DNA of 64,000 nt from Martelella endophytica (GTDB lineage Bacteria > Pseudomonadota > Alphaproteobacteria > Rhizobiales > Rhizobiaceae), in assembly GCF_000960975.1 (NCBI RefSeq), contig NZ_CP010803.1:2694405-2758404 (forward strand), given 5' to 3'. The notes beneath the pieces are model-generated. The model was not told the origin of the DNA and searched no databases. It saw only the letters and a list, made by a program, of their open reading frames with translations. The position numbers and the translations under genes were made by a program. Positions 1-64,000 of the stretch are shown in pieces (position 1 is the stretch's first letter; each line of letters begins with the position of its first letter).

Positions 1-647
1 TCGTTTTTGCCGTGCCGCTGGTGACGATCGTGTCGCTGCTGCTGGCGCTGCTTTTGAAAAAGACCTTCTTCGGTTCCGGCGCGGTGCGCGCAGTCGTGTT
101 CTTCCCGGCGATGATCAGCCTGCTGATTACCGGCGTTGTGTGGAAATGGCTGTTCGGCTTCAATTCCGGGCTGATCAACTATGTGCTTTCTCTGGTGTCG
201 ATCGAGCCGGTTCCGTGGCTTCAGGATGCCTCGATGGCGCAGATCGCCGTCGTGCTCGTCTGGGTCTGGGCCAATGCCGGCTTCTACATGATGATCATCA
301 TCACCGGGCTGACGACGATCCCGGAAGAGCTTTACGAGGCGGCGCGTATCGATGCGGCAAGCCCGTGGCGGGCATTCTGGCGGATCACGCTGCCGCTTCT
401 GAAGCCGACGCTGTCGCTGGTGATGATCCTTGCCTCGGTCGAGGCGTTCAAGGTCTACGAGCTTGTCGTGTCACTGACAGGTGGCGGACCTGGCCGTTCG
501 ACGGTCTACCTGATCCAGACCATCTACGAGACCGCGTTCCGCAAGCCGAACGCCGCCGGTATCGCCGCTGCACAGTCCGCCATCCTGTTTGTCGCGCTGC
601 TGCTGCTCACCATCGTGCAATTGCGCATGTCGAGGGAGAAGACATGA
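1..647 (+). CDS. Sugar ABC transporter permease, CUT1/MalF-UgpA type (5' end outside window)
   Basis: Inner-membrane permease of a carbohydrate ABC importer. The frame is open from the left edge, so the GTG at 12 is probably internal and roughly 80-90 N-terminal residues are missing. Several hydrophobic segments are visible, and the cytoplasmic EAA loop that contacts the ATPase reads EELYEAARIDAA..WRAFWRITLP. The stop overlaps the ATG of the next permease (ATGA), so the two are translationally coupled. The downstream uronate enzymes suggest that the cargo is an oligouronide; that is inference. The ATPase and binding protein must lie upstream, outside the window. Confidence 0.93.
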   Translation, partial: VFAVPLVTIVSLLLALLLKKTFFGSGAVRAVVFFPAMISLLITGVVWKWLFGFNSGLINYVLSLVSIEPVPWLQDASMAQIAVVLVWVWANAGFYMMIIITGLTTIPEELYEAARIDAASPWRAFWRITLPLLKPTLSLVMILASVEAFKVYELVVSLTGGGPGRSTVYLIQTIYETAFRKPNAAGIAAAQSAILFVALLLLTIVQLRMSREKT

Positions 648-1459
648 ACCGTGCAAGATATCTGCGTGCGCCGCTCATCGTGCTCACGCTGGCGATGTTC
701 CTGCTGCCGCCGCTCTGGCTGCTGGCCAGCTCGCTGAAATCGTCCAAGGCGATCTTCGCCTGGCCGCCGCAGCTTCTGCCGACAAGCCCGACGCTGGAGA
801 ACTTCCGTGCCGCGATCTCGCAGGACAATTTCGGCCTCTACTTCCAGAACTCGCTATTCGTTGCGGTTGCCTCGGCGGCGCTGTCGGTGTTGATCAGTCT
901 GATGGCGGGCTACGCGCTCGCCAAGTTCCGCTTCAAGGGGGAAACGGTGATCTTCCTGATCATCATGTCGGCGCTGATGATCCCGTTGCAGATCATCCTC
1001 ATCCCGATCTTCATCATCCTCAAGGAACTGCATCTTCTGAACACGCTGTGGGGCCTGATCCTGGCGCCTGCGGCAACGCCGACGGGCGTGTTCATCATGC
1101 GTCAGTACATCCGCTCCATACCCGACAGCTTGCTCGAGGCGGCCCGCATCGACGGTACGCCGGAGTGGCGCATCTTCCTGCGCATCATCGTGCCGCTCAG
1201 CATTCCGGCCATCGCCGCCCTTGCCGCCTTCACCTTCGTCTGGCGCTGGAACGACTATCTCTGGCCCTATCTGCTGATCACTGATCAGTCGAAGTGGACG
1301 GTGCAGCTCGCGCTCGCCAACAATGTCGGGCAGTGGGATATCAACTGGCCGCGTCTTCTGGCAATGTCGGTGCTCTCGGTCATTCCGACGCTCGTGCTCT
1401 TCATCAGTCTTCAACGCTATTTCATGAGCGGCCTGCTCTCGGGCGCCACCAAGGAGTGA
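644..1459 (+). CDS. Sugar ABC transporter permease, CUT1/MalG-UgpE type
   Basis: Second permease subunit of the same importer, 271 residues, the usual length for the family. The start at 644 is fixed by the ATGA overlap with the preceding permease; a longer open frame reaching back to 140 is only a shadow of that gene. It begins with an N-terminal membrane segment (LIVLTLAMFLLPPLWLL) and carries a clear EAA loop (LLEAARIDGTPEWRIFLRI) near residue 165. About five further hydrophobic stretches follow. It would pair with the upstream permease to form the channel. The next gene follows after 27 bases with a GGAGG ribosome site, consistent with one operon running to 6780. Confidence 0.95.
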   Translation: MNRARYLRAPLIVLTLAMFLLPPLWLLASSLKSSKAIFAWPPQLLPTSPTLENFRAAISQDNFGLYFQNSLFVAVASAALSVLISLMAGYALAKFRFKGETVIFLIIMSALMIPLQIILIPIFIILKELHLLNTLWGLILAPAATPTGVFIMRQYIRSIPDSLLEAARIDGTPEWRIFLRIIVPLSIPAIAALAAFTFVWRWNDYLWPYLLITDQSKWTVQLALANNVGQWDINWPRLLAMSVLSVIPTLVLFISLQRYFMSGLLSGATKE

Positions 1460-1486
1460 GCGCTCGCGGCCGCGCGGAGGAAAATC

Positions 1487-3961
1487 ATGGCTCATCCGGC
1501 ATCCGGCCTTGCGAAAATCGTCAGGGCAGGGGACGCGCTTGCCCATTGGGAACTCTCGCCCGTCATCATCGCCGGTTTTCCCGGCATGCCAGCGCCGTCG
1601 CATGATCCCGTCGGCTACCGGTTTCGCAACGGTGTCCCCGGGCTCAGGCCATTGCCGTGTCGTGTAGCCTTCCTGAATGAAATGGCCGGGCGCCCGATTG
1701 CGCCATGGACGGGCTGGCGGACGGAGCGGGTGCATGCGCCGGCCGAAGGCGGTCGTGTGCTGTTCTCGGATTTTGCCTATACGCCGGAGCACAGGCGCGT
1801 CTGGTGCCGCTGCGTGCTCAAGGTCTCCGAGCCCGATCGCTATCGCTTCCGCCTTTCGACTTGCGGCGGGGTGCGAATCTGGCTGAACGGCGCCGAATGC
1901 GCCCGCTTCGAGCCTTTCGAACGCAATGTCGAGCATTCCGAAGAAATCTCGCTGGTGCTCGGCGCTGGCGAGAACGAGATCCTGCTGCACGCCGAAGACC
2001 TGTTCGAACGGGATACCGACTGGTTCTTCGAAATGGTCAGCCTGGATGAGCGGCCGATCGAGAACCGGATTGCCGCCGATGCCGATCCCGATCTCGTCGC
2101 AGCGCTTGCAAGGCTTGCGGGCACCGGCCGACCGCTCCACGATGTCACCACCGGCAACGATGCCTTCGTGCTGCGTTTTGACGAGGCCGTCGCCGTCGAT
2201 GTCCCGGTCACGATCAGGGTGCATTCGACCGGGCATGACCGCCAGACCTTCCTGCTGGAGGATCGCGTGCTCAAGGCAGGCGAGACCGACCTTCACGTCG
2301 CCGATGCCGGCAGGGTGCGCGACGGCTATCACCTCGTCGACATGACCTTCTCAGCCGGTGACGTCAGCGTCGAGCAGACGATCGGTGCCGCCTTTCTCAA
2401 GGTTGGGCGCGAGACTGATCTTGGCCCAACGCTGGAGGCGCGCAAGAAGGCGGCGCTCTCCCGGCTCTCGCGCAATGGCGACCGGCTCGCCGGCAAGGCG
2501 CTTGCCATGCTCGAGAGCGGCGAGGTCGATCCGGTCTCGCTGTTCGACATCCTCTCCTGGACGCTCGATCTGTTGGAAGCGCGCGAGGATTGCTCGGATT
2601 TCCACATGGTCGCGCTGCTGCTGATCTGGGACAGGCACCGCGACGCATTGCCGGAAGGCTTTGCCGAAAGGCTGCGCACTGCCATCCTGGGGTGGCGATA
2701 CTGGGTGGATGAGCCAAGCAATGACGTGATGTGGTTCTGGAGCGAGAACCATACGCTCTGCTTCCATGTCTGCCAGTTCATCGCCGGACGGCTTTTCCCG
2801 GACGATCGCTTCGAGTGCTCCGGCCGCAGCGGCCGCGAACAGCAGGCACTCGGCGAGGAGCGCCTTGGCGCCTGGCTCGACTCCATCGAGGAGCACGGCT
2901 TCATCGAATGGAACTCGGCTGCCTATTACCCGATCGATTTCATCGGCCTCTTCGCCATCTACATCTTTGCCGATGATCCGCTGAAAGCCCGCGCGAAGGG
3001 GCTGATCGACCGGCTGTTCCGCATGTTCAGCCTGCACACACTTGCCGGTGTCTCCGGCGGTTCGCAGGGACGTGCCTATGACAAGGAACTGCGGGCGGGG
3101 CCGCTGACGGAGCTTTCCTCCTTCGCCGCCGTTGCCTTTGGCGGTGGCTATCTCACTTCCGCTGTTCTGGCGCTTCCCTATTTCTGCGTCAGCGACTACG
3201 TGCCGCCGGCCGAATGCGCCGACTGGGCGAAGTGGGCCAATGCCGATGCTTTGCAGGCCCGTTATACGCAGGGCGTCGACCACAACGCTCATATCCAGCT
3301 GTTCCGCACCGATGCCGCGATGCTATCGACCGTCGTCGATCACGAGACGGGCGAGCACGGCCACCAGCAGCATGTTCTCGACGTGCTGCTTTCGGGCGAT
3401 CCAATGGCGCGGCTCTGGGTCAACCATCCGGGCGAGGAAGATCCATGGGGCGAGCAGCGCCCCTCCTTCTGGTCGGGCAACGGCGTTTTGCCGCGGCTTG
3501 CCGAGGATGGTGGCGTGGCCCTTGCGATCTACGATCTGAAGGACGCCCGCGTGCCTTTCACCCATCTGTTCGCACCGGAGGAGCACTTCGACAGGCTGGA
3601 GGCGAGAGACGGCTGGCTCTTTGCCGAAAGTGGTAATGGATACGCCGCTGTCTGGGCGGCAAACGGGCTTTCGCCGGTCAAAACCGGGCCGACGGGCGGT
3701 GTCGAGTGGCGCTCGGACGGCCGGGTCAACGGCTGGGTCGTCACTGTCGGCTCGAAATTGCGCGATGGCGATTTCGAAACCTTCGTCATCCGCCACCTTG
3801 CCGCGGAGACCGTTTTCGATGCCGCGAGCCGCAGCCTTTCCATCACCCTCGCCGGGCGGCAGCTCGCGCTTTTCTTCGACGGTCCGCTGACGGTGGACGG
3901 TGCGGAGCGCCCCTTCACTGCCTTCACGGTCGAGCCGCAGGTCAGCCTCGTTTCCGTCTGA
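1487..3961 (+). CDS. Uncharacterised 824-residue protein, possible alpha/alpha-toroid polysaccharide lyase
   Basis: I do not recognise a named family. The start at 1487 follows GCGGAGGAAAATC, a strong ribosome site. There is no signal peptide, so a cytoplasmic protein is likely. The first ~200 residues look like a beta-rich module (RYRFRLSTCGGVRIWLNG, as in PA14 or carbohydrate-binding sandwiches). The middle (about 300-620) is helical and aromatic with W-S-E-N-H at residues 418-422 and E-W-N-S-A-A-Y-Y at 474-481. The last ~200 residues are beta-rich again. A toroid followed by a beta-sandwich, with Asn-His and Tyr in the helical part, resembles polysaccharide lyases of the PL8/PL12/PL21 fold. 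With GH105 and KduI next door, a role in making unsaturated oligouronides is a reasonable inference; a hydrolase is the alternative. Confidence 0.8.
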   Translation: MAHPASGLAKIVRAGDALAHWELSPVIIAGFPGMPAPSHDPVGYRFRNGVPGLRPLPCRVAFLNEMAGRPIAPWTGWRTERVHAPAEGGRVLFSDFAYTPEHRRVWCRCVLKVSEPDRYRFRLSTCGGVRIWLNGAECARFEPFERNVEHSEEISLVLGAGENEILLHAEDLFERDTDWFFEMVSLDERPIENRIAADADPDLVAALARLAGTGRPLHDVTTGNDAFVLRFDEAVAVDVPVTIRVHSTGHDRQTFLLEDRVLKAGETDLHVADAGRVRDGYHLVDMTFSAGDVSVEQTIGAAFLKVGRETDLGPTLEARKKAALSRLSRNGDRLAGKALAMLESGEVDPVSLFDILSWTLDLLEAREDCSDFHMVALLLIWDRHRDALPEGFAERLRTAILGWRYWVDEPSNDVMWFWSENHTLCFHVCQFIAGRLFPDDRFECSGRSGREQQALGEERLGAWLDSIEEHGFIEWNSAAYYPIDFIGLFAIYIFADDPLKARAKGLIDRLFRMFSLHTLAGVSGGSQGRAYDKELRAGPLTELSSFAAVAFGGGYLTSAVLALPYFCVSDYVPPAECADWAKWANADALQARYTQGVDHNAHIQLFRTDAAMLSTVVDHETGEHGHQQHVLDVLLSGDPMARLWVNHPGEEDPWGEQRPSFWSGNGVLPRLAEDGGVALAIYDLKDARVPFTHLFAPEEHFDRLEARDGWLFAESGNGYAAVWAANGLSPVKTGPTGGVEWRSDGRVNGWVVTVGSKLRDGDFETFVIRHLAAETVFDAASRSLSITLAGRQLALFFDGPLTVDGAERPFTAFTVEPQVSLVSV

Positions 3962-4023
3962 CCGACCGCCGACGGTCCCTTTGAAACCCTCCTCTCCCGC
4001 GCTTGTTACGGCAGAGGGACGAA

Positions 4024-4827
4024 ATGCAGACAGGATTGAGCATGAACGAGTGCCGCATTTTTCCAACGCCCGAAGCCATCGGCCGCCACGTGGCAGAGAC
4101 CATTCTTGACGGCTTCGACGCGGCCCGGGCTGCCGGCAAGACCTATCTCCTCGGATGCCCGACCGGGCGCACGCCGCGACCGGTTTATTCAGCACTTGCC
4201 GATATGCTGCGGCAGGCACCACGCGATCTTTCCGGGCTCGTTCTGGTGATGATGGATGAATATGTACTGGCCGATACCGCCGGCGCCTTGCGGCTCGCGG
4301 CGCCCGAGGCGCACTATTCATGCCAGGGGTTCGCCGAGCGAGAGATCCGCCAGTTTCTGAACGCTGCCCTGCCGCCTGAAGATCAACTGCCCGCCGAAAA
4401 CGTTTGGTTTGCGGATATTGATGAGCCTGAGGCCTATGACCGGCGTATTGCCGAGGCAGGTGGGCTCGATTTCTTCATCCTCGCTTCCGGTGCCAGCGAT
4501 GGCCATGTGGCCTTCAATCCGCCGGGTACGCCACGGCACTCGCGCACCCGCGTCGTCACGCTTGCCGAGGAAACCCGTATCGACAACATGTCGACCTTTC
4601 CGGGTTTCGCGGACATCTCGGAGGTGCCGACCCACGGCATTTCGGTCGGGCTGGAGACGATTGCGGGGGCACGCGATGCGGCGATGATCCTCACCGGCGC
4701 CGGCAAGCAACTTGCCTTCCAGCGGATTACCGGCACGCGGGGTTTCGACCCGGACTGGCCGGCAAGCATCGTCCACGATTGCGCGAAGAACCTGATCCTG
4801 GCCGATCCCGCCGCTGCCGGACACTGA
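4024..4827 (+). CDS. Glucosamine-6-phosphate deaminase/isomerase-like protein (NagB family)
   Basis: Sugar-phosphate isomerase fold, 267 residues. The phosphate-binding loop is LGCPTGRTP. The MDEYV motif has the general-base Asp at residue 78, and SDGHVAFNPPG gives Asp159 and His161, matching the catalytic Asp and Asp-x-His of E. coli NagB. The conserved VPTHGISVG segment follows. Start 4024 was chosen for AGAGGG six bases upstream; a TTG at 4003 and an ATG at 4042 are alternatives. NagB proteins turn glucosamine-6-P into fructose-6-P and ammonia. Its place between a lyase-like gene and GH105/KduI suggests the substrate contains amino sugar as well as uronate, or that this paralogue has another sugar phosphate. 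Confidence 0.85.
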   Translation: MQTGLSMNECRIFPTPEAIGRHVAETILDGFDAARAAGKTYLLGCPTGRTPRPVYSALADMLRQAPRDLSGLVLVMMDEYVLADTAGALRLAAPEAHYSCQGFAEREIRQFLNAALPPEDQLPAENVWFADIDEPEAYDRRIAEAGGLDFFILASGASDGHVAFNPPGTPRHSRTRVVTLAEETRIDNMSTFPGFADISEVPTHGISVGLETIAGARDAAMILTGAGKQLAFQRITGTRGFDPDWPASIVHDCAKNLILADPAAAGH

Positions 4828-4855
4828 AAATCAAGAACATACGGAGGAAACGCCG

Positions 4856-5944
4856 ATGATCGATCGTGCGCTGTTGACCGACCGGATCGACCGCCTTGTC
4901 GGCGGGCTGACCGGCCTGAAGGATGAAGGCCATTTCGATGAGCCCAATCTCGATGGCACCAAGGGCGACTATGTCAGCTTCGACAGCTGGGAATGGCCGC
5001 AGGGCGTCGGGCTTTATGGTCTCGCCCAGCTCTGGCTGCAGACCGGCGACGACAAGGCCAAGGCCATTCTCGAGGCCTGGTACGCCAATCAGCTGGCCGC
5101 GGGCCTGCCATCGCAGAACGTCAATACCACGGCGCCGATGCTGGCGCTTTCCCTGCTCTGGCGCAAGACGCGCGAGGAGAAATGGGAAGCACCGATGCGC
5201 GACTGGGCCGATACAATCCTGTCATCGATGCCGCGCACGCCCTCGGGCGGCTTCCAGCACAATGTCTCCGACAAGATCAATGACAACGAATTGTGGGACG
5301 ACACGCTGTTCATGGTGGCACTGTTTCTCGCGAGTTACGGCGAGGGCGCTGGGCGTGCCGATCTCGTGGAGGAGGCGAAGTTCCAGTTTCTCGTCCACAC
5401 GCTCTATCTTTCGGAGCCCGAAACCGGCCTCTGGTTCCATGGCTGGACATTTGATGGCAACCACAACTTCGCCCGGGCGCGCTGGGCGCGCGGCAATTCC
5501 TGGATATCCGCCGGCATGCTGGATCTGCTGGAACTGGCAGAGCTCGACGATGGCTCGCGGCGCTATTTCGAGATGGTGGTGAAGAGCCAGCTCGACGCCC
5601 TGATCGCGCTGCAGGCGGAAAGCGGCGCCTGGCACACGCTTGTCGACGATCCGGAGAGCTATGAGGAAATCTCGGCAACGGCAGCCATCGGCTATGCGCT
5701 CTTGAAGGGCGCGCGGCTAGGCATCGGCCCGGAAAGCTGGCGCGATGCCGGACTGAAGGCACTCGATGCGGTGATCGCCAATATCGGAGACGACGGCGTC
5801 GTTGCCAACGTTTCCTATGGCACCCGCATGGGCCACGACCTGCAGTTCTACCGCGATATTCCGCTCCACCCGACCGCCTATGGCCAGTCAATGGCGCTTC
5901 TGTGCCTGGTCGAGGCGCTCAATCTGACGAAGGGAGAAGCCTGA
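4856..5944 (+). CDS. Unsaturated rhamnogalacturonyl/uronyl hydrolase, GH105 (GH88-like)
   Basis: 362 residues, the size of GH105 enzymes such as YteR. These enzymes hydrate the C4=C5 double bond of the terminal unsaturated uronate left by polysaccharide lyases and so release it from the oligosaccharide. The (alpha/alpha)6-barrel signatures seen are WPQGVGLYGLAQLW near residue 45, LWDDTLFMVALF (Asp149 is the likely catalytic acid, equivalent to YteR Asp143) and ARWARGNSWISAG near 210. There is no signal peptide, so it acts in the cytoplasm after import. The start has GGAGG nine bases upstream. Its stop overlaps the kduI start by one base (TGATG). GH88 on glycosaminoglycan disaccharides is the alternative specificity. 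Confidence 0.9.
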   Translation: MIDRALLTDRIDRLVGGLTGLKDEGHFDEPNLDGTKGDYVSFDSWEWPQGVGLYGLAQLWLQTGDDKAKAILEAWYANQLAAGLPSQNVNTTAPMLALSLLWRKTREEKWEAPMRDWADTILSSMPRTPSGGFQHNVSDKINDNELWDDTLFMVALFLASYGEGAGRADLVEEAKFQFLVHTLYLSEPETGLWFHGWTFDGNHNFARARWARGNSWISAGMLDLLELAELDDGSRRYFEMVVKSQLDALIALQAESGAWHTLVDDPESYEEISATAAIGYALLKGARLGIGPESWRDAGLKALDAVIANIGDDGVVANVSYGTRMGHDLQFYRDIPLHPTAYGQSMALLCLVEALNLTKGEA

Positions 5945-6780
5945 TGATCATCGACACCCGCTATTCCATGTCGCCGCGCGACATCGTCGGTGCGGACAAT
6001 CAGCGACTGCGCGAAGACTTCCTGCTGGAGACGCTGTTCGAGAAGGACCGGCTCAATCTGGTCTACACGCATATCGATCGTATGATCGTTGGCGGCGCGA
6101 TACCGGCCGAAGCGGCGCTGGAGATTTCCGATGGTGCTGCGGTCGGCACGGAAGGCTTTTTCGACGCACGCGAAATGGGGATCGCCAATCTCGGTGGCGC
6201 CGGCGTCGTCGAGGTGGATGGCCAGCGTTTCGAGGTTGCCAACCGCGATGTCGTCTATGTCGGGCGCGGCACCAAGGCGGTGACCTTGTCATCTCTCGCG
6301 GCGGATGAGCCGGCGCACTTTTACATGAACTCGGTGCCTGCCGGCGTCGACCTTCCCTCGGTCCTGATCACCAAGGCGCAGTCAAAGCCTGTGACCATGG
6401 GGGACGAGGCGCGGGCCAACAAGCGCACGCTTCGCATGTACATCCATCCGGAAGTCTCGCCGAGCTGCCTTCTGCTGATGGGAATTACCCAGCTCGCCCC
6501 CGGCAGCATCTGGAACACCGAGCCGCCGCATGTCCACGAGCGTCGCATGGAGGCCTATCTCTATTTCGACCTCGCGCCGGAAGACAGGGTCATGCATTTC
6601 ATGGGCGAACCGTCCGAAGTGCGCGCGCTGAGCGTCGCCAACCTGCAGGGCGTCCTGTCGCCGGCATGGTCGATCCATATGGGCGCGGGCACCGGCCCCT
6701 ATGCCTTCGTCTGGGGCATGACCGGCGAAAACCAGGCCTATAACGACGTTACCCCTGTCGCCATTGTCGACCTGCGGTAA
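5944..6780 (+). CDS. kduI: 5-dehydro-4-deoxy-D-glucuronate isomerase (KduI)
   Basis: Converts 4-deoxy-L-threo-5-hexosulose uronate, the product of GH105/GH88 and oligogalacturonate lyases, to 3-deoxy-D-glycero-2,5-hexodiulosonate. 278 residues, exactly the family length. The zinc ligands His196, His198, Glu203 (HVHERRMEA) and His245 (SIHMG) fall at the same residue numbers as in E. coli KduI, which is strong support. The start at 5944 is shared with the previous stop codon; a longer frame from 5902 is not needed. It is the last gene of the uronate operon. KduD and the KDG kinase/aldolase steps are not in this window and must be supplied elsewhere. Confidence 0.97.
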   Translation: MIIDTRYSMSPRDIVGADNQRLREDFLLETLFEKDRLNLVYTHIDRMIVGGAIPAEAALEISDGAAVGTEGFFDAREMGIANLGGAGVVEVDGQRFEVANRDVVYVGRGTKAVTLSSLAADEPAHFYMNSVPAGVDLPSVLITKAQSKPVTMGDEARANKRTLRMYIHPEVSPSCLLLMGITQLAPGSIWNTEPPHVHERRMEAYLYFDLAPEDRVMHFMGEPSEVRALSVANLQGVLSPAWSIHMGAGTGPYAFVWGMTGENQAYNDVTPVAIVDLR

Positions 6781-6793
6781 GCGCGCCATCGCA

Positions 6794-7678
6794 TCATCCC
6801 AGCCGGGCCGAGGCGTAGGTGCCAGGGCTCGGGGGGAAGACGACGGTCTTGTTGCCGTTGATGAACAGACGGTGATGGATATGGGCCTCGACGGCGCGGG
6901 CGAGCACCTGCGCTTCGACATCGCGACCGATGGCGACATAATCTTCCGCCGATTGCGCATGGGTGATGCGCACCGTGTCCTGCTCGATGATCGGGCCTTC
7001 GTCGAGATCGGCGGTGACATAGTGCGCCGTCGCCCCGATCAGCTTCACACCCCGCCCATAGGCCTGCTTGTAGGGGTTGGCACCCTTGAAGCTCGGCAGG
7101 AATGAGTGGTGGATGTTGATGATGCGTCCCGACATCTTCTGGCAGAGCTGGTCCGACAGGATCTGCATGTAGCGGGCCAGCACGACCAGTTCGGTGCCGG
7201 AGCGTTCGACGATGTCCATCAGCTCGGCTTCGGCCTCGGCCTTGTTCTCCCTGGTCACCCGGATTTGGTGGAAGGGGAGGTCGTGGTTCACCACCAGTTT
7301 CTGATAGTCGAGGTGGTTCGAGACGACGCCGACGATGTCGACGGGCAACGCGCCGATCTTCCAGCGGTAGAGCAGATCGTTGAGGCAATGGCCGAAGCGC
7401 GACACCATGAGCAGCACCTTCATCCGCTCGCTGGCGTCTTGAAAGCGGTAGTCCATGCCGAACTTATCCGCGACGACGGCAAAGCCTGCTTCGAGGCTTT
7501 CACGCGTCGAAGACGTCTCCGTGGAAAACCGCACCCGCATGAAGAAACGGCCGGTCTCCATGTCGTCGAACTGCGAGCTGTCGGTGATGTTGCAGCCTTC
7601 GCCGGCGAGAAAGCCGGAGATGGCTGCGACAATGCCGCGGGTCGATTGGCAGGCGACGGTCAGGGTGATGGTGTTCAT
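6794..7678 (-). CDS. purU: Formyltetrahydrofolate deformylase (PurU)
   Basis: Hydrolyses 10-formyl-tetrahydrofolate to formate and tetrahydrofolate. 294 residues: an N-terminal ACT-type domain (about 1-85, TLTVACQSTRGIVAAISGFL) and a formyltransferase-type catalytic domain. The latter includes the family signatures NIHHSFLPSFKGANPY and TADLDEGPIIEQD, with Asn/His/Asp in the expected order (HHSFLP and DLDEGPI). It converges on kduI, 13 bases apart. As the last gene of the gmaS/mgs block it probably recycles folate and disposes of C1 units released when N-methylglutamate is oxidised. purU is a frequent companion of this pathway. Confidence 0.96.
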   Translation of the reverse strand: MNTITLTVACQSTRGIVAAISGFLAGEGCNITDSSQFDDMETGRFFMRVRFSTETSSTRESLEAGFAVVADKFGMDYRFQDASERMKVLLMVSRFGHCLNDLLYRWKIGALPVDIVGVVSNHLDYQKLVVNHDLPFHQIRVTRENKAEAEAELMDIVERSGTELVVLARYMQILSDQLCQKMSGRIINIHHSFLPSFKGANPYKQAYGRGVKLIGATAHYVTADLDEGPIIEQDTVRITHAQSAEDYVAIGRDVEAQVLARAVEAHIHHRLFINGNKTVVFPPSPGTYASARLG

Positions 7679-7766
7679 GGTTTGGGCTTCCGGATATGCG
7701 AGCGGAATGGTTCCGGCGGGGCTCTGCCAGCCGGTGGCTGAATGATCGGGCCCGTTTGGGCCTGTC

Positions 7767-9071
7767 TCAGACGTCGAGCGTGTGCTGGCGTTCCCAGCGG
7801 CTGAAGTGCGAGCAGAAACTGTTCCACTCGAGGCGCTTCTGTTTCAGGTAGGCGCGTGAAAAGTCCTTGCCGAGCATGCCGGTCAGCTCATCGTCGCTCT
7901 CGAAGGCGCGCAGCGCATCGAGGAGGTTGAGCGGAAGTTGCGGCGCGTCCGTCACCTTGTGGCCTTCGGAATACATGTCGATGTCATAATGCGGGCCGGG
8001 ATCGGCCTCGTTGTGCAGGCCGCTGAGCCCGGCGGCGAGGATGACCGATTGCAGGAGATACGGATTGACCGCGCCATCGGCGAGCCGGAGCTCGAAACGG
8101 CCGGGGCCTGGCACACGCACCATATGGGTGCGGTTGTTGCCGGTCCAGGTGACCGTGTTTGGTGCCCATGTGGCGCCCGAAAGCGTGCGCGGTGCGTTGA
8201 TGCGCTTGTAGGAATTCACGGTGGGATTGGTGATTGCGGCCAGCGCCTCGGCGTGGCGCATGATGCCGCCGAGGAAGTGCTTGCCCTTGGCCGAGAGCCC
8301 GAAGGGCATGTCGTTGTCGGCGAAGGCGTTGACCTTGCCGTCAAGGTCCCAGACGGAAATATGGGCGTGGCAGCCATTGCCGGTGAGGTTCTGGAACGGC
8401 TTGGGCATGAAGGTCGCTCTCAGCCCATGCTTTTCGGCGATCGACTTCACCATGAACTTGAAGAAGGAATGCTTGTCGGCCGTCTTCAGCACGTCGTCAT
8501 ATTCCCAGTTCATCTCGAACTGGCCGTTGGCGTCCTCATGGTCGTTCTGATAGGGCTTCCAGCCGAGTTCCAGCATGTAGTCGCAGATCTCGGCGATCAC
8601 GTCATAGCGGCGCATCACGGCCTGCTGGTCGTAGCAGGGCTTTTCCGCCGTATCGAGGCCGTCGGAGATTTCCGAGCCATCGGGGGAGACCAGGAAGAAT
8701 TCCGGCTCGACGCCCGTCTTGACCCGCAAGCCTTCTTCCGCGGCGGCGGCAACCAGTTTCTTCAGCACCACGCGTGGCGCCTGGTCGAGCGGTGCCTCGT
8801 TCATCACGCAGTCGGCGGCGACCCAGGCCACTTCCCGCTTCCAGGGGAGCTGGATGACGGAGCTTGCGTCCGGCACGGCGAACAGGTCGGGATGGGCCGG
8901 GCTCAGGTCGAGCCAGGTGGCAAAGCCGGCAAAGCCGGCACCATCCTGCTGCATTTCGGCGATCGCCTGCGCCGGCACGAGCTTTGCCCGCTGGCCGCCG
9001 AAGAGATCGGTATAGCTGATCATGAAATACTTGATGCCGTTTTCGGCCGCATACTGTGAAAGGTCCAGCAC
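7767..9071 (-). CDS. gmaS: Gamma-glutamylmethylamide synthetase / type III glutamine-synthetase-like (GmaS, GlnT)
   Basis: Glutamine-synthetase fold, 434 residues from a GTG start at 9071 that has AAGGGG nine bases upstream; a TTG at 9101 would add ten residues. It begins DLSQYAAENGIKYFMISYTDLFG, the signature of the GlnT/GmaS subfamily. It retains the catalytic glutamate-rich motifs (GVEPEFFL, DHEDANGQFEMNW, NGCHAHISVW) and the arginine-containing RVPGPGRFELRLAD. GmaS ligates methylamine to glutamate using ATP. Adjacent mgsABC and the nearby mgd genes favour GmaS over a plain glutamine synthetase. There is a 126-base gap to mgsC, longer than other gaps in the block. Confidence 0.88.
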   Translation of the reverse strand: MLDLSQYAAENGIKYFMISYTDLFGGQRAKLVPAQAIAEMQQDGAGFAGFATWLDLSPAHPDLFAVPDASSVIQLPWKREVAWVAADCVMNEAPLDQAPRVVLKKLVAAAAEEGLRVKTGVEPEFFLVSPDGSEISDGLDTAEKPCYDQQAVMRRYDVIAEICDYMLELGWKPYQNDHEDANGQFEMNWEYDDVLKTADKHSFFKFMVKSIAEKHGLRATFMPKPFQNLTGNGCHAHISVWDLDGKVNAFADNDMPFGLSAKGKHFLGGIMRHAEALAAITNPTVNSYKRINAPRTLSGATWAPNTVTWTGNNRTHMVRVPGPGRFELRLADGAVNPYLLQSVILAAGLSGLHNEADPGPHYDIDMYSEGHKVTDAPQLPLNLLDALRAFESDDELTGMLGKDFSRAYLKQKRLEWNSFCSHFSRWERQHTLDV

Positions 9072-9197
9072 TGCGTCGTTCCCCTTGTTGTCTTTAGTCA
9101 AAAATCGGATCGCAGGCGCGGCATGCCCTTGTTTGCCGGGCGAGGCCGCTGAAATCGGGTATAAGCTGCCGGGCCGAAGCCGGTCCGGCCAATACGT

Positions 9198-10526
9198 TCA
9201 GAAACCGGCCTTGCCGGGATACCAGTCCGTGCCGGCAAGCGGCACCTTAGCGATGGCTGCGGCCTCCATGGTCAGCGCCACGAGGTCTTCGGGCTCGAGG
9301 TTATGGAGGTCATTCTTGCCGCAGGCGCGGGCAATGGTCTGGGCCTCAAGGGTCATCACGTGCAGATAGTTGGCAAGCCTGCGGCCGGCCGCAACCGGGT
9401 CGAGCCTCTTGGCAAGTTCCGGATCCTGCGTGGTGATGCCGGCGGGGTCCTTGCCCTCATGCCAGTCGTCATAGGCGCCGGCCGTGGTGCCGAGCTTGTT
9501 GTACTCGGCTTCCCAGCGCGGATCGTTGTCGCCAAGTGCCACGAGTGCGGCAGTGCCGATCGCGACCGCATCGGCGCCGAGCGCCATCGCCTTGGCAACA
9601 TCGGCGCCGGACCGGATGCCACCGGAGATGATCAGCTGCACCTTGCGATGCATGCCGAGGTCCTGAAGCGCCTGGACAGCGGGGCGGATGCAGGCAAGCG
9701 TCGGCAGGCCGACATTCTCGATGAACACATCCTGCGTTGCCGCCGTGCCACCCTGCATGCCGTCGATGACAATCACATCGGCGCCGGATTTTACCGCAAG
9801 CGCGGTATCGTAATAGGGGCGCGAGCCGCCGACCTTCACATAGATCGGTTTCTCCCAGTCCGTGATTTCGCGGATTTCCATGATCTTGATCTCAAGATCA
9901 TCGGGGCCAGTCCAGTCGGGATGGCGGCAGGCGGAGCGTTGGTCGATGCCCTTGGGGAGCGTGCGCATCTCGGCGACGCGGTCGGAAATCTTCTGGCCAA
10001 GCAGCATGCCGCCGCCGCCGGGCTTGGCGCCCTGACCGGCCACAACCTCGATGGCATCGGCCCGGCGCAGGTCGCGCGGGTTCATGCCGTAGCGCGAGGG
10101 CAGGTACTGATAGACGAGGATCTCGGAGTGGCCGCGTTCCTCGTCCGTCATGCCGCCATCGCCGGTGGTGGTGGAGGTGCCGGCAAGCGTTGCGCCGCGG
10201 CCCAGCGCTTCCTTGGCATTGCCGGAAAGCGCACCGAAGCTCATGCCGGCGATCGTGATCGGCGTCTTCAGGGTGATCGGCTTCCTGGCATGACGGCCAC
10301 CGAGGACGACGCTGGTGTTGCACTTCTCGCGATAGCCTTCCAGCGGATAGCGCGAGATCGAGGCACCGAGAAACAGCAGGTCGTCGAAATGGGGAAGCCG
10401 GCGCTTGGCGCCACCGCCGCGGATGTCATAGATCCCGGTGGCGGCAGCGCGGCGGATTTCGCCCATCGTATATTCATCGAAGGTTGCGGAAGGACGCGGC
10501 GGCGTAAGCGGATTCTGGTAGCTCAT
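9198..10526 (-). CDS. mgsC: N-methylglutamate synthase subunit C, FMN glutamate-synthase domain (MgsC/GlxD)
   Basis: 442 residues homologous to the FMN-binding TIM-barrel part of GltB. It shows ITIAGMSFGALSGNAKEALG, GQGAKPGGGGMLLG, KVGGSRPYYDTALAVKSGAD, the FMN-phosphate loop VIDGMQGGTAA, and ISGGIRSGADVAKAMALGADAV. It would transfer the ammonia released by MgsA, or methylamine, between glutamate adducts. The 3Fe-4S cysteines of true GltB after the FMN domain are absent: the segment reads GTTAGAYDDWHEGKDPAGITTQD with no Cys. Sixteen bases separate it from mgsB, so the genes are co-transcribed. The Rhizobium name for this gene is glxD. Confidence 0.9.
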   Translation of the reverse strand: MSYQNPLTPPRPSATFDEYTMGEIRRAAATGIYDIRGGGAKRRLPHFDDLLFLGASISRYPLEGYREKCNTSVVLGGRHARKPITLKTPITIAGMSFGALSGNAKEALGRGATLAGTSTTTGDGGMTDEERGHSEILVYQYLPSRYGMNPRDLRRADAIEVVAGQGAKPGGGGMLLGQKISDRVAEMRTLPKGIDQRSACRHPDWTGPDDLEIKIMEIREITDWEKPIYVKVGGSRPYYDTALAVKSGADVIVIDGMQGGTAATQDVFIENVGLPTLACIRPAVQALQDLGMHRKVQLIISGGIRSGADVAKAMALGADAVAIGTAALVALGDNDPRWEAEYNKLGTTAGAYDDWHEGKDPAGITTQDPELAKRLDPVAAGRRLANYLHVMTLEAQTIARACGKNDLHNLEPEDLVALTMEAAAIAKVPLAGTDWYPGKAGF

Positions 10527-10541
10527 GCGTTTGTCCTCTTT

Positions 10542-11228
10542 TCAGTACGCGTCGGCATTGTCGATGTTGAAATTGTAGAGCTTGCGGGCCGATCCATACC
10601 GCTTGAACTCTTCCGGGCTGACATCGGTGACGCCGGCCCGTTTCAGCAGGTCTTGCAGCGCGTCGATATGCTCGGGGCGCATCTCCTTCTCGATGCAGTC
10701 CGAGCCGAGGCTTTTCACCGAACCGCGAACGAAGATCTTTGCCTCGTAGAGGCTGTCGCCCAGCGCATCGCCGGCATCGCCGAGCACGACCAGATGGCCG
10801 GCCTGCGCCATGAAGGCCGACATGTGGCCGATATTGCCATGGACGACGATGTCGATACCCTTCATTGAAATGCCGCAGCGCGAGGCCGCATTGCCCTTGA
10901 TGACCAGCAGCCCGCCGCGCCCTGTCGCGCCGGCATACTGGCTGGCATCGCCTTCAATGATCACCGTGCCGGACATCATGTTCTCGGCAACGCCGGGGCC
11001 GGCTGAGCCGTGAACGGTGACCGTGCCGCCATCATTCATCCCGGCGCAGTAGTAGCCTGTCGAACCGTGGACATCGACCGTCACGGGCTCGTCGATGCCG
11101 ACGGCGATCGCGTGACTGCCGCGCGGATTGACCACCTCGAAGGCCGTGTCGTTGTCGCCATCGGTGAGTGCGTGGAGCGCCTGGTTGAGGTCCCGCAGGC
11201 TGGACTTTGAAAGATCGAAAACGGGCAT
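10542..11228 (-). CDS. mgsB: N-methylglutamate synthase subunit B, GXGXG-motif protein (MgsB/GlxC)
   Basis: 228 residues forming the right-handed beta-helix (GXGXG) module found at the C terminus of GltB and in the formylmethanofuran/tungsten-enzyme subunit C family. Repeated Gly-rich turns are seen: VDVHGSTGYYCAGMNDGG, VTVHGSAGPGVAENM, IIEGDASQYAGATGRGG, IVHGNIGHMSAFMAQAG. The start at 11228 follows GAGGAC; upstream codons in the same frame back to 11339 overlap mgsA and are rejected. It is probably a structural scaffold between the amidotransferase MgsA and the FMN subunit MgsC. It lies 22 bases from mgsA. Confidence 0.9.
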   Translation of the reverse strand: MPVFDLSKSSLRDLNQALHALTDGDNDTAFEVVNPRGSHAIAVGIDEPVTVDVHGSTGYYCAGMNDGGTVTVHGSAGPGVAENMMSGTVIIEGDASQYAGATGRGGLLVIKGNAASRCGISMKGIDIVVHGNIGHMSAFMAQAGHLVVLGDAGDALGDSLYEAKIFVRGSVKSLGSDCIEKEMRPEHIDALQDLLKRAGVTDVSPEEFKRYGSARKLYNFNIDNADAY

Positions 11229-11250
11229 GCTTGTGTCCTCGGGCGGCCGG

Positions 11251-12156
11251 TCAGGCGGCCTTCTCGTGATCCCAGAAATAGACGGTGGCCGGCTCCGGCT
11301 CCCAGACGCGGGCGGTCTCGATGCCGGGGAGCCCGACAAGCGCGCGATATTCGGAGCCGAAGGCGACGTATTGATCGGTCTCGGCCATCACCGCAGGCTT
11401 GCAGGCAATCGGATCGCGCAGCACTCCGAAGCCCGACTTCGTGCCGACCACGAAGGTGAAAAAGCCATCGAGATCGGAAAGCGCCCCGTCGAGCGCTTCG
11501 CCGAGATCCTTGCCGCCGGCCATGGCGGCGGAGAGATAGGCGGCACCGACCTCGGTATCGTTCTCGGTCTCGAAGGCAATGCCCTCGCGGATAAGCGCGC
11601 GGCGGAGATTGTTGTGGTTGGAGAGAGAGCCATTGTGAACCAGGCACTGGTCGGCGCCGGTCGAAAACGGATGGGCGCCGAGCGTGGTGACAGCCGATTC
11701 CGTCGCCATGCGGGTGTGGCCAATGCCGTGGCTGCCGGACATGGCGCGGATATCGAACCGGTCGATGACGTCGGCCGGAAGGCCGGTCTCCTTGTAGATT
11801 TCGACGCTTTCGCCGACGCCCATGACGCGCAGGGACGGTCTGATCCGGGCAAGCGTCTCGCGGATGCCATCGGCCGAAGCGGCCTGGAGGGCGATCACGG
11901 CGTGCGTGGACTTGACGGTGACGGAAGCGGGGTAGCCGGCGGCTGCAAGCGCTTCGGCAAGGCCTTCGAAATCGGCTTCAGGTTCAGCGGATTGCACCGT
12001 GACCTTCAGCGTCTTGCCGTCAGTGCCAGAATAGATGGCGAGGCCGGCGGAATCCGGTCCGCGATCCGTCATCGTCACCAGCATGTCGGCCAGCAATGTG
12101 CCAAGCTGTGGCTCGAGGCTCTTGTCCTTCAGGAATAATCCAACAATCCCGCACAT
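11251..12156 (-). CDS. mgsA: N-methylglutamate synthase subunit A, class II glutamine amidotransferase (MgsA/GlxB)
   Basis: 301 residues. It begins Met-Cys-Gly-Ile-Val-Gly, so after Met removal Cys2 becomes the N-terminal nucleophile of an Ntn-type glutaminase. Other family marks are GIGHTRMATESAVTTLGAHPFS near residue 145, LVHNGSLSNHNNLRR and ENDTEVGA. It matches the amidotransferase domain of glutamate synthase as a separate polypeptide. It is the first gene of the minus-strand mgsABC-gmaS-purU block. Its promoter should lie in 12157-12247, an AT-rich stretch with a small AGAAT/ATTCT dyad at 12221-12235. GGAG sits ahead of the start. Confidence 0.93.
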   Translation of the reverse strand: MCGIVGLFLKDKSLEPQLGTLLADMLVTMTDRGPDSAGLAIYSGTDGKTLKVTVQSAEPEADFEGLAEALAAAGYPASVTVKSTHAVIALQAASADGIRETLARIRPSLRVMGVGESVEIYKETGLPADVIDRFDIRAMSGSHGIGHTRMATESAVTTLGAHPFSTGADQCLVHNGSLSNHNNLRRALIREGIAFETENDTEVGAAYLSAAMAGGKDLGEALDGALSDLDGFFTFVVGTKSGFGVLRDPIACKPAVMAETDQYVAFGSEYRALVGLPGIETARVWEPEPATVYFWDHEKAA

Positions 12157-12247
12157 CGGCGCTTCTCCGTTCGTTGCTGAAACCAGCAGTAACAGAGACC
12201 GAGACAGTTTTCAATTATCAAGAATAAAAAATTCTCCTGAGGAATAA

Positions 12248-12904
12248 TCAGTCAACGGGTCTGGCCTGCCTGTAGGAGATGATGGAGAGGTAGCGCGCGG
12301 GCAGCTCCGTCAGTACTTCCGGGCCATGCGGTGCATCCGCATCGAAGAACAGGCTGTCGCCCGCCTCCATCACATAGCGATTGTCGCCATGGCGATAGGT
12401 CACCTTGCCCTCCAGCATGTAGAGGAACTCCATGCCTTCGTGCTGGAAGGTGGGAAATACGTCGGAATCGGTGGTGAGAGTGATTAGGTAGGGCTCGACC
12501 GTGACGCCGGACGTATTGTTGTCGATATGGCCGAGAAGGCTGTACTGGTGGCCGGCGCGGGTGCCCCGGCGCTCGATGTTGACGCCTTCGCCTGCCTTGA
12601 CGAATGTCGCGTTGCGCTGCTCCTCATAGCGTCGAAAGAAAGCGGTCACGGGAACGCCCAGCGCCCGCGAAAGCGCCTGCAGCGAGTTGAGAGAAGGCGA
12701 GATGTTGCCGTTCTCGATCTTCGAGAGCATGCCGACCGAAATGCCGGTTGACGCCGAAAGGTCGCTGACGGTGATGCCGAGCGCCTTGCGGAAGGTGCGC
12801 ACCTCGTGGCCGATCGCGCGCTCGAGGTTCTTCTCGGGTGCTTCGCGAACGGCGTGCGGGTTCTGGCTGAGCGGCTTGTCGGGCACTGTCGCGTCCTTGT
12901 TCAT
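12248..12904 (-). CDS. XRE-family regulator with C-terminal cupin domain
   Basis: 218 residues: a helix-turn-helix of Cro/C1 type at about 32-88 (VRTFRKALGITVSDLSASTGISVGMLSKIENG) and a cupin_2 sensor domain at the C terminus (FQHEGMEFLYMLEGKVTYRHGD..Y.MEAGDSLFFDADAPHG). This is the architecture of PuuR-like regulators of amine or amino-acid catabolism. It sits just upstream of mgsA on the same strand, so control of the methylamine genes is likely. An imperfect dyad GGGAA-TT-TTCCC at 12931-12942 lies ahead of its own start and could be an operator. The first 25 residues before the HTH are low in conservation. Confidence 0.9.
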   Translation of the reverse strand: MNKDATVPDKPLSQNPHAVREAPEKNLERAIGHEVRTFRKALGITVSDLSASTGISVGMLSKIENGNISPSLNSLQALSRALGVPVTAFFRRYEEQRNATFVKAGEGVNIERRGTRAGHQYSLLGHIDNNTSGVTVEPYLITLTTDSDVFPTFQHEGMEFLYMLEGKVTYRHGDNRYVMEAGDSLFFDADAPHGPEVLTELPARYLSIISYRQARPVD

Positions 12905-12963
12905 TGATAATCCGTGGTTCCTTCAAATACGGGAATTTTCCCCGGAGTGAAACTGCGGCAATT

Positions 12964-13932
12964 TCAGAGGCCGGGTCTGCGACGCTCTTTCGATGGCGGA
13001 TGGCCGTAATGTTCGCTGAAGGCACGGGAGAAATGCGCAGCACTTGAAAATCCTGTCGCATAAGCAATTTCGGCAAGTGAAAGCGGGCTTTGCTGCATCA
13101 GGCGACGGGCATGGGCAAGGCGGATTGCGCGATAGATATCGCGGTAGTGCGTGTTCATATGCGCGTTGAAAAGCCTGTCGAGATGGCGGTCGCTGATGCC
13201 GGCGAAGGCGGCCATGGCTCTGCGTGTCAGCGGGCTTTCGATCGTAGCTTCCATCTTCTCCAGCACATTCAGGAGAACCGGGTGGTTCACATTGTAGCGC
13301 TCAGCGATGACCGCGCGTTGCGGGGCGGCCGATGGGGCGACCGCTGTGTGCAGGTACCAGTCGCTCACCCTCCGGGCGAAGGCTTCGCCCATGCGCTCGG
13401 CGATGATCGCATGCATCATGTCGAGCGGCGCGACGCCGCCGCCGCAGGTGATGCGGTTTCCATCCATGACAAAGCGGGCCTGGCGTGGCTGCAGGTGGGG
13501 AAAAGCCTCGATGAGCGCTGCGGCATGCTCCCAGTGGATCGTGAAATCGCGGCCATCCAGCAGGCCTGCTTCGGCCAGCAGATAGGGCCCGCCGGAAATG
13601 CCGCCAAGCATGTCGCCGCGGCGGGCAAGCCGGCGCAGCGCCGCGGTCAGTTTCGGCATATGCCACGCGTCCGGCGTGCCGCCGGCGCACACGAACATGA
13701 AATGGGGCAGGGCACCTTCTGCGGTGAGCTTTGCGCAGGGGACGCTCGCGCCGGAGGAACTGGCGACGGGACCGCCGTCAATCGAGAAGGTCTGCCAGCG
13801 AAAGAGTTCCTGACCCGCCAGAAGATTGGCGGCCCGCAGCGGCTCGGTCGCCGACGCATAGGACATCAGCGCAAAGCCGGGCACAAGAATGAAGCCGAAG
13901 GTGTGGCCGGGGCGTATGGCAGAAGAGGTCAT
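12964..13932 (-). CDS. GlxA-family AraC-type regulator (DJ-1/PfpI + HTH_18)
   Basis: 322 residues. The N-terminal ~190 residues are a DJ-1/PfpI-like domain (FGFILVPGFALMSYASATEPLRAAN, GGISGGPYLLAEAGLLDGRDFTIHWEH); the residue at the usual nucleophile-elbow Cys is Ser, as in many GlxA regulators. The C-terminal ~100 residues are two AraC helix-turn-helix motifs (LAEIAYATGFSSAAHFSRAFSEHYGHPP). It is transcribed away from mgdA with a 90-base divergent promoter region and is separated from the XRE gene by 59 bases. The family is named after a regulator beside glxBCD in Sinorhizobium, the same neighbourhood as here. It likely activates the mgs and mgd operons. Confidence 0.92.
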   Translation of the reverse strand: MTSSAIRPGHTFGFILVPGFALMSYASATEPLRAANLLAGQELFRWQTFSIDGGPVASSSGASVPCAKLTAEGALPHFMFVCAGGTPDAWHMPKLTAALRRLARRGDMLGGISGGPYLLAEAGLLDGRDFTIHWEHAAALIEAFPHLQPRQARFVMDGNRITCGGGVAPLDMMHAIIAERMGEAFARRVSDWYLHTAVAPSAAPQRAVIAERYNVNHPVLLNVLEKMEATIESPLTRRAMAAFAGISDRHLDRLFNAHMNTHYRDIYRAIRLAHARRLMQQSPLSLAEIAYATGFSSAAHFSRAFSEHYGHPPSKERRRPGL

Positions 13933-14022
13933 GTCCCAATTCTATAAAGAAAAGTCCTTTTTGTGCAACGAGATTTGCTTGAAGGCGGCTAGGCTTTTGT
14001 CAAACACCACGGCAGGCGGCTC

Positions 14023-15273
14023 ATGTCCTACAGCGCTCTTTCCATTCTCAAGAACGGCCTTTTCGGCAATCGGCACTGGAAGCCCGCATGGCGCATGCCG
14101 GAGCCGAAACCGCATTATGATGTCATCATTGTCGGCGGCGGCGGCCACGGGCTGGCGACGGCCTACTATCTGGCAAAGGAATTCGGCATCACCAATGTCG
14201 CGGTGCTGGAGAAGAGCTATATCGGCTCCGGAAATGTCGGTCGTAACACGACGATCATCCGTTCCAACTATCTCCTGCCGGGCAACAATCCGTTCTACGA
14301 GCTGTCGATGAAGCTCTGGGAGGGACTGGAGCAGGATTTCAATTTCAACGCCATGGTTTCCCAGCGCGGCGTCCTCAACCTGTTTCACAGCGATGGCCAG
14401 CGCGATGCCTATGTGCGGCGCGGCAATGCCATGCGTCTCCACGGTGTCGATGCGGAACTCCTGGACCGGGAGGCGGTGCGGACGATGCTGCCCTTCCTCG
14501 ATTTCGACAATGCCCGCTTTCCCATCAAGGGAGCGCTGATGCAGCCGCGCGGCGGCACAGTGCGCCACGATGCCGTCGCCTGGGGCTATGCGCGAGGCGC
14601 CGACAGTCACGGTGTCGATATCATTCAGAATTGCGAGGTCACCGGCATTCGCCGCGAAAACGGCCGCGTCGTCGGTGTCGAGACGTCGCGCGGCTTCATC
14701 GGCTGCAGCACGCTCGGCCTTGCCGCGGCGGGCAACTCTTCCGCCGTGGCGCGGATGGCGGATCTGAAATTGCCGATCGAAAGCCATGTGCTGCAGGCCT
14801 TCGTTTCCGAAGCACTGAAGCCCTTCATCGACAATGTCGTCACCTTCGGCGCCGGCCACTTCTATGTCTCGCAATCCGACAAGGGCGGTCTCGTCTTCGG
14901 CGGCGATATCGACGGTTACAATTCCTATGCCCAGCGCGGCAATCTCGCGACCGTCGAGCATGTGGCCGAAGCCGGCAAGGCGATGATCCCGTCACTCTCA
15001 AGGGGGCGGGTGCTGCGCGCCTGGGGTGGCATCATGGACATGAGCATGGACGGCTCGCCGATCATCGACCGCTCACCGATCGACAACCTCTACCTCAACG
15101 CCGGCTGGTGTTATGGCGGCTTCAAGGCGACGCCGGCCTCCGGCTTCTGCTTTGCCCACCTTCTGGCGCGCGGCACGCCACACGAAACGGCGAAGGCCTT
15201 CCGCCTCGATCGTTTCGAACGCGGCTATCTGATCGATGAAAAGGGCGTGGGCGCCCAGCCGAACCTCCACTGA
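14023..15273 (+). CDS. mgdA: N-methylglutamate dehydrogenase subunit A (sarcosine oxidase beta-like)
   Basis: 416 residues, a DAO-type flavoprotein with the FAD-binding IIVGGGGHGLATAYYLAKE at about 32-50, GSGNVGRNTTIIRSNY (flavin attachment and substrate region of heterotetrameric sarcosine oxidase beta) and a C-terminal GWCYGGFKATPASG. It oxidises the N-methyl group of N-methylglutamate, giving glutamate and a C1 unit. It could equally be called SoxB; gmaS and mgsABC across the divergent promoter favour the N-methylglutamate pathway. First gene of a tight four-gene operon. The mgd letters follow the published mgdABCD order (beta, delta, alpha, gamma). Confidence 0.92.
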   Translation: MSYSALSILKNGLFGNRHWKPAWRMPEPKPHYDVIIVGGGGHGLATAYYLAKEFGITNVAVLEKSYIGSGNVGRNTTIIRSNYLLPGNNPFYELSMKLWEGLEQDFNFNAMVSQRGVLNLFHSDGQRDAYVRRGNAMRLHGVDAELLDREAVRTMLPFLDFDNARFPIKGALMQPRGGTVRHDAVAWGYARGADSHGVDIIQNCEVTGIRRENGRVVGVETSRGFIGCSTLGLAAAGNSSAVARMADLKLPIESHVLQAFVSEALKPFIDNVVTFGAGHFYVSQSDKGGLVFGGDIDGYNSYAQRGNLATVEHVAEAGKAMIPSLSRGRVLRAWGGIMDMSMDGSPIIDRSPIDNLYLNAGWCYGGFKATPASGFCFAHLLARGTPHETAKAFRLDRFERGYLIDEKGVGAQPNLH

Positions 15274-15292
15274 GCGGGACAAGGAGAACACC

Positions 15293-15571
15293 ATGGCAAG
15301 CCTGATATCCTGTCCCCATTGCGGCAGCCGCCCGAAGGAGGAGTTCACCGTCAAGGGCGCCGTCGTCAAAAGGCCGGAGCCGGATGCCGGGGAGACCGCC
15401 TGGATGGACTATGTCTATCTGCGCGACAATCCGCGCGGCAGGTACCGCGAATACTGGCACCACACATCCGCTTGCCGGCGGTGGCTGATCGTCACGCGCG
15501 ATACGGTGACCCATGAGATCGAAAGCACCATCGATGCCGCCGAAGCAGGGCGGGCGGAGGTGCGGTCATGA
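15293..15571 (+). CDS. mgdB: N-methylglutamate dehydrogenase subunit B (sarcosine oxidase delta-like)
   Basis: 92 residues, typical of the small zinc-binding delta subunit. C-P-H-C at residues 6-9 with a later His-His and Cys (WHHTSACRRW) would bind the zinc; YLRDNPRGRYREYW is the family signature. The start at 15293 has AAGGAG six bases upstream; an in-frame ATG at 15236 lies inside mgdA and is rejected. Its stop overlaps the mgdC start (ATGA), indicating coupled translation and fixed stoichiometry. It bridges the flavin subunits and has no catalytic role of its own in the known complexes. Confidence 0.93.
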   Translation: MASLISCPHCGSRPKEEFTVKGAVVKRPEPDAGETAWMDYVYLRDNPRGRYREYWHHTSACRRWLIVTRDTVTHEIESTIDAAEAGRAEVRS

Positions 15572-18510
15572 CGCCGTACCGGCTTGAAAAAGGTGGGCTT
15601 GTCGACCGCAGCACGGCGCTTCGCTTTTCATTCGATGGAAAGTTGATGTCTGGTTTTGCCGGTGACAGCCTCGCCTCGGCGCTCCTGGCCAATGGCACAT
15701 TGCTCGTCGGTCGCAGCTTCAAATACCATCGCCCGCGCGGCATCATGACAGCCGGTGCCGCCGAGCCGAGCGCGCTGCTGACGATCGGCACAGGCGGACG
15801 CACGACGCCCAATACCCGTGCGACCATGCAGCCCCTGTTCGATGGGCTCAGCGCCCGAAGCCAGAACCGCTGGCCGACGCTTCAACATGATATCGGTGCG
15901 CTCAATGGCCTGTTGTCGCCGTTCCTGAGCGCCGGCTTCTACTACAAGACCTTCATGTGGCCGAAGCCCTTCTGGGAGAAAGTCTACGAGCCTTTCATCC
16001 GTCGCGCGGCCGGCCTCGGCCGGGCAAGCTATGAGGATGATCCGGATACTTATGAAAAATGCTGGGCGCATTGCAACCTCGCCATCGTCGGCGCGGGTGC
16101 CGCCGGGCTTGCCGCGGCACTGACGGCGGGGCGAAGCGGCGCGCGCGTCATTCTGGTCGATGAGCAGAGAGAGCCGGGCGGGTTTCTTCTTTCCGAAAGC
16201 GCCATGATCGGCGGCGGCCCGGCATCGGCCTTCGTCGCCGAGGCCGTCGCGGAACTGCGCGGGCTTCCCAATGTCCGGATCCTCAAGCGCACCACGGCCT
16301 TCGGCTGGTATGACGGCAATGTCATCGGCGCGATTGAACTCACCGGAAACGGGGCGGGACCGGCTGAGCGGCTGTGGCGCATCGCGGCCGGTCGCATCCT
16401 GCTGGCAACAGGTGCGGAGGAGCGGCCGCTGGTCTTCGGCGGCAATGATATACCGGGCGTCATGCTGGCAGGCGCCATGCGCACCTATCTCAATCGCTAT
16501 GGTGTGGCGCCGGGCCGGCGCGTGGCAATCTTCACCACCAATGACAGCGGCTATGCGCTTGCCGCCGATCTGGAGCGGGCAGGGATCGTTCCGGCCGCAA
16601 TTGTCGACAGCCGGGCCGAGGGGCCCGAATGGGCGGGTGCCGCACGGGTCGTCCGGGGCGCCTATGTATGCGATGCTCGTGGCGGCAGGGCGCTGTCCGC
16701 GATCACGATCCTGAAGGATGGAAATCGCGAGGCAATCGACGTCGATGCGCTGGCCGTCTCCGGCGGCTTCAGCCCGATCATTCACCTCGCCTGCCACCGG
16801 GGCGGCCGGCCGGTCTGGAACGAAGTCGCCGGCGCCTTCTTGGCACCCGGAAAGCTCGATGGACTGGCACTGAGTGGTGCGGCCAAGGGCGTTTCGGGGC
16901 TTTCGGCCGCGATGGAAAGCGGTGCGGCCCACGCCGTGGGGCTGCTGAGGGACCTTGGCATCAATGCCTTTCCCTTCGAGCCCAGCGATATCGAAGGCGA
17001 TACGGCCCAAGCGCCATCCAAGCCGCTCTGGACCATTCCCGGTATCAAAGGAAAGGCCTTCGTCGATTTCCAGAACGACGTGCACAAGGGCGATCTCGGC
17101 CTTGCCGTCAGAGAGGGCTACGGCCATGTCGAACTCGCCAAGCGCTACACCACCAACGGCATGGCGACTGATCAGGGCAAGCTTTCCAACATCAATGCCA
17201 TCGGGCTTCTGGCGGAAGCACGGGGCGTGTCCCCGGCCGAGGTCGGCACCACCACCTTCCGGCCGTTCTACACGCCGGTTTCCTTCGGCGCGCTGACGGG
17301 CACGCATCACGGCCGGCATTTCCAACCGGTGCGCAAGTCGCCGTTGCATGGCTGGGCGGAAAAGAACGGCGCGCAGTTTACCGAGACCGGGCTCTGGTAT
17401 CGCTCGGCCTGGTTCCCGCGCGATGGCGAGACCGGCTGGCGCCAAAGCGTCGACCGCGAAGTGCTGAACGTGCGGGAGAACGCCGGGCTCTGCGATGTTT
17501 CCATGCTCGGCAAGATCGAGGTATGCGGCACTGATGCTGCCGAATTCCTCAACCGCATCTATGCCAACGGTTTTCTCAAACTCCCGGTCGGCAAGGCGCG
17601 ATATGGCCTGATGCTGCGCGAAGACGGCCATATCTATGATGACGGCACGACCAGCCGGCTTGGTGAAACCCGATACTTCATGACGACCACCACGGCAGGG
17701 GCCGCCGGTGTTCTCAACCATCTCGAATTTTGTGCCCAGGTGCACTGGCCGGAGCTCGATGTCCAGCTCGCCTCCGTCACCGATCAGTGGGCGCAGATGG
17801 CTATTGCCGGCCCCAAATCCCGGCTCATACTCTCGGCGCTTGTTGATGACGACATCTCGGATGCGGTGGTGCCTTTCCTTGCCGCGCGCGAAGTGACGCT
17901 CTGCAACGGGCAGGTGGCCGCACGTCTCTTCCGTATCTCGTTTTCGGGCGAACTTGCCTATGAACTCGCGGTTCCCGCCGGCTATGGCGAAAGCGTTGCC
18001 GATGCGTTGATGGCGGCGGGGCGCGAGCATGGTCTTCAGCCTTACGGTGTCGAAGCGATGAGTGTCCTGAGAATCGAGAAGGGGCACGTCACCCACAACG
18101 AGATCAATGGCACCGTCGTGCCGGACGATCTCGGTTTCGGGCGCATGGTCTCGACGAAGAAGCGTGACTTCATCGGCAAGGCCATGCTCGGGCGCGACGG
18201 CCTGACAGCGCCGGGCAGGCTGCAGCTTGTTGGCGTCGTGCCGCTGGAAAAAGACGGCATGTTCTCGGCGGGCGCGCATATCCTGCGCAGCGGCGATGCA
18301 GCGACGCTGGAAAACGATCAGGGGCACGTGACCTCGGCGGCTTTCTCGCCCCATCTCGGTTCGATGATCGGTCTCGCGCTGGCTTCCGCCGGTCGCAGCC
18401 GTCACGGCGAAGCCGTGGTCGTCTGGGATGGGCTGCGGGGCCGATCTACCCCGGCGCGCCTCTGCGATCCTGTATTTTACGATCCTTCGAACGAGAAGCT
18501 CCATGGCTGA
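15568..18510 (+). CDS. mgdC: N-methylglutamate dehydrogenase subunit C (sarcosine oxidase alpha-like)
   Basis: 980 residues with three parts. First is an N-terminal 2Fe-2S-ferredoxin-like fold (about 5-95, FDGKLMSGFAGDSLASALLANG). A pyridine-nucleotide binding domain follows (from about 171, LAIVGAGAAGLAAAL, with a second Rossmann loop near 310). A C-terminal aminomethyltransferase/GcvT-like half (about 610-965) comes last and carries the folate site that accepts the C1 unit as 5,10-methylene-THF. The length matches sarcosine oxidase alpha. It overlaps mgdB by four bases and mgdD by eight. A 975-residue antisense reading frame here is a GC-rich shadow. Confidence 0.95.
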   Translation: MTPYRLEKGGLVDRSTALRFSFDGKLMSGFAGDSLASALLANGTLLVGRSFKYHRPRGIMTAGAAEPSALLTIGTGGRTTPNTRATMQPLFDGLSARSQNRWPTLQHDIGALNGLLSPFLSAGFYYKTFMWPKPFWEKVYEPFIRRAAGLGRASYEDDPDTYEKCWAHCNLAIVGAGAAGLAAALTAGRSGARVILVDEQREPGGFLLSESAMIGGGPASAFVAEAVAELRGLPNVRILKRTTAFGWYDGNVIGAIELTGNGAGPAERLWRIAAGRILLATGAEERPLVFGGNDIPGVMLAGAMRTYLNRYGVAPGRRVAIFTTNDSGYALAADLERAGIVPAAIVDSRAEGPEWAGAARVVRGAYVCDARGGRALSAITILKDGNREAIDVDALAVSGGFSPIIHLACHRGGRPVWNEVAGAFLAPGKLDGLALSGAAKGVSGLSAAMESGAAHAVGLLRDLGINAFPFEPSDIEGDTAQAPSKPLWTIPGIKGKAFVDFQNDVHKGDLGLAVREGYGHVELAKRYTTNGMATDQGKLSNINAIGLLAEARGVSPAEVGTTTFRPFYTPVSFGALTGTHHGRHFQPVRKSPLHGWAEKNGAQFTETGLWYRSAWFPRDGETGWRQSVDREVLNVRENAGLCDVSMLGKIEVCGTDAAEFLNRIYANGFLKLPVGKARYGLMLREDGHIYDDGTTSRLGETRYFMTTTTAGAAGVLNHLEFCAQVHWPELDVQLASVTDQWAQMAIAGPKSRLILSALVDDDISDAVVPFLAAREVTLCNGQVAARLFRISFSGELAYELAVPAGYGESVADALMAAGREHGLQPYGVEAMSVLRIEKGHVTHNEINGTVVPDDLGFGRMVSTKKRDFIGKAMLGRDGLTAPGRLQLVGVVPLEKDGMFSAGAHILRSGDAATLENDQGHVTSAAFSPHLGSMIGLALASAGRSRHGEAVVVWDGLRGRSTPARLCDPVFYDPSNEKLHG

Positions 18511-19021
18511 TTTCAAGCTGGAACATCGCCCGGCATTGCGCGAAAACCTGGTCACGGAGGGTTTGCGGCTCGAAGCCTTGCCCGAGGGCCTCGTCCTTCA
18601 TATCCTGTCTTGCCTCGCCGATGGTGAACTCACTGCGCTCTTGCAGTCATACCTTCCCGAAGGTGGCGCATTACGCAAGATCGCACCGGGCCAGTGGTTC
18701 ATTGTCGATGATGCCCCCATGACACCGGCTGCGCTTGCCGCGCTTCAGGATGCGCTCGGTGAAAGTGCCCATCTCGTGGACCAGAGCCACGGCCGTGTCC
18801 GGTTCGCGATCTCCGGAAAGGATGCGGACCTCGTGCTTTCGCGGCTCACCGCCGTCGATCTGGGGGCGCCCTCCTTCGGTATCGGTCAGACGCAGGCGAC
18901 GCTCCTCGGTCATATCTCGGGGCACCTGACTCGCACCGGGCCGAGTGCATACGAGATCATCGTCCTGCGCAGCTACGCCGACAGTCTTTGGGAGGCATGC
19001 AGCGAGGGGCTGAAGGTGTAG
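18503..19021 (+). CDS. mgdD: N-methylglutamate dehydrogenase subunit D (sarcosine oxidase gamma-like)
   Basis: 172 residues, gamma subunit with a GcvT-like fold. The start at 18503 overlaps the end of mgdC by eight bases; upstream codons in frame from 18428 are inside mgdC. Recognisable parts are PGQWFIVDD, VDQSHGRVRFAISGKDADLVLSRLTAVDL and the C-terminal ILRSYADSLWEACSEGLKV typical of SoxG. It completes the mgdABCD operon. Its TAG stop is the first base pair of a perfect 11-bp stem-loop (19021-19048), the likely end of the transcript. Confidence 0.92.
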   Translation: MADFKLEHRPALRENLVTEGLRLEALPEGLVLHILSCLADGELTALLQSYLPEGGALRKIAPGQWFIVDDAPMTPAALAALQDALGESAHLVDQSHGRVRFAISGKDADLVLSRLTAVDLGAPSFGIGQTQATLLGHISGHLTRTGPSAYEIIVLRSYADSLWEACSEGLKV

Positions 19022-19048
19022 AACTTCTGCCGGTCCGGGCAGAAGTTC
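19021..19048 (+). terminator. Perfect 11-bp stem-loop at the end of mgdD
   Basis: GAACTTCTGCC, loop GGTCCG, GGCAGAAGTTC. The stem begins on the last base of the mgdD stop codon. There is no T-run after it, so it is either a Rho-assisted terminator or a 3'-end stabilising hairpin rather than a classical intrinsic terminator. Confidence 0.55.
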
Positions 19049-19123
19049 TCGGCATTGCTTCGGCGACAGCCATGCGTCGCCAGTCATTCCCCGCAGCCCT
19101 GAATTCACCCACTCTTCGGATAG

Positions 19124-19504
19124 GGCCGGATCTTCATCCGGCTCGGCCGCGGCCAGGTGCTGGTAACGAAGACGGAAGATTATGTCGAAGGCGCGCGGGC
19201 AATCGGCCTGCCGCATCGCTGGATCATGATCCGCTACATCCTGCCCAACATGTTGCCGCCGATCATCGTGCAGGCGACCATCTCGATTGCGACCGCGATC
19301 ATCTCCGAGGCCGCACTGAGCTTCCTTGGCATCGGCCAGCAGTCGCCGAACCCGTCCTGGGGCTCGATGCTGAACACCGCCAAGAATTTTCTCGAACAGG
19401 CGCCCTGGATGTCGATCTTTCCGGGCGGAGCCATATGTCTGATCGTGCTTGCCTTCAATCTGCTCGGCGACGGTCTGCGCGATGCGCTTGATCCGCGCGG
19501 ATGA
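19124..19504 (+). pseudogene. Truncated DppC/OppC-type peptide ABC permease (C-terminal stub)
   Basis: About 127 codons that match only the C-terminal 40 percent of a peptide/nickel ABC permease. It holds the EAA loop (VEGARAIGLPHRWIMIRYILPN), the last two membrane segments and the end LLGDGLRDALDPRG. An in-frame TAG lies at 19121-19123, and homology starts directly after it (RIFIRLGRGQVL), with no upstream start, signal or missing half. The first possible start is the GTG at 19157. Partner genes (DppB, DppD/F, binding protein) are absent. It looks like the remnant of a dpp-type operon whose surviving member is the amidohydrolase 22 bases downstream. Confidence 0.85.
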
Positions 19505-19526
19505 TTTTTAAAAGGAAAACAATGAT

Positions 19527-20942
19527 ATGACGAAAACCTTCATTCGCAACGCCACCGTCATCACCATGGATGACAAGGATCGCATCCTCAAGAATGCCGG
19601 CGTTCTGTTCGAAGATGACGTGATCGTTGCGGTCGGCCCGGACATCGATCCCGGCCCGGATTGCGACATTATCGACGGTACTGACCGGATCGTCATTCCC
19701 GGCCTGATCAATGGCCATATCCACATGTGGCAGACGGCAGTGCGCGGCTTCGGCGTCGACTGGACCGGCATCGAGCATCACCTTCATATGCAGACGGAAT
19801 GGGTCCCGGTCTATCAGCCGGAAGACATGTTCCAGTCGGAATATGTCGGAGGCCTTTCGCTGTTGAATGGCGGCGTCACCACGGTCTTCGAATGGTGCCA
19901 TGGCAACCGCACGCCGGAGCACTCCGACGCGGCGATCGCGGGGCTGGAGCGCGCCGGTATCCGCTCGCTCTTCATCCACGGCACGGTGAAGACCCTGCCG
20001 CGCGAAGGCGAGGTGCATTTTTCGCAGATCCCGCATCCTGCGGAAGAGGCGCGGCGTCTGCGCAGGCTCTATTCCGCCGATGGCGGCATGATGAGCCTGG
20101 CGCTCGGGATTCTGGGGCCGGACTATTCGCCGGTCGAGGTCTGCGAGAAGGATTTCGCGCTTGCAGCCGAGCTCGATGTCTGGTCCAGCGCCCATTATTC
20201 GGGCCGCAAGGGCAAGGTCGATCGCGGCTATTTCACCCTCGCCGAAAAGGGCATCCTGGCTGACAAGCACAATGCCGTCCACGGCAACGCCATGTCGGAT
20301 GACGAGATCAGGCTTCTGATCGAGCAGGGCAACACCATCACCGCAACGCCGACGACGGAAGTTTCCGGCGGGTCCAAGGCACCGCTCGTCAGCCGCGTCA
20401 TCGATGCCGGCGGCATGCCGGCGATCGGTAACGACTCCGAAACGGCAACGGCAGGCTCGATGCTCTCGGCGATGCGCGAAAGCCTCGCAATCGACCGGCT
20501 GTTTCGCAACATCAAGCGCGATGCCGTCGCCAAGTCCGAGGCGCCGGCTGCCACCAATGCCGTTTATCGCGGCATGCCTGTTCCCGCCCGCAAGGTTCAC
20601 GGTACCTACGAAGCGCTGAAATGGGCAACCATCGGCAACGCCCGCTCGATGGGCCTCGGCCATCGCATCGGCTCGCTCGAACCCGGAAAGCAGGCCGATA
20701 TCACGATCATCCGCGCCAACGACATTAATCTCGTGCCGTCGATCGATCCGGTGGATGCGGTCGTGGCCTACGCCGACAGCTCAAATGTCGAAACGGTGTT
20801 CGTCAACGGCGTGGCGAAGAAGACCGGTGGCGTCCTGACTGACGCATCCGCGCCAACGGCGGCAGCGGCACTGCGCGAGCGCACGCTGCGCATCCTCGAA
20901 GAAAGCGGCCGCGCTGCGCTGGCCGAAGAGCGCTTCGCCTGA
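19527..20942 (+). CDS. Metal-dependent amidohydrolase (TrzN/AtzF/SsnA-like)
   Basis: 471 residues. N-terminal small beta domain (TFIRNATVITMDDKDRILKNAGVLFED), then the TIM barrel: PGLINGHIHMW supplies the first His-x-His, AVHGNAM a later metal His, and IGNDSETATAG the catalytic Asp. The C-terminal domain closes with GSLEPGKQADITIIR. This is the cytosine deaminase/chlorohydrolase branch of amidohydrolases; the substrate cannot be told. AAAAGGAAAAC precedes the ATG at 19527. It follows the truncated permease, so it once belonged to a transporter-linked degradation operon. A dyad CGGCAGAA/TTCTGCCG follows its stop. Confidence 0.88.
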   Translation: MTKTFIRNATVITMDDKDRILKNAGVLFEDDVIVAVGPDIDPGPDCDIIDGTDRIVIPGLINGHIHMWQTAVRGFGVDWTGIEHHLHMQTEWVPVYQPEDMFQSEYVGGLSLLNGGVTTVFEWCHGNRTPEHSDAAIAGLERAGIRSLFIHGTVKTLPREGEVHFSQIPHPAEEARRLRRLYSADGGMMSLALGILGPDYSPVEVCEKDFALAAELDVWSSAHYSGRKGKVDRGYFTLAEKGILADKHNAVHGNAMSDDEIRLLIEQGNTITATPTTEVSGGSKAPLVSRVIDAGGMPAIGNDSETATAGSMLSAMRESLAIDRLFRNIKRDAVAKSEAPAATNAVYRGMPVPARKVHGTYEALKWATIGNARSMGLGHRIGSLEPGKQADITIIRANDINLVPSIDPVDAVVAYADSSNVETVFVNGVAKKTGGVLTDASAPTAAAALRERTLRILEESGRAALAEERFA

Positions 20943-20943
20943 T

Positions 20944-20979
20944 CGGCAGAAACGTCGGGCGGGAGACCGTCTTCTGCCG
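20944..20979 (+). terminator. Inverted repeat after the amidohydrolase, possible terminator
   Basis: CGGCAGAA at 20944-20951 pairs with TTCTGCCG at 20972-20979, one base after the stop codon. A second alternative stem (AGACC..GGTCT with GCCGC/GCGGC inside) runs on to a T-rich GGTCTTTCT near 21000. Two competing folds make the exact terminator uncertain. Confidence 0.45.
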
Positions 20980-21191
20980 CGCGATGGCGGCGGTCTTTCT
21001 ATGCTGCGTGACATGTGCGGGAACGTCAGCGCTGCGGCGAACGCCGTCTAGCGGCTTCTGCGCTGATCATCCTTCCTCGGTTCAAAGGTTTGGTGCATTC
21101 GCCGCTTTCGGGCGAATGTGACAACGCGCCTTTATTGTGTAAATTCAGGTTTAAGCTTACCGTAGCGAATGATCATGAGGAGGGGCATCTC

Positions 21192-21806
21192 ATGAAGATA
21201 CTGATTGCCGATGACCACGAACTGGTTCGCGACACGATCTGCGCGTTTCTGTCGAACGAGCCCGGCCTTCGCATTTCGGTCGCGGCTGACTTCGACGGGG
21301 CTGCCGAACTGATGAACCGCGAGGGCCCCTTCGACCTAGTGCTGCTCGACTATACGATGCCCGGCATGAACGGTCTCGAGGGGCTTGCCAGAGCGAAGGA
21401 CCTCAATTTCGGCAGTCCGGTCGCCATTATTTCCGGAACCGCCTCGCGCGATGTCGCGGAACAGGCACTGGAATCGGGTGCTGCCGGTTTCCTGCCGAAG
21501 ACCCTCCCGGCGAAATCGCTGATCCATGCGGTCCGGTTCATGGCGGCTGGCGAGCAATATGCGCCCGTGCAGTTCATGACGGAGAAGGAGCAGAAGACCG
21601 TCCATCCGCTTGCGGAAAAACTCACGGGCCGCGAAGTCGACGTTCTAAAGGGGCTTGTCGAGGGGCTCGCCAACAAGGAGATCGCCCGCGCGCTCGGCCT
21701 GCAGGAGGTTACGGTGAAACTTCACGTCAAGACCCTTTGCCGCAAGCTCGAAGCCCGCAACCGCACCATGGCTGCGATGATTGCGAAGGACGCCGGGCTC
21801 TTCTGA
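21192..21806 (+). CDS. NarL/FixJ-family response regulator
   Basis: 204 residues. Receiver domain (1-120) with D8/D9 acidic pair (IADDHE), phospho-acceptor Asp53 (LVLLDYTMPGMNG), the conserved Thr/Ser region and Lys near 105 (LPKTLP). LuxR-type HTH at about 140-200 (LTGREVDVLKGLVEGLANKEIARALGLQEVTVKLHVKTLCRKL). Start 21192 has AGGAGGGG upstream; a longer frame from 21015 is intergenic. No histidine kinase gene is present in the window, so it is an orphan here. About 180 bases of AT-richer sequence precede it. It converges on the ABC operon at 21846, so a link with either neighbour is not shown. Confidence 0.93.
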   Translation: MKILIADDHELVRDTICAFLSNEPGLRISVAADFDGAAELMNREGPFDLVLLDYTMPGMNGLEGLARAKDLNFGSPVAIISGTASRDVAEQALESGAAGFLPKTLPAKSLIHAVRFMAAGEQYAPVQFMTEKEQKTVHPLAEKLTGREVDVLKGLVEGLANKEIARALGLQEVTVKLHVKTLCRKLEARNRTMAAMIAKDAGLF

Positions 21807-21845
21807 CGCCGCGGAGGCGAGCTGGATGCGGAAAAGGGGCCGGTG

Positions 21846-23354
21846 CTAGGCGTCGATATGCCTGAGGAAGGCACGGAAACGCTCGGGGGCCTCTGCCGAG
21901 AACGCTCGCGCCACCGGAAGGTCCATCAGCTTGCGACCGGCTTCCATGAACACGACACGGTCGGCGATCCGACGGGCAAAGCCGACTTCGTGGGTGACGA
22001 CAACCATGGTCACGCCTTCGTGGGCGATTGTGGTCATGACATTCAGCACCTCGTTCACGGTCTCGGGATCGAGCGCCGAGGTGGGCTCGTCGAAGAGCAG
22101 CGCCACCGGATCCATCGAGAGCGCGCGGGCGATCGCCACACGCTGACGCTGGCCGCCTGAAAGCTCCACCGGAAAGGCGCCAACCTGCTTTGAAAGGCCC
22201 ACGCGTGTGAGAAGCGCCTCGGCCTTGGCGAAGGCTTCCGCACGCGGCATCTTCTTCAGCTTGATCAGGCCGAGCGCCACGTTTTCCCGGGCGGTGTAGG
22301 TCTTGAACAGTCCGAAATGCTGGAACACCATGCCGATGCGCTGGCGGGTCCGGTTGATCGCCGCGTCGCCGCGTCGCACCCGACGGCCGTTGGCGAAGCG
22401 CCACGGAAGGCTTTCACCGTCGATGCGGATATCGCCATCATCGGCGGGCTCGATCCAGTTCAGGGTCCTGAGCAGCGTGCTCTTGCCTGAGCCGGAGGGG
22501 CCGAGGATGACCACCACTTCTCCGCGACGCACGATCAGGTCGGTCGGATGCAGCGCGGTGTGTCCGCCGAACTGCTTGCTGATATTCCGCGCTTCGATCG
22601 TGACCGGAGCATCCGATGTAGGCAGCTCAATCGCCGGCCTGATGTCGTCGGGAAGGGCCTGGACGGCGACATTTGCGGCGGGCGCGGTATCGCGGCCGTT
22701 GAGAGCGATCTTCTTTTCAAGCCGGCGCTGGATCAGTGTCCAGATGGTGATCAGGGCCAGGTACCAGACAGAGGCAGCACAATAGGCCTCGAGTGCATGG
22801 GTGGTTGACTGCGCAAGCTGCTGGGAAACACGCAGGAGTTCGGCGAAGGAGATGGTGGCCAGCAACGAAGTGGCCTTGATCATGTAGCTGAAATTGTTGC
22901 CGAGTGGCGGCAGGATGGTGCGCATGGCCTGCGGGAAGATCACCTTGCGGAAGGTGATCCATGGGCGCAGCCCCAAGGAAGCGGCGGCTTCGCGCTGTTC
23001 GTCCGGCACGGCCATCAGGCCGGCGCGCACGATATCGCCCATCCGCGCTGCCTCGTTGAGGCCGAGGCCCAGAAGTCCCGTCGCGACGAGGCTGAGACGC
23101 AGGCCCATCTGGGGGAGGGCGGAATAGAAGAACAGGATCTGCGCGAGCAGCGGCGTTCCCTTGAACAGCCAGAGGTAGAACTGGGCCGACCAGGACAATG
23201 CCCGGGATTTCGACGTCAGCATAACGCCCAGACCGGTCCCGAGCACGGTGCCAATGGTCTGCGCGACGACCGCGACCCAGATCGTCACCCAGGCCGCATG
23301 AGCGACCAGCGGCGAGGTGACGAAGTCGACGAATATGGAGAAGCTGAATCCCAT
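21846..23354 (-). CDS. Polar amino-acid ABC transporter, permease-ATPase fusion (HisM::HisP type)
   Basis: 502 residues joining two normally separate subunits. Residues ~1-215 are a HisM/GlnP-type permease (TM segments, EAA-like loop [22 protein letters not shown]). A linker of about 35 residues follows, then an ATPase with Walker [10 protein letters not shown], signature [14 protein letters not shown] and Walker [12 protein letters not shown]. It is the last gene of a four-gene minus-strand operon, one base after the dehydrogenase gene. It would form a heterodimeric channel with the permease at 24501 and serve the binding protein at 25282. There is no frameshift or internal stop, so the fusion is real in this sequence. 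Confidence 0.93.
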
Positions 23355-23355
23355 C

Positions 23356-24453
23356 TCAGTCTTTCGGTGAGAACAGCGGCACGTACCCCGGCTTCAGGGT
23401 GCGGTTGCGGTCGATGACATGGCAGCGTGGCGCGCGCGGTCCGACAATCGGCAGGGCCAGGCCGTTGCGAAGACCGGGGGTGGCCTCGATTGCCGGTATG
23501 ATGGTGCTGGCGAGAACGTTGGCCGCGCCGAAGAGCGATTCAAGCGCCGGCTCGATCGTCATGCGGACGGGCATGGCGCCATCGATCTCGATGGTGTCGG
23601 CTTCCTTGAGACCGAAGCGCTCCGGCTGGTAATACATCGAAAGGCAGGTCCGCAGAACCAGCGCCTCGCCGCGATAGGCTTCGGCATACTGGCGGATGCC
23701 GACAACGCGGCCGGGGGGAAGGATGCCGAGTGTCGGGTCGCCGCTGTCAACGTCAAAGTCGGCCGTTTCCAGGTCCCAGCGTTCCTTGACCAGGTCGATC
23801 TCCATATCGAGATAGTCGGCGATCAGCGCCAGCGATTCAGGTGCTCCCATGTGGCCGACGATGTCGCCGCGTTCGACCCCGGCATTGAACTGCTCCGGCG
23901 TGAGGCCGTAGCCGACATGCTCGATATCCCCCGGGCCGGTGCCTGTGACATCGATGGTGCGGTTGATGCGCACTGCGGTGACATTGCTGGTGGCACGGGC
24001 GAGAAGCAGCGGCAGGCTGTCGTAGGAGAAGCCGGGATTGATCCCCATACCGGTGATGGAGACGTTCTGACTGCGCGCGAGCTTATCCAGGCGCTCGGCC
24101 ATGTCGCCGAAGCGCAGCCAAGGGTAAAACATGGACTCGGCGGCAGAGATCACGTTCAGGCCCGCCTGGAGGGCTTCGGAAAGCTGGCTTTCGATCCTGC
24201 CGGGCTTGGATTCCGTCATGTGAATCAGGGCGGCCGGCTTTTCCAGCAATCCGGCAAGACAGGAGGCAAGATCCGGGGTGATTGTGACGTCGGCAAAGCG
24301 GGTCGTGCCGCAGATAGCGCCGAGCGTCTTGCCGGATTTCTCCGGGGCATTGTCGATGGCGCCGACGACGTTGAGCGCGCGGTAGTCGTTTTCCAGAACC
24401 CGGAGGAGCCGGCTGCCGAGCGCGCCGCAACCCTGAAGAATGATGTCAGTCAT
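23356..24453 (-). CDS. DapB/amine-dehydrogenase-like NAD(P)-dependent oxidoreductase
   Basis: 365 residues, N-terminal Rossmann fold starting [17 protein letters not shown] (Gly-x-Gly-x-x-Gly). It resembles the dihydrodipicolinate-reductase N domain and the 2,4-diaminopentanoate/amine-dehydrogenase group ([47 protein letters not shown]). The substrate is unknown; reduction or oxidation of an imine/amino-acid derivative is plausible. It is encoded inside an amino-acid ABC operon, one base before the fusion transporter and 47 bases after a permease, so its substrate is probably the imported compound or its first product. Confidence 0.82.
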
Positions 24454-24500
24454 GCACGATGCCTTTCGGGAAAGAAGGGGCCTTTTGGAAGAAGATGGGG

Positions 24501-25217
24501 TCAGCCGAGCGGCTCGATGGCGTCGGGAATTGCCTGTCCGGCGCGCGAGCGCGGCACGGAGCCGCGGTCGGCGATGCGTTCCAGCCAGGCCTGGACGAAA
24601 AGCCAGAGCGAGTACATCAGCAGGTAATAGACTGCAGCCACCGAATAGAGCTCGATGACGCGATAGGTCTCGTTGATGGCCATGCGTGTGACCCGCAATA
24701 GTTCGGCAAACGAGATCACCGAGAGCAGCGACGTGGTGCGCATCATCGAGGCGAATTCATTGCCGAAGGGGGGCAGGATGACGCGGAAGGCCTGCGGCAT
24801 GGCGACGTAGCGGATGACTTCGAGCCGCGAGAAACCCATGGCGCGGGCGGCGAGCGACTGTTCATGCGGTACGGATTCCAGCCCCGCGCGGATGATCTCC
24901 GCCATGTAGGCGCCGGCATAGAAGCCGAGGCCGATGAGGCCAGCCTCGATGACATTGAGACGGATGCCGAGCTGGGGCAGGCCGAAATAGAGCAGAAGAA
25001 GCTGGACCAGCGGCGGCGTGCCGCGCCAGAGCCAGATATAGGCATGCGAAATCCAGCGCAGCGCCGCAAAGCGCGACATGGCAAAGAGTGCGAGCACCAG
25101 GCCGATGACGACGGCGATCGCCTGAGCCACCACCGCGACCAGAAGCGTCACGCCGGCCGCTACCAGAAACCGCGGCTGGAACAGATACTCGAAAAAGACG
25201 TCGACAGAAAAATCCAT
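24501..25217 (-). CDS. Polar amino-acid ABC transporter permease (HisQ/GlnP type)
   Basis: 238 residues, inner-membrane permease with the family N-terminal helix (LVAAGVTLLVAVVAQAIAVVIGLVLALFAM), GTPPLVQLLLLYFGLPQLG and the EAA loop (SLAARAMGFSRLEVIRYVAMPQAFR). It is the second gene of the operon that starts at 26133, following the binding protein across a GC-rich stem-loop. It pairs with the permease half of the fusion protein at 21846. The length is normal for the family. Confidence 0.94.
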   Translation of the reverse strand: MDFSVDVFFEYLFQPRFLVAAGVTLLVAVVAQAIAVVIGLVLALFAMSRFAALRWISHAYIWLWRGTPPLVQLLLLYFGLPQLGIRLNVIEAGLIGLGFYAGAYMAEIIRAGLESVPHEQSLAARAMGFSRLEVIRYVAMPQAFRVILPPFGNEFASMMRTTSLLSVISFAELLRVTRMAINETYRVIELYSVAAVYYLLMYSLWLFVQAWLERIADRGSVPRSRAGQAIPDAIEPLG

Positions 25218-25241
25218 CCGACTTGCCGATCAAGGGAAAGA

Positions 25242-25271
25242 GCCGGCGCAGCAGGGGGAAACCGCGCCGGC
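25242..25271 (-). promoter_or_regulatory. Stem-loop between binding-protein and permease genes
   Basis: GCCGGCGC (25242-25249) and GCGCCGGC (25264-25271) form a perfect 8-bp stem just after the binding-protein stop on the minus strand. Such hairpins commonly protect the binding-protein message and lower read-through to the permeases; here that role is inferred. Confidence 0.55.
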
Positions 25272-25281
25272 AGGTGCGGGC

Positions 25282-26133
25282 TTATTCGCCCGGGTTGAGA
25301 ACGAATTCCGGCACGGCGGAAACGCCCCATTTTTCAACGATGGTCTGGTAGGTGCCGTCGTCCTTCATCGCCTTCAGCGCATCGAGGATGCGCTCGGCAA
25401 GCACGGTATTGTCCTTCAGCGTGGCGATGGCGAGTTGGTTTGCGGCAAAGCCCGCAAAGGCGATCTCGAAGGGAGCGCCCGACTGGCTGATATAGAACGC
25501 CGCCTGCGGGTCATTGAGGTAGGCCGCTTCCGCTTGACCTGAAACCAGAGCCTGGATCGCTTCGGAGTTTGAATCGAAGGCCCGGACTTCAATCCCGTCC
25601 ATGCCGGCCGCCTTCAGGCGCTCGCTCTGTTCTTCCAGATGCTTGTTGGTCGTGCCGCCGGCCGCAACCGATACGGTCTTGCCCGCAAGCCCGTCGAAGC
25701 AGGCGTCATAGCTCTCGGGCTTGCCGATTTCGCCATCGCAAGAAATTGCGTCCGGATTCCCCTCCGGCACCATCAGGCCCTCGCCCCACTGGACGTAGGA
25801 GATCATGTTCATGATCTTCAGCCGGTCGGGATTGATGAAGATGGCGGTGCACAGCGCGTCGAAACGCTCGGCCTGAAGGCCCGGAACAAGGCCGGAAAAG
25901 GCAAGGTTCGTCCACTCGATATCGTCGCCCATGCGCTTGGCGATCTCGCCGCACATGTCGACGTTGAGGCCGTCCATGGTGCCGTCCGTCTTGATGAACT
26001 GGTTCGGCGCCGCCGCAAAGTCGGCGGCGAAGTGGACGGTACCATCCTCGAGCGTACCCTCGGCGAAGGCGGGAGCGGTGAAAGCGAATGTCGCGGCCAG
26101 CGCCAGTGCCAGACCCTTATGTGCTGATATCAT
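25282..26133 (-). CDS. Family-3 amino-acid ABC substrate-binding protein
   Basis: 283 residues with a clear signal peptide (MISAHKGLALALAATFAFTAPAFA, cut before EGTLED). The mature protein shows the SBP_bac_3 marks DGLNVDMCGEIAKRMG, FSGLVPGLQAERFDALCTAIFI and GKTVSVAAGGTTN. It captures a polar amino acid or derivative in the periplasm for the importer encoded at 21846/24501. It is the first gene of its operon. The promoter region contains TTGACA (26215-26210 on this strand) and a palindrome at 26184-26196 shared with two other promoters in the cluster. Confidence 0.95.
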   Translation of the reverse strand: MISAHKGLALALAATFAFTAPAFAEGTLEDGTVHFAADFAAAPNQFIKTDGTMDGLNVDMCGEIAKRMGDDIEWTNLAFSGLVPGLQAERFDALCTAIFINPDRLKIMNMISYVQWGEGLMVPEGNPDAISCDGEIGKPESYDACFDGLAGKTVSVAAGGTTNKHLEEQSERLKAAGMDGIEVRAFDSNSEAIQALVSGQAEAAYLNDPQAAFYISQSGAPFEIAFAGFAANQLAIATLKDNTVLAERILDALKAMKDDGTYQTIVEKWGVSAVPEFVLNPGE

Positions 26134-26183
26134 GAACGTTGTTCCTCTGCTGGTGCACCTTCGTGCTTTACATATTATGCAAA

Positions 26184-26196
26184 ATATTATTGATAT
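26184..26196 (-). promoter_or_regulatory. Shared palindrome, site 1 (promoter of 25282 operon)
   Basis: Read on the minus strand: ATATCA-A-TAATAT, one mismatch from a perfect dyad. It lies 13 bases after TTGACA of the putative promoter and overlaps its AT-rich -10. A GATATATCAATAATATTTT context matches sites 2 and 3. Likely operator of the local GntR protein. Confidence 0.6.
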
Positions 26197-26375
26197 ATCA
26201 CTGCGATGTTGTCAAATATTCAATTTAGCACATCGCCCTGTCGTTGTGGGAAACGCGATAAGTTATTGAAATAATAATAAGAAAAGTGGCTTGGATGCGG
26301 GTGTTGGGACCAAAAGGGCTCAATTTGGGGTGACTGGCCAAAAGCATTTGTTGACTACCAAAGTGCGCGATAATA

Positions 26376-26388
26376 TATCAGTGATATT
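26376..26388 (+). promoter_or_regulatory. Shared palindrome, site 2 (promoter of 26432 operon)
   Basis: ATATCA-G-TGATAT, a perfect 13-base dyad. TTGACT at 26352-26357 and TATATC at 26375-26380 (17-base spacer) form a plausible promoter whose -10 the dyad covers, so binding here would repress. Together with site 1 it occupies the 280-base divergent region 26134-26413. Confidence 0.65.
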
Positions 26389-26431
26389 TTATAAGATATG
26401 CTAACCGCATCACATGAAGGCTTCGCAGTCC

Positions 26432-27088
26432 ATGAAAATAGCCGTTCTCAATCCTAACAGCTCGAAGGCTGTCACCCAGTCGATGGAGCGGTGCCTGGAG
26501 CCTCTCATTGGTCGTACGAAATATCAGATTATCTGCTCGGAGTTGCCGGCGGCGCCGATCGGTATCGAGGATGACAATGACGTGGCCACGGTCTCGCCGA
26601 TGGTCGAGGCTTTCGTGAAAGCTTCCGATGCGGATGCCTTCGTCATCAGCTGCTTCTCCGACCCGGGTGTCGCTGCCGCTCGGAGCCTGACGGACAAGCC
26701 GCTCTTCGGAATTGCCGAATCTGCCTATTGCACATCGCTGCTCTATGGTCGCCGGTTCGGTGTCATCTCGCTCGGTGCTTCGTCCATTGCCCGCCATCGC
26801 GTGCAGATCGAGCGACACGGCCTTCTGGGGCGACTCGCCGGAGACCGGTCGATCGACATGACGGTGGCCGAAGCCAACGATGTCGACAATGCGCGGGATG
26901 TTGTGCAGCGGGTCGGCGCGGAGCTCAGGGCCGATGGCGCGGATGTGCTGATCCTCGGCTGCGCCGGTATGGGCGAGCAGCGACCCGCGCTTCAGAAATT
27001 GCTGGGTACGATCGTTATCGATCCGGTTCAGGCCGCAGTCTCCGCTGCCATCAACGCGCTGGACCTCGGCTACAATCAAGGAAAGTGA
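26432..27088 (+). CDS. Asp/Glu/hydantoin racemase-family protein
   Basis: 218 residues from the ATG at 26432, where family members usually begin (MKIAVLNPNSSKAVTQSM); an ATG at 26414 would add six residues but has no ribosome site. Two cysteines in racemase positions are seen, VISCFSDPG and LGCAGMGEQ, as in hydantoin racemase and aspartate racemase. Enzymes of this group invert a chiral centre without cofactor. It is the first gene of a plus-strand operon with a cyclic amidohydrolase (1-base gap), which points to racemisation of a 5-substituted hydantoin or a similar cyclic ureide. It is transcribed divergently from the amino-acid importer. Confidence 0.88.
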   Translation: MKIAVLNPNSSKAVTQSMERCLEPLIGRTKYQIICSELPAAPIGIEDDNDVATVSPMVEAFVKASDADAFVISCFSDPGVAAARSLTDKPLFGIAESAYCTSLLYGRRFGVISLGASSIARHRVQIERHGLLGRLAGDRSIDMTVAEANDVDNARDVVQRVGAELRADGADVLILGCAGMGEQRPALQKLLGTIVIDPVQAAVSAAINALDLGYNQGK

Positions 27089-27089
27089 A

Positions 27090-28451
27090 ATGCTCGAACG
27101 TGTCGTCAAAGGAACAATCATAACCGAAACCGCCCGCATCGAGGGTGGCTGGGTCGGTATCGACAAGGGGCGGATCGTCGCGATTGGCGACGGTGCTCCG
27201 CCTGAGGCGCGTGAGGTTGATGATTACGGTTCATCGCTCGTTCTGCCGGGCGTCGTCGACGGTCAGACCCATGCGACGAGTTGCAAGGGCATGGAAGGGA
27301 TCGACGACACCACGTCCTCCGCCATCGCCGGCGGCGTCACCACGCTGGTCGATATGCCCTACGACAATCCGGAGCCGCTCGATCGTCCCTCGCGTTTCGA
27401 TGTCAAGGCGAAGGCGATCGCCGAGCACGCGCATGCCGATATGGCGCTTTATGCGACGGCGACGCGCGAAACCGGCATTTCCGAAATCAAGGCGTTGATC
27501 GAGCTTGGCGCCGTCGCCTTCAAGATCTCGTCCTTCGAGAGCAATCCTGTTCGCTTCCCGCGCATTGCCGAGGACCTGACGCTTGATATCTTCGAGACGC
27601 TCGCCGACGGCGATCTTCCGCTTGGTATCCATAACGAGGATCAGGAGATCGTTCACGCCCGCATGGCCCGTGCCCGCGAGGCCGGTGTCGAGGGTATCGA
27701 GGCGCACTCGACCTCGCGGCCGCTCGCTGCCGAGCTTGCAGCGACCGCGCAGTTCTTCGCGCTCGGTCAGGCCGCCGGCGCACACGCGCATCCCGTCCAT
27801 CTGACCGCCAAGGAAGGCTTCGATCTGGTCGGTGCATTCCGCAATCTCGGCATGCGCGCCACCGGCGAGCTCTGTGTTCACTATCTCTGGTTTGATGCCG
27901 CTGCCGATGGTGAGCGTCTCGGTGCGCGCATGAAGGTCAACCCGCCGATCCGCCCCGGCGTCATCGAGGGGCTGTGGCAGGCGATCGAGGAGGGCAACGT
28001 CGCCTTCATTTCCTCTGACCATTCGAGCTGGCCGATCGACTTCAAGTTCACCGATTCGATCTTCGATGCCGGCGCCGGTGTTCCGGGTCTGGAAACGCTT
28101 CTGCCGTCCTTCTTCACGCTGTGCGCCCGTCGTGGTCTCGACGCCGCGCGCATGGCCGCCGACATGCTCAGCGCCCGCCCGGCAAAGTTCTTCGGTATCG
28201 ACAATCGCAAGGGTGCCATCGCCATCGGTCGCGACGCCGACATTGCAATCCTCGAAGAGGGCGCATTCGTCTGGGATGAAACCAAGGCGCATGACGGGCT
28301 GAAGTGGAGCCCCTTCCACGGCGAGGAATTCGCGGTGCGGGTTGCTGCCACCTATCTGCGCGGTGCGCCGGGCTGGAATGGAACAGATGTCGTCAACGCC
28401 GCCGGAAGCGGTGAACTGGTCAAGCGCGCCACCAAGGGCTGGTACGCCTGA
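27090..28451 (+). CDS. Dihydroorotase/hydantoinase/allantoinase-like cyclic amidohydrolase
   Basis: 453 residues, amidohydrolase TIM barrel with small N- and C-terminal beta domains. Seen: LPGVVDGQTHATS, the carboxylated-lysine strand VAFKISSFES (Lys145), PLGIHNEDQEIV, PVHLTAKEG, FISSDHSSWP (catalytic Asp) and GAIAIGRDADIAIL. The first metal-binding pair is Gln59-x-His61 rather than His-x-His. It would open a cyclic amide such as a hydantoin, dihydropyrimidine or related ring. The hydantoin-racemase-like gene precedes it by one base and the DapA-like gene follows after 19, so the three likely act in sequence. Confidence 0.87.
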   Translation: MLERVVKGTIITETARIEGGWVGIDKGRIVAIGDGAPPEAREVDDYGSSLVLPGVVDGQTHATSCKGMEGIDDTTSSAIAGGVTTLVDMPYDNPEPLDRPSRFDVKAKAIAEHAHADMALYATATRETGISEIKALIELGAVAFKISSFESNPVRFPRIAEDLTLDIFETLADGDLPLGIHNEDQEIVHARMARAREAGVEGIEAHSTSRPLAAELAATAQFFALGQAAGAHAHPVHLTAKEGFDLVGAFRNLGMRATGELCVHYLWFDAAADGERLGARMKVNPPIRPGVIEGLWQAIEEGNVAFISSDHSSWPIDFKFTDSIFDAGAGVPGLETLLPSFFTLCARRGLDAARMAADMLSARPAKFFGIDNRKGAIAIGRDADIAILEEGAFVWDETKAHDGLKWSPFHGEEFAVRVAATYLRGAPGWNGTDVVNAAGSGELVKRATKGWYA

Positions 28452-28470
28452 AAACCGAGGGACGGAAACC

Positions 28471-29397
28471 ATGAAACTGATCAATGAAGAAACGAGCGGC
28501 GTCTTTGTCATCGCCGTCACCCCGTTCGACGAAACGGGCGCCATCGACTGGGCAAGCCTTGACCGCGTCACCGACTTCTATTTCGAAGCCGGCGCCGACG
28601 GGCTGACGCTTCTCGGCATGATGGGCGAAGCGCCGAAGATGACGCAGGCCGAAGCGATCGAGATCACCAAACGGGTCATTGCCCGTGCCGGCGACAAGCC
28701 GATCGTCATCGGCGTCTCGGCGCCGGGCCTGGCCTCGATCCGCGAGCTCGGCCAGACGGTCATGGAGCTCGGGGCTGCCGGCGTCATGGTCGCGCCGCCC
28801 GGTTCGCTGAAGACGGACCCGCAGATCCATGCCTATTACGGGCAGGTCGTCGAAGCGCTCGGCGACGATATCCCGGTCGTGCTTCAGGACTTTCCGTTGT
28901 CGACCGGCGTCAACATCAGCATGGATGTGCTCGGCCGGATCATCGAGGACTATCCCTCGATCAAGATGCTGAAGCACGAGGATTGGCCGGGCCTCGCCAA
29001 GATCAGCGCCATCCGCGATGCCGAAGCCAAAGGCCGTCGCCGCCTGTCGATCCTGTGCGGCAATGGCGGTCTGTTTCTTTCCGAAGAGGTTGAGCGCGGC
29101 GCCGATGGCGCGATGACCGGCTTCGCCTATCCGGAAATGATGGTTGCCGTGACCCGCGAAATGAAGGCTGGAAATGCCGATCGGGCCCGTGATCTCATGG
29201 ACGTCTATCTGCCGCTTATCCGCTACGAAACGCAGCCCGGCCTTGGCCTTGCCGTCCGCAAATATGTGCTGGCAAAGCGTGGGGCGATCGCATCGCCCGC
29301 CTTGCGCAAGCCCGGCAAATCACTCGATGCCCGTTCGGCCGCCGAGGTCGACATCCTGATGGACCGCATCGAAAAGCGCCTGAAGGAGATTGGCTGA
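28471..29397 (+). CDS. DapA/N-acetylneuraminate-lyase family protein
   Basis: 308 residues, (beta/alpha)8 class I aldolase family. Start 28471 is used because upstream codons from 28342 lie in the previous gene. The Schiff-base lysine is Lys168 (KMLKHED). MMGEAPKMT stands where GTTGE is usual. The catalytic Tyr of DapA (YNVP) is replaced: the sequence is LQDFP with Gln139 at that position. It is therefore unlikely to be a true dihydrodipicolinate synthase; a retro-aldol or dehydratase/decarboxylase on a 2-oxo acid is more likely. Its stop overlaps the next start by one base. Confidence 0.85.
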   Translation: MKLINEETSGVFVIAVTPFDETGAIDWASLDRVTDFYFEAGADGLTLLGMMGEAPKMTQAEAIEITKRVIARAGDKPIVIGVSAPGLASIRELGQTVMELGAAGVMVAPPGSLKTDPQIHAYYGQVVEALGDDIPVVLQDFPLSTGVNISMDVLGRIIEDYPSIKMLKHEDWPGLAKISAIRDAEAKGRRRLSILCGNGGLFLSEEVERGADGAMTGFAYPEMMVAVTREMKAGNADRARDLMDVYLPLIRYETQPGLGLAVRKYVLAKRGAIASPALRKPGKSLDARSAAEVDILMDRIEKRLKEIG

Positions 29398-30173
29398 TGG
29401 ATTTCGGACTGAAGGGAAAGAGGGCGCTCGTGCTGGGCGCCAGCCAGGGGCTGGGCGCGGCCTGCGCCAAGGAACTGGCGCTCGAGGGCGCAAGCGTGAT
29501 CGCTGCGGCCCGCAATACTGAGGCGATTGAAAAATGGGTTGCCGAGGCACGCCTTGAGGAAGAGGTTCGCGCCGTCAAGCTCGATCTCGCCGACGAAAAG
29601 GCCGTCGCCGCCTTCGCCGAAGAGATGAGCTCGGCCGGCATCGATATCGTGGTCAACAATTGCGGTGGGCCAGCCGCCGGGCCGGCCCGTGGGCAGTCAA
29701 GGGCGGCATGGTTGGCGGCGTTCGAAGCCATGGCGCTGCCGGTGATGCAGATCACCGATGCACTCCTTGCCGGCATGGCCGAGCGCGGCTTTGGTCGTGT
29801 CATCACCATCGGTTCTTCCGGCATTCTGTCGCCGATCCCCGGCCTTGCGCTGTCGAACGGCGTTCGCGGCGCCATTGCCGGCTGGTCGAAGACGCTCGCC
29901 AGCGAAGTCGCCGGCGATGGCATTACGGTCAACATGGTGCTTCCCGGCCGTATCGCGACCGATCGCGTGGCCTCGCTCGATGCGATCAAGGCCAAGAAGC
30001 AGAACACCAGCGTCGAAGCCGTCGAGAAGGGTTCGAAGGCGACAATCCCCGCCGGTCGTTATGGCGACCCGGCCGAATTCGCTGCCGTGGCGGCCTTCCT
30101 GGCCTCTGCGCGTGCGTCTTTCGTCAACGGATCGATGATCCGTGTCGACGGTGGAATGCTGAAACAGCTCTGA
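29397..30173 (+). CDS. SDR-family oxidoreductase (atypical active site)
   Basis: 258 residues, short-chain dehydrogenase fold with the nucleotide loop VLGASQGLGAACAKEL at the N terminus, NNCGGP (for NNAG) near residue 85 and the C-terminal GSMIRVDGG. The usual Tyr-x-x-x-Lys pair is not found: the aligned segment LALSNGVRGAIAGWSKTLA has Ser153 and Arg157, though the Ser of ITIGSSG is kept. This variant occurs in some BKR-like SDRs, so it may still be active on another substrate. It is translationally coupled to the DapA-like gene and ends the first plus-strand gene set; a stem-loop follows. Confidence 0.88.
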   Translation: MDFGLKGKRALVLGASQGLGAACAKELALEGASVIAAARNTEAIEKWVAEARLEEEVRAVKLDLADEKAVAAFAEEMSSAGIDIVVNNCGGPAAGPARGQSRAAWLAAFEAMALPVMQITDALLAGMAERGFGRVITIGSSGILSPIPGLALSNGVRGAIAGWSKTLASEVAGDGITVNMVLPGRIATDRVASLDAIKAKKQNTSVEAVEKGSKATIPAGRYGDPAEFAAVAAFLASARASFVNGSMIRVDGGMLKQL

Positions 30174-30190
30174 GCCTGTTTCGAACAAAT

Positions 30191-30212
30191 CCTGCCCGGA
30201 CCGCTGGGCAGG
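30191..30212 (+). terminator. GC-rich stem-loop after the SDR gene
   Basis: CCTGCCC (30191-30197), loop of eight, GGGCAGG (30206-30212). It lies just before the promoter of the next binding-protein gene and has no T-run, so it is a probable weak terminator or punctuation hairpin. Confidence 0.5.
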
Positions 30213-30235
30213 GCTTGACTAAAATGCGCTTTGAT

Positions 30236-30248
30236 ATATCAGTAATAT
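30236..30248 (+). promoter_or_regulatory. Shared palindrome, site 3 (promoter of 30271 operon)
   Basis: ATATCA-G-TAATAT, one mismatch from the perfect dyad of site 2, within TTGATATATCAGTAATATATTA. TTGACT lies at 30215-30220. The first gene of the second importer operon begins 22 bases further on. Confidence 0.6.
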
Positions 30249-30270
30249 ATTACAACAAATGGAGAACAGC

Positions 30271-31104
30271 ATGCCATCTGCCCATCGCCTTTCGCGCCGT
30301 GTCGTCACCTCCGCTATCGCCCTCGCCATGGCGACCGCAGGCTTTGCGACGACGGCCTTTGCCGATTTCAAGGACGAGCTTCTGAAGAACGACACCATTG
30401 TTGTCGGCACCACCGGCACGGCGCCGCCCTTCACCATGATCAACGATACCGGCGACCTTGACGGTTATGACGTCGCGCTGATGAAGAAGGTTGCCGAGGA
30501 CCTTGGCGTCAATGTCGAGTTCCGCCAGCTTGACTGGTCTGGCCTGCTGCCGGGCCTGGTCGCCGATCGCTTCGATGTCGTCGCTTCGGGTGTTACCCGC
30601 ACCAAGGACCGTCTCGCCTCCGACGACCTGATCATGCTGTCGCCTTACATCATCAACGGCGTCGCAATCACCAAGCTTGCCAGCAATGACGAGATCAGCG
30701 GTTGGGACGATGTCTGCGGCAAGACCGTCGGCGTCGTGCGCGGCTCGGCCGAAATCAACCTCATCCGCGACTCACTGCCGGAAGGCTGCCTCGGCACGGT
30801 GAAGGAATATCCGGGCTGGACGGAAATGTCGCTCGACCTGAAGAACCACCGCATCGACTGGATGGGCATGGATTACCTCGGCCCGAGCTATCTCGCGGCC
30901 AAGGACGATTCGATCACGGTTCTTTCCGACGTTCGCTCGCCGAAGACGCAGTCGCTTGCCGTTGCGCCTGACGACAAGGAACTGGCTGAAGCCATCGATG
31001 CGCTGATCGCCCAGTACCGTGAGGACGGCACGCTGAACGCGATGATTACCGAATATTTCGGCCAGCCGGTCGACTTCTCCAAGACACCCGCAGATCCGAA
31101 GTAA
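30271..31104 (+). CDS. Family-3 amino-acid ABC substrate-binding protein (second importer)
   Basis: 277 residues from the ATG at 30271, which has GGAG six bases upstream; an ATG at 30259 lacks one. Signal peptide to about residue 31 (SAIALAMATAGFATTAFA, cut before DFKDEL). Typical SBP_bac_3 features are LDGYDVALMKKVAEDLGV, LDWSGLLPGLVADRFDVVASGVT and KTVGVVRGSAEINL. It serves the ATPase and two permeases at 31943-34080. It is the second importer of the same class in the cluster and is not a close copy of the one at 25282, so the two probably take up related but different compounds. Confidence 0.95.
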   Translation: MPSAHRLSRRVVTSAIALAMATAGFATTAFADFKDELLKNDTIVVGTTGTAPPFTMINDTGDLDGYDVALMKKVAEDLGVNVEFRQLDWSGLLPGLVADRFDVVASGVTRTKDRLASDDLIMLSPYIINGVAITKLASNDEISGWDDVCGKTVGVVRGSAEINLIRDSLPEGCLGTVKEYPGWTEMSLDLKNHRIDWMGMDYLGPSYLAAKDDSITVLSDVRSPKTQSLAVAPDDKELAEAIDALIAQYREDGTLNAMITEYFGQPVDFSKTPADPK

Positions 31105-31128
31105 GACCTGCGATCAAACCGAACCCAG

Positions 31129-31150
31129 GGCAGGGCGATGTCGCCCTGCC
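31129..31150 (+). promoter_or_regulatory. Stem-loop after the second binding-protein gene
   Basis: GGCAGGGCGA, TG, TCGCCCTGCC: a perfect 10-bp dyad in the 72-base gap before the AroM-like gene, with no T-run. It is placed exactly like the hairpins after the two other complete binding-protein genes, so transcript-end protection is likely. Confidence 0.55.
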
Positions 31151-31176
31151 ACTCAAGACAATAAGGAAATCTCTCC

Positions 31177-31956
31177 ATGCCTGTGAAAGTCGGGATCATC
31201 ACGACCGGTCAGAGCCCTCGTAACGAATATGTCAGCTTTCACACCAATGCTCTCAAGGCGCTCGGCCTTGATGTCGTGGTGACGGAAAAGGCCTGCCTTG
31301 ACGGTCTGACCCGTGCGGAAATCGCCGAGCACGAAATCCGTCCCGCCGATGGTCTCGGTATCGGCTGCTATGTTCACAACACCACGCCGGACGATCGCCG
31401 CATGGGTGCCGGCTGGGAAGAAATCTTCGTCGTTCAGAGCTGGTATCTGGAGCGTGCTCAGGCCGCCATCGACGCTCACGTTGCCGAAGGTGCCGAAATC
31501 ATCCTGATGTGCTGCGCCGAGATGTATCCGGAAGGCGCGCTGCATTCGCCGGTTCCGCTGCTTCTGCCCTATCAGCTGATGTTCGATCTCGTTCGTCGTC
31601 AGGCCGAGGCCCGCGGCAAGCTGAAGCTCGCCCTTCTGCTGCCGACCGAATGGCACATCGATCAGGACCGTGCGACCTGGAAGTCGCAGCCGTGGATGGA
31701 CAAGGTCGACGCCCATTTCGGTATCGGTATTGCCACCGGCGAAGCGCTTGACCAGCTCGAAGGCGAAGGTCCCTACGATCTGGCCCTGATCTGGGGCTAT
31801 GGCGACGGCCTTGCGCCGCACGATCCGGAAACCCTGCTGGAAGACATTTCCAAACGTCTGGGTTGCCCGACGGTGACGCCGAACGTGTTGAACGTGTTCA
31901 ACGCGCGCACCCTGATCTCGCCCGCATGGGCGGAGCGGATTCATGTCCGTTACTGA
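31177..31956 (+). CDS. AroM-family protein, copy 1
   Basis: 259 residues. The N terminus VKVGIITTGQSPRNEY, CLDGLTRAEIAEHEI, GAEIILMCCAEMYPE and the end LGCPTVTPNVLNVFNARTLIS follow the layout of E. coli AroM, a protein of unknown biochemical function. AroM-like and Asp/Glu-racemase-like proteins share a two-lobed fold with a thiol in the cleft, so a racemase or isomerase role is possible (inference). It lies between a binding protein and its ATPase, with its 3' end overlapping the ATPase gene by 14 bases. A related copy is at 38273. Confidence 0.78.
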   Translation: MPVKVGIITTGQSPRNEYVSFHTNALKALGLDVVVTEKACLDGLTRAEIAEHEIRPADGLGIGCYVHNTTPDDRRMGAGWEEIFVVQSWYLERAQAAIDAHVAEGAEIILMCCAEMYPEGALHSPVPLLLPYQLMFDLVRRQAEARGKLKLALLLPTEWHIDQDRATWKSQPWMDKVDAHFGIGIATGEALDQLEGEGPYDLALIWGYGDGLAPHDPETLLEDISKRLGCPTVTPNVLNVFNARTLISPAWAERIHVRY

Positions 31957-32737
31957 AGCCGGCAGGAAGCCGGACACCCCGATCCTGGAAGTGGCCGGGA
32001 TCGAGAAACAACTCGGCAGCCAGCATGTGCTGCGGGGCATCGACTTCTCCGTCTCGCGCGGAGAGGTCCTGGCCATCATCGGGGCGTCCGGCTCCGGCAA
32101 GAGCACGCTTCTGCGTTGCCTCAATCTTTTGATTCGCCCCGACGACGGGGCGATCATCTGGAAGGGCAAGGAAGTCGGCTGGCGCACGGTCGGCGACAAG
32201 CGGATACCGGCGCGCGAGAAGGACCTCCTGTCCTTCCGCACCGAAATTTCCATGGTGTTCCAGAGCTACAACCTGTTTCCGCACATGTCGGCGATCCAGA
32301 ATATCGTGGAGGCGCCTGTCCGGGTGCTGAAGCGCAATCCAGCCGAAGCCCGCGATGTGGCCGAAAAGCTGCTGGAAAAGGTCCGGCTGTCGCACCGTGC
32401 CGACGCCTATCCGCATGAAATGTCCGGCGGCGAGCAGCAGCGTGTGGCCATCGCCCGGGCGCTGGCGATGAAGCCGGAAGTCCTGCTGTTCGACGAGGTG
32501 ACCTCGGCGCTCGATCCCGAGCTCAAGGGCGAGGTTCTCGGCGTGATGCGCGATCTCGCCAGCGAGGGCATGACGATGATTTCCGTCAGCCATGAAATGG
32601 GGTTTGTCCGCAATGTCGCGGACCGCGTGATCTTCATGCACAAGGGCAAGGTGCGTGAGGTCGGTGACCCGAAGATCATTCTTGAAAATCCGCAGACTGC
32701 CGAATTGCGCAGTTTCGTGGAAACGGTAGCGGATTGA
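31943..32737 (+). CDS. Polar amino-acid ABC transporter ATPase (HisP/GlnQ type)
   Basis: 264 residues with Walker A GASGSGKST near residue 47, Q-loop FQSYNLFPHM, signature [14 protein letters not shown], Walker B VLLFDEVTSALDPE and switch His (SVSHEMGF). The Walker B motif has DEVTSALD in place of the usual DEPTSALD. The start overlaps the 3' end of the AroM-like gene, so translation is coupled. Energises the importer made with the two permeases that follow. Confidence 0.95.
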   Translation: MSVTEAGRKPDTPILEVAGIEKQLGSQHVLRGIDFSVSRGEVLAIIGASGSGKSTLLRCLNLLIRPDDGAIIWKGKEVGWRTVGDKRIPAREKDLLSFRTEISMVFQSYNLFPHMSAIQNIVEAPVRVLKRNPAEARDVAEKLLEKVRLSHRADAYPHEMSGGEQQRVAIARALAMKPEVLLFDEVTSALDPELKGEVLGVMRDLASEGMTMISVSHEMGFVRNVADRVIFMHKGKVREVGDPKIILENPQTAELRSFVETVAD

Positions 32738-32740
32738 TCC

Positions 32741-33412
32741 ATGGATGTTCTGATCCGACAGTTTCCGCGCTTCGCCGACGCCATCTGGCTGACGATCTGG
32801 CTGTTTGTCGTCATCACCATCATCTCGACCCTCATAGGCCTCACGCTGGCGCTCATCTGGTCGTCACGGCAGCGCTCTGCCTATAGCAGGTGCCTTTCGG
32901 TCTATACCTGGATCTTCCGGGGCTTGCCGGAGCTGGTGGTGTTGCTGTTCTGCTACCTTGGTCTGCCCTATCTCGGCATCGACCTCGGCTCGATCGGCGC
33001 GGCCTTGCTCGCCTTTGTCCTGATTGGTTCGGCCTTTCACGCCGAGATATTCAAGGCGGCCTTGTCCTCGGTTGATCCGAGGCTGATCGAGGCCTCGCGC
33101 GCGCTCGGCATGGGCACCGGGCTGAGGCTGCGCCGGGTGATCCTGCCGCAGGTGGTGCGTATTGCACTTGCGCCCTGGGCGACCTTCCTTGCGGGTAACG
33201 TGAAAATGCTTTCGGTCGCTTCGGCGATCTCCGTGTCCGAAGTGATGATGGTGACGCGCCAGAGCCTGGCGATTTCTTCCGACCCCATGGCGCTGATCCT
33301 CTTCGCCGGCCTCGTCTATGCCGCTATCGCCAGCGTGATCATGATTCTCGAGGCGCTCCTGAACCAGATGATGATCCGCCGCTATGGCCCTGTGAACACG
33401 GGAGGCCGCTGA
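32741..33412 (+). CDS. Polar amino-acid ABC transporter permease A
   Basis: 223 residues, HisM/HisQ-type permease: AIWLTIWLFVVITIISTLIGLTLAL (first TM), FRGLPELVVLLFCYLGLPYLG and the EAA loop (EASRALGMGTGLRLRRVILPQVV). It starts three bases after the ATPase stop and overlaps the next permease start by one base. Part of the second importer. Confidence 0.94.
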   Translation: MDVLIRQFPRFADAIWLTIWLFVVITIISTLIGLTLALIWSSRQRSAYSRCLSVYTWIFRGLPELVVLLFCYLGLPYLGIDLGSIGAALLAFVLIGSAFHAEIFKAALSSVDPRLIEASRALGMGTGLRLRRVILPQVVRIALAPWATFLAGNVKMLSVASAISVSEVMMVTRQSLAISSDPMALILFAGLVYAAIASVIMILEALLNQMMIRRYGPVNTGGR

Positions 33413-34080
33413 TGGACTGGAGTGTCATTACCGACAATGCGGGTGTCATCTTCGATGCGACGCTGATGACGATCTGGATTTCGGCGTCGACGATCGTGTT
33501 GTCGCTTGTCCTCGCCTTTCCGCTCGCCGTCATGCGCGACGGACCTGTCGCCTTCCTGCGCGGCGTTGCCGCCTTTTTCAGCTGGTTCATGCGCGCCACG
33601 CCTGCGCTCACGCTGCTGTTCTTCACCTATTTCGGACTGCCGCAGCTTGGCATCTATCTCGATGCAGTGCCGGCGGCGATCGTCGGCCTGACCTTGTCTG
33701 CCGCGGGCTACAACATGGAGTATATCCGCTCGGGCCTGCGCTCCGTTCCTGCCAACCAATACGAGGCAGCGCGTGCGCTCGGCATGCCATCTGCCATGAT
33801 CTTGCGACGCATCATCGTGCCGCAGGCGATCCGCACCATCATGCCGCCGCTGACGTCGAACCTGACGCTGGTGATGAAGGGAAGCTCGCTTGCCGGCATG
33901 GTTGCAGTGACGGAACTGACCGGCGCCGGCATGGCGCTGATTTCGGAGACCTACAAGCCGATCGAAATTCTGCTCGTCATCGGCGTGATCTACCTGATCC
34001 TGAACGGTATTCTCATCCGGTTGCAGAAATGGGTCGAATATCGCCTGTCATTCGAGAGGCTTGCCGCAGATGGCCGTTGA
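33412..34080 (+). CDS. Polar amino-acid ABC transporter permease B
   Basis: 222 residues, partner permease: TLMTIWISASTIVLSLVLAFPLAV, MRATPALTLLFFTYFGLPQLG and the EAA loop (EAARALGMPSAMILRRIIVPQAIR). It overlaps permease A by one base (TGATG). End of the second importer operon; the GntR gene follows after about 180 bases. Confidence 0.94.
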   Translation: MDWSVITDNAGVIFDATLMTIWISASTIVLSLVLAFPLAVMRDGPVAFLRGVAAFFSWFMRATPALTLLFFTYFGLPQLGIYLDAVPAAIVGLTLSAAGYNMEYIRSGLRSVPANQYEAARALGMPSAMILRRIIVPQAIRTIMPPLTSNLTLVMKGSSLAGMVAVTELTGAGMALISETYKPIEILLVIGVIYLILNGILIRLQKWVEYRLSFERLAADGR

Positions 34081-34258
34081 ACATCGCTTCGCCTGTGAGT
34101 TCAGCTGCAGTGACGGCTGCGAAAGCGCTATGATATGCTACATGAGATAATTCAGATTCGGACAGCGCCGTATTTGCCGGATATCACTGCACCGGCCAGC
34201 GGCGCATTCTGTGGTGGCGGCGGTTCCGTCGCCAATTCCACCGGGGGTTTATAGACAT

Positions 34259-34990
34259 ATGAGAGGCTCAACAGCAGCGGGAAGCGCAACCGCGCAGAAG
34301 CCGGCCGCGCGAAAACGAAACGCCAAGCAGCTTTCCCTGACCGAACAGGTTTACTACAGGCTGCGTGGCGAAATCTTGAGCTGCAAGCTCGAGCCGGGGC
34401 TTGAAATCTCCGAGGCTGAGCTCGCGGAGCGTTTCGAGGTTTCGAAAACACCGGTGCGCGAGGCACTCGCCACGCTGCGCCAGGAAGGGCTGGTGCGCAC
34501 CTTCCCGCGGCGCGGCTATCAGATCACGCCGATCACCTTCGGTGACATGAACGAGCTTTTCGACCTCCGGACGATGCTCGAGGCCGGTGCGGCTGAGCTT
34601 GCCTGCGAACGGATCACCGAAGAAGAGCTGTCGCATCTTCGCGCGCTTGCGGAGGTTGTCTATGATCAGGCCGAAAGTCCGACCATCGACAAGTTCATCG
34701 CCGCGAATACAGATTTCCACCTGGCGATTGCCCGTGCCTCCGGCAATCAGCGGCTTTACGACGTGCTTGCCCGCCAGCTCTACGAACTCGAGCGCTTCTT
34801 CTATCTCGGCGCGCAGAAGCGTGACGTGAACAGCGAAACCAGCAATGACCACATGAAGATCGTCGAGGCCCTTGGCCGGCGCGACCGCGACGAGGTGCGG
34901 GCTCTGATGGTCCGCCACAACGACCTGACCCGGCAGGGGCTGTTCAAGGTGCTTGCAAATTCCCGCAGCTATGGCGCGATCGCGCTTTAG
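34259..34990 (+). CDS. GntR-family (FadR/FCD) transcriptional regulator
   Basis: 243 residues from the ATG at 34259, with GGGGG about 12 bases upstream; a GTG at 34211 is an alternative. A basic N-terminal tail is followed by the winged HTH (LTEQVYYRLRGEILSCKLEPGLEISEAELAERFEVSKTPVREALATLRQEGLV, about 27-95) and an FCD ligand domain (FDLRTMLEAGAAELA, DFHLAIARASGN, NDHMKIVEALGRRD) with the metal-binding Asp/His pattern. It sits between two halves of the catabolic cluster and is the best candidate to bind the three ATATCA-N-TRATAT palindromes at 26184, 26376 and 30236. Confidence 0.93.
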   Translation: MRGSTAAGSATAQKPAARKRNAKQLSLTEQVYYRLRGEILSCKLEPGLEISEAELAERFEVSKTPVREALATLRQEGLVRTFPRRGYQITPITFGDMNELFDLRTMLEAGAAELACERITEEELSHLRALAEVVYDQAESPTIDKFIAANTDFHLAIARASGNQRLYDVLARQLYELERFFYLGAQKRDVNSETSNDHMKIVEALGRRDRDEVRALMVRHNDLTRQGLFKVLANSRSYGAIAL

Positions 34991-35294
34991 GCGGCTTTGC
35001 TGTCGATAGCGGCGGCCAGGAACCCGGGCTCGACGATGAGCCTGCGGGCAGATTTCGTTTGGCCTCAAGCCGGCGCAAGCCGCGCCGCACGACGACAACG
35101 CCATCGCTGTTTCAGGTGTTGCGACCGTACTCGACAGTCCCGTTTGGCCGCTCCGGTCTGACTTTTTTCAAGTATTCCGTGATGTTTTACGGGCCGGTGC
35201 GAAAATCGCATCGGCTGGGCCTCGGGAACGTTGACTTACAGAAATATCACAGGCAACATCAGAAATATAATACACGCTGTCTCAAGAGCTCCCG
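34991..35294. other. Intergenic region, 304 bases, probable promoter of the 35295 operon
   Basis: No convincing gene. TTGACT at 35231-35236 and TATAAT at 35266-35271 are seen, though 29 bases apart, too far for one sigma-70 promoter. A half-site ATATCAC at 35244-35250 resembles half of the shared operator. A 129-codon open frame from 35059 has no ribosome site or family resemblance. Confidence 0.4.
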
Positions 35295-36623
35295 ATGTCC
35301 GTCACCTCAAATCTCGAACCGAACCCGGCCGCGCCAGCAAGCGGGTCGCTGTGGGAGGCTCTTGCGCCGCCAACGGTTCGTTACCGCCCGGTTGCGGGAG
35401 AGGTTCGGGCCGATGTGGTCTTTGTTGGCGCTGGCTTTCTGGGCCTGACCGCCGCACTTTCGGCCGCGCGCTGCGGGCTGTCGGTTGCCGTGATCGAGGC
35501 GGCGCAGCCGGGGTATGGCGCGTCGGGTCGTAACACAGGCTTTGTTGTTCCGAGCCTGAAATCAGGCCTCGGGCCGGGAGATGTCATTTCGCGTCTGGGC
35601 GAAGATTATGCCTGGCGCCTGTTGCGTCTCGTCGCGCAATCGGGGCGCACAGTTTCCGGCCTCATCACCGAAAACGCCATCGATTGCGCTGCAGACTGGC
35701 GGGGCTGGCTTCAGCCGGGCCACAGCCATGCGGCGGAGCAGGGCTTGAAGGATCGCCTGTCGCTGCTGCACGAATCCGGTGTCGAAGCCGCCTTTCTGTC
35801 GCGCGATGAGATGACGGCACGCACCGGTCTGCCCACGCTTCACGGTGGTCTCGATATCCTGTCCGGCGGTCAGATCAATCCGCTTGCCTATGCTCGGGGA
35901 CTGGCTGCAGCGGTCGAGACCGCTGGCGGCCGCGTTTTTGGCGACAGCCCAGTCGAAAGCGTGCAGCGTTGCGATGCCGACTGGTCCGTCAATTCGAGTG
36001 CTGGGCGGATCGTGGCTGGCCAGGTCATTCTCACCACCAATGCGATGGTCGGCAATCTGTGCCCGCCGCTTCGTGCCTCCATCATTCCGGTACGGGTCTT
36101 CCAGATTGCCACGCAGCCGCTTTCGGATCGTTACCGTGAGACGATATTGCCGTCCGGCGCTCCTGTGACGGATACCCGACGCCACACGTTCGCGCTGCGC
36201 TGGAGCGAGGATGGACGTCTGGTAACCGGCGGTCTCGTTTCCCCGGCGCTCGACCGTTTGTCACTGGCGCGAAAGACCTTTGTCGAACGACTGAGGCGGT
36301 TCATCCCGAACCTTCCCGACATCCGGGTCGAATATGCCTGGAGCGGGCAGATTGCCGCCACCATGGACGCGCTTCCGCGAATGATTTCGATTGCGCCGGG
36401 TCTGACCGGCGTCATTGGCTGTAACGGTCGCGGCGTTGCGCTTACGAGCGCGCTTGGGACCGAAGTCGGGAAGCTTGTTTCGGGACAGGTGAACGAAGCC
36501 GATTTCGTGCTTCCGGTGACGCCGCCTCGAAAGATACCGTTTTCGCGCCTCGCGGGGCTTGGGCCGCATCTCTGGCTGCCCTGGAGCAACACACTCGACC
36601 GCATTGACGCCGCCTGGCGCTGA
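35295..36623 (+). CDS. FAD-dependent oxidoreductase (DadA/PuuB-OrdL-like), copy 1
   Basis: 442 residues. An N-terminal extension of about 38 residues (SLWEALAPPTVRYRPVAGEVRADV) precedes the FAD loop VVFVGAGFLGLTAALSAARCG and YGASGRNTGFVVPS, as in gamma-glutamylputrescine oxidases and related DAO proteins. C-terminal GCNGRGVALTSALGTEVGKL binds the flavin. It likely oxidises an amine or N-substituted amino acid. The ribosome site is weak. It begins the second plus-strand enzyme set of the cluster. An independent FAD enzyme of the same superfamily lies at 37066. Confidence 0.9.
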   Translation: MSVTSNLEPNPAAPASGSLWEALAPPTVRYRPVAGEVRADVVFVGAGFLGLTAALSAARCGLSVAVIEAAQPGYGASGRNTGFVVPSLKSGLGPGDVISRLGEDYAWRLLRLVAQSGRTVSGLITENAIDCAADWRGWLQPGHSHAAEQGLKDRLSLLHESGVEAAFLSRDEMTARTGLPTLHGGLDILSGGQINPLAYARGLAAAVETAGGRVFGDSPVESVQRCDADWSVNSSAGRIVAGQVILTTNAMVGNLCPPLRASIIPVRVFQIATQPLSDRYRETILPSGAPVTDTRRHTFALRWSEDGRLVTGGLVSPALDRLSLARKTFVERLRRFIPNLPDIRVEYAWSGQIAATMDALPRMISIAPGLTGVIGCNGRGVALTSALGTEVGKLVSGQVNEADFVLPVTPPRKIPFSRLAGLGPHLWLPWSNTLDRIDAAWR

Positions 36624-36667
36624 TAGCTGCCGCCACCAACACGATTGTCCGCTTCAAGGAGACCGCC

Positions 36668-37036
36668 ATGAGCGAAGAAAAGATTCAATGGTCGCGACAG
36701 GAAGACGTCGCGCTAACCTGGGTTCACAAGGATCAGGAATTCAGCCATCGGCTGATCACCAAGAAGCTGCACGGTTCGCCGATGTCGTTTCACATCACGA
36801 CCTACATGCCGCATTTCGACACGATGGTGGAGGGCGACGGCGTCCACGAGGTGATCCTCTACTGCCTGCATGGCTGGTCCGAGCAGATCGTTGAGGCGAC
36901 CGGCGAACGCCATCATTTCAAGCCGGGCGATGCCATGTATCTGCCGAAAAATTATCGTTATCGCCACATCATCGGCGAAGCCGGCCTCGTCATCGCGGTC
37001 TGCGCGACGCCGTCCAAAGAAGCGGGCGACATGTGA
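36668..37036 (+). CDS. Small cupin-domain protein
   Basis: 122 residues, a single cupin barrel: MPHFDTMVEGDGVHEVILYCLHGWSEQI, then ERHHFKPGDAMYLPKNYRYRHIIGEAG, giving the two cupin motifs. His residues of motif 1 are partly replaced, so metal binding is uncertain. AAGGAG lies ahead of the start. Its place between two FAD oxidoreductases suggests it handles an intermediate or stabilises an enzyme; no function can be assigned. Confidence 0.82.
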   Translation: MSEEKIQWSRQEDVALTWVHKDQEFSHRLITKKLHGSPMSFHITTYMPHFDTMVEGDGVHEVILYCLHGWSEQIVEATGERHHFKPGDAMYLPKNYRYRHIIGEAGLVIAVCATPSKEAGDM

Positions 37037-37065
37037 CGACCGATAGCAACAGGACGGCCTGAACC

Positions 37066-38268
37066 ATGTCCGCTGAATTTCATTCCGATTTTGCGACGCT
37101 TGCCCGCAAACCGGATGCCATCATCGTAGGCGGTGGCATCGCCGGGCTGACGAGCGCCTGGTTTCTGGCACACGCCGGGCTCCGTCCGCTCGTGGTCGAG
37201 CGGCTGCCCGCTGTCTCCATGCTGGCTTCCCGCCGCTCGGGCGAGGGCGTGCGTGCCCAGTGGGAAAAGCCGGAAAACATCGAAATCGCCCGCCGCTCGA
37301 TCGAATTCTATCGCGACTTCAGCGAGCACACCGGTCATGATTCCGGCTATCGGCCGGTCGGCTATCTTTATGCCAGCCGCACCGAAGCAGGTGCGGAAGG
37401 GCTGCGCCAGCGGGTTTCGCGCCAGCAGGCTGCCGGCCTCGATGATGTCGTCTATCTGAAGGGCGATGATCTGCGGAAGAAAGTGCCGACCATCGCACCT
37501 GATGCGGTCGGTGCGGGATTCCGCCAGGCCGATGGTGTGATCGACATTGCCAGAGTGGTCAGGGGGCTTCTGGCTTCTGCCGATTTCGATGTCGTCACCG
37601 GTGCTGATGTTCTGGATATCAGGCCGACTGCTGGCAGGGTTGTTGTGAAGACCAGCCTTGGCACACTCGATGCACCGAAGGTGGTGCTTTCCTCTGCCGC
37701 ACGCGCACCGGCGATGCTGGAAGCGCTCGGCATTTCGCTGCCTCTGAGACTCAGCCGATCGACCATCCAGTATGTTGAGGTCGAGGGCATTCCCGCCGGT
37801 CACACCGCCGTCATGGATGCCGATCTCGGCTCGTTCTGGCGGGTCGATACCGGCGGTGCGCGGATGACGGCATCGTTTCGCACGACACTGCTGCTCGACC
37901 AGTTTACCGATGACCCGGCTGTCGACCCGGATTACCTCAAGGTCGCGATCGAAACCGTGTCGCCGATGATCCCGATGTGGAAGGACCTCGCGCCGAAAAT
38001 CACCGGCGGTCATGTGCGCACCGGCTCCTTGCTGGTCTCCGGCGATGGCGGACCGCTGATCGGCCCGGTCGATGGTTTCGAGGGCCTTTATCTCAACACC
38101 GCCTATGGCGGCCACGGCCTGATGGCCGCCCCTGAAGGAGCCCGGACGCTTGTCGGTATGATGACCGGTGGTCCGTCCGGCGATTTCCTTCCCTCGCGTT
38201 TTTCCGACGATCCGGCCGGGCTGGTACCCGAGCCGATGACCGTCAATCTTCTCTCTGATCAAGGATAA
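37066..38268 (+). CDS. FAD-dependent oxidoreductase (DAO/sarcosine-oxidase-beta-like), copy 2
   Basis: 400 residues. FAD loop AIIVGGGIAGLTSAWFLAHAGL at about 15-36, RRSGEGVRAQWEKPENIEIARRSI where sarcosine oxidase beta has its flavin-contact segment, and the C-terminal LYLNTAYGGHGLMAAPEGARTLVGMMTGG. A DAO-family oxidase or dehydrogenase of an amino acid or N-alkyl amino acid. It is only distantly like copy 1 and like mgdA. Five bases to the second AroM gene, so in the same transcript. Confidence 0.9.
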   Translation: MSAEFHSDFATLARKPDAIIVGGGIAGLTSAWFLAHAGLRPLVVERLPAVSMLASRRSGEGVRAQWEKPENIEIARRSIEFYRDFSEHTGHDSGYRPVGYLYASRTEAGAEGLRQRVSRQQAAGLDDVVYLKGDDLRKKVPTIAPDAVGAGFRQADGVIDIARVVRGLLASADFDVVTGADVLDIRPTAGRVVVKTSLGTLDAPKVVLSSAARAPAMLEALGISLPLRLSRSTIQYVEVEGIPAGHTAVMDADLGSFWRVDTGGARMTASFRTTLLLDQFTDDPAVDPDYLKVAIETVSPMIPMWKDLAPKITGGHVRTGSLLVSGDGGPLIGPVDGFEGLYLNTAYGGHGLMAAPEGARTLVGMMTGGPSGDFLPSRFSDDPAGLVPEPMTVNLLSDQG

Positions 38269-38272
38269 GAAA

Positions 38273-39076
38273 ATGGCAAACAAGACCACCCATATCGGTG
38301 TTGTCACCACCGGCCACGGCCCGCGCGACGAATATCTGCATTATCACAAGATGTTCCTCGAAGCGCTTGGCGCCGACGTGAAGATCACCGTCCGTCATAT
38401 CTATGAAGACCTCACCCTTGAGGAGCTTCTGCCGCATCAGGTCGACAAGACGACGCCGAACCTCGGTGCGCATGTCCATGTTCCGGGTGCCGTCGGCAAC
38501 CATATGGGCGATGGCTGGGAGCATCGTTTCTTCGAACTCGGCTTTGCCACCAAGTTGGTGCAGAAGACGATCGACAGGCTGGAAGAAGAAGACGGCGTCG
38601 ACATGGTGCTGCTCGCCTGCGCCGCCGAATTTCCGAAAGGCCAGATTTCCGCCGGAACGCTGCTGATCCATCCCCGCGAGATCATGTTCTCGATTGCCGA
38701 AAACATTGCCCATGGCACCCGCCGCAAGCCGAAGATTGGCGTGATCGTCGATGCCGAGCATGCCGACCACGATGTCGCCGACTGGAAGTCGCGCGCCTTC
38801 TACAAGAATATCGAACTCGAAGTCTCTCCGATCACCGGAAGCTGGCATGATGCCGCCAGGAAGCTTGGCGAGGCCAATGTCGAATTCGCCTTCTTCTTCG
38901 GCTATGGCGTCGGCCTTGCTCCTTATGATGCTGCTGATGAAATCCCGGCACTTGAGCGCGCCATCGGCGCGCCGCTGATCCTGCCGCATCGCGCAACCGT
39001 GCTGCATCTGCGCAACCTCGTCGGCCCTGCAATGAACGACCTGGCATACATGCCGGAAGGATGGAACAAGGCATGA
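38273..39076 (+). CDS. AroM-family protein, copy 2
   Basis: 267 residues, related in layout to the protein at 31177: THIGVVTTGHGPRDEY at the N terminus (compare GIITTGQSPRNEY), LTLEELLPHQV, VDMVLLACAAEFPKGQ, FFFGYGVGLAPYDAA (compare WGYGDGLAPHD) and a closing GAPLILPHRATVLHLRNLV. The two are diverged paralogues rather than a recent duplication. Function unknown. It overlaps the creatininase-family gene by four bases. Confidence 0.75.
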   Translation: MANKTTHIGVVTTGHGPRDEYLHYHKMFLEALGADVKITVRHIYEDLTLEELLPHQVDKTTPNLGAHVHVPGAVGNHMGDGWEHRFFELGFATKLVQKTIDRLEEEDGVDMVLLACAAEFPKGQISAGTLLIHPREIMFSIAENIAHGTRRKPKIGVIVDAEHADHDVADWKSRAFYKNIELEVSPITGSWHDAARKLGEANVEFAFFFGYGVGLAPYDAADEIPALERAIGAPLILPHRATVLHLRNLVGPAMNDLAYMPEGWNKA

Positions 39077-39963
39077 GCAACGACAAGACAGAACGCCATT
39101 TCGCCCCCCGGACGCTGATCTGGGCGGAGATGACGCGTGCCGATTTGACGGCTGCACGGGACGCCAATGCTCTGGTGCTGATCCCGACCGGCTCGATCGA
39201 GCAGCATGGTGACCACCTGCCGGTGGAAACCGACATGCTGCTTTCCACCGCCGTTGCTGAACTGACGGCGACCCGGATTGCCGGCAATACCCCGGTTGTG
39301 GTGGCGCCTTCGGTCCCCTTCGGCTTCACCCCGCATCACCTGAGCTGGCCGGGCACGATCAGCCTGAGGCTTGAAACCTATATCGCCATGGTCGGCGATA
39401 TCGCCCGCTCTGTGATCGACAGCGGCTTTACCCGTGCCGTTTTCGTCAATGGCCATGGCGGCAACTCGGCGCCGTTGCGCTCGCTCACAGGTCAGCTGAT
39501 CACCGATGGCTATGCTGTCGGCATGGTCGACTATTTCATGCCGAGCGAGAAGGACTATGTCCCGATGCTGAAGGGCGGTCTGGCGCGCGCCGGTCATGCT
39601 TGCGAGCAGGAAACCGCGCTGATGCTGGCCGTCAGCGGTGGCGAAAGTGCTGCGCTGATCAGCGAGCGCAAGGCAGGCCTCGAACCGCGTCTGATCCAGC
39701 CATGGGTCGCTCCCGGCTATCCGAACGACCCGGTCACGGAAGCCGGCGCCGGATGGGCTGCAATCTTCCATGCGGATGACTGCGGCTACTACGGCGATCC
39801 GGCAGCGGCCACGCCTGAAAACGGCGATGCCATTCTCGAAGTGACGATCGATGCGTTGGCGCGCTTCCTGGAAGGTTTTGCCCGCGCGCCTTTGCGTCTC
39901 GGCGTTGCCCGCGATGCATCGCGTCCCGGCATTGCCCAGCCGACGGCCAAGGAAGGAAAGTAA
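39073..39963 (+). CDS. Creatininase-family amidohydrolase
   Basis: 296 residues from the ATG at 39073, overlapping the previous stop (ATGA). The metal ligands match creatininase spacing: Glu43 and His45 (SIEQHGDHLP), Asp54 (VETD) and His128 (NGHGGN), with Glu178 in CEQETALML. The family opens cyclic amides (creatinine) or cleaves formamides and mycofactocin-type peptides. Here it is the second ring-opening hydrolase of the cluster besides the one at 27090. Whether the substrate is creatinine itself cannot be told; no creatinase or urea-releasing enzyme is nearby. Confidence 0.9.
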   Translation: MSNDKTERHFAPRTLIWAEMTRADLTAARDANALVLIPTGSIEQHGDHLPVETDMLLSTAVAELTATRIAGNTPVVVAPSVPFGFTPHHLSWPGTISLRLETYIAMVGDIARSVIDSGFTRAVFVNGHGGNSAPLRSLTGQLITDGYAVGMVDYFMPSEKDYVPMLKGGLARAGHACEQETALMLAVSGGESAALISERKAGLEPRLIQPWVAPGYPNDPVTEAGAGWAAIFHADDCGYYGDPAAATPENGDAILEVTIDALARFLEGFARAPLRLGVARDASRPGIAQPTAKEGK

Positions 39964-39966
39964 CGC

Positions 39967-41085
39967 ATGTCCATCGATCTTCTCGTCACCGGCGCCGGCG
40001 CTGTCGGCGGCTATGCCGTCGAATATCTGGCACGTCGCGCCGAGGTAAACACGATTGCCGTTGTCGACCGCGATGCCGACCGCGCCAAGGGCATTGCCTG
40101 GCGCGCGACGCTTGGCGCGCTGCAGGAAGGCAAGCACGTCCGCATCGAAGGCATCGGCCTCGATCTCTCCGATCCGAAGGCGACCGCCGACACGATCGGT
40201 CGCCTGGCGCCGCGCGCGATCTTCCACACGGCCACGCTTCTGACGGTGCCGGAAATGGCGCGCGGTCTGACGCCGGAAAACTTCCAGGCTGTGCGTGAAG
40301 GCGGCATGGGCGGCTTTCTCGCCGCTCACCTGACACTCGGCCTTTCGGTTCAGGCCGGCATCAAGGCGGCTGGCCTTGCGACCAGTTTCATCACCGCGCC
40401 TTTCCCGGATTTCACCAATCAGGTCCTGTCGAAAACCGGACCTGCGCCGCTCACCGGCATCGGGAACGTCGACAATGTTGCTTGCGAGCTGCAGGCGATC
40501 GTTGCCGAGAAATTCGAGGTTTCGGCTCTGTCCGTCACGCCGCTGATCGTTGCTCACCATTCCGTTGCTGAATGGTTCCAGCGCTCCGGGGATGCCGGCA
40601 AGGCACCGTGGCACGCAACCGTCATCGTCGAAGGCCGTGATGTCACCGCCGAGATCGATGCCGACAAGCTGATGGGTGAAAGTGCGGCGCGCATTCGTGG
40701 CGTGCCGCAGGAAAGCCGCACGGCAGCTTCCGGCGTCAAGACAGTGCTCGCTGCGCTGCGCAACGATGGCAGCTTCCAGCACGGCGCTGGCCCTGCCGGT
40801 CGTCCGGGTGGCTGGCCGATCCGGGTCTGGGCCGACCATGTCGAAATCCTGCCGGTCCCAGGCTTCGATGAGGCGAAGGGCTATGAGTTCATGCTCTCCG
40901 GCCAGAAGGCTGGCGGTATCGAGGTGATCGAGGGAGACGGCACGGTGATCGCGACCGATCAGTGCGCCGACATGGTCCGCTCGCTCTTCGGCGTCGACAT
41001 CAAGCGTCTTGCGCCCGGCGATATCGCTGAGGCGGGCCTTGCTCTGCGTGGTGCGCTGAGCAAGCGGATCGCCGCTGGCGGCTGA
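39967..41085 (+). CDS. Saccharopine-dehydrogenase-like NAD(P)-binding protein
   Basis: 372 residues. N-terminal Rossmann loop LLVTGAGAVGGYAVEYLARR, ending the first strand-helix with VVDRDADRAKGIAWRATLG. The segment APRAIFHTATLLTVPEMARGL and the following domain are of saccharopine-dehydrogenase/homospermidine-synthase style. It may reduce or oxidise an imine formed from an amino acid, comparable with the enzyme at 23356. It is the last gene of the operon, four bases after the creatininase-like gene. An inverted-repeat element starts right after its stop. Confidence 0.8.
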   Translation: MSIDLLVTGAGAVGGYAVEYLARRAEVNTIAVVDRDADRAKGIAWRATLGALQEGKHVRIEGIGLDLSDPKATADTIGRLAPRAIFHTATLLTVPEMARGLTPENFQAVREGGMGGFLAAHLTLGLSVQAGIKAAGLATSFITAPFPDFTNQVLSKTGPAPLTGIGNVDNVACELQAIVAEKFEVSALSVTPLIVAHHSVAEWFQRSGDAGKAPWHATVIVEGRDVTAEIDADKLMGESAARIRGVPQESRTAASGVKTVLAALRNDGSFQHGAGPAGRPGGWPIRVWADHVEILPVPGFDEAKGYEFMLSGQKAGGIEVIEGDGTVIATDQCADMVRSLFGVDIKRLAPGDIAEAGLALRGALSKRIAAGG

Positions 41086-41086
41086 T

Positions 41087-41373
41087 CGAAAGCCCCAATC
41101 CGATTGCTTCGGACGGGGTCTCAGACTGCTGACAAACCTCTCCCTTTTACGGGCGTCATCCTCGGGCTTGACCCGAGGATCCAATCACCGCCCAGCAAGA
41201 GCAGCGTTGGTGGCCTGTAATAGATTGATTTAAATTCACTTTTTCGTCCGCTACGCTTGTCGCGTTGATAAGTGCCTAGACCCTCGGGTCAAGCCCGAGG
41301 GTGACGAAGGAGGGTGGGGCGAGCTTTGTCAACAAACTGAGCCCCCGTCCTATTGTTTCGGACGGGGCTTTCG
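41087..41373. repeat. Inverted pair of rhizobial-type palindromic intergenic repeats (~287 bp)
   Basis: A left unit (about 41087-41182) and a right unit (about 41278-41373) are inverted copies of each other. Each has an outer end CGAAAGCCCC, a hairpin ending GGACGGGG, CTCAG, TG(C/T)TGACAAA and an inner CCTCGGG-cttga-CCCGAGG hairpin. About 95 unrelated bases lie between. The units resemble RIME/ABC-type elements known in Rhizobiaceae (established class, assignment by eye). The right outer hairpin (GCCCCCGTCC/GGACGGGGC) may end transcription of the lysR gene, and the left one that of the 35295 operon. No gene is seen in 41086-41380. Confidence 0.75.
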
Positions 41374-41380
41374 TCATTTT

Positions 41381-42271
41381 TCAGATCCATCCGTTCCGGA
41401 ATTCCTCAGTCCTAAGAATGTCGAACAGGGCGGCAAGCGCCGGGTTTTCCGTGCCGCGAACAAATTGCAACTCGACAGGCAGGTTTGCCGCGCGGTTCAA
41501 CGGACGGGTGACGATTGCAGTCTCGCCCACACAGATCGAGGCGGGCACCAGCCCGACGCCAAGTCCCTCTGCGACAAGGCGGATGATGGTGTTTTGCAGG
41601 CGCGGCTCGAAACCGACCTTTGGTACGACACCGCCGCTTGTGAGAAAGTCGAAAATGGCGGTTCTGAGCACCGCGGCGACATCCGCCGGCGCAACGATGA
41701 TCGCTTCGCCGCTGAGATCGGTCGCGGTGACCTCGCTGAGACGTGTCAAAGGATGATCGTGGGGCAAGGCGAGGCAGAGCCTGTCGGTGAAAACCGGAAC
41801 GCTGTCGATCTGTGGCATTTTGGGCCCGGCGAATGTCAGCGCAGCATTGATGCGGCCAGCCAGCAGTTGCGCTTCGATCTCGCCCGGCGTGGCCTCCGAC
41901 AGTGAAAGTCGCACATCGGGACGGATCTCGGTGTAGCGGCGCACCAGCCGGGGGATCAGCCGATGCGCGGCGAGCATCATGAAGCCGAGCTTCAGCGCAC
42001 CGCTACGGCCCTCCGCGACAAGACGGGCCTCGCGACCGGCGGCTTCGAAGGCGGAAAGCGCCTGCTGGGCGTCTTCACGAAACTGCCGGCCGGCTGCTGT
42101 CAGTTCGACACGCCTTGACGAACGCTCGACCAGAATGACGCCGAGATCGGTTTCCAGATTGGCGATCTGCCGGCTGAAGGGCGGCTGGGTCATGTTCATC
42201 CGGCGCGCCGCATGGCCGAAATGCAGCGTTTCTGCGAGCGCGAGAAAACAGCGCACCTGTCTCATGTCCAT
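41381..42271 (-). CDS. LysR-family transcriptional regulator
   Basis: 296 residues from the ATG at 42271 (MDMRQVRCFLALAE, where LysR proteins normally begin); an ATG at 42310 would add 13 atypical residues. N-terminal HTH (HFGHAARRMNMTQPPFSRQIANLE) and a LysR substrate domain (LKLGFMMLAAHRLIPRLVRRYTE..). It is divergent from the AEC transporter gene 100 bases away, which it probably controls. No link to the cluster on the other side of the repeat is visible. Confidence 0.93.
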   Translation of the reverse strand: MDMRQVRCFLALAETLHFGHAARRMNMTQPPFSRQIANLETDLGVILVERSSRRVELTAAGRQFREDAQQALSAFEAAGREARLVAEGRSGALKLGFMMLAAHRLIPRLVRRYTEIRPDVRLSLSEATPGEIEAQLLAGRINAALTFAGPKMPQIDSVPVFTDRLCLALPHDHPLTRLSEVTATDLSGEAIIVAPADVAAVLRTAIFDFLTSGGVVPKVGFEPRLQNTIIRLVAEGLGVGLVPASICVGETAIVTRPLNRAANLPVELQFVRGTENPALAALFDILRTEEFRNGWI

Positions 42272-42371
42272 CGATACCGTCTCCGCATCAATCGCTAACA
42301 CAATATGCATTGGAATGTATCGATGTTAGCCGCTAGAGAAAAGCCTCACGTCGCGCCTGAAAGTTCCTCCC

Positions 42372-43310
42372 ATGCTCACCAACCTGATGATCGTCCTGCC
42401 GATCTTCGCTTTGATCCTGACAGGCTACATCGCCCGGAAAACCGATACGCTCGGCCCGAATGCCACGCGCGAGGTCAATCGCCTCGTCGTCAAGCTCGCT
42501 CTGCCGGCGCTGCTGTTTGACATCATGGCAAACGCCGATCCTGCGGAGGTCTGGCAGCCCGGTTTTATCCTCGCCTTCAGCGTCGGCTGCGGCGTCATCT
42601 TCGCCGGTACGGTCTGGCTGCGTCTTCGGCATGGCAGCCATCTCGCCGATGCGGCAATCGACGGGCTGAACGCGGGCTATGCCAATACCGGCTTCATCGG
42701 TTTCCCGCTGGTGCTTGCCGTTGTCGGACCGTCGGGCATGGCGGCGACACTGGTCGCCTCGATCATCACAGTCTGCATCCTGTTCGGCATTGCCATCATC
42801 ATCATCGAGGTGGCGCTGCAGTCGGAAGCAAGCCGCGGCGCCATCGTCGGAAAGACGCTGATCTCCGTGGCGAAGAACCCGTTGCTAGTCGCACCGGTCC
42901 TCGGTGCCTTCTTTCTGGTCTCCGGCATCCCGATGCCTGGGCCGCTGGACGAATTTCTGAAGCTCCTTGGCGGAGCGGCGACACCCTGCGCACTGATCGC
43001 ACTCGGCCTATTCCTGGCCCAGAACGGGGCGCGCAAGCCGAGAGCGGGTGTAAAGGTGCAGTTCCTGCTGATCGCGCTGAAGCTCATCGGTCAGCCGCTG
43101 CTGACGTGGATCGTCGCCGTACCGCTGCTCGGTCTTCCCGATGAGGCGGCGCGCACGGCCGTTCTCATCGCGGCCCTGCCGACGGGCACGGGCTCGTTCA
43201 TGCTGGCCGAGTTCTACCAGCGCGAGGCACTGCTGACCGGCCGTGTGGTGCTGATCTCGACCATTCTGTCGCTGGTCACGCTGACGGCACTGCTGGCCGT
43301 CTGGCCGTAA
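42372..43310 (+). CDS. AEC-family (auxin efflux carrier type) transporter
   Basis: 312 residues, about ten hydrophobic segments, beginning LMIVLPIFALILTGYIARKTD with the internal symmetry of the AEC family (MdcF-like). NTGFIGFPLVLAVVGPSGMAA is the conserved broken-helix region. Members export or take up organic acids and auxin-like compounds; the substrate here is unknown. Divergent from lysR. It converges on cutC, with three bases between the stops. Confidence 0.92.
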   Translation: MLTNLMIVLPIFALILTGYIARKTDTLGPNATREVNRLVVKLALPALLFDIMANADPAEVWQPGFILAFSVGCGVIFAGTVWLRLRHGSHLADAAIDGLNAGYANTGFIGFPLVLAVVGPSGMAATLVASIITVCILFGIAIIIIEVALQSEASRGAIVGKTLISVAKNPLLVAPVLGAFFLVSGIPMPGPLDEFLKLLGGAATPCALIALGLFLAQNGARKPRAGVKVQFLLIALKLIGQPLLTWIVAVPLLGLPDEAARTAVLIAALPTGTGSFMLAEFYQREALLTGRVVLISTILSLVTLTALLAVWP

Positions 43311-43313
43311 CCC

Positions 43314-44072
43314 TTATCCGAAGGCTCGCTTCAGCGCCGTCACCCTGCGGGTAATGGCTTCCGTATCGAGGGCGCGCTTCAGATATTCGCGATTGTCATC
43401 CGACTTGCCCATGGTGACGTTCGGATTGCGGTAGCGCATAGGACTTTCCGCATAGGCGGTGGCACCGAAGTGAAACTCGACGCCGTCCATCGGTGCGCCT
43501 TCGGCAAACAGGCTTTTCGGCTCCGGATCGCCGCAGACCAGGATGGTCATCCGTCCTGCCGCGCGGGCAATCATTATCCGCAATGTATCGAGGCCCTCAT
43601 GTGCCTTGGGCCGCTGGCCCGAGGAAAGCACGCGGTCGACGCCGCAGGCGATCAGGTCGTCGATCGCTTCGTCCGGATCCCGCGTCATGTCGAAGGCGCG
43701 GTGGAAGGTGACGGCCATCGGGCGGGCGGCCTCGACAGCGGCGCGCGTGCGCTCGACATCGACCCGGCCATCTGCCGTCAGGAAGCCGATCACGACGCCA
43801 TCGGCGCCACCTGACTTGCAGACCTCGATATCGGTGAGGATCGCCTCGAATTCGGCCTGCGAATAGAGAAAATCGCCGCCGCGCGGGCGCACGATGACGA
43901 AGACCGGGATCGATGCCCTTGTCTTCGCCAGCATGATCTGGCCGAGGCTCGGCGTGATGCCGCCCTCCAGAAGGCTGGCGCAGAGTTCGACGCGGTCGGC
44001 GCCGGCTGCTTCCGCCAGAAGTGCCTCCTCGAAACCCTCGACGCAGATTTCGACTGTCGGCTTATTGCTCAT
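43314..44072 (-). CDS. cutC: CutC-family protein (copper homeostasis protein CutC)
   Basis: 252 residues, TIM-barrel CutC family: EICVEGFEEALLAEAAGADRVELCASLLEGGITPSLG, IPVFVIVRPRGGDFLYSQAE, VIGFLTADGRVD, AVTFHRAFDMTRDP and VDRVLSSGQR. The copper role of CutC is disputed; some members act on sugar or nucleotide-like ligands. It is followed on the same strand, upstream in coordinates, by ridA with an 18-base gap, so the two are probably co-transcribed from the 44478-44605 region. Confidence 0.95.
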   Translation of the reverse strand: MSNKPTVEICVEGFEEALLAEAAGADRVELCASLLEGGITPSLGQIMLAKTRASIPVFVIVRPRGGDFLYSQAEFEAILTDIEVCKSGGADGVVIGFLTADGRVDVERTRAAVEAARPMAVTFHRAFDMTRDPDEAIDDLIACGVDRVLSSGQRPKAHEGLDTLRIMIARAAGRMTILVCGDPEPKSLFAEGAPMDGVEFHFGATAYAESPMRYRNPNVTMGKSDDNREYLKRALDTEAITRRVTALKRAFG

Positions 44073-44090
44073 GCTGTCGGTCCTGTCCGT

Positions 44091-44477
44091 TCAAAGAGGC
44101 TTGTAGGCGATCGCTTCGATCTCGACGAGGATGTTGATCATCAGCCGCGCTTCGCTGGTGGTGCGGGCGGGAAACTTGCCCGGTGTGAAAAAGGCGGCAT
44201 AGGCCTTGTTGAACCGGCCGAAATCGCGGGCATCGTGGATCCAGGCCGTCGTCTTGCAGATATCTGCCATCTCGCAGCCGGCAAGTTTCAATGCCTTTTC
44301 GATGTTCTTCATCACCTGCGTCGTCTGCGCCTCGATATCGTGCGGCGCGATCGAGCCGTCGTCCATGGTCGGCACCTGGCCGGAGACATAGACGAAATCC
44401 CCGGCGCGCACGGCGGGCGAAAGCGGAGCGGCACCCGGGGCGCTGCTGTCGAAGTGGAAATGCTGAAGTTCTGACAT
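44091..44477 (-). CDS. RidA-family enamine/imine deaminase
   Basis: 128 residues, the exact family size. FVYVSGQVPTMDDGSI, TTQVMKNIEKALKLAGCEMADICKTTAWI and the C-terminal RTTSEARLMINILVEIEAIAYKPL. The Arg that binds the substrate carboxylate in RidA is placed before the Thr-rich turn here (FPARTTSEA), as in canonical members. Start 44477 is chosen by family length; the frame upstream is intergenic. RidA hydrolyses reactive enamines released by PLP enzymes, which fits the PLP gene at 45459. Confidence 0.93.
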   Translation of the reverse strand: MSELQHFHFDSSAPGAAPLSPAVRAGDFVYVSGQVPTMDDGSIAPHDIEAQTTQVMKNIEKALKLAGCEMADICKTTAWIHDARDFGRFNKAYAAFFTPGKFPARTTSEARLMINILVEIEAIAYKPL

Positions 44478-44605
44478 GTTTTCTCTTTCTTTCGTTCCCG
44501 GACATGATTGCGGCGCAGTTGCATCGGCGTGGCATATTGCAGCCGGCTTTGTCAGTCTATACCGATGATATGAAACGAGGTGCAACCTGGAAGCGGGAAC
44601 GCGGC

Positions 44606-45400
44606 ATGAAAAGACTTGAAGGGCGAACGGCACTGGTCACCGGCGCAGTTGGCGGCATCGGCACGGCGGTGGTCGAGGATTTCCTGGCGGAGGGGGCATC
44701 CGTCATCATCTCGGATATACGCGAGGATGCGGTCGAGGCTGCCGTCGAGCGTTACCGCGCCGCCGGTTTTGCGGTTGCCGGCGCCGCCGCCAGCATCACC
44801 GATTTCGCTGGCCTGAAGGCAGCGGTAGACAAGGCGGTCGCCGAACTCGGCCCGGTCGATATCCTCGCTTCCAACGCTTTTACAGGCGGTGGCGATCCGA
44901 CGCTCGACAAAACCTCGCCCGAACGCTTTTTCGAAGATGCCGGCGGCAATCTCGCCGGATCTTTCAACACGGTCAGGGTGGTTATCGACGGCATGAAGGC
45001 GAAGCGCCAAGGCGCGATCGTGCTGGTCGGCTCGGTCAACGGGCTTTCGACGCTCGGCCAGCCAGCCTACAGTGCCGCCAAGGCTGGCCTCATCAGCCTC
45101 GCGCGCACCATGGCGACCGAATACGGCCGCCACAACATCCGCGCCAATATCGTCTGCCCCGGCACGGTGCAGACGCCGGCCTGGGACGAGCGCCTCGCCC
45201 GCAAGCCCGATGTGATGGACGACCTGATCAAGTGGTATCCGCTTGGCCGGGTGGCGAAGCCCGTTGATGTCGCCAAGGCCATCACCTTTCTGGCCTCCGA
45301 CGATGCCGGCTTCATCTCCGGTGCGATGCTGCCGGTCGATGGCGGGCTGATGGCCGGCAATCTCGCCATGGCCCGCGAATTGACGCTGGAAGGCGAATAG
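44606..45400 (+). CDS. SDR-family oxidoreductase
   Basis: 264 residues. Nucleotide loop ALVTGAVGGIGTAVVEDFL, LASNAFTG (NNAG variant), Ser in VLVGSVNGLS, and a canonical catalytic Tyr-x-x-x-Lys in QPAYSAAKAGLISLAR. C-terminal SDDAGFISGAMLPVDGG. Start 44606 begins the conserved MKRLEGRTALVTG; an ATG at 44570 adds 12 residues. It is divergent from ridA and lies 58 bases ahead of the PLP enzyme gene. Substrate unknown; a hydroxy-acid or sugar-type alcohol is typical. Confidence 0.92.
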   Translation: MKRLEGRTALVTGAVGGIGTAVVEDFLAEGASVIISDIREDAVEAAVERYRAAGFAVAGAAASITDFAGLKAAVDKAVAELGPVDILASNAFTGGGDPTLDKTSPERFFEDAGGNLAGSFNTVRVVIDGMKAKRQGAIVLVGSVNGLSTLGQPAYSAAKAGLISLARTMATEYGRHNIRANIVCPGTVQTPAWDERLARKPDVMDDLIKWYPLGRVAKPVDVAKAITFLASDDAGFISGAMLPVDGGLMAGNLAMARELTLEGE

Positions 45401-45458
45401 CCGCCGACAGAAGCGGACACCGGCCAGTGAAAACAAAGATAATCCAGAGGGAAACATA

Positions 45459-46511
45459 GTGAAAATCGAAGACCTCGATACACCGGTGCCGGTGATCGAT
45501 CGGGCGGTCGCAGAGGCGAACCTGAAACGCATGCAGGATTACTGCGATGCCCACGGCCTCAGGCTCCGACCGCATATCAAGACCCACAAGAGCATTGCCA
45601 TGGCGAAGCGCCAGCTCGCGCTTGGCGCCACTGGCATCACCTGCCAGAAGCTCGGCGAGGCCGAGGTGATGGCCGATGCCGGCATCGAGGATATCCTGAT
45701 TTCCTACCCGTTGATCGGACCGATCAAGGCGCGGCGGCTCGCAGCACTTGCCGGCCGGGCAAGGATGACGGTCGCCATCGACAGCGATGTAGCGCTGGAA
45801 ACCGTCGCCGCCGCTGCGGCGGAGGCGGGGAGGGGGATCGCGGTGCTGATCGAATTCGACAGCGGCCTTGGACGCACCGGCGTCACATCGGTCGAGGCGG
45901 CGCTGGCGCTTGCCGAAAAGGCGGCCGTAACCCCCGGCGTGACCTTTGCCGGACTGATGACCTATCCCGCAAACGAGAACACCGTTACCTTCGTCAACGT
46001 GGCCAGGCCGGCTTTCGCGGCGGCCGGGCTACCGATCCCGATGGTCTCCGGCGGCGGCACGCCGGCCGCGTTTCACCTGCACGAGCTCGGCGTCATCGAT
46101 GAGGTTCGGGTCGGAACCTATATCTACAACGATCGCATGATGATGGGCGCGGGCCATGCCAGGCTTGCCGATTGCGCGCTCGATATCCTTGCCACCGTCA
46201 TCAGTCGGCCGACGCCGGATCGCGCGATCATCGACGCCGGATCGAAATCGCTGACCAGCGATCCCGCCGGAGCCGGCGGCCCCGGCCATGGTCTCATCCG
46301 GGCGTATCCGGACGCGATCGTCGAACGGTTGACGGAGGAGCACGGCATGGTCGATCTATCGGCTTGCGCGAAGAAACCGGAGATCGGCGAACGCGTGCGG
46401 ATCGTGCCCAACCACGTCTGCCCGGTCGTCAATCTGCACGATTGGGTGTTCGTGGTCGATGGCGATGATGTCGAGGAATGGCCCGTCGATGCGCGCGGGC
46501 TGACGCGGTAG
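45459..46511 (+). CDS. D-threonine-aldolase/D-serine-dehydratase-like PLP protein (alanine racemase fold)
   Basis: 350 residues with a GTG start at 45459 preceded by AGAGGGA. LDTPVPVIDRAVAEANL opens the fold; LRPHIKTHKS carries the PLP lysine, and LIEFDSGLGRTGV, VSGGGTPAAF and PNHVCPVVNLHDWVFVV (the zinc-binding His-x-Cys of the D-threonine aldolase/DSD family) follow. It cleaves or dehydrates a D-beta-hydroxy amino acid. RidA nearby would remove enamine products. A perfect palindrome follows its stop. Confidence 0.93.
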   Translation: MKIEDLDTPVPVIDRAVAEANLKRMQDYCDAHGLRLRPHIKTHKSIAMAKRQLALGATGITCQKLGEAEVMADAGIEDILISYPLIGPIKARRLAALAGRARMTVAIDSDVALETVAAAAAEAGRGIAVLIEFDSGLGRTGVTSVEAALALAEKAAVTPGVTFAGLMTYPANENTVTFVNVARPAFAAAGLPIPMVSGGGTPAAFHLHELGVIDEVRVGTYIYNDRMMMGAGHARLADCALDILATVISRPTPDRAIIDAGSKSLTSDPAGAGGPGHGLIRAYPDAIVERLTEEHGMVDLSACAKKPEIGERVRIVPNHVCPVVNLHDWVFVVDGDDVEEWPVDARGLTR

Positions 46512-46517
46512 TCCATG

Positions 46518-46543
46518 CCAATCTCCCCCGAGGGGGAGATTGG
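46518..46543. terminator. Bidirectional stem-loop between convergent genes
   Basis: CCAATCTCCCC, loop CGAG, GGGGAGATTGG. Perfect 11-bp stem in the 45-base gap between the PLP gene and the GH31 gene; TTTT follows nearby on the plus strand. The CCAATCTCCCCC/GGGGGAGATTGG palindrome is a common type of intergenic repeat in rhizobia. Confidence 0.7.
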
Positions 46544-46556
46544 AGAGGTTTTCACC

Positions 46557-48872
46557 TCAGAGTGTGATTTCGGCGTTGCCCGAACCTTCGAGCACGATGC
46601 CCTCGGCGGTCTCCGAGATGCTGAGGCCGTCGGCAGTCGCCTTCGGCACGTTCTGCAGGCGCAGACGCCAGGGGCGGGCGCTGTCGGAGACCGACACCGA
46701 CAGCGTCTTGCCGCTGCGGGCGACCGAGATCTCCTGCGCCTTTTCGCCCTTGTCAGCGAAGATCGTGGCGGACGCCGTCTTGCCATCCTCCAGAGCGTAG
46801 AGCGCGAAGAGCGTGCCATCGGCGTAGTCGTAGTCCGGCTTGTCGTCGACGGCGCCCCAGGCGATCAGGCTGTTTGGACGGACGTAGAAGGGCAGGCTCA
46901 TGAAGCCGTGGTTCTCGTTCCGCCAGCAACCGCCCTCGACCTCTTCGCCGGAGAGGATATGCGTCCAGCGGCCCTTCGGCAGGTAGAACTCCACGTCACC
47001 CGACGCATCGAGCACGGGCGCGACGAGCAGCTTGTCGCCGAGCATGTACTGGCGGTCGAGCGGATCGCAGGCGCGGTCCTCGGGGAACTCCAGCAGCATC
47101 GGGCGCATCATCGGCAGGCCTGTCTTCGAAGCTTCCACAGCGGCGCTGTAGAGCGTCGGCATCAGCTTCATCTTCAGCTTGGTGAACTGGCGCAGCACAT
47201 CGACGGCTTCGTCGTCATAAAGCCACGGCACGCGGTAGGATTTCGAACCGTGCAGACGCGAATGGCTGGACAAGAGGCCGAAGGCGCACCAGCGCTTGTA
47301 GACGTCGGCAGAAGCCGTTGCCTCGAAGCCACCAATGTCGTGGCTCCAGAAGCCGAAGCCGGACAGACCAAGCGACAGGCCGCCGCGCAGCGTCTCGGCC
47401 ATGGAATCATAATCCGAGTAGCAGTCGCCGCCCCAGTGAACCGGGAACTGCTGGCCGCCGGTGGTGGCGGAGCGGGCGAAAAGCACAGCCTCGTCCTTGC
47501 CCTTGCTCTCCTGCAGCGCCTCGTAGACGACCTTGTTGTATAGGAAGGTGTAGTAGTTATGCATCGTTTCCGGGTCGGTGCCATCGTGATACGCGACATC
47601 CACCGGAATGCGCTCGCCGAAGTCGGTCTTGAAGCAATCGACGCCCTGGGCGACCAGATCCTTCAGGTAACCGGCATACCAGTCGCAGGCATCCGGATTG
47701 GTGAAATCGACGACGGCCTGGCCCGGCTGCCACATGTCCCACTGCCAGACGGAGCCGTCCTGGCGCTTGATCAGGTAACCGTGTTCCTTGCCTTCTTCGA
47801 AGAGCTTCGATTCCTGGGCAATATAGGGGTTGATCCAGACGCAGATCTTCAGGCCGCGATCCTTGTAGCGGGCAAGCATGGCTTCCGGATCGGGGAAGGT
47901 TTCCGGGTCCCATTCGAAATCGCACCAGTGCAGGCCGCGCATCCAGAAGCAGTCGAAGTGGAAGACGTGCAGCGGAATGTCGCGCTCGGCCATGCCGTCG
48001 AGGAAGCTGGTGACGGTGGCTTCGTCATACTGGGTGGTGAACGAGGTGGTGAGCCAGAGGCCGAACGACCAGCGTGCCGGCAGGGCAGGGCGGCCGGTGA
48101 GCGCTGTGTAGCGGTCGAGCACACCCTTGGGCTCGGGACCGTCGATGAAGTAATATTCGAGCGCTTCTCCCGGAACAGAGAACTGCGCCTTGGAAACCTT
48201 TTCCGAGCCGATCTCGAATTCGACACGGCCTGGATCGTTGACGAAGACGCCCCAGCCGCGATTGGTCAGGAAGAAGGGGATGTTCTTGTAGGCCTGTTCG
48301 GTGTTGGCACCGCCGTCGCGGTTCCACATCTCGACCGGCTGGCCGTTCTTGACGAAATCGGTGAAGCGTTCGCCGAGACCGTAGACCTTGGTGCCGACGC
48401 CGAGATTCAGGCGCTCGAACATATGGGTCTGCTTGCCGTTGGACTTGTCGGTGGCATGACCGCCGGCCTTGAAGTCCGATCCGGAGATGACCTTGCCGTC
48501 GCGCAGGAATTCGAGCTTCCAGCGGTCCTTCATCGCGACCCGGACGGTGATGTTGCCACTCGTCAGCGTGGCATAGTCATCGCCGATGGAAATTTCCGGC
48601 GTGAAGGCTTCATCCGGGTAGAGCTCGAAATGCGGGCCCTTGTCCAGTCCGCCGCGAAAATGCTCGCTGCGCACGCCGATGACACCTTCCATCGGCGAGA
48701 ACAGGCGGATGGTCAGAAGGCGGGCGTTGATCTGGTTGCCGCGACCGGCGAGTGGCCAGGTCGGAGCGGTGATGACGATGCTGTTGCCTTCGGTGCGGGC
48801 CTGATAGACCTCTACCGGGTTCAGCAGGTCGAGATATTCGGGGACGTGCCAGTTGCCGTCGGAGAATTTCAT
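46557..48872 (-). CDS. yicI: Alpha-xylosidase, GH31 (YicI type)
   Basis: 771 residues, matching YicI. Catalytic nucleophile Asp417 (CFKTDFGERIP; YicI Asp416) and acid/base Asp483 (HWGGDCYSDYDSM; YicI Asp482) lie one residue off the E. coli numbering. FHFDCFWMRGLHWCDFEWD and GLSGFGFWSHDIGGFE are also diagnostic. It releases alpha-linked xylose from isoprimeverose or xyloglucan oligosaccharides in the cytoplasm (no signal peptide). It is the last gene of the minus-strand operon with the CUT1 importer, so the imported sugar is probably an alpha-xyloside. Confidence 0.95.
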   Translation of the reverse strand: MKFSDGNWHVPEYLDLLNPVEVYQARTEGNSIVITAPTWPLAGRGNQINARLLTIRLFSPMEGVIGVRSEHFRGGLDKGPHFELYPDEAFTPEISIGDDYATLTSGNITVRVAMKDRWKLEFLRDGKVISGSDFKAGGHATDKSNGKQTHMFERLNLGVGTKVYGLGERFTDFVKNGQPVEMWNRDGGANTEQAYKNIPFFLTNRGWGVFVNDPGRVEFEIGSEKVSKAQFSVPGEALEYYFIDGPEPKGVLDRYTALTGRPALPARWSFGLWLTTSFTTQYDEATVTSFLDGMAERDIPLHVFHFDCFWMRGLHWCDFEWDPETFPDPEAMLARYKDRGLKICVWINPYIAQESKLFEEGKEHGYLIKRQDGSVWQWDMWQPGQAVVDFTNPDACDWYAGYLKDLVAQGVDCFKTDFGERIPVDVAYHDGTDPETMHNYYTFLYNKVVYEALQESKGKDEAVLFARSATTGGQQFPVHWGGDCYSDYDSMAETLRGGLSLGLSGFGFWSHDIGGFEATASADVYKRWCAFGLLSSHSRLHGSKSYRVPWLYDDEAVDVLRQFTKLKMKLMPTLYSAAVEASKTGLPMMRPMLLEFPEDRACDPLDRQYMLGDKLLVAPVLDASGDVEFYLPKGRWTHILSGEEVEGGCWRNENHGFMSLPFYVRPNSLIAWGAVDDKPDYDYADGTLFALYALEDGKTASATIFADKGEKAQEISVARSGKTLSVSVSDSARPWRLRLQNVPKATADGLSISETAEGIVLEGSGNAEITL

Positions 48873-48943
48873 GTCGATTGTCCTTTGAATGGCTGAGCAG
48901 GTGCGGCGCCGAGGAGCTTTGCCAGGGCGCCGCGCCGCGGCTG

Positions 48944-50011
48944 TCAGAGCCGTGCGCCGGTTTCGCGGTCGAAGATGTGGAGCCGGGCGGGATCGATCCT
49001 GAGCGGCATCAGCGTGCCGTTTGCGATCGTCGCGCGGTCATTGATGACGACGGCAACCTCCGGCTCGCTGTCCGTAAACAGGTAGGTCGTTGCCCCGGTC
49101 TCCTCGGAAATCCTGAGTGGCAGGTGGAACTGTGCCTCGGCATCGGAAACCAGCGTCAGATGTTCCGGCCGCATGCCAACTTCCACCGGCTTGCCGGGTT
49201 CAAGCTTTCCTTCATACGGGATCGTCTTGCCGTCGGCGATCTCGAGCTTCAGAGAATGACCGTCTTCGCCGACGACAGCGGGAATGAAGTTCATTGCAGG
49301 CGAACCGATAAACCCAGCCACAAAGCGATTGACCGGACGGTCGTAGAGCTCAAGCGGAGCGCCTTCCTGCTCGATGATGCCGGCGCGCATCAGAACGACA
49401 CGGTCGGCCATTGTCATCGCCTCGATCTGGTCATGGGTGACATAGACAGAGGTCGCGTTCAGCCGGTCGTGCAGCGTGCGGATTTCCTTGCGCATATGGA
49501 CACGCAATGCCGCATCGAGGTTCGACAGCGGCTCGTCGAACAGAAACGCCTTCGGATCGCGGATGATGGCACGGCTCATCGCCACACGCTGACGCTGACC
49601 GCCGGAAAGTTCGCGGGGATAGCGCGCAAGAAGCTGGGAGAGCCCGGTGGTTTCGGCCACTTCGCGGGCCTTTGCCTGGGCGTCCTTCTTCTTCATGCCG
49701 TGGGTGCGCAGCGAGTAGGTGAGGTTTTCCTCGACTGTCATATGCGGATAGAGCGCATAGGACTGGAACACCATGGCGATGTCGCGCTTCCTCGGCGGCG
49801 CATCGTTCATGCGCTGGCCAGCGATATTGACCTCGCCGCTGGAGATCTTCTCGAGGCCGGCAAGCGTGCGCAGAAGCGTGGACTTACCGCAGCCCGATGG
49901 GCCGACGAGAGCGACGAAGGAACCCTTCTCGATGCTGAGATTGATGTTCTTCAGGGCGTGGTAGCGGCCGTAATACTTCTCAACCGCGTTGAATTCGATC
50001 TGGGCTGTCAT
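48944..50011 (-). CDS. Sugar ABC transporter ATPase (MalK/UgpC type)
   Basis: 355 residues. Walker A GPSGCGKST near residue 38, Q-loop FQSYALYPHM, signature [14 protein letters not shown], Walker B FLFDEPLSNLD, and a C-terminal TOBE regulatory domain (RPEHLTL). Start 50011 overlaps the permease stop by four bases; upstream in-frame codons to 50119 belong to the permease. In CUT1 systems this protein can be shared between importers. Confidence 0.95.
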   Translation of the reverse strand: MTAQIEFNAVEKYYGRYHALKNINLSIEKGSFVALVGPSGCGKSTLLRTLAGLEKISSGEVNIAGQRMNDAPPRKRDIAMVFQSYALYPHMTVEENLTYSLRTHGMKKKDAQAKAREVAETTGLSQLLARYPRELSGGQRQRVAMSRAIIRDPKAFLFDEPLSNLDAALRVHMRKEIRTLHDRLNATSVYVTHDQIEAMTMADRVVLMRAGIIEQEGAPLELYDRPVNRFVAGFIGSPAMNFIPAVVGEDGHSLKLEIADGKTIPYEGKLEPGKPVEVGMRPEHLTLVSDAEAQFHLPLRISEETGATTYLFTDSEPEVAVVINDRATIANGTLMPLRIDPARLHIFDRETGARL

Positions 50012-50838
50012 TTCAAAGCTCCCGAGGTCAGGCCGGAGACGATCTTGCGCTGCAGAAGAACAAAGACGGCGAGAATGGGGGTCACGTAGATCGACGAATA
50101 CGCCATGATCTTGTCCCACTCGACCGTGTTCGGTCCCATGAAGGTGTTAAGTCCGACGCTGGCAGGCTGGTACATAGCGTCGGAGATGAACGTCTTGGAA
50201 TAGACGAACTCACCGAAGGCCTGCATGTAGATGAGGATCGCGCTGACGAGGATGCCGTTGCGCGCCAAAGGCAGAACGATATGGAAGAACGCTCCCATAC
50301 GGGAATTCCCGTCGACAAGGGCCGCTTCTTCCAGCTCCATCGGAACGCTCATGAAGGTGGCGCGGACCAGCACGACGAAGAACGGCATGCTCTTTGCCGA
50401 GATGGCGAGCACCGTGGCAAGGCGCGGATAGTCGAGAATGCCAAGCTGGGAGAAGCCGACGAAGATCGGCGTCACCATCAGCGATGACGGCAGAACCTGC
50501 AGCATGAGGATCAGAAACAGGCCGACATCGATCCAGACGCTGCGATAGCGGGCCAGAACATAGGCGCAGCCCGAGCCGAGAGCCGCGATGACGATCACCG
50601 AGAGCGTCGCGATGTACAATGAGTTCCACAGGTAGCTGCCCATGCCGCGCGACTGCCAGACATCGACGAAGTTCTGCCACTGCGCATGGGTCGGGATGAA
50701 GATCGGTGGCGATGCGAAAGCCTCGGACGAGGTTTTGATCGCGGTGACATACATCCAGTAGAGCGGGAACAGATAGATGACGGCGAGCGCGAGGGCGCAG
50801 GCAATCAGGATGGTGTTGCGAATGGATTGGTTGGTCAT
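50008..50838 (-). CDS. Sugar ABC transporter permease (MalG type)
   Basis: 276 residues, start 50838 (MTNQSIRNTILIACALALAVIYLFPLYWMYVTAIKT), overlapping the previous permease by four bases. EAA loop LEEAALVDGNSRMGAFFHIVLPL is present. Six hydrophobic segments. Inner-membrane half of the putative xyloside importer. Confidence 0.94.
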   Translation of the reverse strand: MTNQSIRNTILIACALALAVIYLFPLYWMYVTAIKTSSEAFASPPIFIPTHAQWQNFVDVWQSRGMGSYLWNSLYIATLSVIVIAALGSGCAYVLARYRSVWIDVGLFLILMLQVLPSSLMVTPIFVGFSQLGILDYPRLATVLAISAKSMPFFVVLVRATFMSVPMELEEAALVDGNSRMGAFFHIVLPLARNGILVSAILIYMQAFGEFVYSKTFISDAMYQPASVGLNTFMGPNTVEWDKIMAYSSIYVTPILAVFVLLQRKIVSGLTSGALK

Positions 50839-51737
50839 CCCCGTACCTCCCCGCGGGTCGAGCGGACATAGAATGCGGCCGCTACGACAACGATGACGAT
50901 CATCAGCACGGAAACGGTGGCGCCACCGGCGAAGTCGAACTCGTTGAAGGACAATTGCCATGCCCAGTACTGGGCGACGTTCGATGCGTTGTTCGGACCA
51001 CCATTGGTGATCGAGGCAAACAGGTCGAACTGCTGCAGCGTGAAGATGAGACCGAGCGAAAGCAGGGCACCGATCGTCGCGCGCATCATCGGCAGTGTGA
51101 TGGTGAAGAAACGGCGCAACGGTCCGGCGCCATCAAGTGCAGCAGCCTCATAGAGGTCCTGCGGAATGGCGGACAGGCCGACCGAAAGCAGGATCATGTT
51201 GAACGAGGTGCCGAGCCAGATATTGGCGATGATGACACTCCACAGCGCGAAATCGGGGTTCGAGCGCCAGAAGATCTGTGTGTCGATCACGCCAAGCTGG
51301 ATGAGAATGTAGTTGATGACGCCGAAGTCACCCGACAGCAGCCAGTTCCAGATTGCGCCGGCGACGAGGCCGGGCATGACCCAGGAAACAAGGAAGAGAC
51401 CACGGATATAGGTCGATCCGGGAAACTTCTGCTGGAAGAAGAGCGCCAGTCCAAAACCGAGCACGAATTGTCCGATGATGGAGCCGAGAACAAAGATCAG
51501 CGTGTTGCCGAAAATGGGCCAGGTCTGTGGGTCCGAAAGGATCCGCTTGTAATTTTCCAGGCCGGCGAAGGGGCGGATGATCGAGCCGAGGCTGAACATG
51601 TCAACCTCCTGGAAACTCATGATCACGTTGTAGAGAATGGCTGCGCCCGATATCAAGATCAGAAAGGCGAGGGGGACGCCGATCAGGATGATGTCGAAGC
51701 CGCGCCCGTCCCAGAGAGTCGATAGCCGGTTTCGCAT
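50835..51737 (-). CDS. Sugar ABC transporter permease (MalF type)
   Basis: 300 residues, start 51737 with GAGGAG upstream; an ATG at 51770 lacks one and lies before the ribosome site. EAA loop DLYEAAALDGAGPLRRFFTITLPM. Channel partner of the 50008 permease. Preceded by a strong stem-loop separating it from the binding-protein gene. Confidence 0.94.
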   Translation of the reverse strand: MRNRLSTLWDGRGFDIILIGVPLAFLILISGAAILYNVIMSFQEVDMFSLGSIIRPFAGLENYKRILSDPQTWPIFGNTLIFVLGSIIGQFVLGFGLALFFQQKFPGSTYIRGLFLVSWVMPGLVAGAIWNWLLSGDFGVINYILIQLGVIDTQIFWRSNPDFALWSVIIANIWLGTSFNMILLSVGLSAIPQDLYEAAALDGAGPLRRFFTITLPMMRATIGALLSLGLIFTLQQFDLFASITNGGPNNASNVAQYWAWQLSFNEFDFAGGATVSVLMIVIVVVAAAFYVRSTRGEVRG

Positions 51738-51783
51738 AGTAAACTCCTCAACCGCTGCCTTTTGTTGCAAGGCTTCGCCGGAG

Positions 51784-51814
51784 CCCCTACCCCGTCGGTG
51801 AAACGGGGTAGGGG
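51784..51814 (-). promoter_or_regulatory. Stem-loop between binding-protein and permease genes
   Basis: CCCCTACCCCGT and ACGGGGTAGGGG, a perfect 12-bp stem with a seven-base loop, in the 107-base gap after the binding-protein stop. Same position as the hairpins at 25242 and 31129; probably tunes expression of binding protein over permeases. Confidence 0.65.
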
Positions 51815-51844
51815 TATCAGCTCGTCTGCGGTTACGCGTTTAGA

Positions 51845-53065
51845 TCAATTGACGAGCTTGTCGATCTGCGACTGCGCCTGATCGAGGGCTTCCTGTGGCG
51901 TCGCGTCGCCGGTCAGAGCAGCCTGGAGGGCGTTCTGGATGGCCTTGGAAACCTTCGGCCATTCTGCCGACGGTCCACGCGGCTGGGCGTACTGGAGCTG
52001 TTCCTGGAACACCTTCAGAGCCTGATCCATCTCGGCATCGCCGGTCGACGGAATCTCGATGTCCTTTTCAGCCGGAAGCTGGCCGAAGCGCTGATACATG
52101 TCCTTGTCCTGCGAGGCCATGTATTCGAGAACCTTGAAGGCTTCTTCCGGGTGCTTGGTCGACTTGAAGACAACCCAGTTGTAGTCACCGATGGCCGAAG
52201 AACGCGGGCCGCCTTCTTTCTCGACTGGCAGAAGGGCAAGCTTCCAGTTGAAGTCGGCTTCCTTGGACAGGCGGTCGAGCTCCCACGGTCCGGAAATTGC
52301 CATGGCGGCGTTGCCGGTGATGAAGGTCGACATCGAGTTCCACTGGCTGCGCGAAATGGTATCCGGGGAGGCGAGACCTTCATCGAGGATCTGCTTCCAG
52401 AACGTCAACGCTTCAACGCCGCCCGGGCCGTTAACCTTGTCCCAGCTGCCGCCGGCCATCTGCACCCAGGGGAGGAACTGGAACGTGCCCTGTTCGCTGG
52501 CCTGTGCGGAGAAGGCGAGGCCGTAGACTTCCTTCGACGGATCATTCAGCTTGCGGGCGTCTTCAAGCAGTTCGTCCCATGTTGCAGGCGGGGTATCGAT
52601 GCCGGCAGCCTTGAACATGTCTTCGTTGTAGAAAAGCGCGATCGTGTTGGTGGCTTTCGGAATGCCGTAGAGTTCGCCATCCCAGGTGGCCGAAGCGATC
52701 GGACCGGCATAATAGTCGTCGACATGGATGACGTCGGAGGTTTCTGCCATATCCGTCAGGTCGAGGAGGGCGCCCTTGGAGGCGAGCATCGCATTGAACG
52801 GCACGTCGACGGCGTAGATGTCAGGTGCCTTGCCGACAGCATAGGCGCGCATGACGTCGCTCATCAGATCGGCAAACTGGATCTGGCGGTATTCGACGTG
52901 AATTTCGTCCTGGCTGGCGTTAAAATCGTCAACGAGCTGCGGCGCCGGCTGGTCCGGGCGGTCAACAGCCCAAAGGTTGATGGTCACAGGGGCTGCAAAG
53001 GCGGGGGCCGACAGCGTGATGGTGGCGATAGCGGATGCGCAGACAAGCGCACTAAGATATTTCAT
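51845..53065 (-). CDS. Sugar ABC transporter substrate-binding protein (SBP_bac_1)
   Basis: 406 residues with signal peptide ([24 protein letters not shown], cut before APVTINLW). Mature features are [54 protein letters not shown] and [16 protein letters not shown], typical of MalE-like cluster B proteins. First gene of the operon; the divergent region 53066-53258 to lacI carries the operator palindrome. Presumed ligand is an alpha-xyloside or xyloglucan oligosaccharide, inferred from the GH31 gene. Confidence 0.95.
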
Positions 53066-53186
53066 AAAGGACCTCCCGATATCCCCTCCAAGTCAGAGGG
53101 GCGGTTTTGATTTGCGCCATTTCGCTTCTCCCGCAGCGTTCGGCCAAGGCCGAATGTTTCCGGCGGAAAACGCTTCAAACAGGCGC

Positions 53187-53200
53187 CGTAAACGTTTACG
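53187..53200. promoter_or_regulatory. LacI-type operator palindrome
   Basis: CGTAAACGTTTACG, a perfect 14-base palindrome with the central CG of LacI/GalR operators, in the divergent region between the importer operon and lacI. A weaker related site, GAAAACGCTTC, lies about 20 bases away at 53166-53176. Probably allows the LacI protein to repress both directions. Confidence 0.75.
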
Positions 53201-53258
53201 ACGATAGACCTCTCTTCGGGAAACTGTCAATAGAGGTACGTAAAGCAGGGGAAGAATA

Positions 53259-54296
53259 ATGAAGGGCATCAGGCAGCTTGCTGACCATCTGTCGATCTCC
53301 ACAGGCACTGTCTCACGGGCTTTGAACGGCAAAGCCGATGTCAACGCCGAGACGCGCAAACGCGTTCTTGAGGCGGCGGAAAAGCTCGGCTACGTGCCGA
53401 ATCAGGCCGGCCGCAGCCTGCGGCAGGGCGTGACCGGAACCGTTGGTCTTATCCTCAGCCAGGACGCCTCTATCGGTGCTGGCAGCGAAAATTTCTTCCC
53501 GCGTGTTATCGATGGTCTTCAGCAGGCGCTTTCCCGTCATGGTCTCGATCTCGTGCTTCTCCTGCGTCCTCGTGGCGAGAAGCAGGACGAGTTCCTGCGG
53601 CGGATGGTCGCTCGCCGGATTGTCGACGCACTCATCATCACCTCGACCCGCGTTTACGATCCGCGGTTTCCCTTTCTGACGAAATCGGGCATGCCGTTCG
53701 TGGCCCTTGGACGCTCCGAGACCAGCAGGCCGGAGAACCGCTGGGCCGACCTCGATTTCGAGGGTATCGCAGAACGCGCAGTCACGCGGTTGTTCGAGCG
53801 CGGCCATCGCCAGATTGCGCTTGCCGGACCGCGTCCGGATGCCAATCTTGGTGCGCTTTTCCTGAAAGGTTATCGCAGGGGACTTGATAGCTGCGGGCTG
53901 ACTTTCGACCCGGATCTGGTTTTTCAGAGCGACGGTCAGGAGGCGGGCGGCTACGAGATCGGCAGCCGTATCCTTGAAAGCAAGCACAGGCCAAGCGCGA
54001 TCGTGCTCAACGCGGAGATGATGTCGATCGGGCTTTATCGCCGGTTGGGCGAGGCGGGGCTGACGCCAGGAAAAGACCTCGCCATTATCGCGGAGCGCGA
54101 AAGCCCCGTCGGTCGTTTCCTGTCGCCGCGCCTCACATGTTTTCGTATCGACGCAGCGGCGCTCGGGTGCTCCCTCGGGGAGATGCTGCTATCGACCCTG
54201 CCGGCGTTTGCGGAACAATATGCAGATGTGCCACGCCAGCAGATCTGGCCGTTCGACCTGGTGGAGGGCGAGAGCGACCCGCCGCTTCAGGCCTGA
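53259..54296 (+). CDS. LacI-family transcriptional regulator
   Basis: 345 residues. HTH and hinge at 1-60 ([54 protein letters not shown]) followed by a periplasmic-binding-like ligand domain ([39 protein letters not shown]). Divergent from the GH31/importer operon and next to a perfect palindrome, so it is the specific repressor of that operon, with a xylose-containing inducer likely. Its last ten bases overlap the convergent gene at 54287. Confidence 0.94.
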
Positions 54297-55180
54297 TCGG
54301 GCCGGGCGCCGTCCGTTCTTCTCTCGAACGCCTTCACCACGGCGATCATGTCGTCACTGCCTAGCCCCAGCGCCTCGGTCTCGGCATAAAGGGCCAGACT
54401 CGCCTCCATCAGTGGCGCAGCGATACCGGCCGCGTGCGCGGCATCGACGACAAGCCTGCTGTTCTTCAGCACATCCGATATGCCGGCCTGTCGCCCGAAA
54501 TCTCCGGCCTTCAGCTTCTCCGCCTTGATGCGCGAGACGTCGCTTGCCATCGGCCCTGCGGCGAGGATGGCGGCGTATTGGGCGAGATCCAGGCCCTGAC
54601 GTGCGGCAAAGTGGGCGCCCTCGGCAAGGCCGGTCACCATGGTGATCAGGAACACGTTGACGGCAAGCTTCATCGTCAGCGCCGCAGGCACCGGCCCGCA
54701 TTCGAAATGGCTGCCGAGCATCGGCGACAGCAGCGGCGCGACAGCGGCCACGGTCTCCGGTCTGCCGGCGAGCATGCCGACCAGCGTGCCGGTCTCGGCC
54801 GGCTTGCGCGAACCGGAAACCGGCGCTTCGACATAGTCCCCGCCGGCGGCCCGGATGTCGGCATCGAGCGCCTTCGAATAGCCGGGCGTGAAGGTCCCCA
54901 TGCTGACAATCACATGATCCGCGACCAGACTTTCGAAAGCGGGTGTGCCGCGGCCGAGCACCGCGTCCACGGCCGGTTCGTCCGCAAGCATCAGGATAAC
55001 CGTCCGGCAGGCCGCAAACAGGTCTGACGGGTTTTCGGCAATGAGCGCGCCTTCCTGCTCCAGCGCAGCGGCGCGCTGACGCGAGCGGTTCCAGACCGTC
55101 AGCGGTGTTCCCGCGCGAAGCAGATTTCTGGCCATCGGCTCCCCCATGGTGCCGATGCCGATGAAGCCGATGGGTGTCAT
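54287..55180 (-). CDS. 3-hydroxyisobutyrate-dehydrogenase-family oxidoreductase
   Basis: 297 residues. Rossmann loop [21 protein letters not shown], substrate loop [17 protein letters not shown] and the catalytic Lys in [12 protein letters not shown] followed by Ala-rich helices are the marks of beta-hydroxyacid dehydrogenases (GarR, Gli, GLYR). Oxidation or reduction of a small 3-hydroxy acid such as glyoxylate/tartronate semialdehyde is typical. Single gene; 3' end overlaps lacI by ten bases. Confidence 0.93.
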
Positions 55181-55388
55181 TGTCGCAATCCTCCGAAGCT
55201 TTGTGACAGTTTAGGCCGAGGTGGAGGATGAAAACAGTCTAGGCTTGTGATAGCGAGATCATCGAAATTGATGGCATTCGTCATGAATGCAGGCTATTTC
55301 CCGTTCTGGTTGGTGTACAGCGTGCACGCGGCCGGCCAAGTTGAGAAAAACACGTCTCGCCGCGTTCCGGGCGGCACAGGGAGGTTTC

Positions 55389-57005
55389 ATGTGGGATGCT
55401 CTCATGCGGTGCATCATTCCGATCGTCGCCGCTATCGTCACCGTCATCGCCATCGCAGCGGGGTGGTTCTGGCCGCTGCTGATCACCGTGCCGACGCTGG
55501 CGATCGCCGTCTATGACTGGTTCCAGTCATCCTGGACGATCACCCGCAATTTCCCGGTCGCCGGTCGTATCCGCTGGATGGCACTGGCGTTGAGGCCGTT
55601 CATCCGCGCCTACGCGGTGGAGGACGACACCCACGGCACGCCCTATTCCTATGCCGCGCGTCAGCTGATCAGGGCCCGTGCGCATGGCCTGTCCGATACC
55701 ATTCCCTTCGGCACGGAGCTCGAACTCTACGAGGACCCGCATCACTGGATCTGTCACAGCATGGCGCCGGAGGCCGAACCCGACCTGTCGCCGCGGGTGA
55801 CGGTCGGCAACGAACAATGTTCGAAGCCTTACTCCGCCTCGATCCTGAACATCTCGGCCATGAGCTTCGGGGCGCTTTCCGCCAATGCCGTCAGGGCGAT
55901 GAATATCGGCGCACGCGAAGGTGGTTTCTATCAGGACACGGGCGAGGGCGGTCTCAGCCGCTATCACCTCGAAAACGGTGGCGATGTGGTCTGGGAGCTC
56001 GGCTCCGGCTATTTCGGCGCCCGCGACAAGGATGGCCACTTCGATCCTGAGATGTTTCGCGACAAGACCGCCAATGATGCGGTCAAGATGACGGAGATCA
56101 AGGTGAGCCAGGGCGCCAAGCCCGGCCATGGCGGCATGCTGCCCGGCCCCAAGGTGACCCCGGAGATCGCCGAGGTGCGCGGCGTGCGCGTCTACGAGAA
56201 CTGTCTGTCGCCGCGCGGCCATTCGTCGTTCTCGACGCCCGCGCAGATGCTGGAATTTGCGGCGCAGATGCGCGATCTTTCCGGCGGAAAGCCGGTCGGC
56301 ATCAAGTTCTGTGTCGGCCAGCCGCATGAGCCCTTTGCGCTGGTGAAAGCGATGCTGACGACCGGCATCTATCCCGATTTCATCGTCATTGACGGCGCGG
56401 AAGGCGGCACGGGTGCCGCACCGCTCGAACTCGCCGACTGGGTCGGCATGCCGCTCTGGGATGGTCTCGTGCTGATGCGCAACGCCCTTGTCGGCGCCGG
56501 CGTCAAGAAGCATGTGCGGCTTGCCGCCAGCGGCAAGGTTTTTTCGGGCATGGGCATCGCCCACAACCTGGCGCTCGGCGCCGACTGGTGCAATGCCGCC
56601 CGCGCCTTCATGATGTCGGTGGGCTGCATTCAGGCGCAGCGCTGCCATACCGGCACCTGTCCCACCGGCGTCACCACCCAGGACAAGTGGCGCCAACGGG
56701 CGCTGGTGCCGGAAGAGCAGGGCCTGCATGCCGCCCGCTTCCACAAGAAGACGCTGGAAGCGCTGGCCGATATCGTCGCGGCCTGCGGTTTCAAGCATCC
56801 GAGCGACCTGCAGCCGCACCACATCATGCACCGGATCGGCTCGCACGATGCCATTCCGCTCGACAAGCTGCACACCTTTCTGCCCGAGGGTATTCTGCTC
56901 GATGAGCCCGATTCGACGATGTTTGCAGACTGGTGGCGGGCGGCAAGTTCCGACAGTTTCAGGCCTGTCGAAGACCTCGTGAAGCTGCGCGCGCGCGCAA
57001 GCTGA
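55389..57005 (+). CDS. Membrane-anchored FMN-binding glutamate-synthase-domain protein
   Basis: 538 residues from the ATG at 55389 (GGGAGG upstream). Two N-terminal membrane segments (about 5-45) come before the catalytic FMN domain: SILNISAMSFGALSANAVRAMNIGAREGG, SQGAKPGHGGMLPGPKV, FIVIDGAEGGTGAAPLE and LAASGKVFSGMGIAHNLALGADWCNAAR. It then has three cysteines in C-x5-C-x4-C (SVGCIQAQRCHTGTCPTGV), resembling the 3Fe-4S site of GltB, which mgsC lacks. No glutaminase partner is adjacent. These stand-alone proteins are widespread and of uncertain function; a glutamate-synthase-like or NADPH-type flavoenzyme is possible. Confidence 0.9.
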   Translation: MWDALMRCIIPIVAAIVTVIAIAAGWFWPLLITVPTLAIAVYDWFQSSWTITRNFPVAGRIRWMALALRPFIRAYAVEDDTHGTPYSYAARQLIRARAHGLSDTIPFGTELELYEDPHHWICHSMAPEAEPDLSPRVTVGNEQCSKPYSASILNISAMSFGALSANAVRAMNIGAREGGFYQDTGEGGLSRYHLENGGDVVWELGSGYFGARDKDGHFDPEMFRDKTANDAVKMTEIKVSQGAKPGHGGMLPGPKVTPEIAEVRGVRVYENCLSPRGHSSFSTPAQMLEFAAQMRDLSGGKPVGIKFCVGQPHEPFALVKAMLTTGIYPDFIVIDGAEGGTGAAPLELADWVGMPLWDGLVLMRNALVGAGVKKHVRLAASGKVFSGMGIAHNLALGADWCNAARAFMMSVGCIQAQRCHTGTCPTGVTTQDKWRQRALVPEEQGLHAARFHKKTLEALADIVAACGFKHPSDLQPHHIMHRIGSHDAIPLDKLHTFLPEGILLDEPDSTMFADWWRAASSDSFRPVEDLVKLRARAS

Positions 57006-57178
57006 GGCTTGCCTATCCCCAACCGATGCCCTCCCGCATGATTTCATGTGGGAGGAGATTGACAGCCGAACCACAGCGTTCAAATACTCTAAATTGCAGA
57101 AATGCAATTCATTGTAGTGAACCAGCAGGGGTGGTCGACTGCAATCCTTTTGGCGCGTTGAACCTTGGGGGTAATACA

Positions 57179-58786
57179 ATGGCAATGCGACGCGATATTG
57201 GGTTGGTTGGACTGACTTTTGTGGCCGTTGGCGGCGTGCTCGGTTCGGGGTGGCTGTTTGCCCCGCTCGACACCGCGCAACTGGCCGGTCCGGCTTCGAT
57301 CATTTCCTGGCTGATTGGTGCGGTGGCGATGCTGCTTATCGCACTTACCTATGCCGAAAATTCCACTCTGTTTCCGATTGCCGGCGGTATCGCCCGCATA
57401 CCGCAGTTCTCCCATGGCCGGCTCCTGGCGCTGGCGATGGGCTGGAGCGCCTGGGTCGGTTATTGCACGACCGCGCCGATCGAGGTGAAGGCCTCGCTCG
57501 GCTATGCGGCTTCCTACCTGCCATGGTTGACCAACAGTGCCGGCGGCCTGACCTTCTCTGGTTATCTCGCCGCAGCCGTTTTCCTCGCCGTCCTCACCGT
57601 TATCAACGTGTTTGGCGTCGCCTGGTTCGCGCGGGTCAACACCACCATGACCTGGTTCAAGCTGGTTGTTCCGGTGATCTTCATCGTGGTCATCGTCGCC
57701 TCCCGCTTCGAATCCTCCAATTTCACCTCGGCCGGCGGCTTCGCTCCGTTTGGGGTGCAAGGCATCTTCGCCGCGGTCTCGACCGGTGGCGTCGTGTTCG
57801 CGTTCATCGGCTTCCGCCATGCCATCGACCTTGCGGGCGAAGTGCACAATGCGCAAAGGGTCATTCCGCTCGCGCTGATCTTCTCGGTGCTGATCTGCCT
57901 TGCGATCTATGGCGGGCTGCAGATCGCATTCGTTGGCGCCATCGATCCGGCCTCGCTTGCCAGCGGCTGGCAGACCGTCGAGGCAAGCCATGAGCTCGGT
58001 CCGCTTGGCGCCCTTGCCACCTCGCTCGGCGTGCTCTGGCTGCTCAGCCTGCTGAATGTCGCTGCGGTGGTCTCTCCGGCCGGTTCCGGCCTCGTCTCGG
58101 TCTCGTCCAACGCCCGTCTGGCGCTTGCCATGTCGAACAATGGCGTGTTCCCGCGGATCTTCGCGACGCTGAACAGCTTTGGCGTTCCGCTATGGGCGCT
58201 GGTGCTGAACTATGTCGTGGCGCTCTTTATGCTGATCATCCTGCCGTTCCAGCAGATCCTGGCGCTCAACAGCGCCGCCGTGGTGCTCTCCTTCATCGCC
58301 GGCCCGGTCTCTATGGTGGCGTTCCGCTATCTGGCACCGAATGCCCGGCGCCCGTTCGTGGTGCCGGCTGCCGGCGCCGTCGGCGCTGTTGCCTTCGCGA
58401 TTGCGACGCTGATGATCTACTGGTCGGGTTGGAGCACGATCTGGGTGCTGCTGACGCTGCTCGCTGTCGGTGCCGTGCTGTTCTTCGCGCGGTTTGCGAT
58501 CATCGGCCGCGAGGACCTCGAGCCGAAGAGCGCCATCTGGTTCCTCGTCTACATGGCGGGGCTTACGATCGCTTCCTATTTCGGCGGCTTCGGCGGCGGG
58601 CTCGGCCTCATACCGCATCCGGTGGACTCGCTCCTTGTTGCCCTGTTCGGCCTTGCCATGTTCGGCTTTGCCGTGCGCGGCCGGGTGTCGCAGGAAGTGT
58701 TCGACCGGTTCCGCCACGAGCAGCGCGTGTTCGAACGCAAGGAATATGGTCACGCCGATGAAGAGGACCTGATGTCGCGCGAATAG
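57179..58786 (+). CDS. APC-family amino-acid permease
   Basis: 535 residues from the ATG at 57179 (GGGGG seven bases upstream). About 12 hydrophobic segments. The N terminus RRDIGLVGLTFVAVGGVLGSGWLFAPL contains the unwound TM1 motif (GGVLGSGWL) of APC transporters; GGIARIPQFSHGRLLALAMGW is part of TM3. Imports an amino acid by proton symport or exchange; the specificity is unknown. It is followed by an intrinsic terminator. Confidence 0.92.
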   Translation: MAMRRDIGLVGLTFVAVGGVLGSGWLFAPLDTAQLAGPASIISWLIGAVAMLLIALTYAENSTLFPIAGGIARIPQFSHGRLLALAMGWSAWVGYCTTAPIEVKASLGYAASYLPWLTNSAGGLTFSGYLAAAVFLAVLTVINVFGVAWFARVNTTMTWFKLVVPVIFIVVIVASRFESSNFTSAGGFAPFGVQGIFAAVSTGGVVFAFIGFRHAIDLAGEVHNAQRVIPLALIFSVLICLAIYGGLQIAFVGAIDPASLASGWQTVEASHELGPLGALATSLGVLWLLSLLNVAAVVSPAGSGLVSVSSNARLALAMSNNGVFPRIFATLNSFGVPLWALVLNYVVALFMLIILPFQQILALNSAAVVLSFIAGPVSMVAFRYLAPNARRPFVVPAAGAVGAVAFAIATLMIYWSGWSTIWVLLTLLAVGAVLFFARFAIIGREDLEPKSAIWFLVYMAGLTIASYFGGFGGGLGLIPHPVDSLLVALFGLAMFGFAVRGRVSQEVFDRFRHEQRVFERKEYGHADEEDLMSRE

Positions 58787-58793
58787 CACCACA

Positions 58794-58818
58794 GAGGCGC
58801 CCTCCGAGGCGCCTTTTT
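58794..58818 (+). terminator. Rho-independent terminator after the APC permease
   Basis: AGGCGCC (58795-58801), loop CTCCGA, GGCGCCT (58808-58814), then TTTTT. It also lies at the 3' end of apaG on the other strand. Confidence 0.85.
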
Positions 58819-58821
58819 CTA

Positions 58822-59214
58822 TCAGTGGTAAGCCCGGTCTTCGTAAGGGGAATCGAGCGACATTGGCGGAATGGTGACCTGCAGCAATTCCTCCGCGCCG
58901 CGTTCGATCATGTAGTGGCCGACCATGATGCCTGACGGAGTATCGAGCGGCGCAGCGGAGCTGTATTCGAATTGGCCGCCGCTTTCGAGCAGCGGTTGTT
59001 TTCCGACTACGCCGCTGCCCTCAACGATTTCGGAGGCGCCGTCGGCGTTGGTGATCGTCCAGTGACGAGAAACGAGCCGCACCGGATGCGACCCGTGATT
59101 GATGATCTCGATATGGTAGGACCAGACGAACTCATCCTCGTCCGGGTTCGAACGCTCTTCAAGGAAGAACGCCTCTGCCCGAACTTCGATGCCATGCGTG
59201 ACTGCCGTTTCCAT
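58822..59214 (-). CDS. apaG: ApaG/DUF525 protein
   Basis: 130 residues, start 59214 with GGGGGAGG upstream. Fibronectin-like ApaG fold: RAEAFFLEERSNPDEDEFVWSYHIEIINHG, VRLVSRHWTITNADG, VEGSGVVGKQPLLESGGQFEYSSAAPLDTPSGIMVGHY. Function unresolved (binds pyrophosphate or nucleotide-like ligands). It is 39 bases downstream of metZ on the same strand; apaG next to metZ is a common rhizobial arrangement. Confidence 0.96.
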   Translation of the reverse strand: METAVTHGIEVRAEAFFLEERSNPDEDEFVWSYHIEIINHGSHPVRLVSRHWTITNADGASEIVEGSGVVGKQPLLESGGQFEYSSAAPLDTPSGIMVGHYMIERGAEELLQVTIPPMSLDSPYEDRAYH

Positions 59215-59253
59215 GGCCTCCCCCAAGGCCCACGATTTCACGCCATCTTTCGC

Positions 59254-60438
59254 TCAAGTCGGCAATTTTGCAAGCGCCTGGGCGAAATCCTCCAGCAGGT
59301 CGTCGGTATCCTCGATGCCGGCGGAGAAGCGGATCGTGCCGCCCGAGATGCCGAGCTCGGCACGGGCCTCGTCGGAGAGGTTCTTGTGGGTGGTGGTGGC
59401 CGGATGCGTGATCAGGCTCTTGGAATCACCGAGATTGTTGGAAATCGAGACGATGTCGAGCGCATCCTGGAAGGCAAAGGCCGCTTCCTTGCCACCCTTC
59501 AGTTCAAAGGCGATCAGGGAGGAGCCGGCGGTCATCTGCTTGGCGATGATATCCGCCTGCGGATGGTCGGCGCGGCCGGGATAGACGACGCGCGCAACCT
59601 GCTTCTGGTCGGCCAGGAAATCGGCGATCTTGCCGGCGCTTTCAGTCTGCTGGCGGACGCGAAGCGGGAAGGTCTCGAGCCCCTTCATCAGAAGCCAGGC
59701 ATTGAACGGCGACAGCGCCGGTCCTGTGTGGCGGAAATAGTCCTGCAACTCTTCCTCGATCCACTCCTTCGATGACAGCACGACGCCGCCAAGGCAGCGG
59801 CCCTGACCGTCGATATGCTTGGTCGCCGAATAGATCACCACGTCTGCGCCGAGTTCGAGCGGCTTCTGGTAGAGCGCGGTAGCGAATACGTTGTCGACGA
59901 CGAGGCGGGCGCCGGCCTGATGGGCGAGCTTGGCAACGCCTGCAATATCAACGACTTCCAGCGTCGGGTTGGTGGGGCTCTCGAGGAAGAACAGCTTGGT
60001 GTTCGGACGGATGGCAGCTTCGAAATTGGCAAGGTCGCGGCCATCGACCAGTGTGCACTCAATGCCGTATTTCGGTGCCAGCGTTTCGACCACCCAGCGG
60101 CACGAGCCGAACAGCGCACGCGCCGCCACGATGTGATCGCCGGCGCGCAGCTGGCAGAGAATGGCGGCGGAAACGGCGGCCATGCCGGATGCGGTGGCGC
60201 GGGCTTCTTCCGCGCCTTCGAGCGCGCACATGCGCTTTTCGAACATGTCATTGGTCGGGCTGCCGTAGCGGGCGTAGATGAAGCCTTCTTCCTCGCCCTT
60301 GAAGCGGGCCTCGGCCGCGGCGGAATTCTCGTAGAGGAACCCTTGGGTCATGAAGATGCCTTCCGACATTTCGCCGAACTGCGAACGCAGGCTGCCGCCA
60401 TGCACGAGCTTGGTTTGAGGACGCCAGGACTTCTTCAT
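59254..60438 (-). CDS. metZ: O-succinylhomoserine sulfhydrylase (MetZ)
   Basis: 394 residues, Cys/Met-metabolism PLP enzyme. The PLP lysine is Lys207 (YSATKHIDGQGR). TKLVHGG and SQGFLYENSAAAEARF at the N terminus and FFLESPTNPTLEVVD are the family marks. It makes homocysteine from O-succinylhomoserine and sulfide for methionine synthesis. Expression is governed by the SAM-II riboswitch and terminator directly upstream (60454-60540). Confidence 0.96.
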   Translation of the reverse strand: MKKSWRPQTKLVHGGSLRSQFGEMSEGIFMTQGFLYENSAAAEARFKGEEEGFIYARYGSPTNDMFEKRMCALEGAEEARATASGMAAVSAAILCQLRAGDHIVAARALFGSCRWVVETLAPKYGIECTLVDGRDLANFEAAIRPNTKLFFLESPTNPTLEVVDIAGVAKLAHQAGARLVVDNVFATALYQKPLELGADVVIYSATKHIDGQGRCLGGVVLSSKEWIEEELQDYFRHTGPALSPFNAWLLMKGLETFPLRVRQQTESAGKIADFLADQKQVARVVYPGRADHPQADIIAKQMTAGSSLIAFELKGGKEAAFAFQDALDIVSISNNLGDSKSLITHPATTTHKNLSDEARAELGISGGTIRFSAGIEDTDDLLEDFAQALAKLPT

Positions 60439-60453
60439 TGTCTTTCTCCAAAC

Positions 60454-60480
60454 AAAAAAACCGGTCGCGAGGGACCGGTT
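60454..60480 (-). terminator. Intrinsic terminator/attenuator upstream of metZ
   Basis: On the minus strand: AACCGGTC, loop of six, GACCGGTT, then a run of seven T. The left arm shares CCGGTC with an antiterminator stem (60473-60488), so only one can form at a time. It ends 16 bases before the metZ start. Confidence 0.85.
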
Positions 60481-60482
60481 AC

Positions 60483-60540
60483 CCGGTCTTTTAGCAAGTT
60501 GTTTAACGTGGCTGCAAGCCGACCGGCCAAATCACCACAG
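60483..60540 (-). ncRNA. SAM-II riboswitch (metA/metZ type)
   Basis: Minus strand reads GTGGTGATTTG-GCCGGTC-GGCTTGCAGCCACGTTAAAC-AACTTGCTAAAAGACCGG in pieces. P1 pairs GTGG (60538-60535) with CCAC (60511-60508). The loop CCGGTC (60526-60521) can form the pseudoknot with GACCGG (60488-60483) that binds S-adenosylmethionine. GATTTG, TTGCA and GCTAAA are SAM-II conserved positions. When SAM is bound, the pseudoknot holds the strand that would otherwise make the antiterminator, and metZ transcription stops. Known class in alphaproteobacteria. Confidence 0.9.
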
Positions 60541-60618
60541 GATAAGTGTCGCATAGTCCTTCAGGGCGCTTGCGTCAATTCCGAAAGCTTGGTTTTGTCG
60601 CGCCACAGGAGCAAAAAC

Positions 60619-61707
60619 ATGTCGCACACCCCCGGAATTCTCGCGGATAACGCCATTGCCGGTCTCTTCGAAACGGGCCGTCTCACCGCGGAGGCGGCGC
60701 TCGATGATGACCAGATCCAGCCGGCCAGCCTCGATCTTCGTCTGGGCGCAAAAGCCTATCGCGTGCGGGCAAGCTTCCTGCCGGGGCCGGGACACCGCGT
60801 CGCCGACAAGCTCTCCCGCCTCAGCCTGCACGAAATCGACCTTACCGAAGGGGCAGTGTTGGAAACGGGCTGCGTCTATCTTGTCGAACTGATGGAAGGC
60901 CTGTCGCTCGATCCCGCCATGTCGGCCTCCACCAATCCGAAGAGCTCGACCGGAAGGCTCGATATCTTCACCCGCGTTCTCGCCGATCATGCGCAGGAAT
61001 TTGACATCATTCCAGCGGGTTACAACGGTCCGCTCTACCTCGAGATCTCGCCGCGCACCTTTCCGGTAATCGTACGCAAGGGCTCGCGCCTGTCGCAGAT
61101 TCGCTTCCGCGTCGGCCATGCCGTGCTTGCCGAGGATGAACTGATGGCGCTGCATCATGCAGAAACGCTGGTCGCAAGTGACATGCCGAATGTTTCAGGC
61201 GGCGGCATCGCGCTGTCGATCGATCTCGCGGGCGAAGGGCTGGTCGGCTATCGCGGTAAGCATCACACCGGTGTCATCGATGTCGATCGCAAGGCGGGCT
61301 ACGACGTCCTCGATTTCTGGGAGCCGATCGAGGGACGCGGCAAGGGCGAACTGATCCTCGATCCGGACGAGTTCTACATCCTCGTCTCGCGGGAGGCCGT
61401 GCACGTGCCGCCGCTCTATGCCGCGGAGATGACGCCGTTCGATCCGCTGGTCGGCGAGTTCCGGGTGCATTATGCCGGCTTCTTCGATCCGGGTTTCGGC
61501 CATGCCGGGGCAGGGGGCAAGGGCTCGCGCGCTGTGCTGGAGGTCAGAAGCCACGAGGTGCCGTTCATTCTCGAACATGGCCAGATTGTCGGCCGGCTGG
61601 TCTATGAGCGGATGCTGACGCCACCGGCGCGGCTCTATGGCGCCGGCCTCAATTCCAACTACCAGGCGCAGGGCCTCAAGCTTTCGAAGCATTTTCGCGC
61701 CGGCTGA
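60619..61707 (+). CDS. dcd: 2'-deoxycytidine 5'-triphosphate deaminase (long alphaproteobacterial type)
   Basis: 362 residues, twice the length of E. coli Dcd, as usual in alphaproteobacteria. Start 60619 with AGGAG upstream. LFETGRLTAEAALDDDQIQPASLDLRLG begins the dUTPase-like fold; STNPKSSTGRLDIF holds the Ser-Ser-x-Gly-Arg motif that contacts phosphates, and a second half (FILVSREAVHVPPLYAAEMTPFDPLVGEFRVHYAGFFDPGFG) repeats the fold. Deaminates dCTP to dUTP for thymidylate synthesis. It is divergent from metZ; the 180-base gap holds the riboswitch. Confidence 0.93.
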   Translation: MSHTPGILADNAIAGLFETGRLTAEAALDDDQIQPASLDLRLGAKAYRVRASFLPGPGHRVADKLSRLSLHEIDLTEGAVLETGCVYLVELMEGLSLDPAMSASTNPKSSTGRLDIFTRVLADHAQEFDIIPAGYNGPLYLEISPRTFPVIVRKGSRLSQIRFRVGHAVLAEDELMALHHAETLVASDMPNVSGGGIALSIDLAGEGLVGYRGKHHTGVIDVDRKAGYDVLDFWEPIEGRGKGELILDPDEFYILVSREAVHVPPLYAAEMTPFDPLVGEFRVHYAGFFDPGFGHAGAGGKGSRAVLEVRSHEVPFILEHGQIVGRLVYERMLTPPARLYGAGLNSNYQAQGLKLSKHFRAG

Positions 61708-61728
61708 ACTATTTCCAGGGAGGAAGAG

Positions 61729-62505
61729 ATGACGGTGAGCGCACCGAGAAACGCCTTCAAGCGCCGGCTGCTGGCCGGCGAGACGGTTTATGGGCTGTGG
61801 CTGATGTCGACGAGCCCGGTGATGGCGGAGGCGGCCTCGCTCGTCGGCTTCGACTGGTTGCTGTTCGACACCGAGCATTCCCCGATCGATATCGGCGGCG
61901 TTCAGCCGCTGCTGCAGGCCGCTGCCGCCGGCGCTTCCGCCATTCTCGCCCGGCCTGCCTGGAACGATCGTGTGCTGATCAAGCGGATGCTCGACATCGG
62001 GGCGCAGACGCTAGTCGTGCCCTTCGTCGAGACCGCCGACGAGGCGCGCCAGGCCGTGATCTCGACGCGTTATCCGCCGCTCGGTCGCCGCGGTGTTTCC
62101 GGCGGCACGCGCGCCAGTCGCTACGGTTTCGCTCCGGACTATTTCACCACCGCCAACGACGAGATCTGCCTTCTTGTGCAGGTCGAGACCCGCGAGGCGG
62201 TCGCAGAACTCGATGCGATCGCCGCGGTCGATGGCGTCGATGGCGTGTTTATCGGCCCTGCCGATCTCGCCGCCTCTCTCGGCCACCTCGGCAATCCCGG
62301 TCATCCGGACGTGGTGGCGGTGCTGAAGGATGCGCTTGCCCGCATTCTCGCCGTCGGCAAGGCTCCGGGCATTTTGGCCATGAACGCGGAAACGGCGCGG
62401 ACCTATGCCGAATGGGGGTATCGCTTCGTCGGCGTCGGCACGGACATGGGGCTTTTCGCAGCCAATGCGAAGGCCGCCCTTGCCGCGGTCGCCAGCCCTT
62501 CATAG
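61729..62505 (+). CDS. HpcH/HpaI-family aldolase
   Basis: 258 residues, class II pyruvate aldolase of the 2-keto-3-deoxy-L-rhamnonate/HpaI type: YGLWLMSTSPVMAEAASLVGFDWLLFDTEHSP, ILARPAWNDRVLIKRMLDIGAQTLVVPFVETADEA, VQVETREAVAELDAIAAVDGVDGVFIGPADLAASLG. Metal ligands are the Glu of VQVET and the Asp of GPADLA. Cleaves 4-hydroxy-2-oxo acids to pyruvate and an aldehyde. 21 bases after dcd; the frameshifted propeller gene follows. Confidence 0.95.
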   Translation: MTVSAPRNAFKRRLLAGETVYGLWLMSTSPVMAEAASLVGFDWLLFDTEHSPIDIGGVQPLLQAAAAGASAILARPAWNDRVLIKRMLDIGAQTLVVPFVETADEARQAVISTRYPPLGRRGVSGGTRASRYGFAPDYFTTANDEICLLVQVETREAVAELDAIAAVDGVDGVFIGPADLAASLGHLGNPGHPDVVAVLKDALARILAVGKAPGILAMNAETARTYAEWGYRFVGVGTDMGLFAANAKAALAAVASPS

Positions 62506-62538
62506 ACGGGTTTGTGGGGAGTCTCGGGAGGAGAAGGC

Positions 62539-63365
62539 ATGAAGAGCCATGTCGCGGTGTTCGACACCAGTACCGGCACGAGCGAAACCGTTCTGGTCCA
62601 CGACGGCCACATAGAGGCGCCGAACTTTACGCGGGTGGTGCTGCGCTGCTGGTCAATGGCGGCGGCAGGCTCTATCGGCTGCCGCTGGATGCGCCGGCCT
62701 TGCATGCGATCGACTCCGGCTTTGCGGTGAAGCTCAACAATGACCATGGCATTTCCCCGGATGGGACGACGCTTGCCCTTTCCGACTCGACCGAGGAAGG
62801 TCAAAGCGCGATCTATACCGTCCCCGCCGCCGGCGGCACGCCGAAGCGCGTCACTGACAAGGTGCCGTCCTACTGGCACGGCTGGTCGCCGGATGGCGGC
62901 ACGCTTGCCTATACCGCCCAGCGTGGCCCGTCCTTCGAGATCTACACATGCCCGGTCGGCGGCGGGGCGGAATTCCAGGTGACCGACGGTTTCGACCATT
63001 GCGACGGGCCAGATTACACGCCGGATGGCAACTGGATCTGGTTCAACGGGGAGAGGGACGGCGTGATCGATCTCTATCGCGTGCATCCCGATGGCAGTGG
63101 GCTTCAGCGGATGACCGATGACGAGCGCGTCAACTGGTTCCCGCATCCCTCGCCGGATGGCGCCAGTGTCCTCTATCTTGCCTATGAGAACGGCACCGAG
63201 GGCCATCCCGCCAACCGTCAGGTCGAATTGCGGATGGTGCCAGCTGATGGCGGTGCGCCACAAATCCTGACATCGCTGTTCGGAGGCCAGGGGACGATCA
63301 ACGTGCCGTGCTGGGCCCCGGATTCGCGACGCTTCGCCTACGTCTTCTTCAGCGAGGTGGAATGA
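62539..63365 (+). pseudogene. TolB-like beta-propeller (WD40-type) protein, broken by a frameshift
   Basis: A GGAGGAGAA ribosome site and ATG at 62539 open frame 1 (MKSHVAVFDTSTGTSETVLVHDGHIEAPNFT). Propeller homology then continues in frame 3 from about 62640 (AALLVNGGGRLYRLPLDAP) to the stop at 63365. The change is at about 62630-62636, where one base appears to be missing from ACGC-CGGATGGT (read ACGCGGGTGGT). Repaired, the protein would be about 275 residues with TolB repeats (SPDGTTLALSDS, SPDGGTLAYTAQ, TPDGNWIWFNGE, SPDGASVLYLAY). Sequencing error or recent inactivation cannot be told apart. Confidence 0.85.
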
Positions 63366-63691
63366 GCGCGGCCCCTTTGACAGCCACAACCATGACGCAG
63401 CTCGCTCTTGGCTCGAAGACGCCGCGCAGGTGGAAAGTCGCGGGCCGTCGGACGGTGAAGCATGATAGCGCTTCCAGGCGCAAGCGACGTCCAGCATTTT
63501 AAAAGTATCAACATTTATAAGCCATTAGAATTCTTGGCTTTCGTCAGATCGGTCAAAAAAATGTTGAGGAATTGACAATGAAGGCTGGATTTTGATCATT
63601 TGAATCTAATAGGTTTCGAGCACCTTATGGTCGTTTACTCAACAATCTGCACGCTGCCAAAAAGCTGTGCCATTTCGACGAGGAGTTCCAC
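63366..63691. other. Intergenic region, 326 bases, AT-rich toward its right end
   Basis: No gene is convincing; a 64-codon open frame from 63308 overlaps the propeller gene and has no family resemblance. From about 63495 the sequence becomes much richer in A and T, as expected for the regulatory region of the following transporter gene. TTGACA at 63572-63577 is a possible -35; no good -10 is found at the right distance. Confidence 0.4.
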
Positions 63692-64000
63692 ATGAAGAAG
63701 ACTCTCCTGCTCTCCGCGTGTCTGAGCCTTGTGCTCGCCGCCCCAAGCCTTGCCGCCAGCCCGAAGCCCGACGAAAAGCTCGCCGACAACCAGACGATTA
63801 ACTACTGGCTGCTCGATGCGAACAAGACCAAGGATCCGCAGAAGAACTCCGACGTGGAAGGCTCCCACATCGCCCGCCAGCTGTTCGAGGGCCTGTTCAA
63901 CCAGTCCTACGAAGGTGAGCTGGTGCCCGGCGCGGCGCTCAGCTACGACGTCTCCGACGACAAGACAGTCTACACCTTCCATCTCCGTCCGGAGGCCAAG
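63692..64000 (+). CDS. Peptide/opine ABC substrate-binding protein, OppA/DppA type (3' end outside window)
   Basis: 103 residues are visible, open to the right edge. ATG at 63692 with GAGGAG ten bases upstream. Signal peptide MKKTLLLSACLSLVLAAPSLAA, then NQTINYWLLDANKTKDPQKNSDVEGSHIARQLFEGLFNQSYEGELVPGAALSYDVSDDKTVYTFHLRPEAK, the start of SBP_bac_5 proteins (ARQLFEGL and VYTFHLR motifs). First gene of a peptide-type importer operon, mostly outside the window. A minus-strand open frame over the same bases (63635-63982) is a shadow. Confidence 0.92.
   Translation, partial: MKKTLLLSACLSLVLAAPSLAASPKPDEKLADNQTINYWLLDANKTKDPQKNSDVEGSHIARQLFEGLFNQSYEGELVPGAALSYDVSDDKTVYTFHLRPEAK

Follow-up and report, generated by a model that had tools for sequence, protein, structure and literature searches.

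Comparison with described systems

In the hyu and allantoin pathways, a racemase is encoded next to a cyclic amidohydrolase of the hydantoinase/allantoinase type. We analysed a 64,000-nt window of the Martelella endophytica genome (NZ_CP010803.1), in which a block at positions 21846-41085 has the same adjacency of a racemase-like gene and a hydantoinase/allantoinase-like amidohydrolase. Unlike those pathways, the block has no recognised N-carbamoylase, allantoate or ureidoglycolate enzyme, and it adds AroM proteins, a cupin, a creatininase-family protein, two DAO flavoenzymes and two family-3 importers. Its ErtD-like amidohydrolase, including a Gln-containing motif, recalls the ergothioneine operon, but the block is without the other ert genes, and an operon of that kind lies elsewhere in the genome. 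The ehu-eut operons also combine a binding-protein-dependent importer, a racemase and a GntR regulator; in the block, however, no Eut/Doe hydrolase or deacetylase was recognised, and its EctC-like cupin sits in a seemingly catabolic cluster.

AroM has also been placed beside hydantoin-racemase- or hydantoinase-type genes. According to the excerpts of PMC11055893, AroM genes are enriched with hydantoin-racemase and DUF917 genes in clusters containing CDO-like genes, and AroM is not experimentally characterised. The block differs from those clusters, as excerpted, in having family-3 amino-acid importers and no recognised CDO or DUF917 gene. Family-3 importer operons with an AroM gene inside, arranged as AroM-ErtD-like-DHDPS-SDR-amidase, occur on Sinorhizobium (S. 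meliloti Rm41) pSYMA, Rhizobium pMK-3 and Agrobacterium pAtAF1_95. Their ErtD-like (56-60%), DHDPS-like (60-64%) and SDR (50-59%) proteins are clearly related to those of the block, whereas their AroM is only 27-28% identical, an amidase replaces the creatininase, and no cupin or DAO match was seen in the stretches read. No description of the cluster was apparent among the open-licence PMC matches listed, as judged by titles and abstract openings. For the block we computed gene content, linkage, modularity, the pattern of transfer, a shared palindrome, conserved motifs and the AroM fold.

Gene content and borders of the block

Pfam scans identified 20 genes at 21846-41085 (Table 1), encoding all the protein families that an earlier, sequence-only reading had named there. 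The borders drawn by that reading hold, because a plasmid of Martelella sp. NC18 carries all 20 genes in identical order, and none of the seven window genes flanking the block was found in the NC18/NC20 stretches. The flanking amidohydrolase gene is present in only 3 of 13 genomes of the genus, and the LysR gene in only one. Annotated starts in NC18 indicate that the DHDPS-like and GntR proteins probably begin downstream of the longest-ORF start.

Table 1. Genes and operator-like sites of the block, in window coordinates.
Feature	Position	Strand	Evidence or remark
ABC1 permease-ATPase fusion (importer 1)	21846..23354	-	Pfam BPD_transp_1 + ABC_tran
DAPDH, 2,4-diaminopentanoate-dehydrogenase-like, importer 1 front end	23356..24453	-	DAP_DH_C 92.9 bits
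ABC1 permease	24501..25217	-	Pfam
SBP1, family-3 binding protein	25282..26133	-	Pfam SBP_bac_3, alignments
Operator-like palindrome, 1 mismatch	26184..26196	.	overlapping weaker copy at 26195
Operator-like palindrome ATATCAGTGATAT, perfect	26375..26387	.	starts 39 bp before racemase ATG
Racem, hydantoin/allantoin-racemase-like	26414..27088	+	Asp_Glu_race 183.5 bits
ErtD-like hydantoinase	27090..28451	+	Amidohydro_1; NCBIfam ErtD
DHDPS-like lyase or dehydratase	28471..29397 (start about)	+	DHDPS 109 bits
SDR oxidoreductase	29397..30173	+	Pfam
Operator-like palindrome, 1 mismatch	30236..30248	.	starts 23 bp before SBP2 ATG
SBP2, family-3 binding protein	30259..31104	+	Pfam SBP_bac_3, alignments
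AroM1	31177..31956	+	Pfam PF07302, 45.4 bits, cut-off 23.8
ABC2 ATPase	31943..32737	+	Pfam
ABC2 permease 1	32741..33412	+	Pfam
ABC2 permease 2	33412..34080	+	Pfam
GntR/FCD regulator, candidate operator owner	34259..34990 (start about)	+	Pfam GntR + FCD
Weaker operator-like site	35256..35268	.	starts 39 bp before DAO1 ATG
DAO1, FAD oxidoreductase, pipecolate-oxidase-like	35295..36623	+	DAO 184.9 bits
EctC-like cupin	36668..37036	+	Pfam Ectoine_synth, below cut-off
DAO2, FAD oxidoreductase, glycine/sarcosine-oxidase-like	37066..38268	+	DAO 156.8 bits
AroM2	38273..39076	+	Pfam PF07302, 42.6 bits, cut-off 23.8
Creatininase-family amidohydrolase	39061..39963	+	Pfam PF02633 189.9 bits, cut-off 31.3
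SacDH, saccharopine-dehydrogenase-like oxidoreductase	39967..41085	+	Sacchrp_dh_NADP 27.4 bits

The genes recur together as modules

Eight other genomes or contigs, from two bacterial orders, contain core genes of the block as rearranged modules. Co-occurrence was scored by tblastn (E 1e-8, at least 35% of the query covered), with low-identity SDR, GntR and ABC entries representing paralogues; the genomes searched with AroM1, AroM2 and the cupin are overlapping samples rather than a census. All nine AroM1 relatives whose surroundings were read also have AroM2, creatininase, SacDH and SBP2 there, together with the racemase, ErtD-like and DHDPS-like genes (9/9 each). A further seven loci carry a lower part without AroM: the ErtD-like, DAO1 and cupin genes are present in every one, the DHDPS-like gene in six, the racemase in five and the creatininase in only three, and neither AroM nor SacDH gave a match in these loci at E 0.001. 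Within the Labrys and Microvirga clusters we saw no SDR. Additional genes in relatives encode an OYE-family reductase and a GMC oxidoreductase, and one lower-part carrier comes from a lichen.

The recurrence of the modules, together with a palindrome common to the operons, bears out the earlier proposal of one system rather than chance neighbours. Operons that never co-occur would have spoken against that proposal; we saw the opposite, co-occurrence in relatives. Judged by these sequence comparisons, the block is one functional unit.

Protein identities within the cluster run against those of RecA. M. endophytica RecA is 84% and 86% identical to its counterparts in the carriers G088 and G675, and 76-80% identical to those of three Rhodobacterales. 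AroM1, by comparison, is 64% and 61% identical to its G088 and G675 relatives versus 88-89% for Rhodobacterales, and the ErtD-like protein 57% and 59% versus 75-77%; the cupin shows the same inversion (66% versus 89-92% in two of the three Rhodobacterales). These reversed identities indicate that the block has passed horizontally between bacteria of different orders.

The anatomy of the cluster suggests a lower part made up of the racemase-, ErtD- and DHDPS-like proteins, the EctC-like cupin and the pipecolate-oxidase-like flavoenzyme, often with the SDR and creatininase. It also suggests that interchangeable front ends, each with its own family-3 importer, feed this lower part as into a funnel: one comprising ABC1 and the 2,4-diaminopentanoate-dehydrogenase-like enzyme, the other ABC2, the two AroM proteins, the second flavoenzyme and the saccharopine-dehydrogenase-like enzyme. 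With a lower part that can occur in the absence of AroM, and with exchangeable front ends, it is likely that the importers handle related compounds, not a single one.

A palindrome marks the promoters of the block

The palindrome ATATCANTGATAT marks the promoters of four transcription units, three strongly and the fourth weakly. Three palindromes with at most one mismatch were seen against 0.02 expected, and the true palindrome ranked first of 60 permuted palindromes. The perfect site before the racemase, ATATCAGTGATAT, is the only perfect copy in the genome. The weaker site before DAO1 scored 14.4 with a weight matrix, against 11.1 for the next background site, and 13.6 against 11.5 when the matrix was built from other genera. 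Eight further sites with one mismatch occur genome-wide, six of them within long ORFs; of the other two, one is flanked by a phage-integrase gene and an ORF lacking a Pfam match at 1e-10, and the second is close to a radical-SAM (RlmN-type) gene.

Several relatives also have the palindrome at cluster promoters. Across 37 other loci (NC18, which carries two sites of its own, left out; some stretches overlapping slightly at their ends), 10 of 15 palindrome matches fell immediately upstream of cluster genes, in positions that make up 3.1% of the sequence. The remaining five lie outside this promoter mask, including one (L091) upstream of GntR, beyond 300 bp or otherwise unmasked. At up to two mismatches, the operator was absent from the Rhodobacterales loci and several others, among them the cluster promoters of G627, G836, Neorhizobium galegae and Lichenicola; the regulation is therefore not conserved everywhere. 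In M. endophytica, the four transcription units are apparently under one genetic switch, and the GntR/FCD protein is the candidate binder of the palindrome.

Binding proteins and enzymes

Family and residue evidence supports the earlier assignment of both importers to amino-acid-like carboxylates. SBP2 keeps both the Arg and the Asp of the amino-acid clamp. SBP1 keeps the carboxylate-clamp Arg and has Asn in the column of the alpha-ammonium Asp, with an Asp directly after it. We take these residue roles (Arg for the carboxylate, Asp for the alpha-ammonium group) to be those of HisJ/LAO-type proteins.

The same kinds of evidence agree with the proposal of two enzymes from cyclic-amide-hydrolase families. 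What had been described as dihydroorotase-like is closest to the NCBIfam model ErtD (hydantoin-5-propionate amidohydrolase), at 482.8 bits and below the equivalog cut-off of 600; the genome's other ErtD copy scores 779.9 bits. All 14 ErtD-like proteins compared have a DGQTH motif, and the one ErtD compared, the genome's own, has DAQVH; the Gln of DGQTH presumably takes the place of the first His in the HxH usual for hydantoinases. The creatininase-family protein shares EQH...D and GHGGN stretches with its aligned relatives, with variants in G088 and G675, and scored 87.7 bits against the NCBIfam creatininase equivalog, below its cut-off of 235. A link to mycofactocin was considered and rejected: this protein scored 113 bits against MftE (cut-off 172), and in relatives the GMC protein against MftG and the OYE protein against a mycofactocin OYE model were likewise below cut-offs.

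PDB matches of Racem are hydantoin/allantoin racemases, and its C80 and C183, presumably cysteines of the catalytic type, are both kept in 14 of 14 proteins. A hydantoin route would call for a decarbamoylase, but none is obvious in the window. The DHDPS-like protein contains a KHEDWPG motif with a candidate Schiff-base lysine (14/14); since its best PDB matches after 3dz1, an unassigned structure, are L-2-keto-3-deoxyarabonate dehydratases, it may be a dehydratase. The earlier scheme, oxidative deamination via imines followed by retro-aldol cleavage, gives just one of the possible orders of steps. The protein earlier termed DapB-like is better described as 2,4-diaminopentanoate-dehydrogenase-like (201.9 bits to NF040740, cut-off 400). 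DAO1 scored 240 bits against NF050086 (cut-off 600).

A proposed pathway

We incline, with moderate confidence, to the view that the block is a mobile catabolic regulon under common control, through which a small number of related amino acids, cyclised or N-substituted, enter a single lower pathway. Catabolism most likely proceeds through a hydantoin-like intermediate. We infer the class of substrate, the order of steps and the activity of every enzyme, as follows. ABC2 would import a ligand whose alpha-amino acid group is free, and ABC1 a carboxylate lacking the alpha-amino charge. The front ends, AroM1, DAO2, AroM2 and SacDH on the ABC2 side and DAPDH on the ABC1 side, would rearrange and oxidise C-N bonds to yield a shared ring intermediate, which DAO1 and the EctC-like cupin would process. 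Cyclic amide bonds would be opened by the creatininase-family enzyme and by the pair of racemase and ErtD-like hydantoinase; the DHDPS-like enzyme would handle a 2-oxo acid through its putative Schiff base, and the SDR would reduce or oxidise the product towards central metabolism. The GntR/FCD protein would control all four transcription units via ATATCANTGATAT. That the substrates are hydantoins or imidazolones from arginine glycation is only an idea. If the proposal is right, the block represents an undescribed form of bacterial feeding on ring-containing amino-acid compounds, encoded by a mobile, modular gene set, and the natural substrate could be approached directly through SBP1 and SBP2.

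Alternative explanations

We give almost no weight to the view that these are unrelated neighbouring operons without a joint function. The window's flanking genes do look unrelated, and the amidohydrolase and LysR genes among them are infrequent in the genus (3/13 and 1/13), but the modules recur together in other arrangements, the palindrome is shared, and NC18 has the same 20-gene block. A variant operon for ergothioneine (or thiohydantoin) utilisation would account for the 483-bit ErtD match and the Gln motif in common with the genome's ErtD. This is very improbable, and we rejected it: the score is under the equivalog cut-off, and the genome has a separate operon (G000:C1:1129000-1148900) with ErtD at 780 bits, thiourocanate hydratase at 1026 bits, thiohydantoin desulfurase at 604 bits and a histidine-ammonia-lyase-like gene, the last three of which were not found by Pfam and NCBIfam scans at 21846-41085.

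Catabolism of ectoine, hydroxyectoine or another cyclic amidine, with the cupin opening a tetrahydropyrimidine-like ring and the racemase acting as the EutA part, is unlikely. It draws on the EctC-like cupin with its conserved iron-ligand residues, on the importer, racemase and GntR regulator found also in ehu-eut operons (excerpts of PMC5924519), and on the hydrolysis of synthetic ring analogues by Halomonas (H. elongata) ectoine synthase (excerpts of PMC6344544). Yet no Eut/Doe enzyme model (ectoine hydrolase, deacetylase) was among the best 25 NCBIfam matches of each of 14 block proteins (the enzymes and both binding proteins), three of which have further matches; the SBPs scored 68 and 60 bits against EhuB (cut-off 190.9), and the ErtD-like, creatininase, AroM and DHDPS-like proteins have no place in the ectoine route as excerpted from PMC5924519. 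Quite improbable, too, is degradation of mycosporine-like amino acids, in which the flavoenzymes would strip off amino acids, the creatininase would hydrolyse a cyclohexane-dione core as IolN does, and the relatives' OYE would reduce the enone. The creatininase has a 62-bit IolN match, and the OYE-family and GMC enzymes of relatives and the lichen origin of one carrier fit this scheme; the IolN match is, however, far under the cut-off of 245, no OYE or GMC match was found in the window, and the hydantoinase/racemase pair would have no natural role. The chemistry is our own proposal, with nothing on these compounds among the literature matches listed.

AroM proteins and the EctC-like cupin

Returning to the funnel-like regulon that we favour, its main value lies in the context it gives to AroM and EctC-like cupins. 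AroM1 and AroM2 are the genome's only two AroM matches at E 0.001. The predicted structure of AroM1 has the fold of the Asp/Glu/hydantoin racemase superfamily; a PDB sequence search with AroM1 returned nothing useful, and profile comparison with a racemase set was weak (probability 22%, E 0.00097). In that weak alignment, the AroM1 Cys pair 112/113 falls at the first catalytic site and a Gly-Tyr-Gly triplet, kept in 29 of 29 proteins, at the second. Because the second catalytic cysteine is apparently missing, an isomerase- or lyase-like role is more likely for AroM1 than that of a two-cysteine racemase. C116 is the only Cys of AroM2, one fewer than such a racemase uses.

The cupin, recorded earlier simply as such, proved ectoine-synthase-like, at scores below the cut-offs of both EctC models (Pfam, 22 bits against 27; NCBIfam, 22.5 against 128). 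Its E61, Y91 and H100 align with E57, Y85 and H93 of ectoine synthase 5bxx and occupy columns conserved in 21, 20 and 22 of 22 sequences, respectively; Glu, Tyr and His are the iron ligands of ectoine synthase in the excerpts of PMC6344544. The function of orphan EctC proteins is described as unclear in the excerpts of PMC6344544 and PMC5924519. It is possible, though we hold this with considerable doubt, that an undescribed modular pathway has AroM and this EctC-like cupin subfamily as its dedicated enzymes. AroM would then be an isomerase, lyase or decarboxylase with one active-site cysteine, working at an early step on an imported amino acid that is cyclic or N-substituted; the cupin would carry out ectoine-synthase-type chemistry towards ring opening and feed an ErtD-type hydantoinase. 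If this is true, AroM and a relative of the orphan EctC proteins would each gain a first function, and the AroM role and that of an EctC-like cupin outside ectoine synthesis are both testable in one strain. Related cupins also occur in other settings: that of G880 is 55% identical and lacks the characteristic enzyme genes of the cluster in its vicinity, and a second Labrys cupin (51%) adjoins other ABC genes.

Content and borders of the gene block

The window lies within a single-contig genome of 4.81 Mb, and its putative catabolic block comprises 20 genes that appear to form four transcription units. Every protein family that a sequence-only reading had named was confirmed by Pfam and NCBIfam scans. 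Martelella NC18 carries the identical gene set in the same order on a 259-kb plasmid. Seven genes flanking the block in the window were sought in the stretches of NC18 and of a second strain, NC20, and none was present. The borders proposed by that reading therefore hold.

Features of the window and its genome (window positions unless a contig is given)
Feature	Position	Strand	Content or remark
Window	G000:C1:2694405-2758404		Martelella endophytica
Gene block	21846-41085
Unit		minus	importer ABC1 (family 3), with the 2,4-diaminopentanoate-dehydrogenase-like (DAPDH) gene between the importer subunits
Unit			racemase, ErtD-like, DHDPS-like, SDR
Unit			binding protein SBP2, AroM1, importer ABC2 (family 3)
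Unit			FAD oxidoreductase DAO1, cupin, FAD oxidoreductase DAO2, AroM2, creatininase, saccharopine-dehydrogenase-like (SacDH)
GntR/FCD gene			between the SBP2-AroM1-ABC2 and DAO1-to-SacDH units
ATATCANTGATAT	26184		cluster promoter; among the five best matrix sites
ATATCANTGATAT	26375		perfect; cluster promoter; among the five best matrix sites
ATATCANTGATAT	30236		cluster promoter; among the five best matrix sites
Matrix site	26195		among the five best matrix sites
Matrix site	35256		among the five best matrix sites
CCTCGGGCTTGACCCGAGG pair	41160-41178, 41282-41300		directly 3' of the cluster
Flanking gene set	7767-19021		glutamine-synthetase-like, glutamate-synthase-like, DAO, sarcosine-oxidase alpha/gamma-like
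Phage-integrase locus (L113)	G000:C1:2670500-2679000		integrase gene ~20 kb ahead of the window start; one operator-like site adjoining
Ergothioneine utilisation operon (L041)	G000:C1:1129000-1148900

The element CCTCGGGCTTGACCCGAGG is a 19-base palindrome present in two exact inverted copies (0.01 expected). The flanking gene set resembles the N-methylglutamate (methylamine) pathway; those of its genes that were tried were not found adjoining the cluster in NC18 or NC20.

Linkage and modularity

The cluster is one unit. An AroM1 scan of genome contigs gave five further loci and genome searches gave more. The AroM1 surroundings were examined in nine relatives: NC18; Salipiger, Alloyangia and Poseidonocella (Rhodobacterales); Microvirga, Faunimonas and Labrys (Hyphomicrobiales); and two genomes of the window's order, G088 and G675. 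In the stretches read, the AroM2, SacDH, creatininase, SBP2, racemase, ErtD-like and DHDPS-like genes accompanied AroM1 in 9/9, and DAO1, DAO2, cupin and GntR in eight, the Salipiger contig stopping early. Module order and orientation differ outside Martelella; the cluster is therefore not a single stretch inherited unchanged.

The cluster is also modular. Its lower part (racemase, ErtD-like hydantoinase, EctC-like cupin, DAO1 and DHDPS-like, often with SDR and creatininase) recurs joined to different front ends, because lower-part genes were found in seven loci without AroM: G627, G836, G753, G777, G669, Neorhizobium galegae and Lichenicola cladoniae (Rhodospirillales). These came from the surroundings of cupin matches and from two plasmid matches. 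They held ErtD-like and DAO1 genes in all seven, DHDPS-like in six, racemase and DAPDH in five each, and creatininase in three; across the 27-40 kb covered at each locus, AroM and SacDH gave no match at E 0.001. Around the 55% identical cupin of G880, the characteristic cluster enzyme genes were absent.

The ABC1/DAPDH front end occurred in 4/9 AroM1 relatives. A third, with a family-3 importer and an OYE reductase, was present in seven, five of which also had TctC-like, GMC and DAO3 genes; neither the window nor the NC18 stretch yielded an OYE, GMC or TctC gene of this front end. Racemase, amidohydrolase, DHDPS-like and SDR genes, as a full or partial set, were further seen together with transporters of the dipeptide or TRAP type. 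The DHDPS-SDR pair also adjoined 5-oxoprolinase and aminotransferase genes.

Smaller operons with AroM, a family-3 importer, ErtD-like, DHDPS-like, SDR and amidase genes were seen on plasmids of S. meliloti Rm41, Rhizobium and Agrobacterium (L015, L016, L017). On the N. galegae plasmid pNgVX (L062) the lower-part copy looks partly degraded, with the hydantoinase-like gene annotated in pieces and a single annotated gene covering the DAO1 and cupin matches. The plasmid of the lichen-derived L. cladoniae (L061) carries much of the lower part with GMC, DAO3 and OYE genes; the same group includes two TonB-dependent receptor genes, a hint that the substrate is taken up across the outer membrane.

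Rarity and indications of horizontal transfer

The cluster is rare and mobile. Counting the window's own genome, AroM1 was found in 3/101 relatives, AroM2 in 5/397 order members, and the cupin (E 1e-25 or better) in 10/397 genomes of the order. AroM1 occurred in 1/385 class members, the own genome; in the Alloyangia family, AroM2 occurred in 1/295 genomes, namely Alloyangia, and the cupin in two.

RecA of G088 and G675 is 84% and 86% identical to that of the window genome, and that of the three Rhodobacterales 76-80%. This ranking is reversed in AroM1 (64% and 61%, against 88-89%), in the ErtD-like protein (57% and 59%, against 75-77%) and in the cupin (66% on the G088/G675 side vs 89-92% in Alloyangia and Poseidonocella), which indicates that the cluster has spread by horizontal transfer. 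Within the window's order, G627 has a RecA of 81% identity and a cupin that is 95-96% identical. A phage-integrase gene adjoins the cluster in G777.

A palindrome shared by cluster promoters

Allowing at most one mismatch, ATATCANTGATAT has three copies in the window against 0.02 expected. A weight matrix built solely on other genera gave the five sites marked in the table as the best of the 64 kb. The one at 35256 starts 39 bp 5' of the DAO1 ATG; its score is 13.6, and the next best place reaches 11.5. Since matrix sites had been picked by likeness to the consensus, the independent evidence is their position. Of 15 matches in 37 other loci (756 kb), 10 lay no more than 300 bp upstream of a cluster gene, a zone that makes up 3.1% of that sequence (binomial P ~2e-12). 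The palindrome ranked first among 60 composition-matched permutations, with 10 matches against a mean of 0.5; the runner-up, which had 5, seems to be the same site read in a shifted register. No second perfect copy exists in the genome, where 3 of the 11 sites with at most one mismatch fall inside 4.1 kb at the cluster; a reversed control pattern gave 1. The palindrome is absent from the Rhodobacterales clusters. The GntR protein is a candidate binder.

Proposed function

The evidence best supports a regulon that would break down a few related amino acids, cyclised or N-substituted, via a hydantoin-like intermediate; we infer the substrate, the step order and every enzyme activity. No description of the cluster was found among the open-licence papers listed; other journals may have one. 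Elsewhere in the genome, the ergothioneine utilisation operon has ErtD, thiourocanate hydratase and thiohydantoin desulfurase over cut-off, together with a histidine-ammonia-lyase-like gene and an OsmF-like binding protein.
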